Of a DNA stretch of 64,000 nt, positions 1-64,000 are shown one piece after another. The translations under genes were made by a program, and so were the position numbers. The first letter of the stretch is position 1; every line of letters starts with the position of its first letter. The notes beneath the pieces are model-generated. The model did no database searches, had not been told where the DNA came from, and saw only the letters and a program-made list of their open reading frames with translations. Source of the stretch: Zygaena filipendulae (Eukaryota > Arthropoda > Insecta > Lepidoptera > Zygaenidae); assembly GCA_907165275.2 (NCBI GenBank), contig OU015655.1:3732501-3796500 (forward strand), read 5' to 3'.

Positions 1-1162
1 AGGACTTAGGACTTAGTGGACTATATGATTCATAGGACTTAGTTTTGATGATCCTGACACAAAGAGTTACCAAGGAAATCTCAGAATTCATGAAGGTAGG
101 TACATCAATTTTTTTTATCCATTTAAGAAAAACATCTTTCCTTTTAAGAATGGCACTTTATTGCATAATATATAATGTACAATTATTTTTATGTTGATGT
201 TGATGATTTTAACATTTGTTTTATACACATGTACATTAAATGAGATCTATTTTGCTCAAAGTAAAAAGATGCAATTTGTTATTTTACCACAAACAACATA
301 GTTTATGATGTTTGTTTGAACTAATTTTAAAGGTATTGAATCTGATTTACAATTAGGAAAAACCTCAAACCTGGCAAATAAATTGTTGGGTTAAAAAATA
401 TAGTGGTACAAGTAACGTAAAAATGAAGAAAAACTATTATGTAAATGATTCTGGAGACTTTGATTTTAAAGTTACAATAAAACACCATGTATGTTGTTTT
501 ATTGTAACTTTAAAATCAAGTACACCAGGGTTTAAATGTAATACAGTATGCTGTTTTGAGTACAAAATTGTTACAAAATATTTTTTTTAACAAAGAAATG
601 AAAAAAGTAAAAGAATAATCAATTTCCAGTTTTGTTCCTTGTACCTCTATGACTATCAACCCGTCAATTATACAGCTATACATAACACATGAAATTGAAG
701 ACAAAGGTTTTAATTACCGAAATAAATAAACTACCCTCACATTTAATTCTAAGTCCTTATTAAATTTACAAAAGATTAGAAATTATTCATAGAATGATCA
801 AGTTTGTGATGTAGAATCAATGGCAGATAAAACTATGGATTGTTCAAATTAAAATATATGTAATTGCACAATGTGGGATTCAGTCACCTGACCCACCACC
901 CCTAATTTCAGCTCTAACTTACCACCCCTTAATTTGTATAAAGGTGTATAAAGGACTCCAAATAAGAAAAAAATATTTGGATTTTGGAAAACGGCAATTC
1001 AGGTGTCTTTCTTCCTCCTCATGATACACCTATAAATAATGTTTCAAAATAACCTTCAAAAATGACTTGTGTCTACAAGATATATATACTTACCTACCAG
1101 GTATGAGGTAAGTAAAATTATTTCTAGGTATTTTAATTATTCTCAATATTAAAGACACTTAC
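1..1162. other. Left edge: probable ATG13 intron DNA with a weak exon-like stretch
   Basis: No gene can be firmly assigned. On the minus strand this should be the first intron of the ATG13-like gene. On the plus strand there are exon-like signals: an open stretch ending at a GTAGGT donor near 101, and another open stretch from about 355 after a TTACAATTAG acceptor to a stop near 590. Neither matches a family I recognise, and the second contains the perfect hairpin at 461-518. Confidence 0.3.
461..518. repeat. Perfect 23-bp inverted repeat (hairpin)
   Basis: Arms 461-483 and 496-518 are exact reverse complements, beginning TGATTTTAAAGTTACAATAA, with a 12-bp spacer. No target duplication is visible at its edges. 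Confidence 0.8.
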
Positions 1163-1333
1163 CAGCTGACAAGCAGATGTAGGATGTTGAGTGGCCGCTT
1201 CTGCGTTCATTTCAGCGGTAACTTTTTTACCTTTGCGACTCTGAACCACTATTTGAGCTACTTTAATCGTCAATGTTTTCAAAAATAAAAGCAATTGAGA
1301 CATATCACTTTCTGGAATTCTAGCTGATGCCAT
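1163..1333 (-). CDS. ATG13: ATG13-like autophagy protein, first coding exon (partial gene)
   Basis: The exon encodes 57 residues starting MASARIPESDMSQ and ends exactly on a codon at a good GTAAGT donor (GT at 1162-1161). The segment FLKTLTIKVAQIVVQSRKGK matches the start of the ATG13 N-terminal HORMA region, where family members carry a K-x-(A/T)-Q-(V/I)-(I/V)-VQSR-x-G-x-K pattern. ATG13 is the regulatory subunit of the Atg1/ULK1 kinase complex that starts autophagosome formation. The following conserved block (DWFNL...) is not seen in the remaining 1162 bases, so intron 1 probably runs off the left edge. The call rests on one short motif; another protein with a similar N-terminus is possible. 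Confidence 0.55.
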
Positions 1334-1655
1334 TGTTAAAAACACTTGTATCTTCTACTCTCTTGGTACTATTATAATTAAACAAGTTCCTAAAATTGTA
1401 CGCAGTAGATACCTATACAATAAACATCAGCGGTTCCCGACTTGCAACAGCCGCGCCGGTGTAACCAACATTAATGTACTACCTACTTATTTAAAATATA
1501 TTTGTTTTTGTTCTTTGCACAATACGATAGCGGCTGACGCCTGACGGCTGACACTACTTATTAAAAATAATCAGCACAAACTAAATCACGTATAAATTAA
1601 AGCACATAAACTAGACAAATAGTAGACCACAAATTAACTAGACTTATTAGTAGAC
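1334..1655. other. Upstream region of the ATG13-like gene
   Basis: It holds the presumed 5' leader and promoter of the minus-strand ATG13-like gene. No TATA box or initiator can be named with confidence. The right part has a duplicated ACAAATTAACTAGACTTAT segment (about 1629 and 1681). Confidence 0.3.
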
Positions 1656-1718
1656 CTAAGAACAATAACAGTAGCATAGCACAAATTAACTAGACTTATG
1701 TCTATACATTCTTCTGAG
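1656..1718. mobile_element. Palindromic mini-insertion D1 (63 bp)
   Basis: Longest member of the CTCAGAAG family. It starts CTAAGAACAATAAC and ends CATTCTTCTGAG, with about 40 bp of unrelated DNA between the arms. Flanks TAGTAGAC (1648-1655) and CAGTAGAC (1719-1726) match at 7 of 8 positions, as expected for an old 8-bp target duplication. Confidence 0.55.
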
Positions 1719-1777
1719 CAGTAGACTGTTTCTTTCATTCTTTGCTGTATGGGCTTTAGTACTGTACAGTGTACGCC

Positions 1778-2688
1778 CAGTGTTGCCAACCCTCAAAAAT
1801 ATTTACCCCTAAAAGTTAAATCAAAAACCCCTAAATCCCCCTAAATACAATAATATTATTAAAAAAAAAAAACTTAATAGTAAATAGCAGCGCCAAGATT
1901 TTTGCCTATTTTCGAAATCATTAAGGTGAAATTATGGGTCTTAAAAAAAACAATTTAATCAAAAGCAATTTTTTTTTACCACGAATCTTTTTTTTCGTAA
2001 TTTCAAATTGAAGATTTATTATCAAAATGCTAATTATTAAATTCTTAATTTTTCTTCATTATGACTTTCCTATTGATCGTAGTAAAAGTATCGTAGTAAA
2101 AGTATCGAACGTAGTAAACCTTAATAGGATGCTCTGTGGGATGTTGCATATAACGACAAACTCCTGACGAACGCCCCATTTTATCTTATCTATTACACTG
2201 TTTCCGCATACTGTTCATCACTAATGAATCACTATTATGCAAATTTCACCATACTCACACAATATTAATAACGATAAAGTAAAACTAAAAATAAAACTGA
2301 CGTCCATTTCTGCTCAAATCCCGCCAAAAGTTCTAAGCATAGACAACGTAACCACAGTCGCGTCCTAACTCCTATCCTATTATATTAATACCTATTCTTT
2401 TTATTATGTTTATGGTAAACACTGGTAATAAGAAAACTAGATGTCGCTAAGCCGTTAGATCAACAAATAAACATGATTTGCTAGATAGCTTTACTTCAGG
2501 CCCTATATTTTTATAACTCTATTTTTCTTGATGAAAAAAATATAAGAAATAAAAATTTGAAAAAAATATTAAATATAAGTCAAAAAACCCCCAAAAATAC
2601 CCCTAAAAATATTATACCCCTAAAAAAATCCCATCGCATTCATTTTCCCCCTAAATCTAGGGGGAAAACCCCTAAGTTGGCAACACTG
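1778..2688. mobile_element. Non-autonomous hAT-type element, 911 bp
   Basis: Ends are CAGTGTTGCCAAC and GTTGGCAACACTG, a perfect 13-bp terminal inverted repeat with the CAGTG start usual for hAT elements. The 8-bp duplications TGTACGCC lie at 1770-1777 and 2689-2696. The interior is AT-rich with runs of CCCCTAAA near both ends (imperfect inverted repeats) and has no transposase frame, so this is a MITE-like derivative. Confidence 0.88.
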
Positions 2689-2750
2689 TGTACGCCACAT
2701 TCATTTTTTGACACGGAATGCATGACGTTTGTACGTTTATAGTTTATGGA

Positions 2751-2779
2751 CTCAGAACAATAACAGTTATTCTTCTGAG
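2751..2779. mobile_element. Palindromic mini-insertion D2 (29 bp)
   Basis: Starts CTCAGAACAATAACAG and ends TTATTCTTCTGAG; the arms meet with almost no interior. Perfect 8-bp flanking duplication TTTATGGA at 2743-2750 and 2780-2787. Confidence 0.82.
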
Positions 2780-3195
2780 TTTATGGATAATAGCCAAGGT
2801 GCACAGTGGCCTAATTTTCGTAATAAAATCTGAGCGATATCGCTGCGATTCAGCTCTCAAAACGGGTTTTGCTATTCTCGTAACAAAAATTTTCTTAAAG
2901 TAGAAACGATCCTATCGAAGTCCGATTGACGAATCGTTTTAGCGTAAATTCGTATTCGCGTATGAAAGTCGAACGTAAATCGAATTTGAACTTTTCGCTT
3001 TCGATATTCTGCAAATTTTTGACGTATTTGCTCGATAGATTCGAAACGATTAGATGTCAAAATTTGCGACTGGGGAGTCGTTGAACAAAAGTTCCTTTTT
3101 TAGTAGTTGTGCATTTTTGAAAGTGGGTTTTGCGTTTTATTTACAAGTGAAATTGAAATTATCTTTCATAAATTATACCTATATTATATTTTAAC

Positions 3196-4930
3196 ATGAG
3201 TTTAGGCATGTCATGGCTCCTTTTAGATCTTTACTGGAAAGGCCTTATGGTCATCTACGGGCTGTAGATTATTATTATAAAACAACATAATTAATAGTAC
3301 TTATTAGTACTTAAAACACAAGTACACAACGTCAACAACTCACTTTTACGATGTGCTTACATTAATTCTATCTATTACAGATTTTATGATAAATTTAAAA
3401 TATCTGGCATTATAGGCTGTATTGGACACTTGTGGCCATTATTAGGCCTACATTATATGAAGAATGGTATTTCAATAGAAAAGGATACCACTCATTAAAT
3501 GTAATGATAGTAAGTGTACCTACTTTGTATGTATAGATGAAAGTAATCATTGTGCATTTACCTATTACATGTTTGTCAATCAATCACATCAAGTAATCAA
3601 AACAGATGATAATTGGCACAGTTAACTAATTCATTATTGTATTTTCAGATATGTGATGCAAACCTTAATATATTGTGTATAGATCCTAGTAGTCCAGGAT
3701 CAACCCATGACTCCATTGTGTGGCGGGATCATCCTCTTAATTGCTATATTAATGAAAAATATAATAATGGAGAGATAATGTTTTTTCTCGGTATGTTTTG
3801 AGAATCTGGAAACTTGTTAAATAAAATGAAGTAACACCCAGCTTTGCTTGGTTTAATTTATTTCCCGAGGATTATCATTGGTATGACACTATTTTTGGTA
3901 AAGTGTGAATGTCTTTTGGCACTTATCTCAATGCAAAATGTCTGTCTGCCACAACCCTGCTGTGTTTCAGCAGCAGAGTTTATAGGGATCACACCTATCT
4001 GGGTAAACTAGTAAAAAAAATCATCTAAACCCTTTTTTAACAAAGAGAACTTCTCAAAGTCATTGATAATATTGATATGGGGGATTCAACACTAACAATA
4101 ATACAAATAATATTAAAGGTAGTGTTTATTTCTAAAATCACAATTACAACAATCACAGAATCAGACTTTTGTTATCCATTTTAATTGGCAGCTATATTTT
4201 AAAATGCTTAATACTAATATTGCTGTAACAAAAATTTTTCTTTTCCTTATGACTAATACAACTACTTAATTAATAGGCATTACAATTTAATAATCACAGA
4301 ATCAGATTTTGTTATCCATTGTATTTATTTGGTACCTACTTTGGTATATTTGTTTAATACTATGCCTTAGAATCAATAATTACCTTATATGAAAGAGATT
4401 TTAAGACGATCGTGTGCGTGCAAATTTTCATACAAAAAGCCAAACCGTTTATCTCCCCTTAAACATAGACCAATTTTGATGATTTTTTTACATGTTATTG
4501 ATGTATTGGATAACTAGGGCTGTACGTTTTGATTTTAAAGAAATATTGCTTATAACAAAAGTTATTAGCATCTCAATATCCATATTTTTTACAAAAAATC
4601 TTCCTCGAGTTTTTTAATTTATTAAAGTTAAACTAAACTGAATTACTAAATTAGAAAAACGTACAGCCCTAGATTAAGGTGTACTGAATCGAATGACACC
4701 AAAATTGTCTCATTTAGTGAAGGTTTAGGGGGGTAGAAAAGGTTTGGCCCGAAACAATATTTCAGAAGGAAAAATTAGGCACTCGCCTCTAGTCTCTCTA
4801 TCGCACGCATCGCACGGTAGCAGAGCGGCATGAAACAGATAGACTTTTTGCAAATACCTACTCGCGACGCGTCTCGGATCGGAGTGATTCTCTTAATATG
4901 AGTTTAGGCATGTCATGGCTCCTTTTAGAT
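3196..4930 (+). repeat. 33-bp direct repeat bracketing the Harbinger remnant
   Basis: An identical 33-base segment beginning ATGAGTTTAGGCATGTCATG occurs at 3196-3228 and 4898-4930. Each copy leads into a different open stretch. The DNA between holds the Harbinger exons and AT-rich sequence without another recognisable gene. It may be the shared start of two related element copies. Confidence 0.55.
3381..3790 (+). pseudogene. PIF/Harbinger (HARBI1-like) transposase remnant with an intron
   Basis: Two exons are separated by a clean intron (3510-3648, GTAAGT to TTTTCAG). Exon a (3381-3509) reads FYDKFKISGIIGCI and, after a frame break, VAIIRPTLYEEWYFNRKGYH then SLNVMI. Exon b (3649-3790) reads on in phase as ICDANLNILCIDPSSPGST then HDSIVWRDHP and ends at a GTATGT donor. 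PGSTHDS is the second catalytic-Asp motif of the Harbinger DDE nuclease. The GCIDGTH motif that carries the first Asp is damaged by a small deletion near 3424, so the protein cannot be active as read. The following DSGYP exon was not found. Confidence 0.75.
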
Positions 4931-5331
4931 TCTTGCTAATCAAGCAGACGCTGCTGATAATCGTCGACGACGAGCCGAAATGCGTATATTAGCTAACAAA
5001 CCTTTTCAAATGACGGAAAAGGATTTTCAGAAGACAATCGCCTCAGCATATCATTGGTCAATCATTGGTCAAAGACTAGATCAGATCTAGAAAGATCTGA
5101 CGCTTTATCAGTCGAAAATAAAGTAAGCCATATTATGTACCTATTATTTCTTCTATTGAATTGTGAATGGGTAATAAAACCCATGCCAAATTATCTTCTT
5201 CTTGTTTAATAATGGCGTCTATAATTATAATTTGCCAATGACAATGTTTCATTAGTAAAAATCTCTTCATCTAAAACGCCAATGACAATGTTAGATTGTT
5301 CCTCTGAGATAGTTCCCCAATTTAAAACATG
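4931..5331. other. No gene recognised; arginine-rich open stretch and dispersed repeat
   Basis: A short plus-strand open stretch (about 4931-5085) includes ADNRRRRAEMRIL and FQMTEKDFQK, possibly part of a transposon protein. The segment around 5279-5330 (GCCAATGACAATGTTAGATT) recurs at about 41370. Confidence 0.35.
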
Positions 5332-5362
5332 GTTCTCTTCCTTTCTCTTCTGAGGTTCTCTT
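5332..5362. mobile_element. Partial palindromic mini-insertion D3 (remnant)
   Basis: Direct repeats GTTCTCTT at 5332-5339 and 5355-5362 flank 15 bp ending CTCTTCTGAG, which looks like one arm of the CTCAGAAG family. Confidence 0.45.
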
Positions 5363-6154
5363 GCAGTTCATAGATGCTGAAAAGTGACTGAAGACACAAC
5401 AGACAAAAACCAAGTTTGGCAATGACATACTTAATATTTGACTTGACACGTAAAATATTACCATTTTCTAGGACCAAAGAAAATTTCAATAGTTTGTATC
5501 ATCAAATTAATTGGCAATTTATGTTCCAAGTATTGAAATATCTGTGAAATGAGTTTTGATGTAAGAGCATGGTTTAAATTTTGTAAAAAAATCAGGTTTT
5601 CCTATATTTTTCTCCAAAATAAGTACTTTGGTACGTTTGGTGGCAATCATGTGGCAACATTATAAATATAACAAAGTCAATGGCTCTAAGGGCTAGTACT
5701 CACAGAGCCGTAATAAACGTTTAACAAAGTCAATAGTTACGAAAACGTTTAGAACTCGCCGAGCTCCAATCCTATTGTGTATCTATCCTATCGAAATGGT
5801 AGGAGAATAGGAAATTTGAATCGTTTTTCGATAGGACGATTTCGGAACTGCAACGATTTTTCGATCGTTTGAATTTACGAGAATCGGGCTACAGGTAATC
5901 ACTACCTACGTGTCGTGTGCAGACTGCAGTCTTCTTTTTTTATGGACTTTAGCATTTACAGTTACAGTTAGTTTCAAGTAAAATAAATTAATATAATATC
6001 CAATAGAATAAAAGAATCAATGTACGATTTGAAATTGCTAGCTTACTTTTAACTATTATTGCAATAACTTTCTCTTGCTCTTGGAGGATACCGAAGAAAT
6101 CAACTTGAAAATGTCATAATAATATAATATCTTCTTGAGCACTTAAAAAACCAA
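5363..6154. other. No gene seen; AT-rich with Harbinger-like terminal sequence
   Basis: Nothing coding is supported. About 5690-5890 contains GGGCTAGTACTCACAGAGCC and several CGATAGGACGATTT-like motifs that also appear in altered form at 2830-3000, suggesting ends of a degraded DNA element. Confidence 0.3.
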
Positions 6155-6555
6155 TGAGCAAATAATCACTACTTAGGCACTTCCATACTAATCGCTGAAC
6201 CGATCTATGAAAGCATTTTGTGCCAACCATACTAATGCAATCGCAATGTATGACGCGGTCATAGAAATTTGGTTAAGTATTCCAAAGTTGGTAAAGAAGT
6301 TCGCGCTTGAGGTTCAAGGGAGTGTCGCTGGCCTGTAAAAAAACCATCACTAAACGTAGTGGTTGTAGTCTCTTTGCCGTCACTGTGAAAATTATTGTCC
6401 ATATCACTGAGCAAATAACCACTACGAGGCACTTCCATACTGTTACTAGTCGCTGAACCGATCTATGAAAGCATTTCGTGGCAACCATACCTATGTATGA
6501 CGCGGTCATAGAAATTTGGTTAAGTATTCCAAAGTTGGCAAAGAAGTTAGCGTAT
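6155..6555. repeat. Pair of diverged 150-bp direct repeats
   Basis: Copies at about 6155-6305 and 6409-6553 share CGCTGAACCGATCTATGAAA and GTATGACGCGGTCATAGAAA blocks and differ by small indels. The intervening 100 bp is unrelated. Confidence 0.7.
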
Positions 6556-6612
6556 AAATCCTAACATTGGTTCAAGGGAGTCATATCACCACAAACTACT
6601 TAGAGATACTAC

Positions 6613-6639
6613 CTCAGAAGAATAACTTATTCTTCTGAG
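6613..6639. mobile_element. Palindromic mini-insertion D4 (27 bp)
   Basis: Starts CTCAGAAGAATAAC and ends TTATTCTTCTGAG, with no unique interior. Perfect 8-bp duplication GATACTAC at 6605-6612 and 6640-6647. It sits in the left arm of a larger inverted repeat (about 6587-6612 against 6668-6693); the right arm lacks it. Confidence 0.87.
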
Positions 6640-6832
6640 GATACTACCGTCATATCACAAATCACAATGGTAGTTTCTCTAAGTAGTTTGTGACTTGTGT
6701 CACAATGATAGGTAAGTATGTAAAAACACAACAAAATCTTCTTTTAAGTCATTTATCTCATCTACACGAAAATAACTGAACTGAACTCTGAACTCCATTT
6801 TTGAGTCCCGCCAAAAACTCCAAGGTACAGTC

Positions 6833-6859
6833 ATGGACCAATTAAACTAATTGGTCCAT
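6833..6859. mobile_element. Palindromic mini-insertion E1 (27 bp)
   Basis: Perfect palindrome with 12-bp arms ATGGACCAATTA around AAC. Flanked by GGTACAGTC at 6824-6832 and 6860-6868 (8 or 9 bp, since the first G is ambiguous). Same arms as E2 at 19022-19116. Confidence 0.85.
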
Positions 6860-7792
6860 GGTACAGTCTACATAATATTTAAGGAACTTCTAAATAAATT
6901 GAGATCATATTATCATCTAATCTAATCATATTATAATCTAATACTTATCTAAATATCATTTGTAAATTATTAATTTTATAAAGTGTAACATTTTATAGGA
7001 AGTAATTTTAGATACCTATATGACACGTTGGGTTCTGTGTTCTGTAGTGAACAGTCAGGAGGTAGGTAGGGTCATTACGCTGGATCGCGGCCCTGCGTTA
7101 TTTCGTGGCCTTTTAGAGCTCCAACCGCCTAAATATTACAATAATAAGAATTCTATCCCATCCATCCCAACGTGTTATGGCTCTTTAAAAAGTAGGATAG
7201 TTGCAAAATGTAATGCTTATTCAAATTGGTCGGTTTTCCTAATCCATGTGCCCGAAATAAATCATTCATTTTACTAGCCGCGCTACCAGCGCACAAACGT
7301 ACGCAAAGCTGCGCAAAAAATAGCAAACAGGTCCCGCTTTAAAAGTAAGTATTTAAAGTTTACGATTACTTATTACTATTGTGATTGTTTTTGGGTGATC
7401 ATAGCTATTTGCTTTACTTAATTTTGCATTTAATTTGCGAGTTAATTACTTTAATACCAGTTTTATTTGGTGGCCGCCAACCAACACAAGGATTTTTTAG
7501 TAAAGTTGGTATACGGCCGGGGTGGCCGCAGTTCTAACTCACTGGGTGAGATTAGTTTGTCTTCTTTTCTATTATTAAAGTAAATAACCTTTAGTTTTGT
7601 GCAACATTTTTTATTGTTGGGGTTGGCTTAAATGCTATGGTTAGTTCACGGCCGCCAAAATATAATTTAATACGGATTTATAGCTATAATGTGGCCGTAT
7701 ACTAACACATGCTTACAAAACAAATCAGGTTTGCGGCCGTCTGGCAATCATATGAAAGAAGACGGCCGTAATCTGACCTGAGAATCTGACTA

Positions 7793-8450
7793 TTGAAAAT
7801 AGAGATGTCAGTTTATGGCCACTTCTTTCAAACAGACATCTTTTTACAGATGTCTACCAAAAAACACAAAAAAACTGCGACTTACGCTCCTCAATCCCTA
7901 GAACAGGCATTAAAGGAAATTCTCGAAGTCCAAATCCCAATCAGGGAAGCATCTCGTAAATTTGGAATTCCGAAATGTACAATAATTTAAGATCGATTAA
8001 GTGGCAGAAGGACTGACGAACTAAAAAAACAGGGCCCCGAGCCAGTGTTGGAAGAACAAGGCGAAAAAAAACTTGTAGAATGGCTTACCTATACATAAAT
8101 ATAGCAAAATGTGGTTTTCGAGTCAAGAAATCAGAACTGTTAAATACTGTGCAAAAAATTTTGAAAGATTTAAGCAAGCCGAACCCTTTCAACTTGAAAG
8201 GATGATCGTCCTGGTCCTGTACTATGAGCTCTTAAAGCAAAACCTAAATTGAATTGCTTTAAGACTACCACCTTTAAGCAGGCGATAAAGCAGAGCGATT
8301 CAATTTAGGTTCTGCTTTAAGAGTTCATAGTAAGCCCGTTGGTCTGAGAAGACACCCTAAAATATCAGTTACATCTGCAGAAAGCATCAACAAAGCTTGT
8401 GCGAGGGTGACCGAAGAAACGATTCGACTGTGGTTTCGTGAACTGGAATT
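7793..8450 (+). pseudogene. psq/pogo-family transposase N-terminal fragment
   Basis: The reading contains a psq-type helix-turn-helix: SLEQALKEILEVQIPIREAS then RKFGIPKCTI, an in-frame stop at 7988, then DRLSGRRTDELKKQGPEPVL. After further stops it resumes as LRRHPKISVTSAESINKACA and VTEETIRLWFRELE, the block that precedes the DDE domain in Tigger/jerky-like proteins of Lepidoptera. A 109-bp palindromic element is inserted at 8222-8330. No catalytic DDE core is present. In-frame stops and the insertion make it a pseudogene; it explains how the enclosing TIR element once moved. Confidence 0.75.
8222..8330. mobile_element. 109-bp palindromic MITE with TA duplication
   Basis: Arms of about 37 bp start CTATGAGCTCTTAAAGCAAA on the left and match the reverse complement of the right at nearly every base. 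TA flanks at 8220-8221 and 8331-8332. Removing it rejoins the transposase fragment. Confidence 0.7.
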
Positions 8451-9411
8451 ATTATAATTATCATATAAAAAGAAAATGTTGATTATTTACAATGCTAGTT
8501 TTAAATTATGGAATAGCAGTGGGAGTATTAAAACTTTGAATCATATACATATATTAATAACAAAATGTTAAATAAAACACCAAACTTAATTTGTTAAAAT
8601 ACACATTGATTTATTAAACTATTTTAGTGTTTTATTTCATTATTTGCAGTGATAGTAATGTAATATGTTTAACAACAAGACAAGAATAACATCAGTACCT
8701 ATATAATATGAAAGTGTAGTGTGTAAGGAGTATGGAAGAAGAATAAATGCATTAGAGCTTAAGAAAAGAGTTTCGTGAAAGGAAAAAAGGAAGGAAAATA
8801 AAGTAGAGGAAGGAGAGAAGAAAGTACAGAGGGAAGAATGGTTGCAGAAATTAAAAACGGAGGTGAGTTGAGAGGAGAAGGGAAAATACTGTAGAGGTAG
8901 AGACAAAATTGTAGTGTAGTGTGAGACGTCAGATTAGAAGAACAAACGCTGTAGTTCAAGGTATGAAAGGGACGAATACTCAGAAGATACACGCTTTTTA
9001 AGTGTGACGGCATTTCAGTAACAATCGCGATCATATTATGTCCAACGATGTGGAAATTTATAATAGGATAAGTAAATGGTGAAAAGTGTGCGAAAATCTC
9101 AAAAAATATGAGATATTCGTAAGTCAATAATTAATTATTGTACGTAAACCTGGCGGCCGCAAACTAACTCTAGGGTGGCCGCGAACCAAAAAAAGTGGCC
9201 GTCAACCGGCATTTTGGGTAAATTTCAGGTAATTATTTATTTAAAAAAAAACTGATTGAATCTTCCTTCAATACTTAATTCGAAAAAAAACTTGATTATA
9301 TTTGCTACCCTTACAGAAACAATCAGAACTTGAAATATGGACATATTATATTAATTTTAAGGAGCAAAGTTGGGAAGGCGACTAAAAGGCCGCCAACCGG
9401 CGCAATGACCC

Positions 9412-10070
9412 TACATAAGTCTAGTTAATTGAAAAAAGAGTAAGTACCCAGAAACTTGATAGCAAAAAAATTAAAACCGACTTTCAAAAACACAAAACTA
9501 AAAGGCTAAAAATAAAAAGCTAAAAATAACAAAATATCGAATTAATCCAAATGACAAAAACACGCGTAATATTATTATTGGTTTGTGCTATACCACTGAT
9601 CGGTTTGAATTCGGTGACATTCGGTGTCTGCTCACTTGGGTTGTTCTGCTCACGAAGAGCTGGTGGCGGGAGTCGACTTAGCCCATCTACCCTCCATATT
9701 TGGCTTGTCACCGTGCCTATAATTTTTGAAGAGTTCCCTCGATTTCTCCAAGATCCCATCATCAGATCCCGACTTGGTGGCAATGGGACCTAATTGGGAG
9801 TATACTCTTTCAAACAAAAAAAGAACTTTTGAAATCGGTCCAACCGTCTTCGAGTAATCGGTGAACATAAATAAAAAAAAACATAAAATAAGATCTTCCA
9901 CTCGCATCAAATCACACCTCACAAGTCACAACACATCAACATCTACAGAGTACAGACACGGGTCTTTGTAAGGACGCCACCTACAAATCCCACAATCAGC
10001 TTTCACTTGCCAGCCCCATTTCACTGAGCAAATAATGCCCCATTTGTGGTCCATTCATAGAGACCACGAA
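9412..10070. other. No gene seen; AT-rich with a small hairpin
   Basis: The stretch 9480-9800 can be read in several frames without a protein I recognise. A hairpin at 10037-10073 (CCATTTGTGGTC against GACCACGAATGG) abuts the next repeat. Confidence 0.3.
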
Positions 10071-10360
10071 TGGGCTAGAGCTAGTTGACAATTTTTTTAT
10101 AATCCAGTTAGTAAAAAATATTGGACATGTATTTTTTCTTTTTTTACGTAAGTACTAAGTAGTAATAAAAAAATCGTCACTATCCAGTGCAGTTTGTATG
10201 GGGGCTTACCTCACGAGCCCCCACCCTGAACTTTAATGTGCTATATCTATGTATATTTTCATTAATTTGAAAAAGCAAAAAATACGTGTCCATTATTTTT
10301 TAATTTATAATTGACGGACTAATTAGAATTTTGATTTTCAAATGTCATCGACATCCCTTC
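10071..10360 (+). mobile_element. CRE-bearing MITE family, copy 1 (octamers lost)
   Basis: Shares AAAAAATATTGGACA near the left, CACCCTGAACTTTAATG in the middle and GACGGACTAATTAGAATTTT near the right with seven other copies. In this copy both TGACGTCA positions are mutated. Confidence 0.8.
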
Positions 10361-10364
10361 TTTA

Positions 10365-10760
10365 AGGTTCCATTTCCATACCAAAAGGGTAAAACGGGGT
10401 CTTATGGCTACTTCGCTGTTCGTCCGTCTGTACGTGTGTAACCAGGCTGTATCTCATGCACCGTGATAGTTAGACAGTTGAAATTTTCCCAGATGATGTA
10501 TTTCTGTTGCTGCTGTAACAACAAATACTAAAAGACATAATAAAATAAATATTTAAGGGGGGTTCCCATACAACAAACGTGATTTTTTTTTGCTCGATAT
10601 TGATAACGGCAACAGGTAGACGCTTGGAATATTCACAGAATATTTAGTAATAAATCACTTTAAAGTAATTAAATTAATATACCTAAAACAAATATTTAGG
10701 GGAGCTCCCATACAACAGACATGATTTTTCGCCGTTTTTATAGGTAATGGCTCAGAGTAA
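10365..10760 (-). repeat. Lepidopteran dispersed repeat (GGGTACGGAACCCTA type), degraded
   Basis: Contains AAAGGGTAAAACGGGGTC and TTCGTCCGTCTGTACGTGTG, the reverse complement of motifs seen in the copy at 57896-58127. A second partial unit follows from about 10680. Confidence 0.6.
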
Positions 10761-11146
10761 ATATACGTAATGGCATGGAACCCTTCGTGCGCGAGTTCGA
10801 CTCGTACGAGATCTTTTTGATCTTGCTAATTTTGATAAAAAATGAAAATTTATTTTGTTGCCATTACTATTATAAGCACTTCTCGAACCCTAATTTTAAG
10901 TGTAGATGATATTTAAAAACAAAAAGGTTAGAGACTGTGTGTGTGTGTGTAAAACATAAAGTAGGAAACTCTCGCTCCAAATCGTTTATTCAAAGTTTAC
11001 AAAAAAAGAGGAGAACTCAATGCTATATCTGTAGGTACTTTTTTACAATGTTACATCTAGACAGGTATATTATTAACAAGGATCTTAAATAATAGTCAAA
11101 GTACTTAGAATATTCAATATTGATGGAATTGCTCAAAGGTTTTGAT
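10761..11146. other. Region downstream of UBE2G2
   Basis: AT-rich 3' flank of the minus-strand UBE2G2 gene, including a short GT run near 10937. No gene or clear polyadenylation site can be fixed. Confidence 0.3.
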
Positions 11147-11262
11147 TTAGGGTAAACCAAGAGTTTTTCTAACAAGCTGTTCAGCAATTTTGTTGAATTG
11201 CTCCCGGTCCTCTCTCCACATCTTTGCAGCATCTACATTGGCACCACTCTCATCATTAGGTT
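11147..11262 (-). CDS. UBE2G2: UBE2G2 exon 5 (stop)
   Basis: Residues 129-166, [20 protein letters not shown] through TLGLP, stop TAA at 11149-11147. Acceptor TTCCAG. Confidence 0.95.
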
Positions 11263-14200
11263 CTGGAAATGGTAAAAAATAGGTACCTACACATTACGTA
11301 ACACAAAAATTAATGACCTAACCTATTACAGACATATCCGGAAAAGGAGAAGGCTCGCGATGTTTGTTTTTTATGAGTGTCACGCGATAATTATGTCCAT
11401 CAGTTATGAACCGAAATTTCTATATCATTTTGTAATTAAAATTTACATGCACGACAATCAATCACTTTAATAAAAATAATAATCCACTTCACAACACACA
11501 GATCTACTCGATCCCACAGTAAGCTTTTATTAGCTTGTGTCGTGGAAACCAAGCAAACGTGGTATGTACTACACATAATTACATACGTGAGCGGCAGAAT
11601 TCGCCTTATGTGTAAGCACCCTCGAAATACGTACTAGTGTATGTCTGCAGTTTAGTGCGCGGGTATTTCAAGTTTTTTTGGAACTCTCTGATGTAGAATA
11701 GAATAGAATAGAATAAAATTTATTTCTGCAAAACACACAAGAATAATAAACAAACAGATATAAAAAGCACTCTGATGCGAGTTTAAAGGATCATAATGTC
11801 GTCAATAACATGCATAACTGTTATTATGCAAATAACATTATTATTTTGTTTAAAAGTCCTCACCAGCTAGCATACTGACTACAGACAACAGTATTTTTTC
11901 AACACTCTGGACAGGTGACCACCTCTCAGCACTACTCTCATATCCCATAGGATCATCACCCGGTGCATGAAGTATTGATATGCAAACACGTCCATCTGCA
12001 TATACTGAAACAGAAAGAGAACATGGAAAATTACTTGTATACTATACCTGCTTATTTTATTCATTTTCATTAATACAGTTTCCATTCACATTTACCCACA
12101 ATGCAATACTGTATTGCCAATAGAGTATTTAAACAACGGGAAGGAATGCACTACAATACTTATTATCAAACAGACAAGAATACGTACTTGGCAAATGCCG
12201 CATCATAACGTACGCATCTCGTACTATTGTCAAAAGGGGATCAATCATAGGCTATTTGACAAATTTTTTTTTAGTCCGTCTTGTAGATTAACAAAAAATA
12301 TTGGAAACGTATTTTTTCTTTTTTTACGTAAACAAAAATAACGGCGATACATGGAGTTGAACTTTCGCGTGACGTCACTAACCAGTGCAGTTTGTATGGC
12401 GGCTTGTAGTGGTAATAGTCAAGAGCCCCGCACCCTAAACTTTAATGCTCTTTATTTTATCTCTGTGTATGTTCATTTATGCTACTGCTCCACCTGCGTT
12501 AACGTTAACGTTGATGCTAATATCCAACTACGCGTTAATTAAGGCATTAAAATACGTGTTGGCTACATTTAGTTTGCAACGTGCCGTTAATTTCTAGTGA
12601 AATAACGAGTTAACTCAAAATGGAGGTCGAAGCTTCAAATAGCTGTTTTTTTTCAATGGAGGTAGAAGCAGATGTAATTTTTGCATCAATGAGTGTTTTA
12701 AATTATTATATGCATTTATGCAATTTAAGAAAGAAAGATAAACCCACAAAGAAAGAGAAGGCGCTAATGTAGCCAACACCGCTTAGTGCGCTAAATAACG
12801 CGCTAAAACCCTTTGATGTGTCCAAAAAACCGACACCCGAGCTATCACTTAACGTTTAAAGTCATTAATGCCCTTAGTAAGTTAACCCGTTAAAATGTTG
12901 GCCATATTTACGTAATGCCTTATTTAGCGTACTAATTTACACGTTAACACGCTGGTGGAGCAGTAGCATTATTTGAAAAATAAAAAAATACGTGTCTAAT
13001 GATTTTTAATTTTCTAAAGACGGACTTATCAGAATTTTTCATTTTCAAAAGTCGTCAACATCCCTATTACGGTAGTATTGACTGTAGTAACAATACCACA
13101 TTTATATACGTACTAAAAAGCAATGATTTAGAATGATAGCGTTATTTTCATTATTGGTTCTCCTATGAATATTTTTTTTCTTTGTTCTTGCTTGCTCTGT
13201 TGCACACCCAGAGAAGCATTGCGATTCAAATCTTTACTATTTTATAAATGCGAATGTGAGTACCAAAATAATTTTTTCGTGAACTCTGGAATTAATGCAG
13301 GCAAACTTTCATTAAATTTAAAATACACATTGTCAGAAGTACAGAAAAGAAAAATTGATACTTTTTATGCCAGAATTCCTGCAGGGACTCCGAAATGATC
13401 GCAGGTGAAACCGCGGGATATAGCTAGTATTAAATATAAAGAAATAAACTTTGTCATTTTGGATGTAGAGGATAATCTCCAGAACTACTGAACCAATTCT
13501 TAAATTTCTTTTATTGATAGGCAGTCACAGGACTCAATCGACTCAGTTAAAATCCAGGGGGAATGACAAATTTATAAAATACTTACTGTTGGGATGGAAT
13601 ATTTCACATATGAACTGCATTTTTGGTGGACTTAATGGATAATCAGGAGGAAATATTAACTTAGCTGGAAATATGCCACCCTCAAAACATGTACCTTCAG
13701 GTCCTCTGTAACAATGAAGGTATAAACAATTTCAATACATATTTTAGATACTACTGTTGTATAGGGTAGTATAACAAAATTATTTTAGTGTCTAATAGTT
13801 CAAGCAATACCAACATCTATACTCCCATACTTTTACTATAAAAAAGTAAAATTTTTAAGGCTAAAGCCACACTACAAAGAGGGTTGCTTATTATTAAGAG
13901 CCAAGAAACTTCGTGAGTAGCTTATCTTAGCAAACATACATATTGCATACTATTGCAGCTGGCCACACTACAAGCCTAGCTAGTTGGTAGTGTGGCTACC
14001 TGCCATAGTATGCAATAGGGATGTTGACAACTATTGAAAATCAAAATTTTAATTAGTCCGTCTTTTAGAAAATTAAAAATCATTAGACACGTATTTTTTT
14101 ATTTTTCAAATAAATGAAAATACACAGAGATAAAGCGCATTAAAGTTTAGGGTGGGGGCTCGTGACGTCACTTACCACTACAAGCCGCCATACAAACTGC

Positions 14201-15434
14201 ACTAGTTAGTGACGTCACGCGAAATTTCAACTCGATGTATCACTGTTATTTTTTGATTACGTAAAAAAAGAAAAAATACGTGTCCAATATTTTTTATTAA
14301 TCTATAAGACGGAGTAAAAAAAAAATATTAGTCAAATAGCCTATTTGTCTGTTCACTACAATTAGTCAGTCGGCGAGTTTTTTGGCTCTTGGCAATAAGT
14401 GAAGCTCTTTGTAGTGTAGCTTTAGACTTTTGTTCGGATGTAAGAGGTAAGAATATGTGGAACTACTGAATCAATTGCAAAACTTCTTACACTGACAGAA
14501 AGCTACAGTATCTTTGAGTGTCATAGACTAGTTTTTAGAGTTCTCAGAGGAGTCTTGAAACTCATGTGGATTAAACTGCTGCACTATAAAAATTGACTGA
14601 AAATATCTTACGTAATTAAGGCCTCCCATTCAAAAAAGTTTTCTTCATTTATTGGACCAGCAATGATACCTTCTGGAGGATTAAGTGTAAGCTCTGTAAC
14701 CAACAACAGATCAATAATAAATTATAACAAATAAAACTTTTTTGTTAACTTTATTAAATTAACCCTCACTCTCATTCCTACTGACACTTTTAATAATCCT
14801 TCAATCTCCATGACAATCTCATCAAATTTAATAATTTCTAATATTATGTTGTTTTAAAGAGTGTTGCATACTTAATATATTATAGCTACATGGCGAACAG
14901 GTCACGTCAAATGGTTTAAAAGTTAAGACAAGGTGGGATGATCTGAGATAGCTTTAGTATTGGATCTTCACTGCACAATAAAGTACAGCAGATAAGCGAT
15001 GACGATATAGTCTCTTCATGTTCTAATTTGCTTCCTACTTATACAGTGTTTGTTTTAAGTATGGGGCACCTTCACATTCTTAAATTAAGTGTGACGAAAT
15101 TAAACTATCGTGTAACATTGCAACCATCGCTGGACCATTCCTTCGACTACAAACCAGCTTTAAATATGATTTCGGTAAAACTTGTATCTATCTATACCAA
15201 AGATATTCTATATATCTGTACGGATGGACGTTTGGCCTTCTATGGGTCTGAATATACTAGGTATTCGATTCTCAAATTTATTTATATTCAAGTGAAAATT
15301 GATTACAAAGTTTTTGGCAAATAACGGTAGTGATTACTATCAGTAACTTGTGCACAGTGCACGTAACAAATAAACATGAAGGTTTACTCACGTTTGTATT
15401 CAGCCATTAACCGTTTTAATGCCGATCCAGCCAT
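11147..15434 (-). CDS. UBE2G2: UBE2G2-type E2 ubiquitin-conjugating enzyme (complete, 5 exons)
   Basis: Joined exons 15434-15392, 14693-14612, 13705-13587, 12004-11864 and 11262-11147 give 166 residues (human UBE2G2 has 165). The protein starts [18 protein letters not shown]. The active-site segment is [20 protein letters not shown] with Cys89 as the thioester residue, followed by the acidic loop of the UBE2G/Cdc34 group ([11 protein letters not shown]) and an ending [10 protein letters not shown]. The family works at the endoplasmic reticulum with gp78 and Hrd1-type E3 ligases in ER-associated degradation, building K48 chains. All splice phases are consistent. Introns carry repeats only. The gene is head to head with SMC4, 497 bp apart. 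Confidence 0.97.
11263..11863 (-). repeat. UBE2G2 intron 4 with a dispersed repeat
   Basis: Segment 11490-11580 (CTACTCGATCCCACAGTAAG, then GTGTCGTGGAAACCAAGC) is the reverse complement of repeats at about 29270-29360 and 31370-31450. A (TAGAA)n run lies at 11694-11715. Confidence 0.6.
11864..12004 (-). CDS. UBE2G2: UBE2G2 exon 4 (active-site cysteine)
   Basis: Residues 82-128, from [10 protein letters not shown] to SVVSMLA; holds Cys89 and the acidic loop. Acceptor TTTCAG, donor GTGAGG. Confidence 0.95.
12249..13070 (+). mobile_element. CRE-bearing MITE copy 2, split by a nested element
   Basis: In UBE2G2 intron 3. The left part ends at about 12479 and the right part resumes at 12969; together they match copy 3. 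One intact TGACGTCA at 12370-12377. Confidence 0.85.
12480..12968. mobile_element. 489-bp PIF/Harbinger-type MITE nested in copy 2
   Basis: Ends TGCTACTGCTCCACC and GGTGGAGCAGTAGCA, with further GTTAACG motifs inside both ends. TTA direct repeats at 12477-12479 and 12969-12971 match the 3-bp duplication of the Harbinger superfamily; comparison with copy 3 confirms the unoccupied sequence CATTTATTTG. Confidence 0.8.
13230..13428 (+). mobile_element. Lep1-type Helitron-like repeat
   Basis: Starts near TATTTTATAAATGCGAATGT and ends with AAACCGCGGGATATAGCTAGT-like sequence (CTAGT at 13424-13428). Confidence 0.7.
13587..13705 (-). CDS. UBE2G2: UBE2G2 exon 3
   Basis: Residues 42-81, [20 protein letters not shown] through EIFHPN, acceptor TTACAG, donor GTAAGT. 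Confidence 0.95.
13861..14424. mobile_element. TIR element holding nested repeats (UBE2G2 intron 2)
   Basis: Left CTAAAGCCACACTACAAAGAG matches the right CTCTTTGTAGTGTAGCTTTAG in reverse complement. Inside are a 29-bp imperfect inverted repeat (about 13948-14011) and CRE-MITE copy 3. Confidence 0.7.
14028..14345 (-). mobile_element. CRE-bearing MITE copy 3
   Basis: Least damaged copy. Both octamers TGACGTCA are intact (14163-14170 and 14210-14217), along with a TTACGTAA-like site, and outer arms AATTAGTCCGTCTT and the mirrored AAGACGGAGTAAAA. Confidence 0.88.
14612..14693 (-). CDS. UBE2G2: UBE2G2 exon 2
   Basis: Residues 15-41 plus two bases ([20 protein letters not shown] then FEWEALI), acceptor TTACAG, donor GTAAGA. 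Confidence 0.95.
14694..15391 (-). other. UBE2G2 intron 1
   Basis: A plus-strand open frame of 98 codons (15028-15324) exists but is AT-biased, has no known motif and no splice support. Otherwise plain AT-rich DNA. Confidence 0.4.
15392..15434 (-). CDS. UBE2G2: UBE2G2 exon 1 (start codon)
   Basis: Residues 1-14 plus one base, [14 protein letters not shown], ending at a GTGAGT donor. ATG is at 15434-15432. Confidence 0.95.
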
Positions 15435-15931
15435 AATGCTTAGAAGTATTGTTTAACTATATTATTTACTACTTATAAAACTAAAAATTATAAATTTATT
15501 AACGCTTATTTTTGAGAACCTAGGTACATCTACGTGAAAATCCACTATTTCCACAAAATGAAATTACAAATTAGTTGACCTGACACTTGACAGCTGACCT
15601 GACACTTGACAGTTGACCTGACACTTGACAGTTGACAGCCATGGTCATTGGTAATTTTTTTGTTACATTCACCCCATTCACCCTCAGAAGAATTCCTTTG
15701 TCACATCACATCAAAGAAAATAATACTCTCGCACACATGTAGTATCTCTGAGGTCTAATACCTACCTACATGGATAAAAAAAATCTTTTAGTTTTTCGAA
15801 GTTAGTTGTCAGGTTGGTGACAAAAATTTTCTTCGCTTATTATTTTGTTTTTGTGTTTATTAGTTAAGTTATCTAAGTATCAACTTTCTGCACTTTATAA
15901 AAAACGTGTAAATATTAAAACGGAAGAAACC
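15435..15931. promoter_or_regulatory. Shared UBE2G2/SMC4 bidirectional promoter region
   Basis: The start codons of UBE2G2 (minus) and SMC4 (plus) are 497 bp apart, so both promoters and leaders must lie here. It contains the 19-bp tandem repeat at 15573-15638 and an inverted CCAAT-like TCATTGG near 15643. No TATA box is clear. Confidence 0.7.
15573..15638. repeat. 19-bp tandem repeat, about 3.5 copies
   Basis: Unit AGTTGACCTGACACTTGAC at 15573, 15592 and 15611, with a partial fourth at 15630; the second unit has one change (AGCTGACC). Confidence 0.92.
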
Positions 15932-16183
15932 ATGGAATTTGTGGCGAACCATGGAAATGGCGGGACGGCGAATGTTGATGATGAATTATTAATAAATGAT
16001 AATTTAAACCATATATCTTATGATGAAGAGGGTGGTTTGCGTATTGGTGATATTTATATACCGCCGGCGTCAAAGCCTGTCCTTAGTTTCGATGCTACGG
16101 AACCTAGGATGATCATCACTCATATTGTGAACGAAAACTTCAAAAGTTACGCCGGAGTTGAGACCTTAGGGCCATTTCATAAA
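15932..16183 (+). CDS. SMC4: SMC4 exon 1
   Basis: Residues 1-84, [15 protein letters not shown] to [10 protein letters not shown], including the SMC4-typical [14 protein letters not shown]. Donor GTAAGA, phase 0. Confidence 0.96.
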
Positions 16184-19100
16184 GTAAGAAATTGCTAGGC
16201 AGCATTGTTAATTCATATTTCATACTTAAGTAGGGGAAAACCCCCAATTATTGTCACTAGCAACTAACTCATTGAAAAATCTTTATATATTATATCTCAT
16301 AAAGTAATTTTAATAAGAAAAAGGTGGTTTATACTGTGCCAATAACATTAGAAAACGTTTTTCAGTAGACTTGATTTTCAATTAAGCAGTCTACCTAACC
16401 ATTTTTTTTAATTTAAATGAAGTTAACTCTAAAGACCAGTCATTGGCATAGAAAATCTTATTGGCATGGACATAAACCTATTAATGACTCATCATTTATA
16501 TAAGAGAAAATAAGTGATATTTACTGAAAGGAATTTTGTCACTATAGATTAAAAAATTACTTACAAATATAATCTTGGAAGAATAATCCATTATAGAGGC
16601 CATTGTGAGTCTTTCAATTCTTCCAAGTAAACCATGTTCTTTGCCTTAAAAGCCTTTTTGTATTAGTGTTTTTTAAACCAAGCCTCATTTTGAAGATAAA
16701 TGAAAATGATAATTTCACTATTGGCACCTCAAATACTAATGATTGACACTATGCTGATAACAGGTTTTTATACAATTGGCAGTGGGCCAATTTTTGGAAC
16801 AGTGTATTCAAAGATTACCATAACTTTATTTGAAATCCAAATCAAATAAGAAAGTTAATAAAGTAGGTATTTATTTTGTGACAAGTATTCAAAAAACCTA
16901 ACATTGCCCGTGCCAATAAATAAGATTTACTCATATTACATGTACCAAATGTTAGCACTGCAAAAAAATAACAAAAATGATACATGATAAATTGTTATTG
17001 AGAAAGGAGGATAAACTACTAAATAATCGAACTGAACAGTATCTGTATCAAAAATCCTTAAGTTTTATTAAAATGGTCAAGACTACGCTAGGAAAGTGTT
17101 CCTTATCAAAAAAACAATATTTTACTTTTTTCACTTAGGTTTGGACTCGTCAAACGAATTTTATATTGTGACGTCATTTTAAAAGGAAGAACTTTTCTGT
17201 GTTACCAGTAGTATGGAAGATAAAATTTTTGTTAAAAAACTGCAGAGTGACAATAAATTTGTGGGGAGCCAACCGTAGGGGGTCTTACCCTACCTACTCT
17301 CTCTTACTTTTTATGTTATTCTTAATATTTTTTTGCATGTTCGCTATAGACTTTATTGGTACAGATAAAACTAGGTGTTCCTTTTTTTAACTATCCTATC
17401 CATCATGATTCTTCAAAACTTATTTATTTTTAATTATTAATAATTCAATTAATAAAAACTGATAATAAAACGGTTGGACTTGATTTTTATTGTAAGCAAA
17501 TTTACCTAAAATAGTAAAATTTGTTTTTCAGAGTTTCACAGCAATCATAGGACCAAACGGTAGTGGCAAAAGCAATGTTATTGATTCAATGTTGTTTGTA
17601 TTTGGCTTCAAAGCAACTAAGATTCGTTCTAAAAAGATTTCTGTCCTTATTCACTCATCAAGCAAGTTTCCCAATATAACAAGCGCTAGTGTTGCTGTAC
17701 ACTTCTGTCAAATTCTTGATGAGGTATGTGCATTATAATTTCCTATGGATAATATTGTAGAATTTTCCCACAAGAGATTGTACCATTTTGAAACTATTGT
17801 GAACACCGCTTTCTTGTGAGTTTTCAAGTAATTTATTTATATTCTTAATGATCTATGTCTAGTTTTTTTAGGAGTATAAGTAATTTTGTGTAGTTTTGAT
17901 AACAGATCTCGCTACTAGTTTATTACTTCATTATTTCATCTGGGAACACCATCATTTTGAAGTGTCATCACTAGGCTTTCATTTTCAGTATCTGTCATTT
18001 TGCTGAACTGTAAACATCTGTGTGCTCCAAAAATGACAACTTTTGTACTGAATAATGTGCTTTAGTAGGTATTTTTTCATTAGGTACTTCAATATGAAAA
18101 GAAGTTGCCAACAGCCATCATACTTTAATGGAAGTCTATGGTGACCAAACGCGTCAGAAGTAGTTTGCATGGTTTAAAAGTGGCAATTTCGATTTGGAAT
18201 ACGAAGAATGACCCGGAGCGTCACCAAAGTTCGAGGATGAAGAATTAAAGGCAAGGCTCGATGAAGATCCATCACAAACGCAAAAAGAACTTGCAAACGA
18301 AAATAACGCTAAAGAACTCACTTAACCAGCCATTAACCATTGTTTAAAAGAGATGGGAATGATCCTAAAAATAGGAAATTAGGTGCCGTATGAACTGAAG
18401 CTAAGAGACGTCGAACGCCTTTTTTCTCGTGTAAAAAACTGCTCCAACTCAAAAAAGGAAGGGGTTTTTGCATTGAATTGTGACTGCCAGTGAAAAGTGG
18501 GTCCATTAAGATAATCCAAAACGTCGGGCAAGTCGGGCAACATGGATACCCCAGCCATGCCTCATGATCAACTGTCAAGCTGAATATTCATGGCGAGAAG
18601 ATCATGCTCTGTATTTGGTGGGGCCTGCTGGGTGTGGTGTTAATGAGCTGCTACAATATAACGAAAAGATCGCCTGGGTCGACAAAACCATACAATATGT
18701 CGACGAGAATCGACTAAATGGCTTGATAAAATTTTATCGTGTTGCGCATCTTAGCCCCGCTGGGAGGTCTGTCGACGACAATTGATACGTTTGAGCCGAG
18801 CATTGCGAGAAAAACGGTCGCAATATGCCGACAGATACGACAAAGTTATTTGGCTGACTAGCACCTCTCCAATTACGATGAAGTCAAAAATGGTTCAATG
18901 CATGGATAGCAGCCAAAGAGACGGCCTTTTTCGCGCTGGGATCCGTCAATTGCCAGAAAGATGGGAAAACTACTTTTTCTAGCTAGGGATAGACAAAACT
19001 TTTAAAATTGTATGTATAACCATGGACCAATTAAACTATATAGTTTAAACTATATACTATATAACTATATACTATATAACTATACAGTTTAAACTATATA

Positions 19101-22100
19101 ATTTAATTGGTCCATGGTATAACCAATTTTTCACAGTAAAGATTCAATTGCAAAAAAAAAACCGCACCAACTTATTTATACTCCTATTTTAAATGAGAGT
19201 GGTGTTGGTGTAGTTATTTAGTTTTTTTAATCTGAATACGTAGTTTAAGTTTTTATCGTAGAAATAACATAGTGGTCAGCCATTGTAATTCCATCCAGCC
19301 GCTGTTTCAGTGTCGGAGACATGGCTTGTCCCTGGTTCTCGCTTCCGAGTGCCGGGATATTGTTGCCTCCAGGACGTCAGGAGCGATGGTTACACTTGGA
19401 GTGCGCTCCATCGACTTTTCCCAAATCTCCCTCCTCCCTCATAGTCAGGATATCAATGCTGTAGCGCCTCGAGCTCTTGGGCTTGCTATTCTTTCTGTCT
19501 ACATCCCCCACCCTAGTCCTATTCTTATATCTCTCTCTGTCCTCTTCAATCTTCCTAAGCCCACAGTAATTCTAGGTAACTTTAACTGTCATCACACTTG
19601 GACCTTCTGGACATCCCTACAAGGAGCGTCGGACGCGGTTAGAATCTCATGAGTGTACCTGGCCTTTCCTTTTGTCCCCCCTTATCCTCCCCCATCTTCT
19701 GGTGGGTTGTTTCCAGCTCGAATGGTAGTGACAATTTCCCTATAATTGTTAAAGTGTCCGGCCCCACCTGCTCTAGCTTCCCTCATCAAGCATGGATCCA
19801 GCCTTATGGGCACAACCCTAATTGAAATAGGTAGGCTAGGGTTATATCAAATGGATTGGTAAAACAAAAAACCAATGATCCATGCGTGATTTGGAACGCG
19901 ATGTACCTTTGCTTTCAAGCTGTAAAAGTGTCATCATAATCGGTCTAGTAGTTAGATGTTGTGATGATATACAAGCAAAACAAATTTTCGGATGGCCTTT
20001 TTTACGAGCTGGATTCGTGCCTGCCCCTCATAAACCTCTCCTAAAATACAAACTTGAAGAGAACATTCTTCAAATTCTTATCAAATTCTAATCTTGAATG
20101 CAATTATATGAAATTCGTTAAAACCCTCCTTGATTCGACCGATTCTCACCTCCCTCTAAAATTGGCATTAAAATAGGAAACACTAGCATTAAAAATAGAG
20201 GCGACCCCTTCGGGACTCTAAGGCGCCGACCCCACTGCACGCGGTCTGGCGGTTAGAGTTTCGAGTTCCGTGTTCGGCGTTCACACTTGTGCACACTGCG
20301 AGCGGTCTAGTTTGGAGTTCCGTAGGTAGGTAAAATTGTCTCTGTCCATTTCTTGGACAATTTATGCCCAAGCATTTGCCTTTTTTGACGATTTTTGCAG
20401 TCCTCGTCGCTCAAATCATAAAGAAAAAGTCTCTCTCACTAACTCTATAAAATGTTTGATGTCGTTGGACATCGTGCTAGAGCAAAAAAATTTGACAAAA
20501 ATGGAACTCCGACAGATCGCGCATTCACTTTGACTGTCGCGGTCTGTGTGTGTTGGAGTCTAAACCACCACATAGATTAGAGTGTACTCGCACAACTCGA
20601 ATCTCTGACCGCTAGATCGCGCGCAGTGAGGTCAGCGGCTACAATGGTACAACCATAGCAAAAAAAAATCTAAATCTATGGGTACAACATAGATAGCCGG
20701 AAAACGGTACCTACAGTGAGAGTAGGTATATCATTGGAAAACTATATCTATTACCATCAATCCGCTGCCAAATCGAGGAGACTACTCTCAAAAAAGAAAA
20801 AGAAAGTTTGATCTGATTTTGTGAATAGTTATCCCCCATTCCCTTTCTCTTTTGCTTGTAAAACTTAAAAGATTTAGCGGGTCCTCAGAAGAATAACTAA
20901 GCTAGTTATTCTTCTGAGAGCGGGTCATTCGTTTGTCGTCATCTAATAATAAGTCTTCGTAGTTCAATGACTTAATTCTCATAATTAGAAAAGTTTGTTT
21001 AGGTCTAAAGAACTTGAACTATTGGTGGTCCTTGCGTGGATTCCAGGCCCCAGTGAAATTCGAGGCCGTAAAATAGCGAACGCATGCGCCAAGACTGCAA
21101 CAGAGAGAGGCTCCGCATATTGTAATTGCATCTACGTTCATGATCTGTGTACGCAATCCTCCTTGGAACTTCTACGTAGACTATGGACTGGCTCAAACAT
21201 GGCAATATACAGCCCGCTTTTAGCCCGGTGACACCATACAAAGTAAAGACCTCCAGCTTGTATAGACTACGTAACTGTCAGAAACTACCGGCTACCACCA
21301 AACTTTCGCGGGGCATGAGGAGGCATAAAATTGGCGGGAGGCAGAGAATGTCGCTTCTTTACGTAGTAATATTCTGTATTCTTTGCCGCTATTCCCAGTA
21401 CCCCATGAATCTTTATATTCCGCACTATTAATAAAAATACAGTGTCAACTTTTTTGTCGTCTTCGTTTGGGCCACTCGTGGGCCACTCTTGTACCCCTAT
21501 CATCTAAATAGGTACTGTAACAAATGTTGTCTCAGGTTCGCAATTTCGTACTCCTTGCTTGCAAACACGGCAAATAAGAACTGACTGTAGATTCTGCTTA
21601 CAACTTTTATTTAGTTATTATGTTATCATGTAAAAGACTTGTAAGTCGTAATGATAATAAAGATTCCTTAAACACAACTTTGCAAGGATATTTTGTATCT
21701 ACTGGTAAACGTAATTTCACAACTCTCTTCAGCCCAAGCTCCAATTTTTCTTCTTATCCGTCAAAATCCACTTCTCTCTTTTTAAAATAAAAAATGACGA
21801 ACCAAAACAAAATAATAATAAAAAAGGTTGATATTGTAGCAGAATGCTACAGTACGTATAAAATCAGGGTGAGGGATCACTCTCTCTGTGAATGTGGCAT
21901 GGGCGAAGGAACTGTTTAGTTGTCCTAAAGTAGTTGGTACTAAAAATATGTTTTACCTCTCCCGCCTTCCTCAACATCCCCTTTGTGTTATAACACTTAT
22001 AATATACCTAATATATAATATACCTTCGCTAACTATATGTACTAACTTTTGTGTTGTCGTTTTTTTTAAGGGAAACTCATTTCCACTGAACAAACTTGAT

Positions 22101-25100
22101 CTCCTACGTTTGAAATCAACGGAGTCACTGTGAGTACTCAATCGAACATAATGAAATTTTGCATAAATATTTTCTAGAGTACAGAAAAGGACATAGGTAT
22201 AGTTCTTTTATCCCGGACCACGGGGAACAGCTTGTATCACATAAAGTATGTTGAATATTATTCGACTGATAGAAGTTTCACCTGCATTAAAAACAATTGG
22301 GTATTCTCCAAGGTATGAATATCAAAATTCTAATTAGTCCGTCAGTTACAAAATAAAAAAATAATAGACACATATTTTTTGCTTTTTCAATTTAATGAAA
22401 ATGAACATAGATAAAGCGCATTAAAGTTTAGGGTGGGGGGCTCGTGACGTCAATATTCATTATAAGCGCCATACAAACCGCACAGAATTGTGACGTCACG
22501 CGAAATTTCAACTCAATGTATCTCTGTTATTTTTTGAGTACGCAAAAAAAGAAAAAATACGTGTCCAATATTTTTTACTAATCTACACGACGGACTAAAA
22601 AAAATTTTTTTGTCAAGTAGCCAATTCACCAGAAATGGAAATATATGACTAATATTGCAATATGTAATCTTCCAAAATTTTGTAACATATTAAAAGAAAT
22701 AAATTGAGCTGATTTATTTCTTTCATTAAAATCAGTATAAACACCTGTAGTATTAAATTACACGTTCGACAAATAATAATAATTAGTAGTCGCTGACAAA
22801 AGTGTTGAGACTGAAAGAACTGTACGTGATACGTAGGTAACATTTTAGGAAGTTAATTATTTTTAAGGAGGTATGGAAAAATGCAGATGAGTGACTTTTT
22901 TTTCAAATGTTTCAGGAGGGTGAGAACTTCTCCATTGTACCAAACAGTGAGATAGTTGTATCCCGTACGGCTTTCAAAGACAACTCCTCATATTACGCAC
23001 TAAGCGGTAGAAGAGTACAGTTCAAAGAGGTGGCTCAAATGTTGAGGTCGCATGGAGTTGACTTGGATCACAACAGGTTCCTTATATTACAGGCAAGGTT
23101 TTTTTTTACTTTTATGCTTTTAATCAATCATTACAGTAGTTAATTAATTTACTTATTTAAAGAACTTTATTGCAAAAATACACAAATATCCGAAAATACA
23201 TACGCAATACACATTAATAATATAATACACAAATAATAATTGGACAATTTGATAAACAGCTAGGTTCATTATTTTTAATCACGAATTTTTTATTAATAAT
23301 AATTGAAAGATAATTATGAATTGAACATTTTCAACAAAATGTTATAGGGAGAAGTGGAACAGATAGCTTTGATGAAGCCGAAAGGGTTGAATGAACATGA
23401 TTCTGGCATGTTGGAATATTTGGAAGGCATCATTGGCACCTCCCGATATAAGGTAAGCATTTTTTGTCTTCTTCTCTGACTTCTGACCAAAACGTTACAT
23501 AAATGTATTCGTCCTTGAAATTTTATTATCATTGCACCCACAAAGGCAACATAAGAAAGTAGATTGCCTGAGAACGTGTTATATTGTAATTGAAATCTGT
23601 ATAGAAGTTTTTGTGAAATGCATGTTCAAACATTCAGACAAAAAGCAGCTCAAAAGTTAAATTTATGACAATAAGATCGTGATAGATCTGCAATAATATT
23701 ATAGAAGAAAATATTTGATTTCTTGTATATTATATTTGTTTGTAATGGATAAACTGAAAAACTACTGAACCATTTCTGAAATTATTTCACTGAGAGAAAG
23801 CAACAGTATCCCTTAGTGATAATACATAATATATAGGATACTTTGTAAATCGGAACTCTCATCCTGGTTTAAAGAGATCCTGCGGGAATTCTGAAATTGA
23901 CGCGGGGAGGGGTGCAGGTAGTTATAACGCATCGAGGACTCTAAGATGTCGAACCTCCCTCAGTTATCTGTTGATAGAGACAAATGACCCATTGATAATG
24001 TCCATCAGGAGCCTATAGAGCAGCTCTCGATCCGCTTTGAAAACTACAGCGAGATGCGCAAGGAGAAGCTGACCCGCGTCCGGCTCTTGGAGCAAGAGAA
24101 GCTGAGATTGGAGCAGCCGATGCGAGAGGCGGTCGATCAAATGAATCTCACCAATAATGCGTTGAGGACAAAGAATATGCTGCTGCAGAAATATATGTGA
24201 GACTAACACTATAAGTAGTACAGAAAAACATTGAGTACTTTTTATCCCGTAAATCATGCGGGAGCTCCGAAATTAACGCGGGAGCATGCTATCCTTATTA
24301 ATGTTATAAATGCAAAAGTGAGTTTGTTTATTTGTTTGTTTGTTACGCTTTCACACATTAACGGCTCAACTGATCATCATGAAAGGTGTACACGTTGTCA
24401 GGTATACAGAGAAGGACGAAGGGTACTTTTTATCCTGGAATTCCCGAGGGAACTCCGAAATTATCGCGAGTAACAGCTTGTTGTCTATATAAAATGGAAA
24501 TAGTAACGCTGTTCGTCGGTATTGCGAAACACACTAATCAAAACGTGTGCAAAAAAATATATTACAAATACCGATTAAGTTAGAAAACACAAATTAAAGT
24601 ATTTTTTTAACGCGGCATATTATTTTACTATACAATTTGGATAAATTTTATAATTTTTTTGCAGCTACGAAGCAAACAAAATAATGGAAAGCAGAAACAA
24701 GGAACTGGACGAGCTGAAGGAAAGCTTGGCTAAAGTTAATGAAAAATTGGAGGCGCTAAAAGGAGAGTTGCAAGAGAAAACAACAATTCTCAAAGAAGGG
24801 ACTGAGTGAGTGGCACTTACTGTAGATAATTTATTGCAAACCATACATACGTCAACATAATAGGCATAGAACGGCATCCAGCGCACGCAGTCCTGGAACT
24901 AAGCGTGTTTGAAGTTTGAACAAATAGAGATCACGTGACTCATGCAGAAGAAACCGCGGCGTACAGCTTGCTAGTTATCTATTCTTGAATATTATAAAGA
25001 AGTAAAGTTTGTGAGTTTGTGAATATCAGTTGGTGAGTTTGTGACGTTGTAGGGGGTAATATCTGGATCTGAACCGATTTGGGAAATTCTTTAAAAATAG

Positions 25101-28100
25101 AGTGCCATAGGGTTCCTAGATGTGATACGGTAGGTACTTTTTATTCCAGAAACTCTGCGGGAACTCTGAAATTATCGCGGGTAAAACCGCAGGGGAATAG
25201 CTAGTCTATAAATTATTATAGACTAGCTTAGCTTAGGAATAGCTAGTCTATAAATTATTATAGACTATCTATTGTAGTTCGATTTGTTTGCTGATTCTGC
25301 AATGATCTGTAGGCTAGCTGTTGGTCTAATTATAAATTCTGCCATTTAACGAACAGGAAGTATGGCGCTCTTAATAAACAAAAAAAGCAAATATCGGAAA
25401 AGTTGCAGATTTGTAAAAAGAAAACAGTCACCATCGAAGCGGACACGACGCACGCAAACAAGAAAAAGAAGGATCTAGAACAATTGCTGGAACAAGAGAG
25501 AGGGAAACTTATAAATTTGGAACTGGTATGAATATTAATTTAAACTCCACCTCATTTATCTGAAAATGACGCAAGTGGTTTGTGTCGAGAGCAGTTTTCG
25601 TAAAGGAATACTATGAGACTACAAAAAAGGATACAATATAAACAAACTTAATTTTACATGGCTGTATTTGGTCAACATGAGAATATGTCCCCTGACTCTC
25701 AAACTAGGTAAAAACCTGTGAGATGAGGGTCAAAGGTAGGTAAGGTCAAAATTATTATTGTATCGGAAATTGTAATACGGAAATCGAACGCTTTAAAAAA
25801 AATGTTCTGTTTATATTGCTGTTAACTAGTATGTATGTAGGTATATTTTAAAAACTTCTTTTTAAAAACTTTTTTTCCCTGAATGATACTGTCCCTGTTA
25901 AAGGGAAGACACTTTATTCTTGTGATCTTTAGGTATATAGCACTCACAGTACTGAATAAATAAATAAACTATCACCACACTAAACTAAATCAAAAGCTTC
26001 TGTTCTTTTCAGTCTTTTTAAAAGAAAGAAAGAACCTTTATTGAAAAAAAAGGGATGCTTGAAGGAAAATTTGCTTCTCCATAGCTTTTGCTAATATTGT
26101 TAGTTTTTTTTAGATACCAGAAAAAAATAAGTGTGAAATAGAAGACTGTGAGAAGTTGCTCATAAAGCACACGGAAAGTAAGAAACGAGCAGAAGATGAA
26201 ATGCAGACAGTTATGGCCAGTGTTAGGTGAATATTGTAATTTTAATCAAATCAAAGAAAGATTCATTTAACCGTATTGTTCCCAGCTTCAACCATATTAT
26301 GTGTTTTAAGGATTCAAAAATAATCTTTTAGTATAATAGTATGTTGACGTGAAACTTCGCCGCAATGAGAGTAAAATTTCAAGGTCGAATTTGAGTGTAA
26401 CATTTTTAAACTCAACGATTCTGATGCCAAATGTACAGTACTTTTGTTTACTTTCAAGTGCAGTGATTTTATTAAATGAAAGCTTCAAAAAGCAATATTT
26501 TTGTTACCTTTTGCAGTATTTGGATTGCTGTTTTCCTATTTTTATCGTTTCAAATTTAATGAAATTAACATTTTAATCTTTCCCCCAATTCTTTTTTATA
26601 AACAAATTAGATCAAAGACACAAGGGCTCCACGAAATCAAAGATAGGCTCCAAGAAAAGTTGATAAACCTGAAGAAAATCGTGGACGAAGCGAAAAACAA
26701 TTACAAACTGGCTGAATCGGAGCTGAAAATATATCTCAGTACGGAGGTGGACGAGAGCGAGAAATTAGAGAAGATGAGAGAAGCTTATGAGAAGGCTGAG
26801 AGAGATTTGCAAGAGAAGAAAAGGTGTTTTGTTTATTACGTTTATTACTAGGTAGTAGGTATATTTATTGTGTTTGGAAAATTGTGGCTATCAAGAATTC
26901 ATTAACATAAAGAAATGTATCAACCATCATTTGGTTAAGTATTTATTTAGTATTTACTTAGGGTATTTTCGAAATTGATTGTTTGTGAAATATTTTAGAA
27001 AGTATATTTGGGATGCCACCAAAGAAAGCTTTTGTAAGGTATGAGCATTTGTTCATAGCCGTGACAGGCATGGCTCGTCTACGTTGCCTTTGTAGTTGAT
27101 ATATTATTCTTTTCTCTGTACCTATAACTATATGACGTTTACCTAAAACTCACGGTTTTATTTTTTCAGTTTAAAGCAAGAATTGTCGTCGACAATGCCG
27201 ACGAACGAGGAAAAGCTTACAAAATCACAGAGTCAGTTGCAGTCACTGAGAAAACATGAAGCCACTGTGCTCAGTCAAGCCAGGAGTTTGAGGTAAAAAA
27301 ATATTTATCAGTTAGTGTTTTAAGAGAAATCTTTTTACCTATACACATAAAATGCTTTGTCCTGAATGACTGATGGATCAACGCACAGCCTTAACCGCTG
27401 ATCGTAGAGACCTGAAACTAAGGGGATGAAAACGGGTTGCAAAGTTTGTATGGAACAATTCCGCGGGAACTTCGAAATTATCGCGGGTGAAACCGCGCGG
27501 GACAGCTAGTATTATATAAAAATAAATTGCTGTTCGTGTGTCTCCATGTGTCTCGCTAAAACTCGAGAATGGCCCTACCGATAAGAATAGTTCTTTTTTT
27601 GTTCGGTTTGTTGTATTATCAGGAGAAGGTTTGTATTATATTGTATTAAAATTGGGAGTTCCTTCGGGAGTTTTGTGTAGATACGGTATCACTACAATAT
27701 ATTATATAACAAAGTTGTCCGCCGCGTCTGTCTGTGTGTCTGTTCGCGATAGACTCAAAAACTACTGAACGGATTTTCATGTAATTTTCACCAGCATATA
27801 GTGATTGAAGAGGAAGGTTTGTACGTATAGTTTATCCTGGAATTCCCGAGGGAAATCCGCATTTACCGCGGGTGAAATCGCGGGGCACAACTAGTTAAAC
27901 CATTAAGTGCGTAAACCATGAGTTTTGTGCTTTAACACTAAAACTACTTTTTTGAACACTAAAATACAAAATATTTTAGTGTTGAGATCCGACTATATGC
28001 TAAAAAACCTTTGTATATTTGTCTGTCTATAAAACAGGGTGCAGTTGGAGGAGTTCCGGCAAGCGTTGGACGCGAACCGGTCCCGCGGACGGGTCCTGGA

Positions 28101-31100
28101 CTCGCTGATGAATGAGAAGAAGCAGGGCCGCCTGCCCGGGATATTCGGCAGATTGGTGCGTCTGTCCGAGATACATTCCTACGAGATTATTATCTTTTCA
28201 CCAAAGCCCCTTGTTTTGTATGTAATCAAAATTCTATATGGACGCAGATAAGCAATAACATGTTAACCCACAAAATTAAGTTATTGATTCAGAACCATTT
28301 ATTGAGAGTTAGGGAACGTTTTTTTAATTATGTGTTTACCTTATTACATTGCTTAAATATGTAACTAAATATTGAACATAAAAAATGTTGACACAAAATA
28401 GCGCTCCTACTTTTAAAACACGATTTACTCAAAATTCCTCCAGTGTGGGTTAACACACTATTGCTTATCTATGTCCATATAGTCCTTCAGTTAGATATTA
28501 GGTACAAAAAATATAGACAAATATAGAAAAAATAATAATTTTCCAAGTCAGTCCAGTCGTGTTCGAGTAATGGTGTAACAAACATAAAAAAACATATAGT
28601 CGAATTGAGAACCTCCTATTTTGAAGTCGGTTAAGAATAAGAAAACTCATGTGTCTGCTTCTGTAACAACTAACATTTACGGCCGCACTCAGAGTCGACT
28701 TTAATAATTACTTAGTTAAGTATAGATTTTTAAAACAAAACTGCCGCAATCAGACAAGTTTAATAAATTAATACAAAATGTCGACGAGCATCGATAAAAT
28801 GGCTCGATAAAATTTTATCGTGTTGCGCATCTAAGCCCCGCTGGGTCTGACATACAGCTCAGAACAATAACAGTAGTTATTCTTCTGAGTTTAACAGTTT
28901 GACTTGGATTGACGCAGTAGGTCGCCATGTCTACACGCTAATTAAGAGTTTCCGGGTTCGAATCCCGGTGAGGGTGGACTTAGTGTGATTAACATCGAGT
29001 TCCTTTTCAGTCTGGGCGTGGGTCATAACATCTACTAGCTGTTCCTCGCGGTTTTGCCCGCCTTAATTTTGGAGTTCCTGCGGGAATTCCGGGACAAAAG
29101 TACCCTATGTCCGTCTTTGTGCCCCTGACAATGTGTATTCAAAATTTCATGATGATCGATTTAAGCTGTGAAAGCGTAATATACAAACAAACAAACTCAG
29201 ATTCGCATTTATAATCGTAAGGATATTGAAAAATATATTATTATATGTATGTAATAAATAATACGTAGTATATACCATGTGTGGCTTGGTTTCCACGACA
29301 CAAGCTTATATAAGCTTAGTGTGGGATCAAGTAGATCTGTTTGTTGTGAAGCGTTGTCCTTAATATAATATTGTAAATGCGAAGTGAGGGAAAGCGCAAC
29401 AAACAAACAAACGTGTATGCAAAATTTCATGAAATTGTCAGAGGTACATAAAAGGACATCGAGTACTTTTTATCCCAGAATTGCCAAACGAAATAATGCA
29501 GGTGAGACCGCATAACAGCTTATGTATAATCATTGTAATTTGGGTGTATACAGGGTGACCTCGGCGGGATAGATTCGAAGTACGACGTGGCGATATCGAC
29601 GTGCTGCGGCGCGCTCGACTACATAGCGGTGGACACGTTGGACACGGCGCAGGCGTGCGTGGACTATCTGAAGGCGAACGACATCGGACGCGCCACGTTC
29701 ATAGCGCTCGACAAACAGGAGCATCTGAAGCGACACTACGAGAACAAAACTGATTAGTGAGTTGCGAGGAAGTGGCAAAGAAAGGCGTTACGGTGCTAGC
29801 CACAGAACAGAAAATAACAGATATAGAAGGGACATCAACTTAGTTTTATATGAAAACAGATGAAAATCAGTGTCGCCGGGTGATTTTCGCACACACAACT
29901 ATTCATCACGCTCTAAAATTATGTTTTTACTTAGTCGCTGTTTTCAAAATTCAGTGTTGGGAATATTGTTGTGAATATACTTGGTATAGCAGCAAGGGAA
30001 GTTTTCGGCAAGTTCAAGCATTTGCTCTAACTTCCTTTGCAACGGCGGCGCGCCTGCCCCGCCTACATGTCCTCTCTAGTTAATTTATTTGCTCTGTGGT
30101 GCTAGCTGTATCAGCTTCGATCGCAACTGTTGATTGCGGTCATTTATACGTCCTGCCCCCCCTAGCCGAATTGACATTCTACAATCGTTAATGTATAAAA
30201 AACTGAGTAACGAATCTTCAGATCAAAAGTTTTGATTGGCTGACTAAGTGACTTGACGATACGTTACTTACGGCCGCACTCACAGTCGTTTTAATGATTA
30301 CTTAATTTTATGAACATTAATTTAATAAACGTCTCCGAGTGCGCCAATTTTGTTATAAAAAACTTTACTTAAAATTGGCTAGTTGACTAAATTTTGTTTT
30401 TTAGTTCGTCGTGTAGACAAAAAAAAAATTGGACACGTGTTTTTTCTTTCTTTACGTAATCAAAAAATAACGGTGATACATTGAGTTGAAATTTCCCGTG
30501 ACCTCATAACCCGGTTCAGTCTTATACCGGACTTACGGGGCTTATACCGGATAATGACGTCACGAGTCCCCCACCCTTAACTTTAATGGGCTTTATCTAT
30601 GTTTATTTTCATTAATTTAAAAAAAAAAACGAAAAATATGTGTTTAATTTTTTTATTTTCCAACTAACGGACTAATTAGAATTTTTATTTTCACACCCCG
30701 GAATATATACAATTAAGTAGCGTAGTCGTAAGGGGTCATCCATAAAGTACGTCACACTAATTTCGTGATTTTGACCCCTCCCTCCTCCCTGCTTTTGTAT
30801 GCGTTAACGATTGTAGAATGTCAATTTAGTCAAGGGGGCTGTTCTACTTCGGGCGTACCTACTTCAAAAGTTAACCCGCCCCCCCGTCCCTCCCCCCGTC
30901 CCCCGGCAGTCCCGAGGGCGTGCCGCGTCTGTTCGACCTGGTGCGGGTACGCGACGCGCGCGTGCTGCCCGCGTTCTACTACGCGCTGCGCGACACGCTC
31001 GTCGCCGCGGACCTGGCGCAGGCGACGCGCATCGCGTACGGCCGCCCCCGCTACCGGGTGGTCACGCTCAACGGGGAAGTCATCGAGATATCCGGTAATA

Positions 31101-34100
31101 CAATTAGACAGTCCGGTACAGACAAGGAGAACACTCTGTGTTTGTTGTGGCCCTTCGTACACGAGGCTACCCAAATCGTACGGTTAAGAAAACAATAGTT
31201 TATTAAAAGTTAAACAATGTACTACTCAATGTAGGTAATTCAGCAACTTCAAGTGTATGTAAAATTTCATGATGATCGATTTAAGTTGTGAAAGCGTAAT
31301 ATACAAACAAACAAACTTAGATTCGCATTTATAATCGTAAGGATATTAAAAATATATTATTATATGTATGTATATACCACGTGTGGCTTGGTTTCCACGA
31401 CACAAGCTTGTAGCTTAGTGTGGGATCAAGTAGATCTGTTTGTTGTGAAGCGTTGTCCTTAATATAATATTGTAAATGCGAAGTATAGTCAGGAGGAAAA
31501 GCGAAACAAACAAACAAAAAAACAAACTTACATCCGCATGTTTTAGGGGTTTTATGCCGGAATTTCAGCGGGAACGCGGGATACAGCTGTGTATTTCAGT
31601 ATATTTGAACCGATTTTGACGGGACTTAAACTAACCAAATACTGATGTTAAAATTAGTAAATTAGGCTACCTACTTTGGATTTCACATTAATTTAACCTA
31701 ACAAAGTGTTACGTATACAAGACGGGCTATGAATTCAAATTTGAGTGATCATGCCCATTGTACGCGCGCAGGCACCATGTCCGGCGGCGAGGAGAGCAAA
31801 CAGCGCGGCCGCATGGCGGGCTGCGCGCAGCGGGACGCCGCCGAGCTGGACCCGCAGCGGCTGCGAGCCGACGAGCAGCGGCTGGCGGCCCTGGACGACA
31901 GGTGACCGCTCCGCACCGACCACTAATACCCTGCCACCGTCCGGCTGCCCTGCGCTAAAACAAACCAAGTGCGCCTGAATACATTTTACAGGAGCGGCAA
32001 AAAAACCGGAAATAGCTTTCGTTAAAACAAACCTTCCATAGTTTTACGATTTCGTTAATTTTAATTTATCTAAGACTAAAGCTTTTTTGATGGTTGTCGC
32101 AGCTGAATAAATTTCACGGGAGCAGCAAAAAAACCCGGAAATAGCTTTGATTAAAACAAACCTTTCATAGTTTTTATTTTTTCTTAATTTTAATTTTTCT
32201 AAGACTATGATATGCCTTTATGATTGTTGTGAGTATGTACCAACGTCCGTTATGCGTGAAAAGCGGCAAAAAAAAACTCATTTAAAAAAAAAATTACATT
32301 ACTTTGTTTTTTCGTAGAGCAACCGCGCCCTCACTCACTGAAAGGATCAGCCTTAAAAAAATACGCATGCGGCCGGTGTATCTAATCCCTACTTTCCTAC
32401 TAATATTATAAAATGCTGAAGTAACTCGGTCTGTCTATCTGTCTGTCTGCTTTCACGCCTTAACTACTAAACCGATCATCATGGTATTTTGTATACACGT
32501 TGTCAGGGGTACATACAATAACATAGGATACTTTATATACCGGAATTCCCGCGGGAACTCTGGAATTAACTATTATAATAGTAACATTTATCAGAGTGAA
32601 CCACTTACGCGGCGAGCAAGTCAACTTGGAGAACTCTGTGACGTCGCTGCAGAAGACCATTCTCGAAGGCAAGACGACGTTGAGGAAACTCAGCATAGAG
32701 TTGAAGAGTTTGACAGAACAAATGCCGGTTTTCAAGGTAAGTTGTGATTTACTCTTATCCATTTTAGATTACTTATACTACATGCATTTTTACAATAAGA
32801 ACAAACTGATAGCGACGCATTCAATGGTTTTTTTGTTTATTTTGTTTTAAAACACAGACAAATAAGAAAGATCTCCATGATGCGACTGATTTCAGATGAT
32901 TAGTGCACAAATATTCAGTTTACTACGTTTTTAAAATGGTTGATTTCAGACGCATTTACGCAAGTTCAACAACAAGCAGTTTTGTTGAAAGCAACAAAGT
33001 TGCCACACGTTGAATGAATCATTATTGTATTGAAATGTGGACAGGTCTATCGAGCCATAATAATTATACGCATATTATCTTAACATTATAATTATTGTTG
33101 TAGAATCAAATAGAGGAACAAAAGAAGAAAGCGGCGTCGAGCAAAGTGGACCCCAAGCAGAAGGCCAAGTTGGAGACGGAATTGAAAGTCGCTCAGGAGA
33201 AACTAGAGAGAGCGCAAATGGACGCCGGAGAGGTGAGCTTACGTCAACAAAGCGCGATCACACAGTCATGCGACACTCCATGTAGCGAACCGACTCAACT
33301 CCCCGCTACTGCTGGGAGCGGGAGGCGCGGGCAGAGTATTCGCTTCTTTACGTAGTCTAATAATGTCTAATAGACTAGCTGTCCCCCGCGGTTTCCGCCG
33401 CCGTATTTCGGAGTTCCCGCGGGAATCACTCTCACGTCGCCCGCGTGCCGTTCGAGGTCGTCGGGGACAGACTAAACAGCACCTTTCCGTGATGGTAGGA
33501 CGGGTGCGTGGGTTTATGAACTGTCTGCCTCAGCAAGTGTAACCAAAACAAACCTGCACAAGTTGTATACCTAAACATTCCTCATGAATCGCTCTATCTA
33601 TTGATGAAAACCGCATAAAAATCCGTTCAGTAGTTTTTGAGTTTATCTCGAACAGACAGACAGACGCGGCGGGGGACTTTGTAGTATAATAATTATGTAG
33701 AAAGTAGTAGGTATTCTTTGATTTATTTTATATAAGTCATCTAATTACCTGTACAACCTCTGCTTGATTTAGACCAGGTGATGCTGTGTGATAACGTTCA
33801 AACATTAAAATACAATATCCAACATTTTACAGGTAGAGAAAGAAGTTGGCGGCGTGGACGCGCAAATAAACGCCATCGTCGGCAGCCAGATCAAGGACCT
33901 GCAGCGCGGGCTCGACGACCTCGACAGCAAGATAGCCAAGGTCTCCTCCGAGATCGCCAAGCTCCGGGTCGCCATCAACACCAGCACAAGGTATCTACAG
34001 TAATACTAGCTGTGCCCTGCGGTTTCACCCGCGGTAATTTCGGAGTTCCCGCGGGAATTCCGGGATAAAAAGTGCCCTGTCTGTCTGTCTGTATGTCCTT

Positions 34101-37100
34101 CTCCATACCCCTGACAACGTGCATGCCAAATTTCATCTAAATCCGTTTAGCTGTTTTGCGTGATTGAGTAACAAACTTCACACTTTCACATTTGTAATAT
34201 TAGTAGGATTATAATGAGGTAAAATTTGTGAATGTTGAGTTTGTGATCTACTGATCCGATTTTGAAAACCTTTCACTTATAGGAAGCTACGGGAGTCCTA
34301 AGTGACATAGGGTAACTCCCACGGAAACTCGGAAATTAGCGCAGGTGAAAACGCGGGGGACAGCTAGTATAAAATTGTTTTATAACTAGTGATAGTAACT
34401 ACAGAAAGGTACTTGTCAGCATTCAGCCCCCTTGGCTAAGTTGACAATCTTTCACCGTTATCGCTACAGAAAACTTAGGAATTTACCGTTACGTCACGTG
34501 ATCACGAAAAATCGACGACGACGGCTAAGGGGGTAGAATGGGGATGTGGACTACTTTTGAAAATCAAAATTCAAATTAGTCCGTCAGTTAGAAAATAAAA
34601 AAACAATAGACACCTCTTTTTTGCTTTTTCAAATAAATTAAAATATACAGAGATAAAGCGCATCAAAGTTTAGGGTGAGGGGGTCGTGACGTCACTAACC
34701 CCTAAAACCGCCATATAAACTGTCAGAATAGTGACGTCACGCGAAATTTCAACTCAATATATCACCGTTATTTTTTGATTACGTAAAAAAAGAAAAATAC
34801 GTGTCCAATATTTTTTAATAATCTACAAGACGGACTAAAAAATAAAAATTAGTCAACATGCCTATTGCCAGCTTCGGGTTGCTTTCGGTGGAAATGTGCC
34901 GATGACACTCGCTGTATGACCTCGTTGAATGACTACGGAAAACCTCAGCACCAGTTCTTACACAGGTCGGGGGTCGCCGGAGGGATCCCTTTCTCTAGCT
35001 TATAGCTGTAGTTTCGGGATTTCCCTAGTGAACTCTTTTGGGTTAATACGAAAAAGAATCTGTAATTATTATAATTTCTTTTTAGATACACGCTTTCCTT
35101 TTTTGGAATAAACCCCTTTTATGTTTAATAGTAAAAAGTATCCGGCCACTTTTAACAAATCTACAATGATCCATTGCCCTGTTGCGACTTGAAAGGTAGA
35201 CAAACAAGTACTTCCAAAACTATTATATCGCATTTAGGAACGCAAAGAGATTGAGTGACAAGATAGCTCAAATCGAGGCAGATTTGGAAGAGACAACGAA
35301 GAATCTGGAAAACTTGTCGACACAGAAGAAACAGTTGATTTTGGAGAGTACGCAGCTGCAGAAAGAGTTAGACGAGGTATACACACACGCATTCATGCCT
35401 GCATGCACACATAAGTATGCACGCATCAAATAAAGACGTCCGCTTGCAAAAAGTTCACTGATAGCCAATAGTTATTTTCACCTCAATAGCCCAAAAAGCG
35501 CGCCCTTATCGCGATCAAAACCAATAGTAACTTGGTAATTATTTTATGTAAGTACCCCCTCTTACACACACTATAACGACCAAGAAAATACGCACACAAG
35601 TGACGCAAACTTTATCTATATCCTGATTGACTGATGGATCAAGGCACTGCCTAAACCGCTGATCGTAGAGATCTGAAACTCGGAGGATGTATTCTTTCTA
35701 TATTGTAGACATCCTATAAGAAAGGATTTTCCGAAATTCAACCCCCAAGAGGATGAAAGAGGGATGAAAAGTTTGTATGGAACTTCGAAATTATCGCGGC
35801 TGAAACCGCGCGAGGCAGCTAGTTTACTGATATGATAAAGAGCTAAATTTTGTGAGTTTGGAACGTGGGTAATCTCTAAAGTCTAGACCTACTGGATCGA
35901 TTTTTGAAATTTTTGTACTCATAGGAAGCGACGGTAGTCCTGAGTGAGGGTACTTTTTATTCCGAAATTCTGACGGGAACTCCAAAATTACCGTTAGTGA
36001 AACCGCGAGGTACAGCTAGTATGATATAATTTATCAATACACAGCCGGGTATAAGCCGTGCTCTCTGACATTTTTTTTCAGAGGGGATCGTTCGCCAAAA
36101 AACAAATACAATTAGGGGTCGCAAAATATTTTTAAACACAAAAGGGGTTATTAAATATTTTGAAAAACACTGTTCTGTGTAGGTAGAGAGATAATTTTTT
36201 TAAAACTATACCTATATTTTACCATTTGTTTCACGTTCATAGTTCGAAGAGAACACAAACGAGAGCGTGGGCGAGTTCTCGGGCTTGAGGCAAGAGATCA
36301 GCGAGCTTCAGGCAAGAAAGAACAAGATAAAGGGCGAGCGGATCGACGTGAACAACGCCGTCGTTACGATAGAGAAGATGATACAGAGCTGCAGGGACAA
36401 GGTGTCCATTTGGGAGCGAGACGTAAGAGACGCCAACAAACTAACAACAATAGCGAATATGCATGTATCTTTTTTTACTTGTTATGTCATTCTACATCTG
36501 ACATAGTAAAAAAATTAGTTAAAAATATTTATTTCCGAGAGTATTTATGAGTTTTTTGGTGGGAACCAAAGATGGCGGTTTGGTCATTTATTTTCATGTC
36601 GATAAAAAATGGTTAAAAATAGATTTTTTTGTTTAATAAGGTGTTAAATATCTCTTTAATAGTGTGAGTGCGGCGACACTATGCGGCAACTGAGGATGAA
36701 TCTATGTGCGTAACGATTTTGGACACAGATAAGCAATAACATGTTAACCCACAAAACTAAGTTATTGATACAGAACAATTTATTGAGAGTTAGGGAACGT
36801 TTTTTAATTATGTGTTTATCTTATTACATTGTTTAAATATGTAAAAAAATGTTGAACATAAAAAATGTTGACACAAAATGGCGCTGTAATTTTAAAATAC
36901 GATTTACTCAAAATTTCTCCAGTGTGGGTTAACACGCTATTGCTTATCTATATCCATTTTAACGGTTGTGCGTGTGCGTGCGTATGCCCGATGGAGGGGC
37001 GCGGCATTTTAGCTTAGATAAGCTCTACGCGCGTGTTGTGCGTGTGCGCAGCTGTCGGCGCTGCAGCTGGAGGACCCCGGGCTGGAGGGCGTGGCGGGCG

Positions 37101-40100
37101 TGGCGCGGCCCGCGCCGCTGGCGGAGCACTCCGCCGCCGAGCTGCACGCGGCGTCCGTGGAGGAGCTGCGCGCGCGCCTCGCCGCGCAGCGCGGCCGGCT
37201 CGCGGGCGCCGCGCCCAACCTGCAAGCGATACAGGCGAGCTGGCGTGTAACGAGGCGGCTGTATATGCCATGCCTCTTTATAATAATAATAATAGTAAAA
37301 TAATTGGGTATTCTCCAGGGTATGAAAATCAAAATTCTAATTATTAATCCGTCAGTTAGAAAATAAAAAAAATAATAAACGGGTATTTTTTGCTTTTTCA
37401 AATTAATGAAAATAAACATAGATAAAGCGCATTCAAGTTTAGGGTGGGGGACTCATGACGTCAATATTCAGTATAAGCTCCATACAAACTGCACCGGGTT
37501 GTGACGTCACGCGAAATTTCAACTCAAAGTATCATTATTTTTTGATTACGTAAAACATGAAAAAATGTCCAATATTTTTTACTAATCTACACGACGAACT
37601 ACAAAAAAAAAATTGTCCAGTAGCCAATTCTTTATTTCAGATTCAAAGATCCCGTGACAATTTTCACGTCAGGTGCTGACCTGCTGAATTTTCTTGCAAA
37701 CATTTTGATTTCATGTTTATGATATGCTGCCTCATTTCTATTACTTTTGTTTTTGTAACAAATTGTGTTTTTATAATATTCTTATGTCATTCTCGGGGAA
37801 AAGCTTGAGTATCTCGTCGAACTGAACCTACTCGCAAAGTTTTAGCCTGTTATTAGTCACTGAGAAAACAAGGCGTGGGCTGCCGTACTACTACTAGACT
37901 CGCCGCTACGTCGCGGTGATATTCTTTAGGTTTTACTGCCCCCGCAGTAATTCCGGGATAAGAAGTACCCTATGATACTCAGGCACACTGTAGCATTCTG
38001 TTGGTAAATGAATTTTCTAAATCGGTTCAATAGATCCAGAGATTACCCCGTACAACGTCACAATCTCAAAAAACTTTTCCTCTTTATAATATTAGTATAG
38101 ATTATTCTTTATTATTTTCCGCCAGGACTACAAAACGAAAGAGGAGTTGTATTTGAAACGTTCGGCGGAGTTGGACCAGATTACCACCAAGAGGAACGAG
38201 ACGTGGAACCTACAAGACCAGCTCAAGAAGAAACGCACCAACGAGTTCTTGTGCGGTAAACACTACACCTCATTTAAGACAACCCACGTACTCCAGTTAA
38301 GGAGTCCGGTCACACTAACGCCACTCGCAAATTAAAATGTCTAAGATTATTATATATCAACTAACTGTTCCCAGCGGTTTCACTCTCGTTAATTGCGGAG
38401 TTCCTACGGGAACTCCGTGATAAAAATACTCTATGTCATTCTCCACACTCCTGACGACGTGTCACGTGTGTGTAAAATTTCATGATGATCGGTTTAACCG
38501 TTGAGGAGGGAAAGCGTTTCAAGCGTTTTTAACACGCATTTACTAGCTTCATTTGTGACTAATAAACAATTTAAATATAAAAAAATCGTAGAAATCAATT
38601 TTAACCTATTTCTGATTGGCATATCGAAATGAAAATTCCTATTTATACGTAGTAGATAACAAAACTATGATTTGGTATATTGGAGATGATCTGACGATGA
38701 TGATGGACAGTGGAACTCTTCGATGGCTACTAGTAAACAAAAAGTGTGTTTTTTAAGTATTTTTAAAATACGTGCTTCGTAGTTTTAAATGAAACTATCG
38801 CTCTATGTTGTCCAGGCTTCAACACGATCGCAGCTAAACTGAGAGAGATGTACCGCATGATAACGCTCGGTGGCGACGCTGAGCTGGAATTGGTGGACTC
38901 GTTAGACGCCTTCGCCGAGGGGATCACGTTCAGGTGACTTGTACATTATACAGGGTGACTGATTACTCGAGTGCAGCCGAACCGGGGCGGAAACTTGATA
39001 GTGGCGCCTCTTTGTCCAGCGTTTACTGTAAAAAAACTCACAAATATGTTCACTTGTGGTTGGTTGTGGCTGTACGAGCCGAATGCTCATACAGCATATT
39101 TTTCCTCTATATGTATATGCGTTAGTAATAAGTATTTTAGTCGGTCGTAACCAAACATTGGCGACGCGATAACATGTCATTTAGACATACGGTGTTACTC
39201 AGATTACGCCTATGGAGGGTAGAAGTAAGGAAGACCATCTCAGTGTATTAAAAAGTGTCCGTTGAAAGGGAGCAAATTAAGGTGGCGCCATAGTAGCAAG
39301 TGGAAGAATTTTAAAAAGAGCGCCACAAACTATTATAGTAGGTTACTAAAATAAAAAAGGAAAGAAGAATTTCCATATAAGTTTTTTATTTAGATATGCA
39401 AAAGCATGGGAAAAAAGCACTGAACCCGGGTGCCCCTTATGCTCACATCCACATATTATTATTATACCGATATGAATATAAAATAGCTATCAAAAATTAT
39501 GTTTATGAGTTTGTGAAAAGCTAAGAAATAATACTTCTGACAAGCAGTTTTTTTTATCTCAATTTTTATTGTAATCTGTCTTTGACATTCCACAATAGTT
39601 TAATATCTCCATCGGCAGGCTATGCAGGCATGCAAGGACCAACACCAGCGCAGCGTCATCCCAATATTTTTTTTTCCTTATTTTCCATCAGGTCTTTGTT
39701 CAAATATAAATGTATTTTTCTTAATGCCCACTACCATTTGATTTAGATGCAAACTTATTCATATGCATACTTATCTCTTTTTGTATTTTGAGATACTTTC
39801 CCTTATTTCTTCTCTCACAGTTTTTATCTTTAGAGCATGGCGTGTGACGAGCAGTTATCTAAGTTTTTTTTTCGCAGCGTGCGTCCTCCGAGCAAGTCGT
39901 GGAAGAACATCTCTCACCTGAGCGGCGGCGAGAAGACGCTGTCGTCGCTGGCGCTGGTGTTCGCGCTGCACTACTACAAGCCGTCGCCGCTGTACATCAT
40001 GGACGAGATCGACGCCGCGCTCGACTTCAAGAACGTGTCCATCGTCGCCAATTATATCAAGGTGGGGCCGTACCTGCAACGTGGAACACAGCCAGTTGTT

Positions 40101-40749
40101 AGAAACGCAAAATTAACATAGAGAAGAGTTAACACAGCTGATGTCGTGTCGGCCAACTAGATCCTAAAAACTCTATGTATACCCACTCCACCTCCGACAC
40201 CGAAATCGGTGAAAAGTTTTGCCATCCGATTGTGTATCGCTTGGGACTACACGCTAAGAATATTACATACTAGCTGTCGCAGTTTCACCCTCGGCAATTC
40301 ATCCACTAGTTTTTCAGTCAAATCGCAACAAACAAACATAAAGTCAAATCTTTCGTCTTTAAAATATAAGTATAGATAAGCATTCATTGATTCAATAAAC
40401 CTGTTCAGAAGTTAGAACTCAATTCGTAACCAGTGCCTTTTGCCATCTTTGAGGTTTGGTTACTGAACGGCTTTTATAACCAGCTCGACCCAAATTATAC
40501 TTGGGTGTAAAGCGAAAAGTTCTTGCATGTTCCGACCGTGCCCAAACAAGTATTCAATTTTAATAAACGTATTTTTCTTGCCAGGAACGTACGAGAAATG
40601 CACAGTTCATCATTATATCCCTGCGCCACAATATGTTCGAAGCGTCGAACAGGTTGGTCGGTATTTACAAGATTGAAGACTGTACCAAGTCTGTCACTAT
40701 GGAGAACAAGGTACCCGAACAATCCGCAGAGGAGATAGACCCACATTAG
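15932..40749 (+). CDS. SMC4: SMC4, condensin core ATPase subunit (complete, 24 coding exons)
   Basis: Joining the 24 exons listed separately gives 3837 nt, 1278 residues plus stop; human SMC4 has 1288. Domains: N-terminal head with Walker A GPNGSGKS (residues 91-98) and the SMC4 block [20 protein letters not shown]; coiled coil about 250-590; hinge about 590-740 with [10 protein letters not shown] and [12 protein letters not shown]; return coil about 770-1120; C-terminal head with signature LSGGEK (1177-1182), Walker B LYIMDEID (1201-1208) and end [11 protein letters not shown]4 pairs with SMC2 and the kleisin CAP-H subunits to compact mitotic chromosomes; the Drosophila ortholog is gluon. 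Start ATG at 15932 has a strong context (AAACCATGG). Most introns contain mobile-element fragments. Intron 3 uses a GC donor and intron 20 may do so. Confidence 0.98.
16184..17531 (+). other. SMC4 intron 1
   Basis: 1.35 kb of AT-rich intron without a recognisable element or gene. Confidence 0.6.
17532..17723 (+). CDS. SMC4: SMC4 exon 2 (Walker A)
   Basis: Residues 85-148, [20 protein letters not shown] to HFCQILDE. Acceptor TTTTTCAG, donor GTATGT. Confidence 0.97.
18085..19185 (+). pseudogene. Dead mariner transposase in SMC4 intron 2
   Basis: Successive frames give [19 protein letters not shown] (the helix-turn-helix region), then near the end [20 protein letters not shown] and [10 protein letters not shown], the conserved C-terminus of mariner transposases (FxxGIxxLPxRWxK). 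Many stops and frameshifts; the catalytic motifs are not readable. The 3' part is interrupted by palindrome E2. A 70-bp piece of the same element recurs at 28785-28850. Confidence 0.8.
19022..19116. mobile_element. Palindromic mini-insertion E2 (95 bp)
   Basis: Starts ATGGACCAATTAAACTATAT and ends AATTTAATTGGTCCATG, with repeated CTATATACTATATAA units between. 8-bp duplication GTATAACC at 19014-19021 and 19117-19124. Same arms as E1. Confidence 0.83.
19260..19670 (+). pseudogene. Non-LTR retrotransposon endonuclease fragment
   Basis: Frame 19272-19652 contains [11 protein letters not shown] and [15 protein letters not shown], the Jockey/R1-type apurinic endonuclease signature (normally GDFNxHH). 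The catalytic Asp position reads Asn, and the frame stops soon after, so this is an inactive fragment. It lies in SMC4 intron 2. Confidence 0.65.
20228..20636. mobile_element. 409-bp terminal-inverted-repeat element
   Basis: Left end CCCCACTGCACGCGGTCTGG continues into GCGGTTAGAGTTTCGAGTT, mirrored at the right by AACTCGAATCTCTGACCGCT. No clear target duplication and no coding capacity. Confidence 0.55.
20884..20918. mobile_element. Palindromic mini-insertion D5 (35 bp)
   Basis: Arms CTCAGAAGAATAACT and AGTTATTCTTCTGAG around AAGCT. Perfect 8-bp duplication AGCGGGTC at 20876-20883 and 20919-20926. In SMC4 intron 2. Confidence 0.9.
20927..22304 (+). other. SMC4 intron 2, middle part
   Basis: AT-rich sequence with short open frames on both strands but no motif I recognise. 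Confidence 0.4.
22305..22625 (-). mobile_element. CRE-bearing MITE copy 4
   Basis: Two intact TGACGTCA octamers (22445-22452, 22491-22498). Flanked by AATT on both sides. In SMC4 intron 2, about 290 bp before exon 3. Confidence 0.87.
22916..23092 (+). CDS. SMC4: SMC4 exon 3 (followed by a GC donor)
   Basis: Residues 149-207, [20 protein letters not shown] to [11 protein letters not shown]. Donor is CAG|GCAAGG: the reading frame and protein homology place the junction after CAG, so this is a GC-AG intron. Confidence 0.96.
23348..23452 (+). CDS. SMC4: SMC4 exon 4
   Basis: Residues 208-242, [20 protein letters not shown] to GIIGTSRYK. Donor GTAAGC, phase 0. Confidence 0.97.
23755..23932 (+). 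mobile_element. Lep1-type Helitron-like fragment (SMC4 intron 4)
   Basis: CTGAAAAACTACTGAACCAT, then CCTGCGGGAATTCTGAAATT, ending GTGCAGGTAGTT. Confidence 0.65.
24009..24196 (+). CDS. SMC4: SMC4 exon 5
   Basis: Residues 243-304 plus two bases, [20 protein letters not shown] onward; start of the coiled coil. Acceptor CATCAG, donor GTGAGA. Confidence 0.96.
24216..24485 (+). mobile_element. Two Lep1-type Helitron-like fragments (SMC4 intron 5)
   Basis: A 3' fragment (24216-24290) is followed by a longer copy from ATTAATGTTATAAATGCAAA (24297) to ATTATCGCGAGTAACAGCTT. Confidence 0.7.
24665..24805 (+). CDS. SMC4: SMC4 exon 6
   Basis: Residues 305-351 plus two bases, [20 protein letters not shown] onward; coiled coil. 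Donor GTGAGT. Confidence 0.96.
25008..25206 (+). mobile_element. Lep1-type Helitron-like copy (SMC4 intron 6)
   Basis: Runs from GTTTGTGAGTTTGTGAATAT to AAACCGCAGGGGAATAGCTAGT-like end at 25204. Confidence 0.65.
25192..25271. repeat. Tandemly duplicated palindrome
   Basis: TAGTCTATAAATTATTATAG plus ACTA is near-palindromic and occurs twice, each after GGAATAGC, about 42 bp apart. Begins at the end of the Helitron-like copy. Confidence 0.8.
25357..25525 (+). CDS. SMC4: SMC4 exon 7
   Basis: Residues 352-408, [20 protein letters not shown] to [10 protein letters not shown]; coiled coil. Donor GTATGA, phase 0. Confidence 0.95.
25526..26113 (+). other. SMC4 intron 7
   Basis: 588 bp of AT-rich intron; I see no repeat or gene. 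Confidence 0.5.
26114..26226 (+). CDS. SMC4: SMC4 exon 8
   Basis: Residues 409-445 plus two bases, [20 protein letters not shown] onward; coiled coil. Donor GTGAAT. Confidence 0.95.
26227..26610 (+). other. SMC4 intron 8
   Basis: 384 bp of AT-rich intron; no repeat or gene seen. Confidence 0.5.
26611..26823 (+). CDS. SMC4: SMC4 exon 9
   Basis: Residues 446-516 plus two bases, [20 protein letters not shown] to ERDLQEKK; coiled coil. Donor GTGTTT is weak. Confidence 0.94.
26824..27169 (+). other. SMC4 intron 9
   Basis: 346 bp of AT-rich intron; no repeat or gene seen. Confidence 0.5.
27170..27292 (+). CDS. SMC4: SMC4 exon 10
   Basis: Residues 517-557 plus two bases, [20 protein letters not shown] onward. 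Acceptor TTTTTTCAG, donor GTAAAA. Confidence 0.95.
27355..27896 (+). mobile_element. Two Lep1-type Helitron-like copies (SMC4 intron 10)
   Basis: First ends GAAACCGCGCGGGACAGCTAGT-like near 27512; second starts about 27700 (GTTGTCCGCCGCGTCTGTCT) and ends GGGGCACAACTAGT near 27894. Confidence 0.75.
28038..28155 (+). CDS. SMC4: SMC4 exon 11
   Basis: Residues 558-597, [20 protein letters not shown] to LPGIFGRL; end of the coil and start of the hinge. Donor GTGCGT, phase 0. Confidence 0.96.
28234..28482. mobile_element. TIR element, copy 1 (AGATAAGCAATA family)
   Basis: About 40-bp imperfect terminal repeats containing AGATAAGCAATA and TGTTAACCCACA. Second copy at 36721-36955. In SMC4 intron 11. 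Confidence 0.8.
28785..28857 (+). repeat. Mariner fragment (SMC4 intron 11)
   Basis: GTCGACGAGCATCGATAAAA through TAAGCCCCGCTGGG matches the dead mariner at 18696-18765. Confidence 0.75.
28858..28889. mobile_element. Palindromic mini-insertion D6 (32 bp)
   Basis: Starts CTCAGAACAATAACAGTAG and ends TTATTCTTCTGAG. The flanks share only four bases next to the left edge (ACAG), so no clean duplication is seen. Confidence 0.6.
28905..29020 (+). repeat. tRNA-derived SINE-like fragment
   Basis: GGGTTCGAATCCCGG (28954-28968) is a perfect RNA polymerase III B box. The rest does not fold as an intact tRNA, so a SINE head is more likely. Confidence 0.45.
29032..29224 (-). mobile_element. Lep1-type Helitron-like copy (SMC4 intron 11)
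   Basis: Begins ACTAGCTGTTCCTCGCGGTT and reads in reverse to a degraded ATAATCGTAAGGAT end. Confidence 0.75.
29150..29445. repeat. Intronic repeat shared with the next introns, copy 1
   Basis: Contains GTGTGGCTTGGTTTCCACGA and GTGTGGGATCAAGTAGATCT, repeated at 31250-31505 and, reversed, at 11490-11580. Confidence 0.8.
29554..29756 (+). CDS. SMC4: SMC4 exon 12 (hinge)
   Basis: Residues 598-664 plus two bases, [20 protein letters not shown] to KRHYENKTD. Donor GTGAGT. Confidence 0.97.
29801..30098. mobile_element. hAT-type MITE family B, copy 1 (298 bp)
   Basis: Ends CACAGAACAGAAAA and TTTGCTCTGTG. 8-bp duplication GTGCTAGC at 29793-29800 and 30099-30106. Keeps the site (GGTATAGC, 29983-29990) that is occupied by palindrome D8 in copy 2. 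In SMC4 intron 12. Confidence 0.85.
30155..30840. mobile_element. TIR element with a nested CRE-MITE (SMC4 intron 12)
   Basis: Left AATTGACATTCTACAATCGT (about 30171) is mirrored by ACGATTGTAGAATGTCAATT (about 30807), inside C/G-run ends. Carries copy 5 of the CRE-MITE. Confidence 0.65.
30378..30700 (+). mobile_element. CRE-bearing MITE copy 5
   Basis: One intact TGACGTCA (30554-30561); the other reads TGACCTCA. Confidence 0.83.
30910..31094 (+). CDS. SMC4: SMC4 exon 13 (hinge)
   Basis: Residues 665-726 (spliced), [20 protein letters not shown] to NGEVIEIS plus one base. Very GC-rich at third codon positions. Acceptor after a run of C, donor GTAATA. Confidence 0.96.
31250..31505. repeat. 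Intronic repeat, copy 2 (SMC4 intron 13)
   Basis: Close copy of 29150-29445, including GATTCGCATTTATAATCGTA and the CACAAGCTTG block. Confidence 0.8.
31772..31901 (+). CDS. SMC4: SMC4 exon 14
   Basis: Residues 727-769 plus two bases, [20 protein letters not shown] onward. GC-rich; acceptor GCGCGCAG lacks a pyrimidine tract. Donor GTGACC. Confidence 0.95.
31902..32394 (+). repeat. SMC4 intron 14, left part with a short direct repeat
   Basis: GGAAATAGCTTTCGTTAAAA (about 32009) recurs as GGAAATAGCTTTGATTAAAA (about 32137) with similar flanks, a diverged pair of about 110 bp. Confidence 0.6.
32395..32578 (+). mobile_element. Lep1-type Helitron-like copy, truncated just before exon 15
   Basis: Starts TCCTACTAATATTATAAAAT and runs to GGGAACTCTGGAATTAACT, only 16 bp before exon 15; its usual CTAGT end is missing. 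Confidence 0.8.
32595..32736 (+). CDS. SMC4: SMC4 exon 15
   Basis: Residues 770-817, [20 protein letters not shown] to EQMPVFK; coiled coil. Acceptor TTATCAG, donor GTAAGT. Confidence 0.96.
32737..33103 (+). other. SMC4 intron 15
   Basis: 367 bp of AT-rich intron; no repeat or gene seen. Confidence 0.5.
33104..33232 (+). CDS. SMC4: SMC4 exon 16
   Basis: Residues 818-860, [20 protein letters not shown] to QMDAGE; coiled coil. Donor GTGAGC. Confidence 0.96.
33373..33692 (-). mobile_element. Lep1-type Helitron-like copy (SMC4 intron 16)
   Basis: From CTAGCTGTCCCCCGCGGTTT to GACGCGGCGGGGGACTTTGT, in reverse orientation. Confidence 0.75.
33833..33990 (+). CDS. SMC4: SMC4 exon 17
   Basis: Residues 861-912 plus two bases, [20 protein letters not shown] to AINTST; coiled coil. 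Donor GTATCT. Confidence 0.96.
34003..34374. mobile_element. Two Lep1-type Helitron-like copies, opposite orientation (SMC4 intron 17)
   Basis: Minus copy 34003-34212 (CTAGCTGTGCCCTGCGGTTT to ATATTAGTAGGAT) abuts a plus copy ending GGGGGACAGCTAGT at about 34371. Confidence 0.8.
34540..34865 (-). mobile_element. CRE-bearing MITE copy 6
   Basis: Two intact TGACGTCA octamers (34687-34694, 34732-34739). In SMC4 intron 17. Confidence 0.87.
35238..35376 (+). CDS. SMC4: SMC4 exon 18
   Basis: Residues 913-959, [20 protein letters not shown] to QLQKELDE; coiled coil. Donor GTATAC. Confidence 0.96.
35612..36024 (+). mobile_element. Two Lep1-type Helitron-like copies in tandem (SMC4 intron 18)
   Basis: First ends CGCGCGAGGCAGCTAGT (about 35823), second ends CCGCGAGGTACAGCTAGT (about 36020). 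Confidence 0.78.
36243..36422 (+). CDS. SMC4: SMC4 exon 19
   Basis: Residues 960-1019, [20 protein letters not shown] to DKVSIWERD; coiled coil. Donor GTAAGA. Confidence 0.96.
36721..36955. mobile_element. TIR element, copy 2 (AGATAAGCAATA family)
   Basis: Diverged copy of 28234-28482; flanked by ATTTT on both sides. Ends about 96 bp before exon 20. Confidence 0.8.
37052..37234 (+). CDS. SMC4: SMC4 exon 20
   Basis: Residues 1020-1080, [20 protein letters not shown] to APNLQAIQ. Extremely GC-rich. The junction is most likely CAG|GCGAGC (a GC donor) because homologs run directly from xIQ to DYKTKEEL; a GT donor 12 bp further (CGT|GTAACG) would add four residues in frame. Confidence 0.9.
37303..37632 (-). 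mobile_element. CRE-bearing MITE copy 7
   Basis: Two intact TGACGTCA octamers (37456-37463, 37502-37509). Starts 69 bp after exon 20. Confidence 0.86.
37893..38102 (-). mobile_element. Lep1-type Helitron-like copy, degraded (SMC4 intron 20)
   Basis: CTAGACTCGCCGCTACGTCG through CCCGCAGTAATTCCGGGATA to ATATTAGTATAGATT. Confidence 0.6.
38126..38255 (+). CDS. SMC4: SMC4 exon 21
   Basis: Residues 1081-1123 plus one base, [20 protein letters not shown] to KKRTNEFLC. Acceptor CGCCAG, donor GTAAAC. Confidence 0.96.
38360..38540 (-). mobile_element. Lep1-type Helitron-like copy (SMC4 intron 21)
   Basis: CTAACTGTTCCCAGCGGTTT to GATCGGTTTAACCGTTGAGG; 5' end lost. Confidence 0.65.
38816..38933 (+). 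CDS. SMC4: SMC4 exon 22
   Basis: Residues 1124-1162 (spliced) plus two bases, [20 protein letters not shown] then [18 protein letters not shown]. Donor GTGACT. Confidence 0.97.
38934..39877 (+). other. SMC4 intron 22
   Basis: 944 bp without a recognisable element or gene. Confidence 0.5.
39878..40061 (+). CDS. SMC4: SMC4 exon 23 (signature and Walker B)
   Basis: Residues 1163-1224, [20 protein letters not shown] to VANYIK. Holds LSGGEK and [14 protein letters not shown]-rich. Acceptor TTTTCGCAG, donor GTGGGG. Confidence 0.98.
40270..40382 (-). mobile_element. Lep1-type Helitron-like fragment (SMC4 intron 23)
   Basis: ACTAGCTGTCGCAGTTTCAC then internal deletion to AATCGCAACAAACAAACATA. Confidence 0.6.
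40585..40749 (+). CDS. SMC4: SMC4 exon 24 (stop)
   Basis: Residues 1225-1278, [20 protein letters not shown] to SAEEIDPH, stop TAG at 40747-40749. [12 protein letters not shown] is the conserved D-loop/switch block. Confidence 0.97.
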   Translation, partial: ERTRNAQFIIISLRHNMFEASNRLVGIYKIEDCTKSVTMENKVPEQSAEEIDPH

Positions 40750-40839
40750 AACGCAAGATGTTTTATGTTTTTTTTTGTCTATACATATATTACATAAAGC
40801 TTTAAATTGTTTAGGATGATATCCTAATTTAGATATAAA

Positions 40840-40845
40840 AATAAA
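40840..40845 (+). terminator. Candidate SMC4 polyadenylation signal AATAAA
   Basis: AATAAA 91 bp after the stop codon; the first canonical hexamer downstream. Confidence 0.55.
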
Positions 40846-41044
40846 AATCAGTTACGAAAATCAAAATTGTTTCATATACCTACCTATTTAGGCCCAGTGC
40901 TCCCAGTGACGAGAAGTTCGTTCTGTTATAACCGCTCTTTGACTTTCAGTACACTGCCTCAGTAGCCGCAGTAGGCAGTATGACGTTATAATCATCGCCA
41001 TTTTTGTACTGTGAACACTGGAGTTTTCGAGGTAAGATGGGTCT

Positions 41045-42066
41045 TTAGGCGGCATTTGAGCAAAATGGACGTCAGTTTTATTTTATCAGGTCATTATTTA
41101 GGTAAAATTGGGAAGAATTGTTTCCAGAAGTCCCGGAAAAGCATCGAAATACATCACACCAATGCATTTCAATGTAAACTACTTCAGAAAATAAAGACAT
41201 CTGAACTGGCTGTATGAATTTAGATTCTTTTGCCTTCTCCAAAAAGAGTAAATAAATTGAACGAGGTAAGGTGCTCTCAGAAGAAGAATAACTAGCATAT
41301 TCTTCTGAGGTGCTCTCAGTCAATCTCTCTGTTCATCTCTTTATCTATTTCTTCAATTATGGCGAAACGCCAATGACAATGTTAGATTGTTCCCCAAGTT
41401 AAAACATAGCTCTTTTGAAAGCCAGGTTCCTGCTCAGGGTCCAAAATAGACTCGGACCAATGAGTGGTCGATAGCGTGACATGACAATGAGATGGATGAC
41501 AGTATACCTACTGGACTGCGTTCCGTTTTAAAGAGTAACCAGTACAGCGAAATATAAAGGAACGGCTTCCCAGGATATTAAATTGACGTCATACCTTACA
41601 CTGCTATCAGTAATACCGGAACATACCTAACATTCCGTCTTGCGTCTGCAAACGCTGTGTTTTTTTAAAAATATTCCTGTATTCTCTTTGGTGTCAGGAC
41701 TTTTGGCGGCATTTGAGCAAAATGGATGTCAGTTTCATGTCTTTGTTTTACAAATTAGTTTATCGTGGTTAATATTGTATAAGCGTGATGAAATTTGTAA
41801 AATAGTGCAGCATCCATTAGCGATGAACAGTGCGTGGAAACAGGGAAATAAGATGAAATGGGATGTTAGCTGGGAGGTTATCGTTTTACTATATTACTTC
41901 CTACAGAGCATCCCAATTGTCCAATTGTGTAGAATTGCTTCCAGAAGTCCCGGTAATGCATCGAAATGCATCTCACATATTATGTATTTCAATGTAAATA
42001 ACCTCTAAAAAAAACAAATGTACTGGCTGTATGGACTTACTTCCTTTGCCTCCCCCGTAAGGGGTA
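41045..42066. repeat. Pair of diverged direct repeats between SMC4 and the zinc-finger gene
   Basis: Blocks GGCGGCATTTGAGCAAAATG and CCAGAAGTCCCGG occur at about 41048/41125 and 41705/41942. The second copy is longer. No coding sequence recognised. Confidence 0.65.
41276..41309. mobile_element. Palindromic mini-insertion D7 (34 bp)
   Basis: Starts CTCAGAAGAAGAATAACT and ends ATATTCTTCTGAG. The direct repeat AGGTGCTCT (41269-41277 and 41308-41316) overlaps the terminal CT/AG, so the exact element edge is ambiguous. Confidence 0.7.
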
Positions 42067-42610
42067 AAATAAAAAAATCTCTTTGGTGTTAGTTTAGTGT
42101 TTAGCAGAGAGAAGGTAATCACTTGGTGTTTAGCCTGTCTTTGGGGGCCTGACGAAAAAAAAAAATCAAATGGCGGATTGTTTTAAAATTGCAGTTTTTT
42201 TAAATAATTTTCTCACGTTAGCTAATAAAATAATTGGGATTTGAACAAGCTAATGCCTTTTTTTTAGTCCTAGGTATCATACAGTTTTTGAGTAAGTGTT
42301 CGTATTTGTGGTTTAAATTACAGAAAAAGGACATCAAAAAGAACATTAATTTAATCACTGCGTTTTCAGGTCGTATCCAAGACTTGTGATTTAAATAAAA
42401 CATTAAACCTTACTATGAAGCGCGAACTCCCGAAATAGTATGGAACAAAATATGGAGGGAGGCTTATGTTATTCACAGCCTATATTATCTACACAGTTGG
42501 TTCAAGTAAATATAAAAGCATGCCTACATACAATGATAATATATCATTGCTTATATACAATTCTACATAAGTAACTACAAAAAAATAAAATATTGTTTTT
42601 CTATTATATT
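42067..42610. other. No gene recognised, upstream of the zinc-finger gene
   Basis: AT-rich DNA. May contain a leader exon of the zinc-finger gene, but none can be fixed. Confidence 0.3.
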
Positions 42611-42815
42611 GTTACTTGCTGTTCCCCGCGGTAATTTCGGAGATCCCGCGGTAATTTCGGAGATCCCGCGGGAATTCCGGGACAAAAAGTAGGTACCCTA
42701 TGTCCTTCTCTGACAAACGAACAATACGTTAAGCAACATGATGATCGGTTGGGCCGTTGAGGCGTGAAAGCGTTACAAACAAACGAATTCACTTTCGCAT
42801 TTAAAATAGTAAGGA
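42611..42815 (-). mobile_element. Lep1-type Helitron-like copy
   Basis: CTTGCTGTTCCCCGCGGTAA, with a 20-bp internal duplication of TTTCGGAGATCCCGCGGTAA, to AAATAGTAAGGAT. Confidence 0.75.
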
Positions 42816-43164
42816 TTATAAATCCTAAAAATCATAGTGTTTACATAGTTTGCGAGTCCGCTGTAAACTCTCAGTGCGCGTTAAAAAGTCTAAAAACCAA
42901 ACTAAACCGGTCCAGCTGTTTCAGAGATTAGCCGGAACAAACAAACAGACAGACAGAGAAAAATTTCATTATTTTTTTGTAAGTAGGTACCGTAAATAAT
43001 TTCTTGTGCATTTAGTAAAAAGCTAGATGTATAGACTTGAGCCGAGAATCGGATACTGAACAGTAAACACCCCTGCTTCAATATAGGTAGGTATTTCAAA
43101 ACAGTTTTTTTTTTAAATATCAACTAGGCATTTTGATTTTTTTTTTTCATTCTAGAATCAATTA

Positions 43165-43323
43165 ATGTGGGAAGATGATAACACTGAGAAGTTTATGTGT
43201 AAGGTGTGCATGAAGACGTTTTACAACTCAAACGCTTTGCAGAACCACAGGAAGCTGCAACATGATATGGAGGATTCGAGCAGCGATCCCGACCAGTATG
43301 ACGTGTTCTCGACAAAAGACGAG
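43165..43323 (+). CDS. Zinc-finger gene exon 1 (or first exon seen)
   Basis: MWEDDNTEKFMCKVCMKTFY to VFSTKDE. A TTCTAG acceptor-like site precedes it at 43151-43155 and the intervening nine bases are open in frame. Donor GTATCT. Confidence 0.82.
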
Positions 43324-45649
43324 GTATCTAATTCGTGGCCACACGGAATGAAATGGTTGCATTTCATGTATCAATAGGCTTGTTTCCGGGGTATGAAAAT
43401 AAAAATTCTATTTAGTCGATTTTCAATTTATTTAAAAAATACCTACCAAGATAAAACGCATTAAAGTTTAAGAGTGGGGGCTCGTGATGTCAAAACGCGC
43501 TATAAACTGTTGTAGCACGGCGTGACGTCACGCGACATTTCAACTTAAATTGTATCTCCGTTGATTTTTGATTACGTAAAAAATGAAAAAGTAGATACGT
43601 GTTCCATATTTTTTATCAATATACAAGACAGTCTAAAAATTACAATTTGGTTGACAAGCCCATTCTTAGATACAAAACCACGACATGTATAGGTATAGCG
43701 GCTACGCGGCGGGCGCGGCGGCGTTGAAATTATTTCCTCGCGGTTCCACTAATTTTTAGGTTGCGTTAATTTTAGAGTTCCCGCGGGAATTCCGGGCTAA
43801 AAAGCACCTTATACAAATCGAAATGACTGTTGTGACTTGTGACCTACTAACGAAATGTGGTCATAGTACAAAGTTGCAATCTATTAAACACTATATAGGT
43901 ACCTACCTAAAAAACACTAGGTATCAATATTTTGACACAGATATCCAGCGATGGGTTTCAATTCATCCCCCTGAAGAACCCTTCAGAAGATCAGACTACC
44001 GTTCAAGACGACGGCACTGTTTTGAGGGTGTTCGGCCAAGACACCTCCTATTTGATCGTGAAAGTGGAGGGCGATGACGTAGATATAGATGCAGTGAAGC
44101 GACGGCGGCTAGAGGGTGTCGTCAAACGGACCCGAATGAAGCCGGGGAAACAGCAGGTCGACTTGAGGTAATACATAGCTAAAACCATAGAATTAATTGC
44201 CATAATATTGCGTGTGCTGTGCTGGGCAGAGTCTTGGAATTTCTAGTGTGGTGGAAACAGCTTACTATGTCTCTCGGTGTGTAAGAAATTATGCGTCGCT
44301 TGATTTTTTGCTTCAATTTTGAACAGAATTTAGCGTACTAAAAGACTACCATTCTAAATATACCTAACTAGCTGTGCCCCGCTGTTCACCCGCGTGAGTT
44401 TCGGAATTCCTGCAGAAACTCCCAATTTTCTTTAGTATAAACCTTCTCCTGATAATTACGAACCTAACAAAAAAAATATTCACATACATTTTCATGTCAC
44501 ATTCACATTCATCACAATTCATTTTTATATAAGTATAAGACTAGCTGGTGCTCGCGGTTTCACATGCGTGAGTTTTGGAATTCCCACAGGAATTCTTTAT
44601 ATCAGAAACCTCTGCCAGCGCAGCCCGCCAAAGTTTCATAATAATCGGATCAATTCGTACAAACTACTCTATAATCGTACAAACATACAAATATTCATCT
44701 ATATTTATATAGGCTATACTATAGCCTGCACTTTCAAAAGACATACCTATAGCCGCTATAGGTATGTCATTCGAAGGTGCACTTTGGGCTTCAGTTTCTA
44801 AGCACACAAGGTATCTGTTACAGAGGTCCGTTCACGTGCACGTTTCCGTCGACGATGCGCGCGGACTTGCAGTGCCGGCAGATATTCTTCAACTGCTGCG
44901 AGTACTCGTTGCACTATAGGGAGGAGCACACCAAGCGGCGGAAGGCGGCCCTCAGGTGCCAGGTGTGCGAGAAGCGCCTGGACAGGGACGCGGCCGGCTC
45001 GCCGCGGGCCCGGCCCGCGCAGCCGGCGGCCACGTGCCGGCCGTGCCGGCAGACGTTCGCGTGCGGCTCGGACTACGACGAGCACAACCGCACCGCGCAC
45101 GCTAAGCTCAAGCCGCACCAGTGCACTGTGTGCGCGAAGCGTTTCACCCAGCAGGGCGGTCTGCAGCAGCACATGCGCATGCACACCGGCATCAGACCGT
45201 TCGCGTGCACCTTCTGCCCGAAGGCGTTCACCCAGAAGGCGGGCTTGGACCAACACTTGCGCACGCACACCAAGATCAAGCCGTTCAAATGTGTGATCTG
45301 CAGCAAGTCCTTCTCGCAGTCGGTGCATTTGAGACAGCATATGCGCACCCACACTAACATCCAGCCGTTCGAGTGCTCGTTCTGCGGGAAGCGGTTCAAG
45401 CAGAGCAGCCATTTGAACTTTCACATGCGCTCGCACGTGGGCGACGCGGGCGCGCTAGTTGCGGAGCGGTACCCGCATCCGGTTCGGCCGACGAACCATT
45501 TGGACTTCCTCAAACTGGCTAACCTACAGCCAGTGGACAACGGGCAGACGCTCTATTACACAGCGGACCTCACCGCGGGTCCACCTCAACAGGATCCATA
45601 CGGTTACGAATCGCATCAGATCTTGCCCGCGGATATTCTCTCGCTTTAG
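43165..45649 (+). CDS. C2H2 zinc-finger protein, three exons (about 403 aa)
   Basis: Joined exons 43165-43323, 43941-44167 and 44824-45649 keep frame and give 403 residues. One finger near the N-terminus (Cys12, Cys15, His28, His33), then an acidic stretch (SSSDPDQYD) and a linker with a basic patch (VKRRRLEGVVKRTRMKPGK, possible nuclear signal). The last exon has degenerate fingers at about 134-177, a C-x2-C-x12-H-x4-H finger at about 200-221 and four tandem Kruppel-type fingers at about 227-333 with linkers TGIRPF, TKIKPF and TNIQPF. A nuclear DNA-binding regulator is the likely role; targets and ortholog are not recognised. The open frame continues upstream to the acceptor at 43155, so an earlier start exon is possible. 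Confidence 0.88.
43383..43665 (-). mobile_element. CRE-bearing MITE copy 8 (zinc-finger intron 1)
   Basis: Shortened copy; one intact TGACGTCA (43523-43530), the other reads TGATGTCA. Confidence 0.8.
43732..43812 (-). mobile_element. Lep1-type Helitron-like fragment (zinc-finger intron 1)
   Basis: CCTCGCGGTTCCACTAATTT through TTCCCGCGGGAATTCCGGGC to AAAAGCACCTTATAC; only the 3'-end third of the repeat is left, in reverse orientation. Confidence 0.6.
43941..44167 (+). CDS. Zinc-finger gene exon 2
   Basis: ISSDGFQFIPLKNPSEDQTT to KPGKQQVDL plus two bases. Acceptor is GACACAG; the nearby ATATCCAG would put a stop in frame. Donor GTAATA. Confidence 0.85.
44371..44712 (-). mobile_element. Two Lep1-type Helitron-like copies (zinc-finger intron 2)
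   Basis: CTAGCTGTGCCCCGCTGTTC (44371) and CTAGCTGGTGCTCGCGGTTT (44543), both with AATTCC blocks, in reverse orientation. Confidence 0.68.
44727..44781. repeat. 55-bp imperfect palindrome next to a splice acceptor
   Basis: Arms of 26 bp (GACATACCTATAG against CTATAGGTATGTC in the core, with three mismatches outside) around CCG. Ends 42 bp before the last zinc-finger exon. No clear duplication. Confidence 0.7.
44824..45649 (+). CDS. Zinc-finger gene exon 3 (finger array, stop)
   Basis: From the acceptor TGTTACAG to stop TAG at 45647-45649. Contains HQCTVCAKRFTQQGGLQQHM, FACTFCPKAF, FKCVICSKSF and FECSFCGKRF fingers. Strong GC-rich codon use. End LPADILSL. Confidence 0.92.
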
Positions 45650-46021
45650 TCATTTTTTTTTAATGGTTACAAGAAAGATTTCAATTCTTTGACCGTTTTT
45701 CCATTTAAAATTAATATTAACTAAGAATAATTTAGGTAAGTACCTAGGTAGATTTATTTTGTGTTAGTTGTATTTAGGTTTATTGCTTGTATTTTTGACA
45801 TCGCAAACAAGATTCGCAGTTTAATGTTGCATAATAATCTGACTGCGAACTATCTATCAGGATTAATGATAAATACTTTCGAATCCATTTTCTAAAAAGG
45901 TTATGGATGGGCACAGCCATCCTCAAAGTTTTGTTTGCATATCAAAATAACTAAAAGTTGTTCTACTAAATCGATTATGATGACAGCTTCAAAGTATATA
46001 AAATACGGCGTTCCAAACCGT

Positions 46022-46351
46022 TCACGGTTCATTGGTATTCTTTTTACCAATCCATTTAATATAATCCTCAACTTCAATTAGGTAACTACTATATCTATGA
46101 TCTGGATACAAATATTTCAAATGACGGTACTGATTTGACTTAACAGTTTTGTAACAGGTATACAAAGTGTCTAATAAATCTTGTTCGCACAATGTTAACA
46201 GTGTTTCATTACAATGTTTACACTTTATAGGCTCAGCGTTCTTGGTATTGAGTATATCACAGCGTGCCGGCTGCCGCCTTTTTCGTGGCCCATCCACATG
46301 TAGTCGATTACTTACATAGGTAGGTACTGTATAGCACATATAATGCAACAC
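46022..46351 (-). CDS. Possible small protein or terminal exon, unknown family
   Basis: Up to 109 codons ending KWIGKKNTNEP. The part IKCKHCNETLLTLCEQDLLD carries a CxxC pair and the rest is rich in Tyr, Lys and Asp with normal composition, unlike the surrounding AT-rich DNA. An upstream ATACAG (about 46335) could be a splice acceptor, so this may be the last exon of a minus-strand gene. I do not recognise the family, and expression is unproved. Confidence 0.35.
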   Translation of the reverse strand: MLHYMCYTVPTYVSNRLHVDGPRKRRQPARCDILNTKNAEPIKCKHCNETLLTLCEQDLLDTLYTCYKTVKSNQYRHLKYLYPDHRYSSYLIEVEDYIKWIGKKNTNEP

Positions 46352-46394
46352 CTCTATACTAAGTAATGGGGGTAGCTATATTTACCTACTAGAT

Positions 46395-46633
46395 CAGTGG
46401 TCGACAACCAGCGACCCGCGAGCCGCAAAATGCGGGTCTTGACTCCTCGGCTGCGACTCTTCCACGAAATGTTTAGTCCAAGCACGTAATATTACTCCTC
46501 TCTCTGTAATAATCTCTCCTACCAAAGCAAAGTGTAAGTTTAAAAAAATAAAAATCTTTGAATAAATTTCAATTGTGTGCTCAGTGTATTGTCTATATTT
46601 GGATCTTTTGGATGACAAAGTTGCATACCACTG
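46395..46633. mobile_element. hAT-type MITE (239 bp, CAGTGGT ends)
   Basis: Ends CAGTGGTCGACAACC and ATGCATACCACTG-like (TACCACTG at 46626-46633), the CAGTGGT start being common in hAT elements. 8-bp duplication TACTAGAT at 46387-46394 and 46634-46641. Confidence 0.82.
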
Positions 46634-46641
46634 TACTAGAT

Positions 46642-47689
46642 AATACAAAACATCATAATAGTTAATATTATGATCACAATTTTTACCAATGTTCTCAATT
46701 TCTGCATATTTTACACCTACGATTTCCTACTGAAAGACCGTCTGAAGCATAAGTATTTTATTAGAAGAGCCTTTTCATTCTCTCATTGTAAGATATTTTA
46801 ACAAACTTCACTAGGTAATATGTATTGTACAGTCAGCTGAGGCGCAGAGGCGTTTTTATCTATAGTGCAGGGTGTGCGTTGCACACGGGCGCAGCGGTCT
46901 TAGGGGGCGCCGAGCGCCGCTCGTAGAGAGCCGCACTCAACTAACACAAATGAATTAAACCTAAAAACACCTTAAAGATTATATTTGGTGTAATAGTGAG
47001 TGTCGCATCGCTCGTGCCGGCACCAGAACACCCTGTGTAATTCTCTTGGGTTCCAAAACCGACAAATTTCTGCTTTAAATTTGATCTCCGAACAATAGAG
47101 TTTATTATCCATTGAGGGACAGTTTGTGGTAGGTAACTTGATGTGCTTTTAGGTACGTCTTACGTACTACGTACTTTGTACCCATTCCATGGGGGCGCTA
47201 GGGTAATGTTTGCACATCGGCGCTGTATGGGCTAGAGACGCTTCTGACAGACTGCTTTAAAATATGTAAATAATTTTGTCAGTCGCTGAACTTTATTTCT
47301 ACGCTGACTGTAATATGGTTGGTATGGTTTTAATAAGAGTTCACAGTATGGCCACCCGAAGCCACAGCGTGTGGGCGCGACGCGGTTACATTTCGGTGGG
47401 TTGTATATTTTGTTAAAGCTGGCATCGGTATGGCGCACGTTGCACGCTGCAAACGGCCACAACACAACGAAAACAAAGGGCCGCATCCCGACGGACTCGC
47501 GATCCTTTCGTCTCGCATGTTTGTTGATGTCTAATAGTCTAGCTCTAGATAATAGACCATCCTGTGTCTAGATATAATGTATACCTAGATACATTGATGT
47601 AATATGAATTTTACGTCGTACCTTCTAGATAACATGTATGGTCTCATATAACAATCAAAGCGGCTGGATATTGTCTTTTAGGATATCCT
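46642..47689. other. No gene seen; low-copy-looking intergenic DNA
   Basis: A GC-rich patch at 46860-46940 includes GTGCGTTGCACACGGGCGCA, possibly part of a dispersed repeat. No supported coding sequence. Confidence 0.35.
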
Positions 47690-47912
47690 ACTAATATTAT
47701 AAACGCGAAAGTTTGTAAGAATGTATGGATGGATGGATGGATGGATGGATGGATGTTTGTAACTCTTTCACCCAAAAACTACTGGATGGATTTAAATGAA
47801 ACTTTACAATAATATAGCTTATACATCAGATTAACACATAGGGTACTTTTTATCCCGGAATTCTCGGGGGAACTCAGAAATTAACGCGGGTGAAACCGCG
47901 GGGCACAACGAG
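47690..47912 (+). mobile_element. Lep1-type Helitron-like copy, near full length
   Basis: From TACTAATATTATAAACGCGA to GAAACCGCGGGGCACAACGAGT-like end. Holds a (GGAT)n microsatellite at about 47727-47754. Confidence 0.85.
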
Positions 47913-48902
47913 TTTCTTATAAGACACGAGTTAGACAAGAAAATTTCTTCTAATGTGCAAAAGGCGTAACTTCATCTAAATCCGCTCAGCTGTTTACTCG
48001 TGATTGTGTAACAAAACCAACAAACAACCAAACAAGTTCACTTTCACATTTTTAAAATTATTATCAGGATAAATTGCAAACAATGATATTAATAAAAATA
48101 GGTACAAAAGGATTGCAATAAGGTAATAGTGTGAGGAGCGCAGAGAATTTCTCATTCTGCAGTAGGTCCTATATTCCAGATTCTACAATATCTACCTATA
48201 GGCATCTAGTATCTACCTACTTAAGTAAGTCTACGTCATGAATATTAAAAAAGAAATTAAAATAACGCAAAGATAAACAGGATAAAAAGGTTAAACTTTT
48301 TAAAATGATGAAAAATAAAAACAAAAAATGTAGTTTTATTAAAAGATTAGGTTCAGTTTTTTTTACCCATCCGTACCTACCTACAATATTTTTGTAGATA
48401 TGGGTTGATTTTTTAGTCGACGACCGAACGCCGAGACTGCACGTGTTAAATTTGGGAGGAGCGTTATTTGCTTCAATACCGCGATACGAACCCTTTTAGC
48501 CTTTTTATAAGGATTTAAATATAGGTAGGTTTATTCGCGGATCTTAGGTAGGTACCTAATATAGGTACCTACATTATTCAAAAACTTTATTCATTAGATA
48601 TATTACCTAGTTTAGATGTAGATTTACCAATACAAGTGTATTTTGTCTGCAGTTATATAAAATAACTAGCACTTCCCCACGGTTTTTCCCTTGTAAATCT
48701 CTATCAGAAATGGCCCGATCTTCGAATTAATCATTTAATGATGTAGTTGATCATTTCAGTCAGCTAAAACTGATAATTCTGTTAGTGCAAGTTGTGTCCG
48801 GTTGGGTGAAGATAGCGCATGGCCGCATGACTCGTTATCCGAAGACGATGAAGCAAGATGATGATGGTCCAGCTGTAGACGTGCCTACCTATATCAACTA
48901 AT

Positions 48903-49108
48903 CCCTAAATATTATAAATGCGAAAGTATAACTCTGTCTGTCTGTCTGTTTGTTACGCTTTCACGCCTCAACGGCTCAACCGACCATTTTGAAATTTTGT
49001 ACACACGCTGTCAGAGGTACAAAGAAGGACATAGGGTACTTTTTTCCCCGGAATTCCCGCGGAAACTCTGAAATTAACGCGGGTGAAACCGCAAGGAACA
49101 GCTAGTAG
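48903..49108 (+). mobile_element. Lep1-type Helitron-like copy, near full length
   Basis: From CTAAATATTATAAATGCGAA to AACCGCAAGGAACAGCTAGT. Confidence 0.85.
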
Positions 49109-49840
49109 GTATAACATTATTCTAGAAACATATTATATACCCTGTTTATAGGTTAGGTAGGTACCTATATAATAATGCAAGACGAAACGGAGTACCTATC
49201 TCAATTGTAACGTGTGAGTCAGCATAGGAAACAAGACATTAGCTTAGGTACAAATTACGATCATACAAGTATGTACGACGTACATACATAATCTCAGTCG
49301 ACGACGAAGCTCTCTGCCTTTAATGTCGCCGTCAAACGATAGGCCGATGTTTACATTTGCCATCGTTAATGGATCCTGTTTCATCTCTAAAGCATTTTAA
49401 AACTCGACGTTAGTCTTAGTATGTACCTACGTGATACATCTATTATATATTCAATCTATAATTGACCCCTATGTAGGTGTCTTACATTGTAAAATTAATA
49501 GCTTCCAGCAATTTATTGTCTTGAAATGTGATCTAATCTTTTCTAAGGTGTTAATGCTAACATGTTTTGTGTTTGTTTGAATAGACCGACCAACATACAG
49601 GTAGGTACGCTACAGTTTCCTGAATTTCGAAATCGACACGACTGAATTCGCGGAGAGACTAGGGCCCTTATTCTCTATGACCAATAACATTCCTTGCCCA
49701 TAACGCCCGTCCTAAAAACACAATTCCGACCGCTCCAGATGCCAAAATATTAGAAATTAATATTCTGTACACAATAATTCACACGTTTGAAATGTATTTT
49801 TTTAAAGTAAAACCTCTTTGATCGAGAGGGAAAATAAATT
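49109..49840. other. No gene seen
   Basis: AT-rich intergenic DNA with GGTAGGTA-type short repeats. Confidence 0.4.
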
Positions 49841-50620
49841 TTTCATTACTCATACTCGGAAAGTAGGTCTGAAGTTGCCTGAGAAGCGGGTTGAAAGTAG
49901 CCCTTTTCAGCCCTAGGGAGAATCGCTTTCAACTGACAACTGTCAAATTATTAAAAAAAAACTAGGTCTATTTTCACATTTCTATTGAACCATGTTTCAA
50001 CTTTCTATACAGCCAGCGCGATGTAAAATTGAAATAACGTAAAGTTTAAGTAGGTATTAATTAAAATAAAATTCACTCACTTTTTCTTAAGCTAATTCCC
50101 ATTTATATTTTTTTATTTTCTTTAATTAATACTTAATAATTAAAGAAAATATTTTTTTTAGGTCGCCACAATGTAAATAAAAAATACTGGCTGAATAGCT
50201 AGCCGGCCAAAGAAAAAGAAATAGGTGTGAAAGTGTCAAGCGACTATCCGATCTTCACTCATTTTTTCTTTAGCTAATTCCTATTTTTACTTTGACTTTC
50301 CTTGCATTCGTAATGAAAAGCACATTTCATTACTCATACTCGGAAAGTAGGTCTGAAGTTGCCTGAGAAGCGGGTTGAAAGTAACACTTTTCAGCCCTAG
50401 GGAGAATCGCTTTCAACTGACAGCTGGATACTGCAGAAACTCAAGTTTTTTTTTATGTCATAGGGGGCATACTTACTGGCCAGTAGAACACCTAATGGTT
50501 GATTTATGTAAAATAAAATTCACTAATTTTTTTCTTTAGCTAATTCCTATTTTTATTTTGACTTTCCTTGCATTCGTAATGAAAAGCACAGTGTTATCCT
50601 CGGGAGAAAGACTTATTCAG
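49841..50620. repeat. Local segmental duplication of two 70-100 bp blocks
   Basis: A 99-bp block with ACTCGGAAAGTAGGTCTGAA and CAGCCCTAGGGAGAATCGCT occurs at 49844-49942 and 50326-50424, almost identical. A second block with TTTCCTTGCATTCGTAATGA occurs at about 50256-50322 and 50519-50590. Confidence 0.85.
50115..50150. repeat. 36-bp palindrome with possible 8-bp duplication
   Basis: ATTTTCTTTAATTA mirrored by TAATTAAAGAAAAT, flanked by ATTTTTTT on both sides (50107-50114, 50151-50158). Low complexity weakens the case. Confidence 0.5.
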
Positions 50621-51589
50621 TCCCTCGATCTATTGCCGCCAAACCCCGTCTCGGGACTAAATAAGTTACTTTCACCCCTAGGATAACAATGTACTATTTG
50701 TGGCGTCTTATCTTACGCAACGTGTTATGGTCATAGTGAATAAAGGCCCAGCTTTTAGATATTTTACCTACAAGGTAGGTATAATATACTTTAGTTACGA
50801 GAAATTTGGGCCTTTGAACTTGGAAGAGATATTTTCATCTTGATATAAACAGATCCTGTGGGAATTACGTAGTTACGCCGGAGAAAGTGTGAGCTGCAGC
50901 TAGTAAAAAATAAAAAGGTTAGGTACCTATGAAATAATTATCACAAAATATGACACATTACCTGCGAGTTTACATAACACAGCAACTTGGTTTCTATAAA
51001 AAATATCAAAAAAACTACAACTAGTATAGGGAACGTAGCACTAAATCGACAAAAGGGACACTATGCGGACAGTAAAGGAACTTATCAAACCTGTCATCGT
51101 GCTTTCGGAAGGAAGATAATAATTGAAGAGATAGTTTTGTTTTCATAATTATGTAAACAACTATCTCGTCAATTAAGTATATTATATTTTTGAATAGGTA
51201 TGATAAAAGTTATAAAATATGGGTTCCGGTCTATCTAGGTATATACTTATAATAAAACTGTAGAGGTCAATTCTGTACATTGAATATAATATATTCAAAT
51301 TTAATATTGGAGGATGAATGGTGGTCGATACTGATGCCAAAAGAGAAATCAGTAAATTTTTTGTCTGTCTGTCTGTCTGTATGTGCACGCATGTGTCAAA
51401 TACTAGTGAAGGGATTTTAACAAAACTTGGTACGATTGTAGTCCATACTCCTGGACAAGTTATAGGCTATATAATAATTATAATATCTTTTATAATAATA
51501 AATATATAATATAACGCTAAGACACATAGGAGCTGAGCAGTGACGATAAATTTGAAGCAAGTCGGATAAAAATGCGCTTTCGAGCTCTT
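50621..51589. other. No gene seen
   Basis: AT-rich DNA with a short CTGT run near 51362. Confidence 0.4.
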
Positions 51590-51758
51590 ATCCTCGCATA
51601 CGTTTACTCAATCACGCAAAAATGGCGGAACGGATTTGGATGAAATTTGACGTGCACGTTGTCAGGGGTACAGAGGAGCACATAGGGTACTTTTTATCCC
51701 GGGATTCATGCGGGAACTCCGAAATTATTACGGGTGAAACCGCGAGGCACAGCTAGTC
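51590..51758 (+). mobile_element. Lep1-type Helitron-like copy, 5'-truncated
   Basis: CTTATCCTCGCATACGTTTA through AACCGCGAGGCACAGCTAGT. Confidence 0.8.
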
Positions 51759-54700
51759 ATCATCAATAATATAATAATTAATGATCGTCAGCGTGGCCAA
51801 AATATGTCAAAAGGTTAAAAGCTTTCGAGGCCGGCCATGTATTGGAGGTTGAAGAGATGAGGATGAGGAGGAAGATCTAATGAAAAACATGAGGCTGTGA
51901 AAACTGGTAAAATTGTCGCACAAACTAAAATATCCAATGTTTACGATAAGAAAATAATCCTTATCAAATATTTTATTTGATAAATTTGAAAATACCTAAA
52001 AAGGATGAAAAAAGAGAATTTTTGATATTTTTACTAAATTTTTTCACCCAACTTTACAATACCTCTTATATCTCGGAAACTAGATGCCGAGAACTTTTAC
52101 CTTTTAGCTTGGACGCCCACATACGTAAAATATATTAAAAAAACAATTCTTTTGTGTTACAGAATTCAGGAACTATTGAAGCGATTGAGCTCACAGGTCA
52201 AGTTTGTACTCATGTAAAGTTCTCTTTTAGGAGTTTCCAAGAGAATCCCGAAGTTCACGTGAATATTAATTAACCAGGGATTTGCCGAGGTAAATGTTAG
52301 ATACATAATTTCATATTTCGTAGAGTGAAATAAAATTTGAAAAAATAATTAAATTGGTAGGAAACATAAGTTAAGTATACCTAATACCTACCTACTCGTA
52401 GGAACCTATTTTGTGCAGCATTTGTGCACTTGTATATTAGAGTCTTAATAAATTACCTACCTACGTAAATCCATAGATAACTACAGAAATAAATCTATTC
52501 GTTGGAGCCCGCGGTGTCTGTTTCATATTAAAACATTGTTTATATATTCGTAGCACTTCTCAGTTGCGCCGTAGCCCCGCTGTGGGCTTTTTCACATGTA
52601 GTCTTATCGTTAAATCTGCAATATTTAAAACGCAGGCGGATTTTAGTCGATACAAACGTATACCTATTCCTCTTTTTCCATTTTCCACCCAAGAAAATTA
52701 CAGTGCAACAATTTTTTTTACCTTATTTACAATCTATGTAGGTGAATATATATGCACATCATTTATCCAGGCTCTAAAATAGGTTGTGGGCACAGCCACC
52801 CGAAAATCGGTCAAGTGTGAGTCGGCCTATTGACTCGCTTACTATGTACTTATTTATCAATGCATTGTATTCCTTGTCCGGTTAAATTAGACATTTCAAC
52901 CAACCAACAATAATTCACATAGCGCTGAAAATTATGACAGACGTTAGGTATATACGTACACTAGTACAAATGTATTTTTTAAATATATCCCTATAAATAT
53001 ATAAACCCTAGCCCATCGACCTCAAGCAGGGTTGTGGGTATGCCCACCATACCCATAAGGCTGGATCCGCGCCTGCAGCTATCATACCATCCAAAAAAAT
53101 GTAAGTAGGTATAGGTACCTACCTAAGTTGATAACAAAAAAATACGTAAATGGAATAAAATTATCATCATAAATGGAATAAATTTCAAAATACTATGAAT
53201 AATAATATTTTTTGTATAATAATATAATTTATATTAAAGTTTGTTTGTTTTAATACACCTTATCAGTTATCATCGACAAGCTCCATAATTTTCACGCGGT
53301 TTCTGAAAACGGTACAATTTCGTGTCCCGAAGTTCTTTTTGGGGACAATGGGACAGATAACCGAAAAAAGGGACGGTACTGTTCCAAAAGGGATGATCCT
53401 GTTCAAAACGGGACGTATGGTCACGTTACGTGTGAATTAAATATTTTCGAGCTCGCACCCAGCACCGTTCGTACCTACTTACTGTGTGATCCTGCGCACC
53501 GTCCGACGACGGACGCAACGCACATGGCCACGTCGTCATAAAATATAATTTATTGCCATGTTCTGTTGGTTGCATGCGTGTACGCCTTTTGCATTGCTGT
53601 TACGTATTTCGAACGTCGATGGATACCTAAAATGCACGTAATATTGGTGAAGGAAAAGCTCCGTTTTCCTCTTACGTGAAGGATTTTAGATACCTATCTA
53701 CTAGGTACTTAAAAAAAAACTAAAAAAAAGCATCCACAAAAAGAGGGAATGCTGTCAAAAGTAATATACCATGGAAGATTCAGTAATTACAAAAACAAAG
53801 ATAAGTTATTTAAGACTAAATTTCTTATTAGGTACATCATACGGTTTATGGTTTCTTAGTTGCCAATTTGACCTTTGAGCATAAATCTATGATTTTTTTA
53901 TGTCTATATAGTCTTAATAATGTACAAAGTACAAATATAAATTTTTCTATGAATCTTTAAAATTAACCTCGTCTCTTAAGTTTAGAAGAAATAAAATAAA
54001 CATTTTGCAGTAGGTAAATAAACAATGTCACCTACAAGTTTTCCGCTGTCTTATAGTCTCTAATCATGTTTTCATATTATTGTCATAAACGCGGACAAAG
54101 CCACTCGAATGGGGTCGAGTAATACAAGATAATGTGCAAATTACAACACTTTACTTAACTTGGCCTGACACACTATCGTACACTTGGAGCTGCTGAATCG
54201 TATAGATATCAATCTGCACACAGAGGCAAATCATGCACTTAAGTTCTATATATGAAGTAAGTAGGTAGGTACACTACACCTCCAAATTGTTTCTCTTGAA
54301 GCTGACTCTACAATATTATTCTCTACTTTATTACGTAGATACCTAGGTAGATACGTCTGAATGTTTTGCTGATTATGTGAATGAATGTTTATGACAAGTG
54401 AATTGTAATATTTTGTTATTGCATGATCCGTGGCCGTGGCATGGCTGTTGTTCATTAAAAAATATTAGTATAAAGGTAGGTACAGATTATTTTGTGTTAA
54501 GTATTATAAAATTGGCGTTCAAAAGTTGACATCGAATGGTCAGTTTCATGAATGATTTGGCATTAAATTAAGTTTAAGAAGAAGAAGTAAAGAAGAAGAA
54601 GTATCTGCACAATGGCGTTTCAGTATTTGTACACAGCCCGCGATACGTCGGTAATTTTTGCGTCGAAACAAAATTTATAATCAAGTTTCAACTAATAGAT

Positions 54701-55419
54701 AAACATCACTACCTTTAGTTAGGTAGTATATTAGCATTAGTAGATAAGTATTGTGAACTATAGTCAAAGTTAAGAAAATTTAAAACTGTTAGATGCGATT
54801 CTTTGCTAATGAGTACCTACACGTTACAACAGTTTGGATTGTTCACGTAGGTAAGTAGGTATATTTATTTCCACTTTGGATTCCTCGTCATGCTGCACAC
54901 TTATAAGTGTTAAATTATTGCAAGTATACGATTACCAACACACGTTGTATACCTATACCAGATCGTTCATACCTATAGATCTGTCAAAATATTTCTTAGA
55001 ATTGACAATAGCCGAAATTGAGCTGTGATAGCATATTAATGCCTAAACTACATAAAGCCGTATGAAGACTAATTAGTTGGAAACAATTAACCATGTTATG
55101 ATATAGGATTGTTTATCTTACGACTACAAAGTTGAAACTAATAAGTAGGTACATAGATGGATGAAAGAGAGAACATGTGTTCATAGTAACGAGAAATTAA
55201 AAAAATGAATGCAAAACATTCGACACTAGGTAATTAAAGGTAGGTAGATATAAAAATCATAAAAGATTTTTTAAGTGAGTTTCTTTCAGTGCGATGCGAC
55301 TAAAATTTTATGATTATTGAGGGTTCGTTTTTAGAATACGCGAATTATGCAAAAGCGACGAAAAATATGTACCTACTTAGAAAGGTACTTGGACCACAGA
55401 GAGTAAAAGAGAGAACTAT
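51759..55419. other. No gene seen; 3.7 kb AT-rich intergenic DNA
   Basis: Only short tracts stand out: a GAAGAAGAAGTAAAGAAGAA run near 54575 and many GGTAGGTA pieces. No supported exon or RNA gene. Confidence 0.4.
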
Positions 55420-55783
55420 CACAGAACAGAAAATAACAGATAGAAGGGACATCAACTTAGTTTAGTATGAAAGCAGATGAAAACCAGTGTCGCTGGGTGA
55501 TTTTCCACACAAAACTATTCATCATGCACTAAAATATTCATTAACGTAAAGAATGTAGTAAACGCTTTATGATTGTGTTTTTACCTAGTCACTGTTTTCA
55601 AAATTCACAGTTTTGGGAATATTGTGGTAAGTAAATATACTTGGTATGGCCTCAGACGTCTGAGGGTATGGCAGCAAAAGAAGTTGTGGGTAAGTTAGAC
55701 CACTTGCTCTAACTTCCTTTGCAACGGCGGTGGCGCGCCTGCCTCGCCTACATGTCCTCTTTAGTTATTTTATTTCTTCTGTG
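55420..55783. mobile_element. hAT-type MITE family B, copy 2 (364 bp)
   Basis: Ends CACAGAACAGAAAA and TTTCTTCTGTG; 8-bp duplication AGAACTAT at 55412-55419 and 55784-55791. Longer than copy 1 because of palindrome D8 and a second insertion near 55530-55580. Confidence 0.87.
55651..55664. mobile_element. Palindromic mini-insertion D8 (14 bp)
   Basis: CTCAGACGTCTGAG, a perfect palindrome, flanked by GGTATGGC at 55643-55650 and 55665-55672. The paralogous repeat at 29983-29990 has a single GGTATAGC and no palindrome, that is, the empty site. Confidence 0.85.
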
Positions 55784-56092
55784 AGAACTATATGCTCTGC
55801 ATAGCAATACTCATAGGAAGCTAAATCTTCGTCACGGGTTGTAATGTTGCACCGTGCACGCCTTTTTTGGCCAGAAATGCTAGATACCTAATAGCCTATA
55901 CGACTTGTTGACAACCTTTTGTCAAGTTATTAAAAGTCGGGTTTACTACTAGTGTTTCTCAGCAGAGATAGTTTTTAACCGACATACAAAAATGAGATAA
56001 TCTATTCGACTCGTTATATGTAATATCAAATATGTAGGTTATATTATCAGAATTTCAGTTTTCGTATATGTTAATCTATCTTCTTAATCTAA

Positions 56093-56321
56093 TATATATA
56101 AATCACGTGTCACGTTGTTTGTCCGCGATGGACTCCGAAACTACTGAACGGATTTTGATAAAATTTTGCAACCATCTATAATATGGTCCAACTTAAAAGA
56201 TAGGATAGGAGTTTTTATCCCGGAATTCCCTCGGGAACTGAAGGACATAGAGTACTTTTTTCCCGCAACCTCCGCGGGAACTCCGAAATTACCGCGGATG
56301 AAATCGCGGTGGACAGCTAGT
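56093..56321 (+). mobile_element. Lep1-type Helitron-like copy
   Basis: From TATATATAAATCACGTGTCA to GAAATCGCGGTGGACAGCTAGT-like end; carries two TTCCCxCGGGAACT-type units. Confidence 0.8.
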
Positions 56322-57184
56322 CCTAATATAAAATTGAATCAGTGGTTCAGGGTTTAGCAAAACCTGCACAACCATAAATTTTAATTTGTTTATGCTTTTT
56401 AACACCGGTGATTAATTACTTCACGTACCAACAGCTAGTTATTATAATATAGGAATCTATTTGCATGCCAACCAAAAAATTAAGGCTAAACCATAAATAC
56501 CACAAAGAAAACACATAACTAACTCGTAAAATGTGATGAATGGAGAGTTCAAGATCAGGCAATGATCCGTGGTCTGCGTCGGCGCACCCGCGCCCGTCCG
56601 TACGCCATTTTGTGGGAGGGGCTTAGCGATACACTTGTAACCAAACTGATCTTCTTTTCTTTTCTTTCGTACATTAAATCTACAAGTTAGACAGGGAGAG
56701 GTAATGTGAATATTTTTCCAGATTCTTTTGATTGCTTCGTAATTAAGTAGCTAGATAGGTACACGTAATTTGCGCGTTTGTAGAAGGATCGATACTCCTG
56801 AAGAAGTTCAGCATAAATATTTAATGCAAGTCCAATAAGTAGGTATTACCGACTACTAGGTACCTACTAAAAAGGTGATTTTTTAAATTGTTTATTTTAC
56901 AATCAATTAAATATTTTTTTAAATAGGTAGGAACATAATAACAAATAACTTTTATTATTACGCAGTAGGTTTAGTGGTTAAATCACCACAACACCTACGC
57001 CTAAAAAGGGAACTTCGTTAAAAAAAAAAATATGCCAATGTCTCGAATCTCGATGGAGAAACACTTGACAGCTTCGTACTCATGAATGAAAGCTTTAAAA
57101 AAGTTAAATACAATAAACCATAGCAAAAAATAACAATAGTAAATACAGATAGTGGTGATGTTTACTACAGCAACAATTGTTTAC
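56322..57184. other. No gene seen
   Basis: AT-rich, with a GC-rich patch near 56570-56630. A forkhead-type site TGTTTAC lies near 57178. Confidence 0.35.
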
Positions 57185-57312
57185 AACAAAGATCAGCTAC
57201 CCGGCCGCCGCTGCCCGCTGCGCCGCCGCGCCGACCCGGGCGCTTCGAGACGAGGCGCGCCGCCCGCCACCGCGCCGCGCCGCGCCGCCCTATCAACGTC
57301 GCGCGACCTTTG
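57185..57312. promoter_or_regulatory. CpG-rich island upstream of FoxF
   Basis: About 125 bp very rich in CG dinucleotides within AT-rich DNA. It could be a distal promoter, enhancer or leader exon of the forkhead gene 1.8 kb downstream. No conserved open frame is evident. Confidence 0.35.
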
Positions 57313-57895
57313 TGTTTATAGCGTTATTCTATAATAAATTACTTATTTTGTATATTTCCCATATAAAACCTAAGAATAAAGACTAGGTACCAAAATAAAG
57401 AAGCGACACTCTCCGCCTCCCACCAATTTCATGCCTCCTCATACCCCGCAATACTACGCGAAAGTTCCTTGGTGAATTCCGAGGAAAGTTTGACACATGT
57501 AGAATCTACATGTGACAATTATTCACTGACAGCTGACAGTTACTGTCAGCTAGCTGTCAACCTTACGATAGATATGCACGCACGCACAATATACGTGTAC
57601 GTACAAGCCAGCCGTCTTTACTTGCGGGAAAGTAGGTACTTACATGAATCAGTTCATTTGTATGGAGTGTCACCGGGCTGATAAAACTGTCCCCTCCTGC
57701 CCTCCTCCCGAGTTACACTCTGGTGAATTTCAGAATCGTGTCGGTAATTCCGATCTAAACGTAGCATATTTATAGCATTGCCTCGACAAAAGTAAATTGT
57801 GTGGATATCACATTGGCGATCGGCGATCGGTCTAGTCGTTCAGGAGTTAGATAAGCACAGACGATTAAAATAAATTTAGATTAGTATAATAAAAA

Positions 57896-58127
57896 CCGGC
57901 CAAGGGCGAGTCGGACTTGCGCACGAACGGTTTCGACTTCCGTACGATTATTTACAAAAACGGCAAAAAAATCACGTTTGTTTCATAAAATATTTGTTTT
58001 ATTCTGTTTTTTAATATACTGTCACGGTTCATGAGCCTGGTGACAGACGGCCGGACGGACGGACGGACAGCGGAGTCTTAGTAATAGAGTCCCGTTTTAC
58101 CCTTTGGGTACGGAACCCTAAAAAGTC
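57896..58127 (+). repeat. Lepidopteran dispersed repeat (GGGTACGGAACCCTA type)
   Basis: Begins AAACCGGCCAAGGGCGAGTC and ends TTTGGGTACGGAACCCTAAA. Contains a (GGAC)n run at about 58054. Confidence 0.8.
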
Positions 58128-59081
58128 GTTAATAATACATCATTGCGCTTTAATTACACATAGGTACACATATAAAATATAGGCTACAAAAAAGATGTTA
58201 ATAGTAGGTACCTAATATTCCATCACTTCTTTCTTAACTTTTCAAGTTTTTGATTGATTTGAAAATTTCCTATCCCACTCACGTTTTTTTTTAAACTTCA
58301 TTCTGCATCTTTTCCTTTACAATAACCGTAGAGTGTGATAACACGTTCGTGCTTATCATTCTTGTTTAGTAATTATGTGACGGTGCCAGTTAGGATAGCT
58401 TGTAAAGCTCAGCCTGTGCCGTTTTGAAAAGAAACTTTAAATATTCACTCGTAAAGCTCACTTTACAGTGTCTGTTTTCGTTTACAAGAACTCGAGTAAA
58501 TAAATCCGAGAAGTTTAATGCAAAACTTTTGGTTTACGCTTTATGGTAAATATTTGGTATAACGTCGTATAACCGTTTTATAGATCCAGTAAAATGTTTG
58601 GTTTAATTGTGCTAGGTCAAGAGCGGGCGTTCGACAGGCGTCCTTGCGACGGATAAATATTATTATCTAAGCGGGCTTTCAGCTGTTTAGTGTTTGTATG
58701 AGTTTGTGGATGATACAGGCTGCAATGCCTGGGTAACCGACCTCTATTATCAATGATAACTGCACTAAGCGCAGTTTTGGTGGTGCAGCGTTGCTCTAAT
58801 CACCAAATATGGGGAATCTGAAAATTGCATCAAAATAGCTATTACACAAGAGATAAAAATTTATAATTTATCCACAAGTCAATTAATTTTGAATTACTTC
58901 AGTAATACATATAAGGGCGGACGTAGAGCGTGGGTGTGAAACAGCGGTGCGTGGCGGTGGGGCGTAGTGGGGCGCAACTCTGGGCGGCGCGGGCGCGGCG
59001 GCGCGGCGGCGCGGTGGGCGGCGCACGCGCACTGTCCTCCAGCACGCGCTCCGACGCGCACGCGCACGCGGAACGCCACGT
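58128..59081 (+). promoter_or_regulatory. FoxF upstream region and 5' leader
   Basis: AT-rich to about 58910, then strongly GC-rich (58915-59081) up to the start codon. The GC-rich part is likely the 5' leader and core promoter; no TATA box is clear. Confidence 0.45.
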
Positions 59082-59787
59082 ATGAAGACCGAGGAGCAAA
59101 CCAACGAGGAGGCGGCGCGCCGGCCGCCGGCAACGCGCCGCCAAGAAAAACCACCCTACTCCTACATAGCCCTTATCGTTATGGCCATACGACATTCGCC
59201 GAACAAAAGGCTCACGCTGAGCGAAATTTACGCTTTCCTTCAACAACAGTTTCCATTTTTTCGTACCTCGTACCAGGGTTGGAAGAATTCGGTGCGCCAC
59301 AATTTGAGTCTGAACGAGTGTTTCGTGAAACTGCCCAAGAACTTGGGGCGGCCGGGTAAAGGTCACTACTGGACGATCGATCCGTCGTCAGAGTTTATGT
59401 TCGAGGAGGGTTCGTTTAGGCGGCGCCCGCGTGGTTTTCGGCGCAAGTGTCAGGCGCTGAAGCCTCAGTTCGGAAGCGGGGGGTATCTGTGCGGGGGCGG
59501 TGTGAGCGCGCTTCCGCCGCCACAAGCGGTGGGCTACGAGCTGGCTGGCGGGAGCGGCGCCGGTGGGGTGGGATCGGGGGCTATCGACTACGGGGGCTGC
59601 TCTTACCCACACTCGGGGCCGGGCCAGCAGCTGGCGTATGGCGGCGAGTACTGCGGCTACGGCACGATGGGGGAGCGCGAGTGGCCGCTGCCCTACGGCG
59701 CCGTGGACGCGTACCGGCAGCCGCCCTCCTCGCCATCCTCGCACCACGAGCTACCCAACTACCAGTACACCGTCGCCAACGACCATG
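59082..59787 (+). CDS. FoxF: FoxF (biniou-like) forkhead transcription factor, first coding exon
   Basis: 235 residues plus one base, ending at a GTGAGT donor after VANDH. The forkhead domain spans about residues 22-115: [15 protein letters not shown], the recognition helix [15 protein letters not shown], and [20 protein letters not shown], the FoxF-specific block after wing 2. The remainder is Gly/Ser/Pro/Tyr-rich activation-type sequence. FoxF proteins direct visceral mesoderm and gut muscle development (biniou in Drosophila). The C-terminal exon was not found in the last 4.2 kb, so the gene continues beyond the window. Start is the first in-frame ATG after the GC-rich leader. Confidence 0.93.
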
Positions 59788-61058
59788 GTGAGTCTGCTTT
59801 TTTACGCCATTTGTTGTTTAAAAGAAGAATAAGAGTGCATATTACATTATGGGTAGGTTTACATTGTTACGGAATAAAAATTACCATATTTTTTATTTCT
59901 AGATCTAAAGTAGGTACCTAACTAGACCTTTCTATGTTATCAGTCCAGCTTCTTCGAAAATTAGCCTGAACACCCTGACAGACAGACAAAAAGTTTAAAA
60001 ACTGTTTTTCATGATTAAAAACCATTGTTTCAAAGTAATAAAAAATTTTGATTTAGAATAGCATGCAAGTAACCCTCTGAATATAGTAGGTATTATATTA
60101 TCAGTGCCTCTGAGCTTAGTGGAATAATTTGTCCTGATATTAGGGACTAACATTTCGATTTTATTTATATGACTATCATTATAGTGCCTACGCATAAAGT
60201 AAGATTTTTAATATAAGTATATGATTTTTAAATGCATTCCTTCTTATTTATTAAAAACAAAACCTTGGTTATTAAATTGTGCTTCTTATCGACGCTTGAA
60301 CAAGAGGACATAAGACAGTGCCTAAATAGCTACGACGTTCCTTTAAAAAAGACAGTTTTTATTAATATTTTATGCTTTTTTAACTCTACATTATCTGTGA
60401 CTCTACAATATACCTACATCTAGAATATTCCTATCAATCTGTGGTGTGAACTACAAATCATAATTTTATTATTATATAGGGAAGTCTACAGACTCTACAC
60501 GGTGTAGCCGCAGGGTCTACGAGTGAAAATACTTTATTGCTCGTAGCAATTTTACAAAAACGCCACGGTATTTGTCGCTTTTTGTACGGCCCGGTGTCGT
60601 AACGCGTTTTTGCCATACACTTATGTGGGTGTCAACGTCTGAGGCTGGCTCCCACTAGCGAATAGCGATAACACGCGGGTCTGACTCACGTTGAAGTTCA
60701 AGTAGAGCGTTGACGAGGCTAACCGAAACAGTTACCAATAAATTATTTGAATCGGTGCTGTCGTCAAATAAGATTAAGCGTTACAGTTGAATCTACAGCT
60801 GGAGCTAGAGTTAACCGGATGTTCGAGATATTTGTCATTGAGAATGATAAAATGCATTTAATGAGATTCACATAATTCATAATAAAATAATTAATGCAAG
60901 CAGATAGGTAGGTAGGTACCTAAGTAGTTTTTAATTAGAGAGATTAAAAAAGTCGTAGGTAAATTCTACATGTATCTTATAATAAAATTGTTACTAGGGG
61001 CGAGTGCCGAGTACTATATAGGCACATTATACAGTGATATTGAAATCAATATTGTACT
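59788..61058 (+). other. FoxF intron 1, left part
   Basis: AT-rich DNA with no supported exon. A mild GC-rich stretch at 60480-60720 shows no open frame I recognise. Confidence 0.4.
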
Positions 61059-61630
61059 AGCTGTTCCCCGCGGTTTCACGTGCACTAATTTCGGAGATCC
61101 CGTATGAGTTACGGGATAAAATGTACTCTGCATGATATGTCCTTCTCTGTGACTCAGAAGACATGTAGGGCGTAGGTACCTACCTACCTACGCGAAATTT
61201 CATGATGATCGGTAGATTGGTTAAGGTGTAAAGGCGTAAAATAAACTTACTAATAAACTGGCATATTTTATAAGGCTAACTGTTCCCTGCGGTTTCAATC
61301 GCAGTAATTTGCGGAGATCTCGCAGGAATTCCGGGATAAAAGGGTATCTAAATGTCCTTTTCTGTACCCCTGACAATGCGTATGAAAAATTTCATGCGAT
61401 TTCATCACCGTTAACCACACGCAAAATAGGCGCCTAGTCGTCGAATTGCGGAAACCAGCCCGTTTACAAATACAAATACAAATCATCGTAAATTTCGGAG
61501 TTCCCGTAGGAATTCCAGGATAAAAGTACCTATCTCCTTCTCTGTACCCCTGACATAACGTGTATGCCAAATTTTATGATGATCGGTTGAGCCGTCAAAG
61601 CATAACAGACAGACATAGCAACGCATTTAT
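61059..61630 (-). mobile_element. Lep1-type Helitron-like copies in tandem (FoxF intron)
   Basis: ACTAGCTGTTCCCCGCGGTT starts the first (61057-61265); CTAACTGTTCCCTGCGGTTT starts the second (from 61277); a third partial unit begins near 61490 with AATTTCGGAGTTCCCGTAGG. Confidence 0.75.
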
Positions 61631-64000
61631 ATCAGGCGTAGGTAGACGGTAGACTAATTTCTTTCCATTAGTACCTACCTACCTACATTTATGGATCTGA
61701 TAGGCACCCGTTGTACATAAACAATTTTTCTATTAAGTAGTAAGAGCGTTTTATGATTATTTTTTTCATATAGCTTGTTTCTTACGTCAGCGACAGTATA
61801 AGCTAGTCATATTGTGATCAAAATAAAAAAATGCCGTCTGGGGCTAGTAGGTACTTAGAGCAATTTGAATATATGTATCTATGTTATGTATCTACCTACC
61901 TGACGAGACAGTCTCATGACTAGGACTTTAGAAACAGTTGAAGCTTTCAGTCTAGTCTGAAATTGTCTCCATTGTCTCTTCATTGACGTCACGCAAGAAT
62001 ATTTACGTTCAACTCATTATTATCAGACTTGCAATGTTGTAGCTGCGCTTAGGCTTTTGCAGCTTGGTATTGAAAGAGCGCTTCTTTCTCTTCTTTTACG
62101 TCTGTAACTGTTTTTTTTTAATTAGTTTCTTGCTTCGGATAAACAAAAAATGGCTGCTGAAAGGTGGCTGATATACCTAAACAAAAATAATATCACCCCT
62201 ACGTTTGATATACATAATGAATAGGTATATGACAAGCCCGCGCTCGATACTACACTGTATTTACCTCCATGCGACAATTACCTTTTAAAGCTATTATTCA
62301 TTTCTTCTCTTCCCGCAAACTAATTGATGATATTCTATTGTTTTAATAAATATAATAACAGTGAATAAATAAGACTAATAAGGATATTTCGGGCCAGTCG
62401 CAATTTTTAAGCGTTCTGTAGGTATTTTTCTTTTATTCTTTATATCTTTACATTTAGGTTCCACTGATTTCTTTTAGATATTTACAATGTACCTACCTAT
62501 ACAGACACGCCTCTTCAATAGGCAGTCTGATTTCAGTCTTAATAATAATATAATTCTATTAATTATCATTACCATATCATGCTATTTGAAGAAGAATATT
62601 TTATGAAACTATATACACAAAAATAACAAATACACGTACTCTGTGCCTAAAGAGTTGGAAAACATTTTACTTTGTTTTGGTGTCGTTAGAATATGAAATT
62701 ACTGCATATTTTATGTCTCTTGCATATGTGACGTAGCAATATCAGTCAACTTTCTGTTTCACCTTGCGCAGCCACTATATTGATTTCTAGACTTCCGTTT
62801 CAGAACTGGGTCTGAATTATATTATACCTACCTGTACCCAGCTCCTAGTGGCTCATGTGAACTTGGTACTATTGGTACTATTGAAACTTTTCAATAAAAC
62901 TGTGCAGTTTGTGGCAATTTCGGAATACTTTACAATTTTTTATAAAAAAAAAAATTACTGCCGATAGGATACGTGAGATCAGAAAAAAAGCGCCCAAATA
63001 TTGTTTTTCAAAGTTAGTGAATTTCTGACATAAATTTGGATGGATTAAAAGATCAAATAAATATTACCTATGTCTATATCTCAAAGACTGGTTATGTCAC
63101 TCATCACAATGTAAGGCAGTGATTCTGTTTTAAACAACTTCCGTCTGCCGCGACTATACGTAGGTAAGGTCACAGATAATATAATACTGTATCTGATAAA
63201 TAAATATATAAAATTATCTGATAAATACTATAGTCGCTATATCTATTATTATTCAGTAAACGGTATATTTGATGAATGAGTGCGCGCGCATTGCAGTTTT
63301 AAACTTACTCCAGTTTATTCATGTTCTCCTAATATCGCGATGCAAAAGTGCATCGGTGCATTCAAATTTGAAATTTGATCAAGTCTTTCTTTTTTTTTAT
63401 GTAGGGAAGCACTAAAAAAAGATTCAACTCCTAATACCTACTGAAAATTAGGGCGAAAATTCAGTACCTACCTATCTTAGTTTTAAATCTAGATAATTAT
63501 TATTATAGTAAGTATTTGGGCTCTTTTAAACAACGTATGCACTTTGTATGCAGACTATTTGATATATCAACCTTAGGGGAGAATGCGGTACATAATTATT
63601 TATTAATTAATTTATTCTTCCAGTGTAAAAACATTACCTTATACAGTTGTATAATTTCTACAGACCTGCCACGTGTAGAGAAATACTTTACAATGCATAA
63701 AGTAATAGCCAAAGATACACATGTTACACCAGAGTCAGTAAGTTGATAAAAGCGTGCCACATTACATTTTTGCCTATTATATCTACTATCACGTCAGGAA
63801 AGACCTAAAAGAACCGTCGTATAAATTGATTCTTGTTTGATTGTAGATGTAGAGATTAAAACTGGACTCTACATAACGCCCTCGCTTCGCTCGGGAGTTA
63901 AATTAAAATCCTAGCCCTGGGGGGAGGGGGGTTACACTCAGGGTCCAATATTCCGCCCGTGACGTAAGACACTACTTGCTTTACCACCTCGGTGTAGAAT
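61631..64000 (+). other. FoxF intron 1, right part to window edge
   Basis: 2.4 kb of AT-rich DNA. I see no exon, RNA gene or element that can be supported. Confidence 0.4.

What the first reader, a model, noticed from the sequence alone, without database searches (positions are those of the whole stretch)
1656..55664. Family D: minute palindromic insertions with hAT-like 8-bp target duplications
Eight sites (1656-1718, 2751-2779, partial 5332-5362, 6613-6639, 20884-20918, 28858-28889, 41276-41309, 55651-55664) carry CTCAGAAGAATAAC-type arms joined back to back, with 0 to about 40 bp between them. Four have perfect 8-bp direct repeats of unrelated sequence on each side (TTTATGGA, GATACTAC, AGCGGGTC, GGTATGGC). 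The duplication length is that of hAT transposons, yet these units have no interior. They look like terminal-repeat-only insertions, possibly two transposon ends joined to each other, which I do not know as a described class.
Basis: partly seen in the sequence, partly recalled or inferred. Interest (0 to 1): 0.88.

Follow-up and report, generated by a model that had tools for sequence, protein, structure and literature searches.

The report
Excision scars of P-type transposons
The tiny palindromes are best read as scars left where copies of a P-element-like jumping gene were cut out and the broken ends were joined again, so they record past transposon losses and are not a new kind of mobile element.

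Summary
CTCAGA...TCTGAG palindromes lie at the stated sites; four have exact 8-bp flanking repeats, and two more (5340, 41279) have them on closer reading.

In the whole genome (366 Mb) a strict palindrome pattern has 1,091 strand matches, control 0. Of 40 places fetched with flanks, 28 have exact 8-bp repeats and 34 at most one mismatch; 1,560 cross-pairs gave 0 and 3.

They are best explained as excision footprints of a P-superfamily transposon. Arms that reach 20 nt stop by 23 nt in 76 of 93 rows, inside a ~27-nt terminal repeat. Junctions are diverse: 51 kinds among 88, half with 1-3 nt microhomology. Drosophila P excision leaves the same anatomy with 17-nt tails (PMC2895639 passages). A P family of this genome with its own transposase ORF leaves like scars: 9 places, 7 with exact repeats. 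Unoccupied paralogous sites exist.

hAT is not supported, because transposon ends are retained. The parent element was not found. Unusual are the scale (about 20-30 scars per surviving interior left end, an estimate) and the longer arms.

The parts
1648..1726 (.). footprint 1656-1718 (63 bp) with flanking repeat TAGTAGAC / CAGTAGAC (1 mismatch); contains a 20-bp copy (1680-1699) of the adjacent flank 1628-1647, i.e. filler
2743..2787 (.). footprint 2751-2779 (29 bp), target duplication TTTATGGA on both sides; left end C-type, right end G-type, joined at AGT microhomology
5332..5362 (.). degraded footprint 5340-5354 (15 bp) between two GTTCTCTT copies; only the right arm is recognisable
6605..6647 (.). 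footprint 6613-6639 (27 bp), target duplication GATACTAC; a junction found 7 times among 88 listed genome places
20876..20926 (.). footprint 20884-20918 (35 bp), target duplication AGCGGGTC, two inserted bases between two G-type arms
28858..28889 (.). footprint 28858-28889 (32 bp), C-type and G-type arms; the 8-bp flanks do not match (4 of 8 differ)
41271..41317 (.). footprint 41276-41309 (34 bp), target duplication GTGCTCTC at 41271-41278 and 41310-41317, overlapping the arm by 3 bases
55643..55672 (.). footprint 55651-55664 (14 bp, both arms cut back to 6 nt), target duplication GGTATGGC; unoccupied paralogues at window 29927-30057 (83%) and L034 961-1097 (81%), both with gaps elsewhere in the alignment
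7770..7790 (.). doubtful one-arm footprint: CTGAG (7778-7782) between two AATCTGAC copies; not above chance

Best explanation
Each unit is the repaired scar of a cut-and-paste transposon of the P superfamily. (1) An element with ~27-nt imperfect terminal repeats (left CTCAGAAGAATAACTAAAGCATAGAAGG, right CTCAGAACAATAACAGTAGCATAGAAGC) inserted and duplicated 8 bp of target. (2) A P-type transposase later cut it out, leaving about 21-23 nt of each end as a tail on the chromosome. (3) The two tails were joined by end joining through 1-3 nt microhomology, bluntly, or with trimming and filler (probably by polymerase theta), leaving repeat + arm + arm + repeat. Shown by sequence: the anatomy, the flanking repeats, the arm cut-off of the G-type end, the junction diversity, unoccupied paralogous sites, and like scars for a family that carries a P transposase ORF. 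Inferred: the excision event itself, which transposase moved this family, the strand polarity of the tails, and polymerase theta.
For: 8-bp duplications: 28 of 40 exact, 34 of 40 with <=1 mismatch, against 0 and 3 of 1,560 cross-pairs (20 of the 40 were chosen for shared junctions); earlier loci: 16 of 31 pairs exact, 20 with <=1, some pairs nested. Arm cut-off: of 93 rows that begin with the first 20 nt of the G-type end, 13 stop at 20, 32 at 21, 26 at 22, 5 at 23, 2 at 24-25, and 15 run 27 nt or more into element interior. Interior-bearing ends: 48 places with <=3 mismatches to the 28-nt end, 30 with <=1, control 0. Of 8 such places fetched, 4 are short two-ended elements (123, 191, 104, 61 bp) with exact duplications, one has its duplication copy 131 bp on, 3 showed no second end. 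Junctions: 51 kinds among 88, 37 seen once; 44 with 1-3 nt microhomology, 17 blunt, 27 with extra bases, on a 24-nt arm model. Nine identical 33-bp scars have nine different flanks, 6 with exact duplications. P transposases: 27 PF12017 matches, 0 of 14 control genomes; all 7 ORFs scanned have TNP-like RNase H and GTP-binding domains, THAP in 2 of 7; L049 matches solved P transposase 6p5a, E 4.3e-25. Positive control: L049 (3,603 bp, duplication GTTTCTAC, 902-aa open frame) has 9 palindromic scars, 7 with exact and 2 with one-mismatch duplications. Drosophila: 8-bp target + up to 17-nt tails with microhomology or inserts (PMC2895639 passages); cut 17 bp inside (PMC7776569 passages). Unoccupied site: L087 against L044 (96.6%) and L064 (95.8%), no gaps.
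Against: No transposase gene with CTCAGAAGAATAAC ends was found beside 23 of the 27 PF12017 matches (4 not looked at; some seen only to about 1.5 kb; scattered matches with up to 3 mismatches were not element ends). The cut-off was measured for one end type only; the C-type search did not complete. Most arms are shorter: the longest arm is 14-19 nt in 64 of 88 places, with 20 places at 17 nt, the Drosophila length. A 23-nt tail with terminal TA microhomology predicts 12 products, of which only the two common 33-mers (11 and 5 copies) were seen among 88. Identity of the C-type end with the Drosophila tail is not significant (8 of 17, reached by 14% of shuffles); only the shared run AATAACA in register is rare in shuffles (0.2%). 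12 of 40 places lack an exact duplication. Scars far outnumber surviving ends, whereas sister-chromatid repair would be expected to restore elements.
Confidence: 0.93

Rival explanations
1. The units are themselves mobile micro-elements: terminal-repeat-only insertions that transpose as 27-35 bp palindromes using a transposase in trans.
For: Some units recur identically at many sites (33-mer 11 of 88, 27-mer 7 of 88), most with their own 8-bp duplication (16 of 20 exact in the set chosen for shared junctions).
Against: 51 kinds of junction among 88, 37 of them seen once; single-arm scars such as L041 and L043 and a 14-bp unit; the L049 family shows a similar series. Ends reported as needed for P transposition are far longer (138 and 216 bp in Drosophila; under 100 bp in Anopheles P-MITEs; PMC1562414 passages).
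Confidence: 0.04
2. Excision footprints or joined ends of a hAT transposon.
For: hAT transposons also make 8-bp duplications (recalled).
Against: Terminal-repeat sequence is retained up to a sharp limit of about 23 nt, which hAT excision as recalled does not do; tips match P families of the same genome; a P family leaves like scars. No hAT gene search was run.
Confidence: 0.02
3. Internal-deletion products in place: insertion, then loss of the interior by incomplete gap repair or ordinary deletion, without two clean cuts inside the terminal repeats.
For: Longer internally deleted copies (61-191 bp with exact duplications) exist, as incomplete gap repair would give.
Against: Among arms of 20 nt or more, 76 of 93 stop at 20-23, 2 at 24-25, and the rest run on into the interior; random deletions would give no such limit. 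It may explain the minority of longer copies.
Confidence: 0.05

Closest known systems
Drosophila melanogaster P-element excision junctions (PMC2895639, passages read)
   Same: 8-bp target copies flanking two inverted terminal tails joined at microhomologies or with templated inserts, with trimmed forms
   Different: tails of 17 nt there, up to 21-23 nt here; those are engineered events at one site, here many hundreds of natural scars in one genome; different end sequence
P-MITEs of Anopheles gambiae (PMC1562414, passages read)
   Same: non-autonomous P relatives with 8-bp duplications and P-type ends
   Different: those keep a central region and somewhat under 100 bp of P sequence at each end; the units here have no interior
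P elements of this genome (L046, L047, L049/L063)
   Same: CWNAGA tips, 8-bp duplications beginning GT, P transposase domains; the L049 family leaves like scars
   Different: their ends are not CTCAGAAGAATAAC; none is shown to be the parent

Membership tests
P superfamily (scars of) | 8-bp target-site duplication | tested here: met
   28 of 40 exact, 34 of 40 with <=1 mismatch; control 0 and 3 of 1,560
P superfamily (scars of) | terminal inverted repeats of about 27-31 bp with tips like those of known P elements | tested here: met
   ~27-nt imperfect repeats (right end seen beyond the arm in L067); CWNAGA tips as in four P families of the genome, though L050 and Drosophila P differ
P superfamily (scars of) | long staggered cut inside the terminal repeat, leaving tails at the donor site | tested here: met
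   arms reach 21-23 nt and then stop, read from fossils for one end type; the strand polarity cannot be seen
P superfamily (scars of) | P transposase inside an element with the same ends | tested here: inconclusive
   P transposases exist, but none was found with CTCAGAAGAATAAC ends beside 23 of 27 matches
hAT superfamily | 8-bp target-site duplication | tested here: met
   shared with P, so not decisive
hAT superfamily | excision that leaves none of the transposon end at the donor site (recalled) | tested here: not met
   up to 23 nt of the end retained
hAT superfamily | hAT transposase in an element with these ends | not tested
   no hAT family search was run
MITE | two ends around an interior, repeated as a whole | tested here: not met
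   the units have no interior and 51 kinds of junction occur among 88 places; short elements with an interior (61-565 bp) exist separately

The most novel reading that the evidence does not exclude
A P-superfamily lineage, probably of a butterfly or moth, whose transposase cuts 21-23 nt inside its ends (17 nt in Drosophila), and in which excision followed by end joining was the usual fate of insertions, so that the family largely erased itself and survives as many hundreds of scars against a few dozen interior-bearing ends.
Probability: 0.5. Interest if true: 0.65.

Novelty: new variant of a known kind. Interest (0 to 1): 0.5.

Why it matters
Many hundreds of scars in one genome are a natural record of how P-type double-strand breaks are repaired in a germ line, with microhomology use, trimming and filler readable in bulk. 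The arm cut-off lets a transposon's cleavage position be read from fossils alone, and suggests that the P stagger length is not fixed at 17 nt. It also warns repeat annotators that a family can be nearly invisible because mostly scars remain.

Tried and rejected
hAT membership: not supported, since ends are retained. Flank-templated filler at 1656 as proof of polymerase theta: weakened, because the same sequence also occurs inside L002 and near L027, so the template is uncertain. L028/L058 family as the autonomous parent: set aside; 565-700 bp stretches, no transposase seen. L068 as the start of an autonomous element: set aside, its interior is another repeat with many copies. Palindrome at 25218-25251 as a second scar family: dropped by eye, its flanking repeat belongs to a longer palindromic repeat. 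Palindrome pattern in viral contigs and genome contigs: 0 matches in each. Other empty-site candidates (L107, window 5340) gave only gapped or weak matches.

Rows dropped: the 88 rows are the 100 listed rows (of 1,091 matches) less 9 other-strand repeats and 3 nested longer rows; they come from contigs C1 and C2 only. The 93 rows are the 100 listed rows (of 246 matches) less 7 identical rows from one array on C6; the closing H of that pattern excludes the common 33-mer, whose arm reads to 23 nt. In one search, 20 of the 40 places were chosen for shared junctions and 20 taken in order on C1, passing over those already fetched. The 23 duplications were typed and include the doubtful 7778 site. 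My first count of 52 junction kinds became 51 when orientation was ignored.
Full report
WHAT IS THERE. The window has seven exact CTCAGA...TCTGAG pairs of 12-80 bp against 0.08 in shuffles; four have exact 8-bp flanking repeats, against 2 of 2,969 pairs for all other hexamer arms. One of the seven (15683-15752) looks like chance. Two more sites gain exact repeats on closer reading (5340 and 41279), 1656 has one mismatch, and 28858 has none.

GENOME SCALE. The window lies in a genome of 365,880,709 bases in 56 contigs. It holds a forkhead-domain and a C2H2 zinc-finger ORF. The best match of a P transposase from the same genome is from the butterfly Colias eurytheme (75%), so a lepidopteran is likely but not proven, since P elements can move between species. 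CTCAGAAGAATAAC occurs 1,818 times (control 1). The strict palindrome has 1,091 strand matches (control 0), an estimated 960 places. The window holds four of these (2751, 6613, 20884, 28858), about 24 times the mean; because the window was chosen after looking, no probability is given.

TARGET DUPLICATIONS. Of 31 pairs in the first loci (some nested), 16 have exact 8-bp repeats and 20 at most one mismatch. Of 40 further places, 28 are exact, 34 within one mismatch and 37 within two; 1,560 cross-pairs gave 0 exact and 3 within one. Nine copies of one identical 33-mer sit in nine unrelated flanks, 6 with exact duplications, 1 with one mismatch, 1 with two and 1 with four. The duplications favour G at position 1 and, by symmetrising, C at position 8 (28 of 46; 25 of 56). 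The duplications of four elements from three P families of this genome begin with GT (GTATTTGG, GTCTCATC, GTTTCTAC, GTACCTAG).

CUT POSITION. Surviving ends show what lies beyond the scars: CTCAGAAGAATAACTAAAGCATAGAAGG on the left, 48 places with up to three mismatches, 30 with at most one, and CTCAGAACAATAACAGTAGCATAGAAGC on the right (seen in L067). Among 93 rows that begin with the first 20 nt, arms stop at 20 (13), 21 (32), 22 (26), 23 (5) and 24-25 (2, one of them L028, an element with a base change there), and 15 continue into the interior. This limit inside the terminal repeat is what a staggered cut leaves. In Drosophila the tail is 17 nt. Many scars here are trimmed further: in the 88-place list the longest arm is 14-19 nt in 64, with 20 at 17 nt, so the 21-23 nt limit rests on the longest arms. 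A 23-nt tail with terminal TA microhomology gives exactly the two common 33-mers (11 and 5 of 88), but 10 other products it predicts were not seen.

REPAIR. Of 88 places, 51 junction sequences differ and 37 occur once; 44 show 1-3 nt microhomology, 17 are blunt and 27 have extra bases. The passages of PMC2895639 seen show the same kinds of junction for the Drosophila P element and tie annealing and templated inserts to polymerase theta. Here polymerase theta is inference.

POSITIVE CONTROL. The genome carries P transposases (27 PF12017 matches; 0 of 14 control genomes). The 7 ORFs scanned all have TNP-like RNase H and GTP-binding domains, and 2 of 7 a THAP domain; L049 matches the solved P transposase 6p5a. 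L049 is a 3,603-bp element with identical 45-nt ends and the duplication GTTTCTAC. Its family leaves nine palindromic scars, 7 with exact and 2 with one-mismatch duplications, arms of 12-31 nt. This ties the anatomy to a P family in this very genome. The matching search for the L046 family did not complete.

EMPTY SITES. Joining the flanks of 63 places and comparing them with the window and the loci then fetched gave unoccupied relatives: L087 against L044 (96.6%) and L064 (95.8%) without gaps; window 55651 against window 29927-30057 (83%) and L034 (81%), with gaps elsewhere; L004 against window 14115-14193 (92%). These are paralogous repeat copies, not alleles.

WHAT IS MISSING. No transposase with these ends was found beside 23 of 27 matches. 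The parent may be lost, lie beyond the flanks seen, or be one of the four not looked at. Scars outnumber interior-bearing left ends by about 20-30 to 1 (estimate), which is surprising if sister-chromatid repair normally restores P elements; why is not known. In the paper library, the listings (the top 9-20 papers of each, by title and start of abstract) showed no report of such a genome-wide set of P scars; longer lists were not seen. For the stagger length one search found three papers: PMC7776569 states 17 nt (passages), one section of PMC10983969 was read and gave no value, the third was not opened.

VERDICT. Best read as excision scars of a P-superfamily transposon: a known kind of product, with unusual abundance and longer retained arms.

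Noticed in passing
window 25218-25251: 34-bp palindrome ATAGACTAGCT...AGCTAGTCTAT flanked by AAATTATT on both sides; the flanking repeat is part of a longer palindromic repeat, so it is probably not a transposon scar.
   Followed up: partly
window 50115-50150: 36-bp AT-rich palindrome ATTTTCTTTAATTA...TAATTAAAGAAAAT with ATTTTTTT on both sides; low complexity.
   Followed up: no
window 1620-1655: TAGTAGAC stands at 1620-1627 and 1648-1655 with a 20-mer between, and again with one change after site 1656-1718, as if the same target had been hit or repaired more than once.
   Followed up: partly
window 39834-40118: ORF that by eye resembles the C-terminal part of an SMC (condensin) protein; other pieces of the gene seem to lie upstream. 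No search was run.
   Followed up: no
L030, L036, L067: Stacked scars: several target copies with two footprints side by side, suggesting repeated insertion at the same target.
   Followed up: partly
G000:C6:12313199-12389356: Eight rows with the same scar and flank, most spaced about 12 kb apart: an array of repeated segments carrying a footprint.
   Followed up: no
window 30401-30675 and 34576-34838: Inverted-repeat stretches with TTAGTCCGTC/GACGGACTAA-type ends, apparently another MITE family; some scars in other loci lie beside such copies.
   Followed up: no
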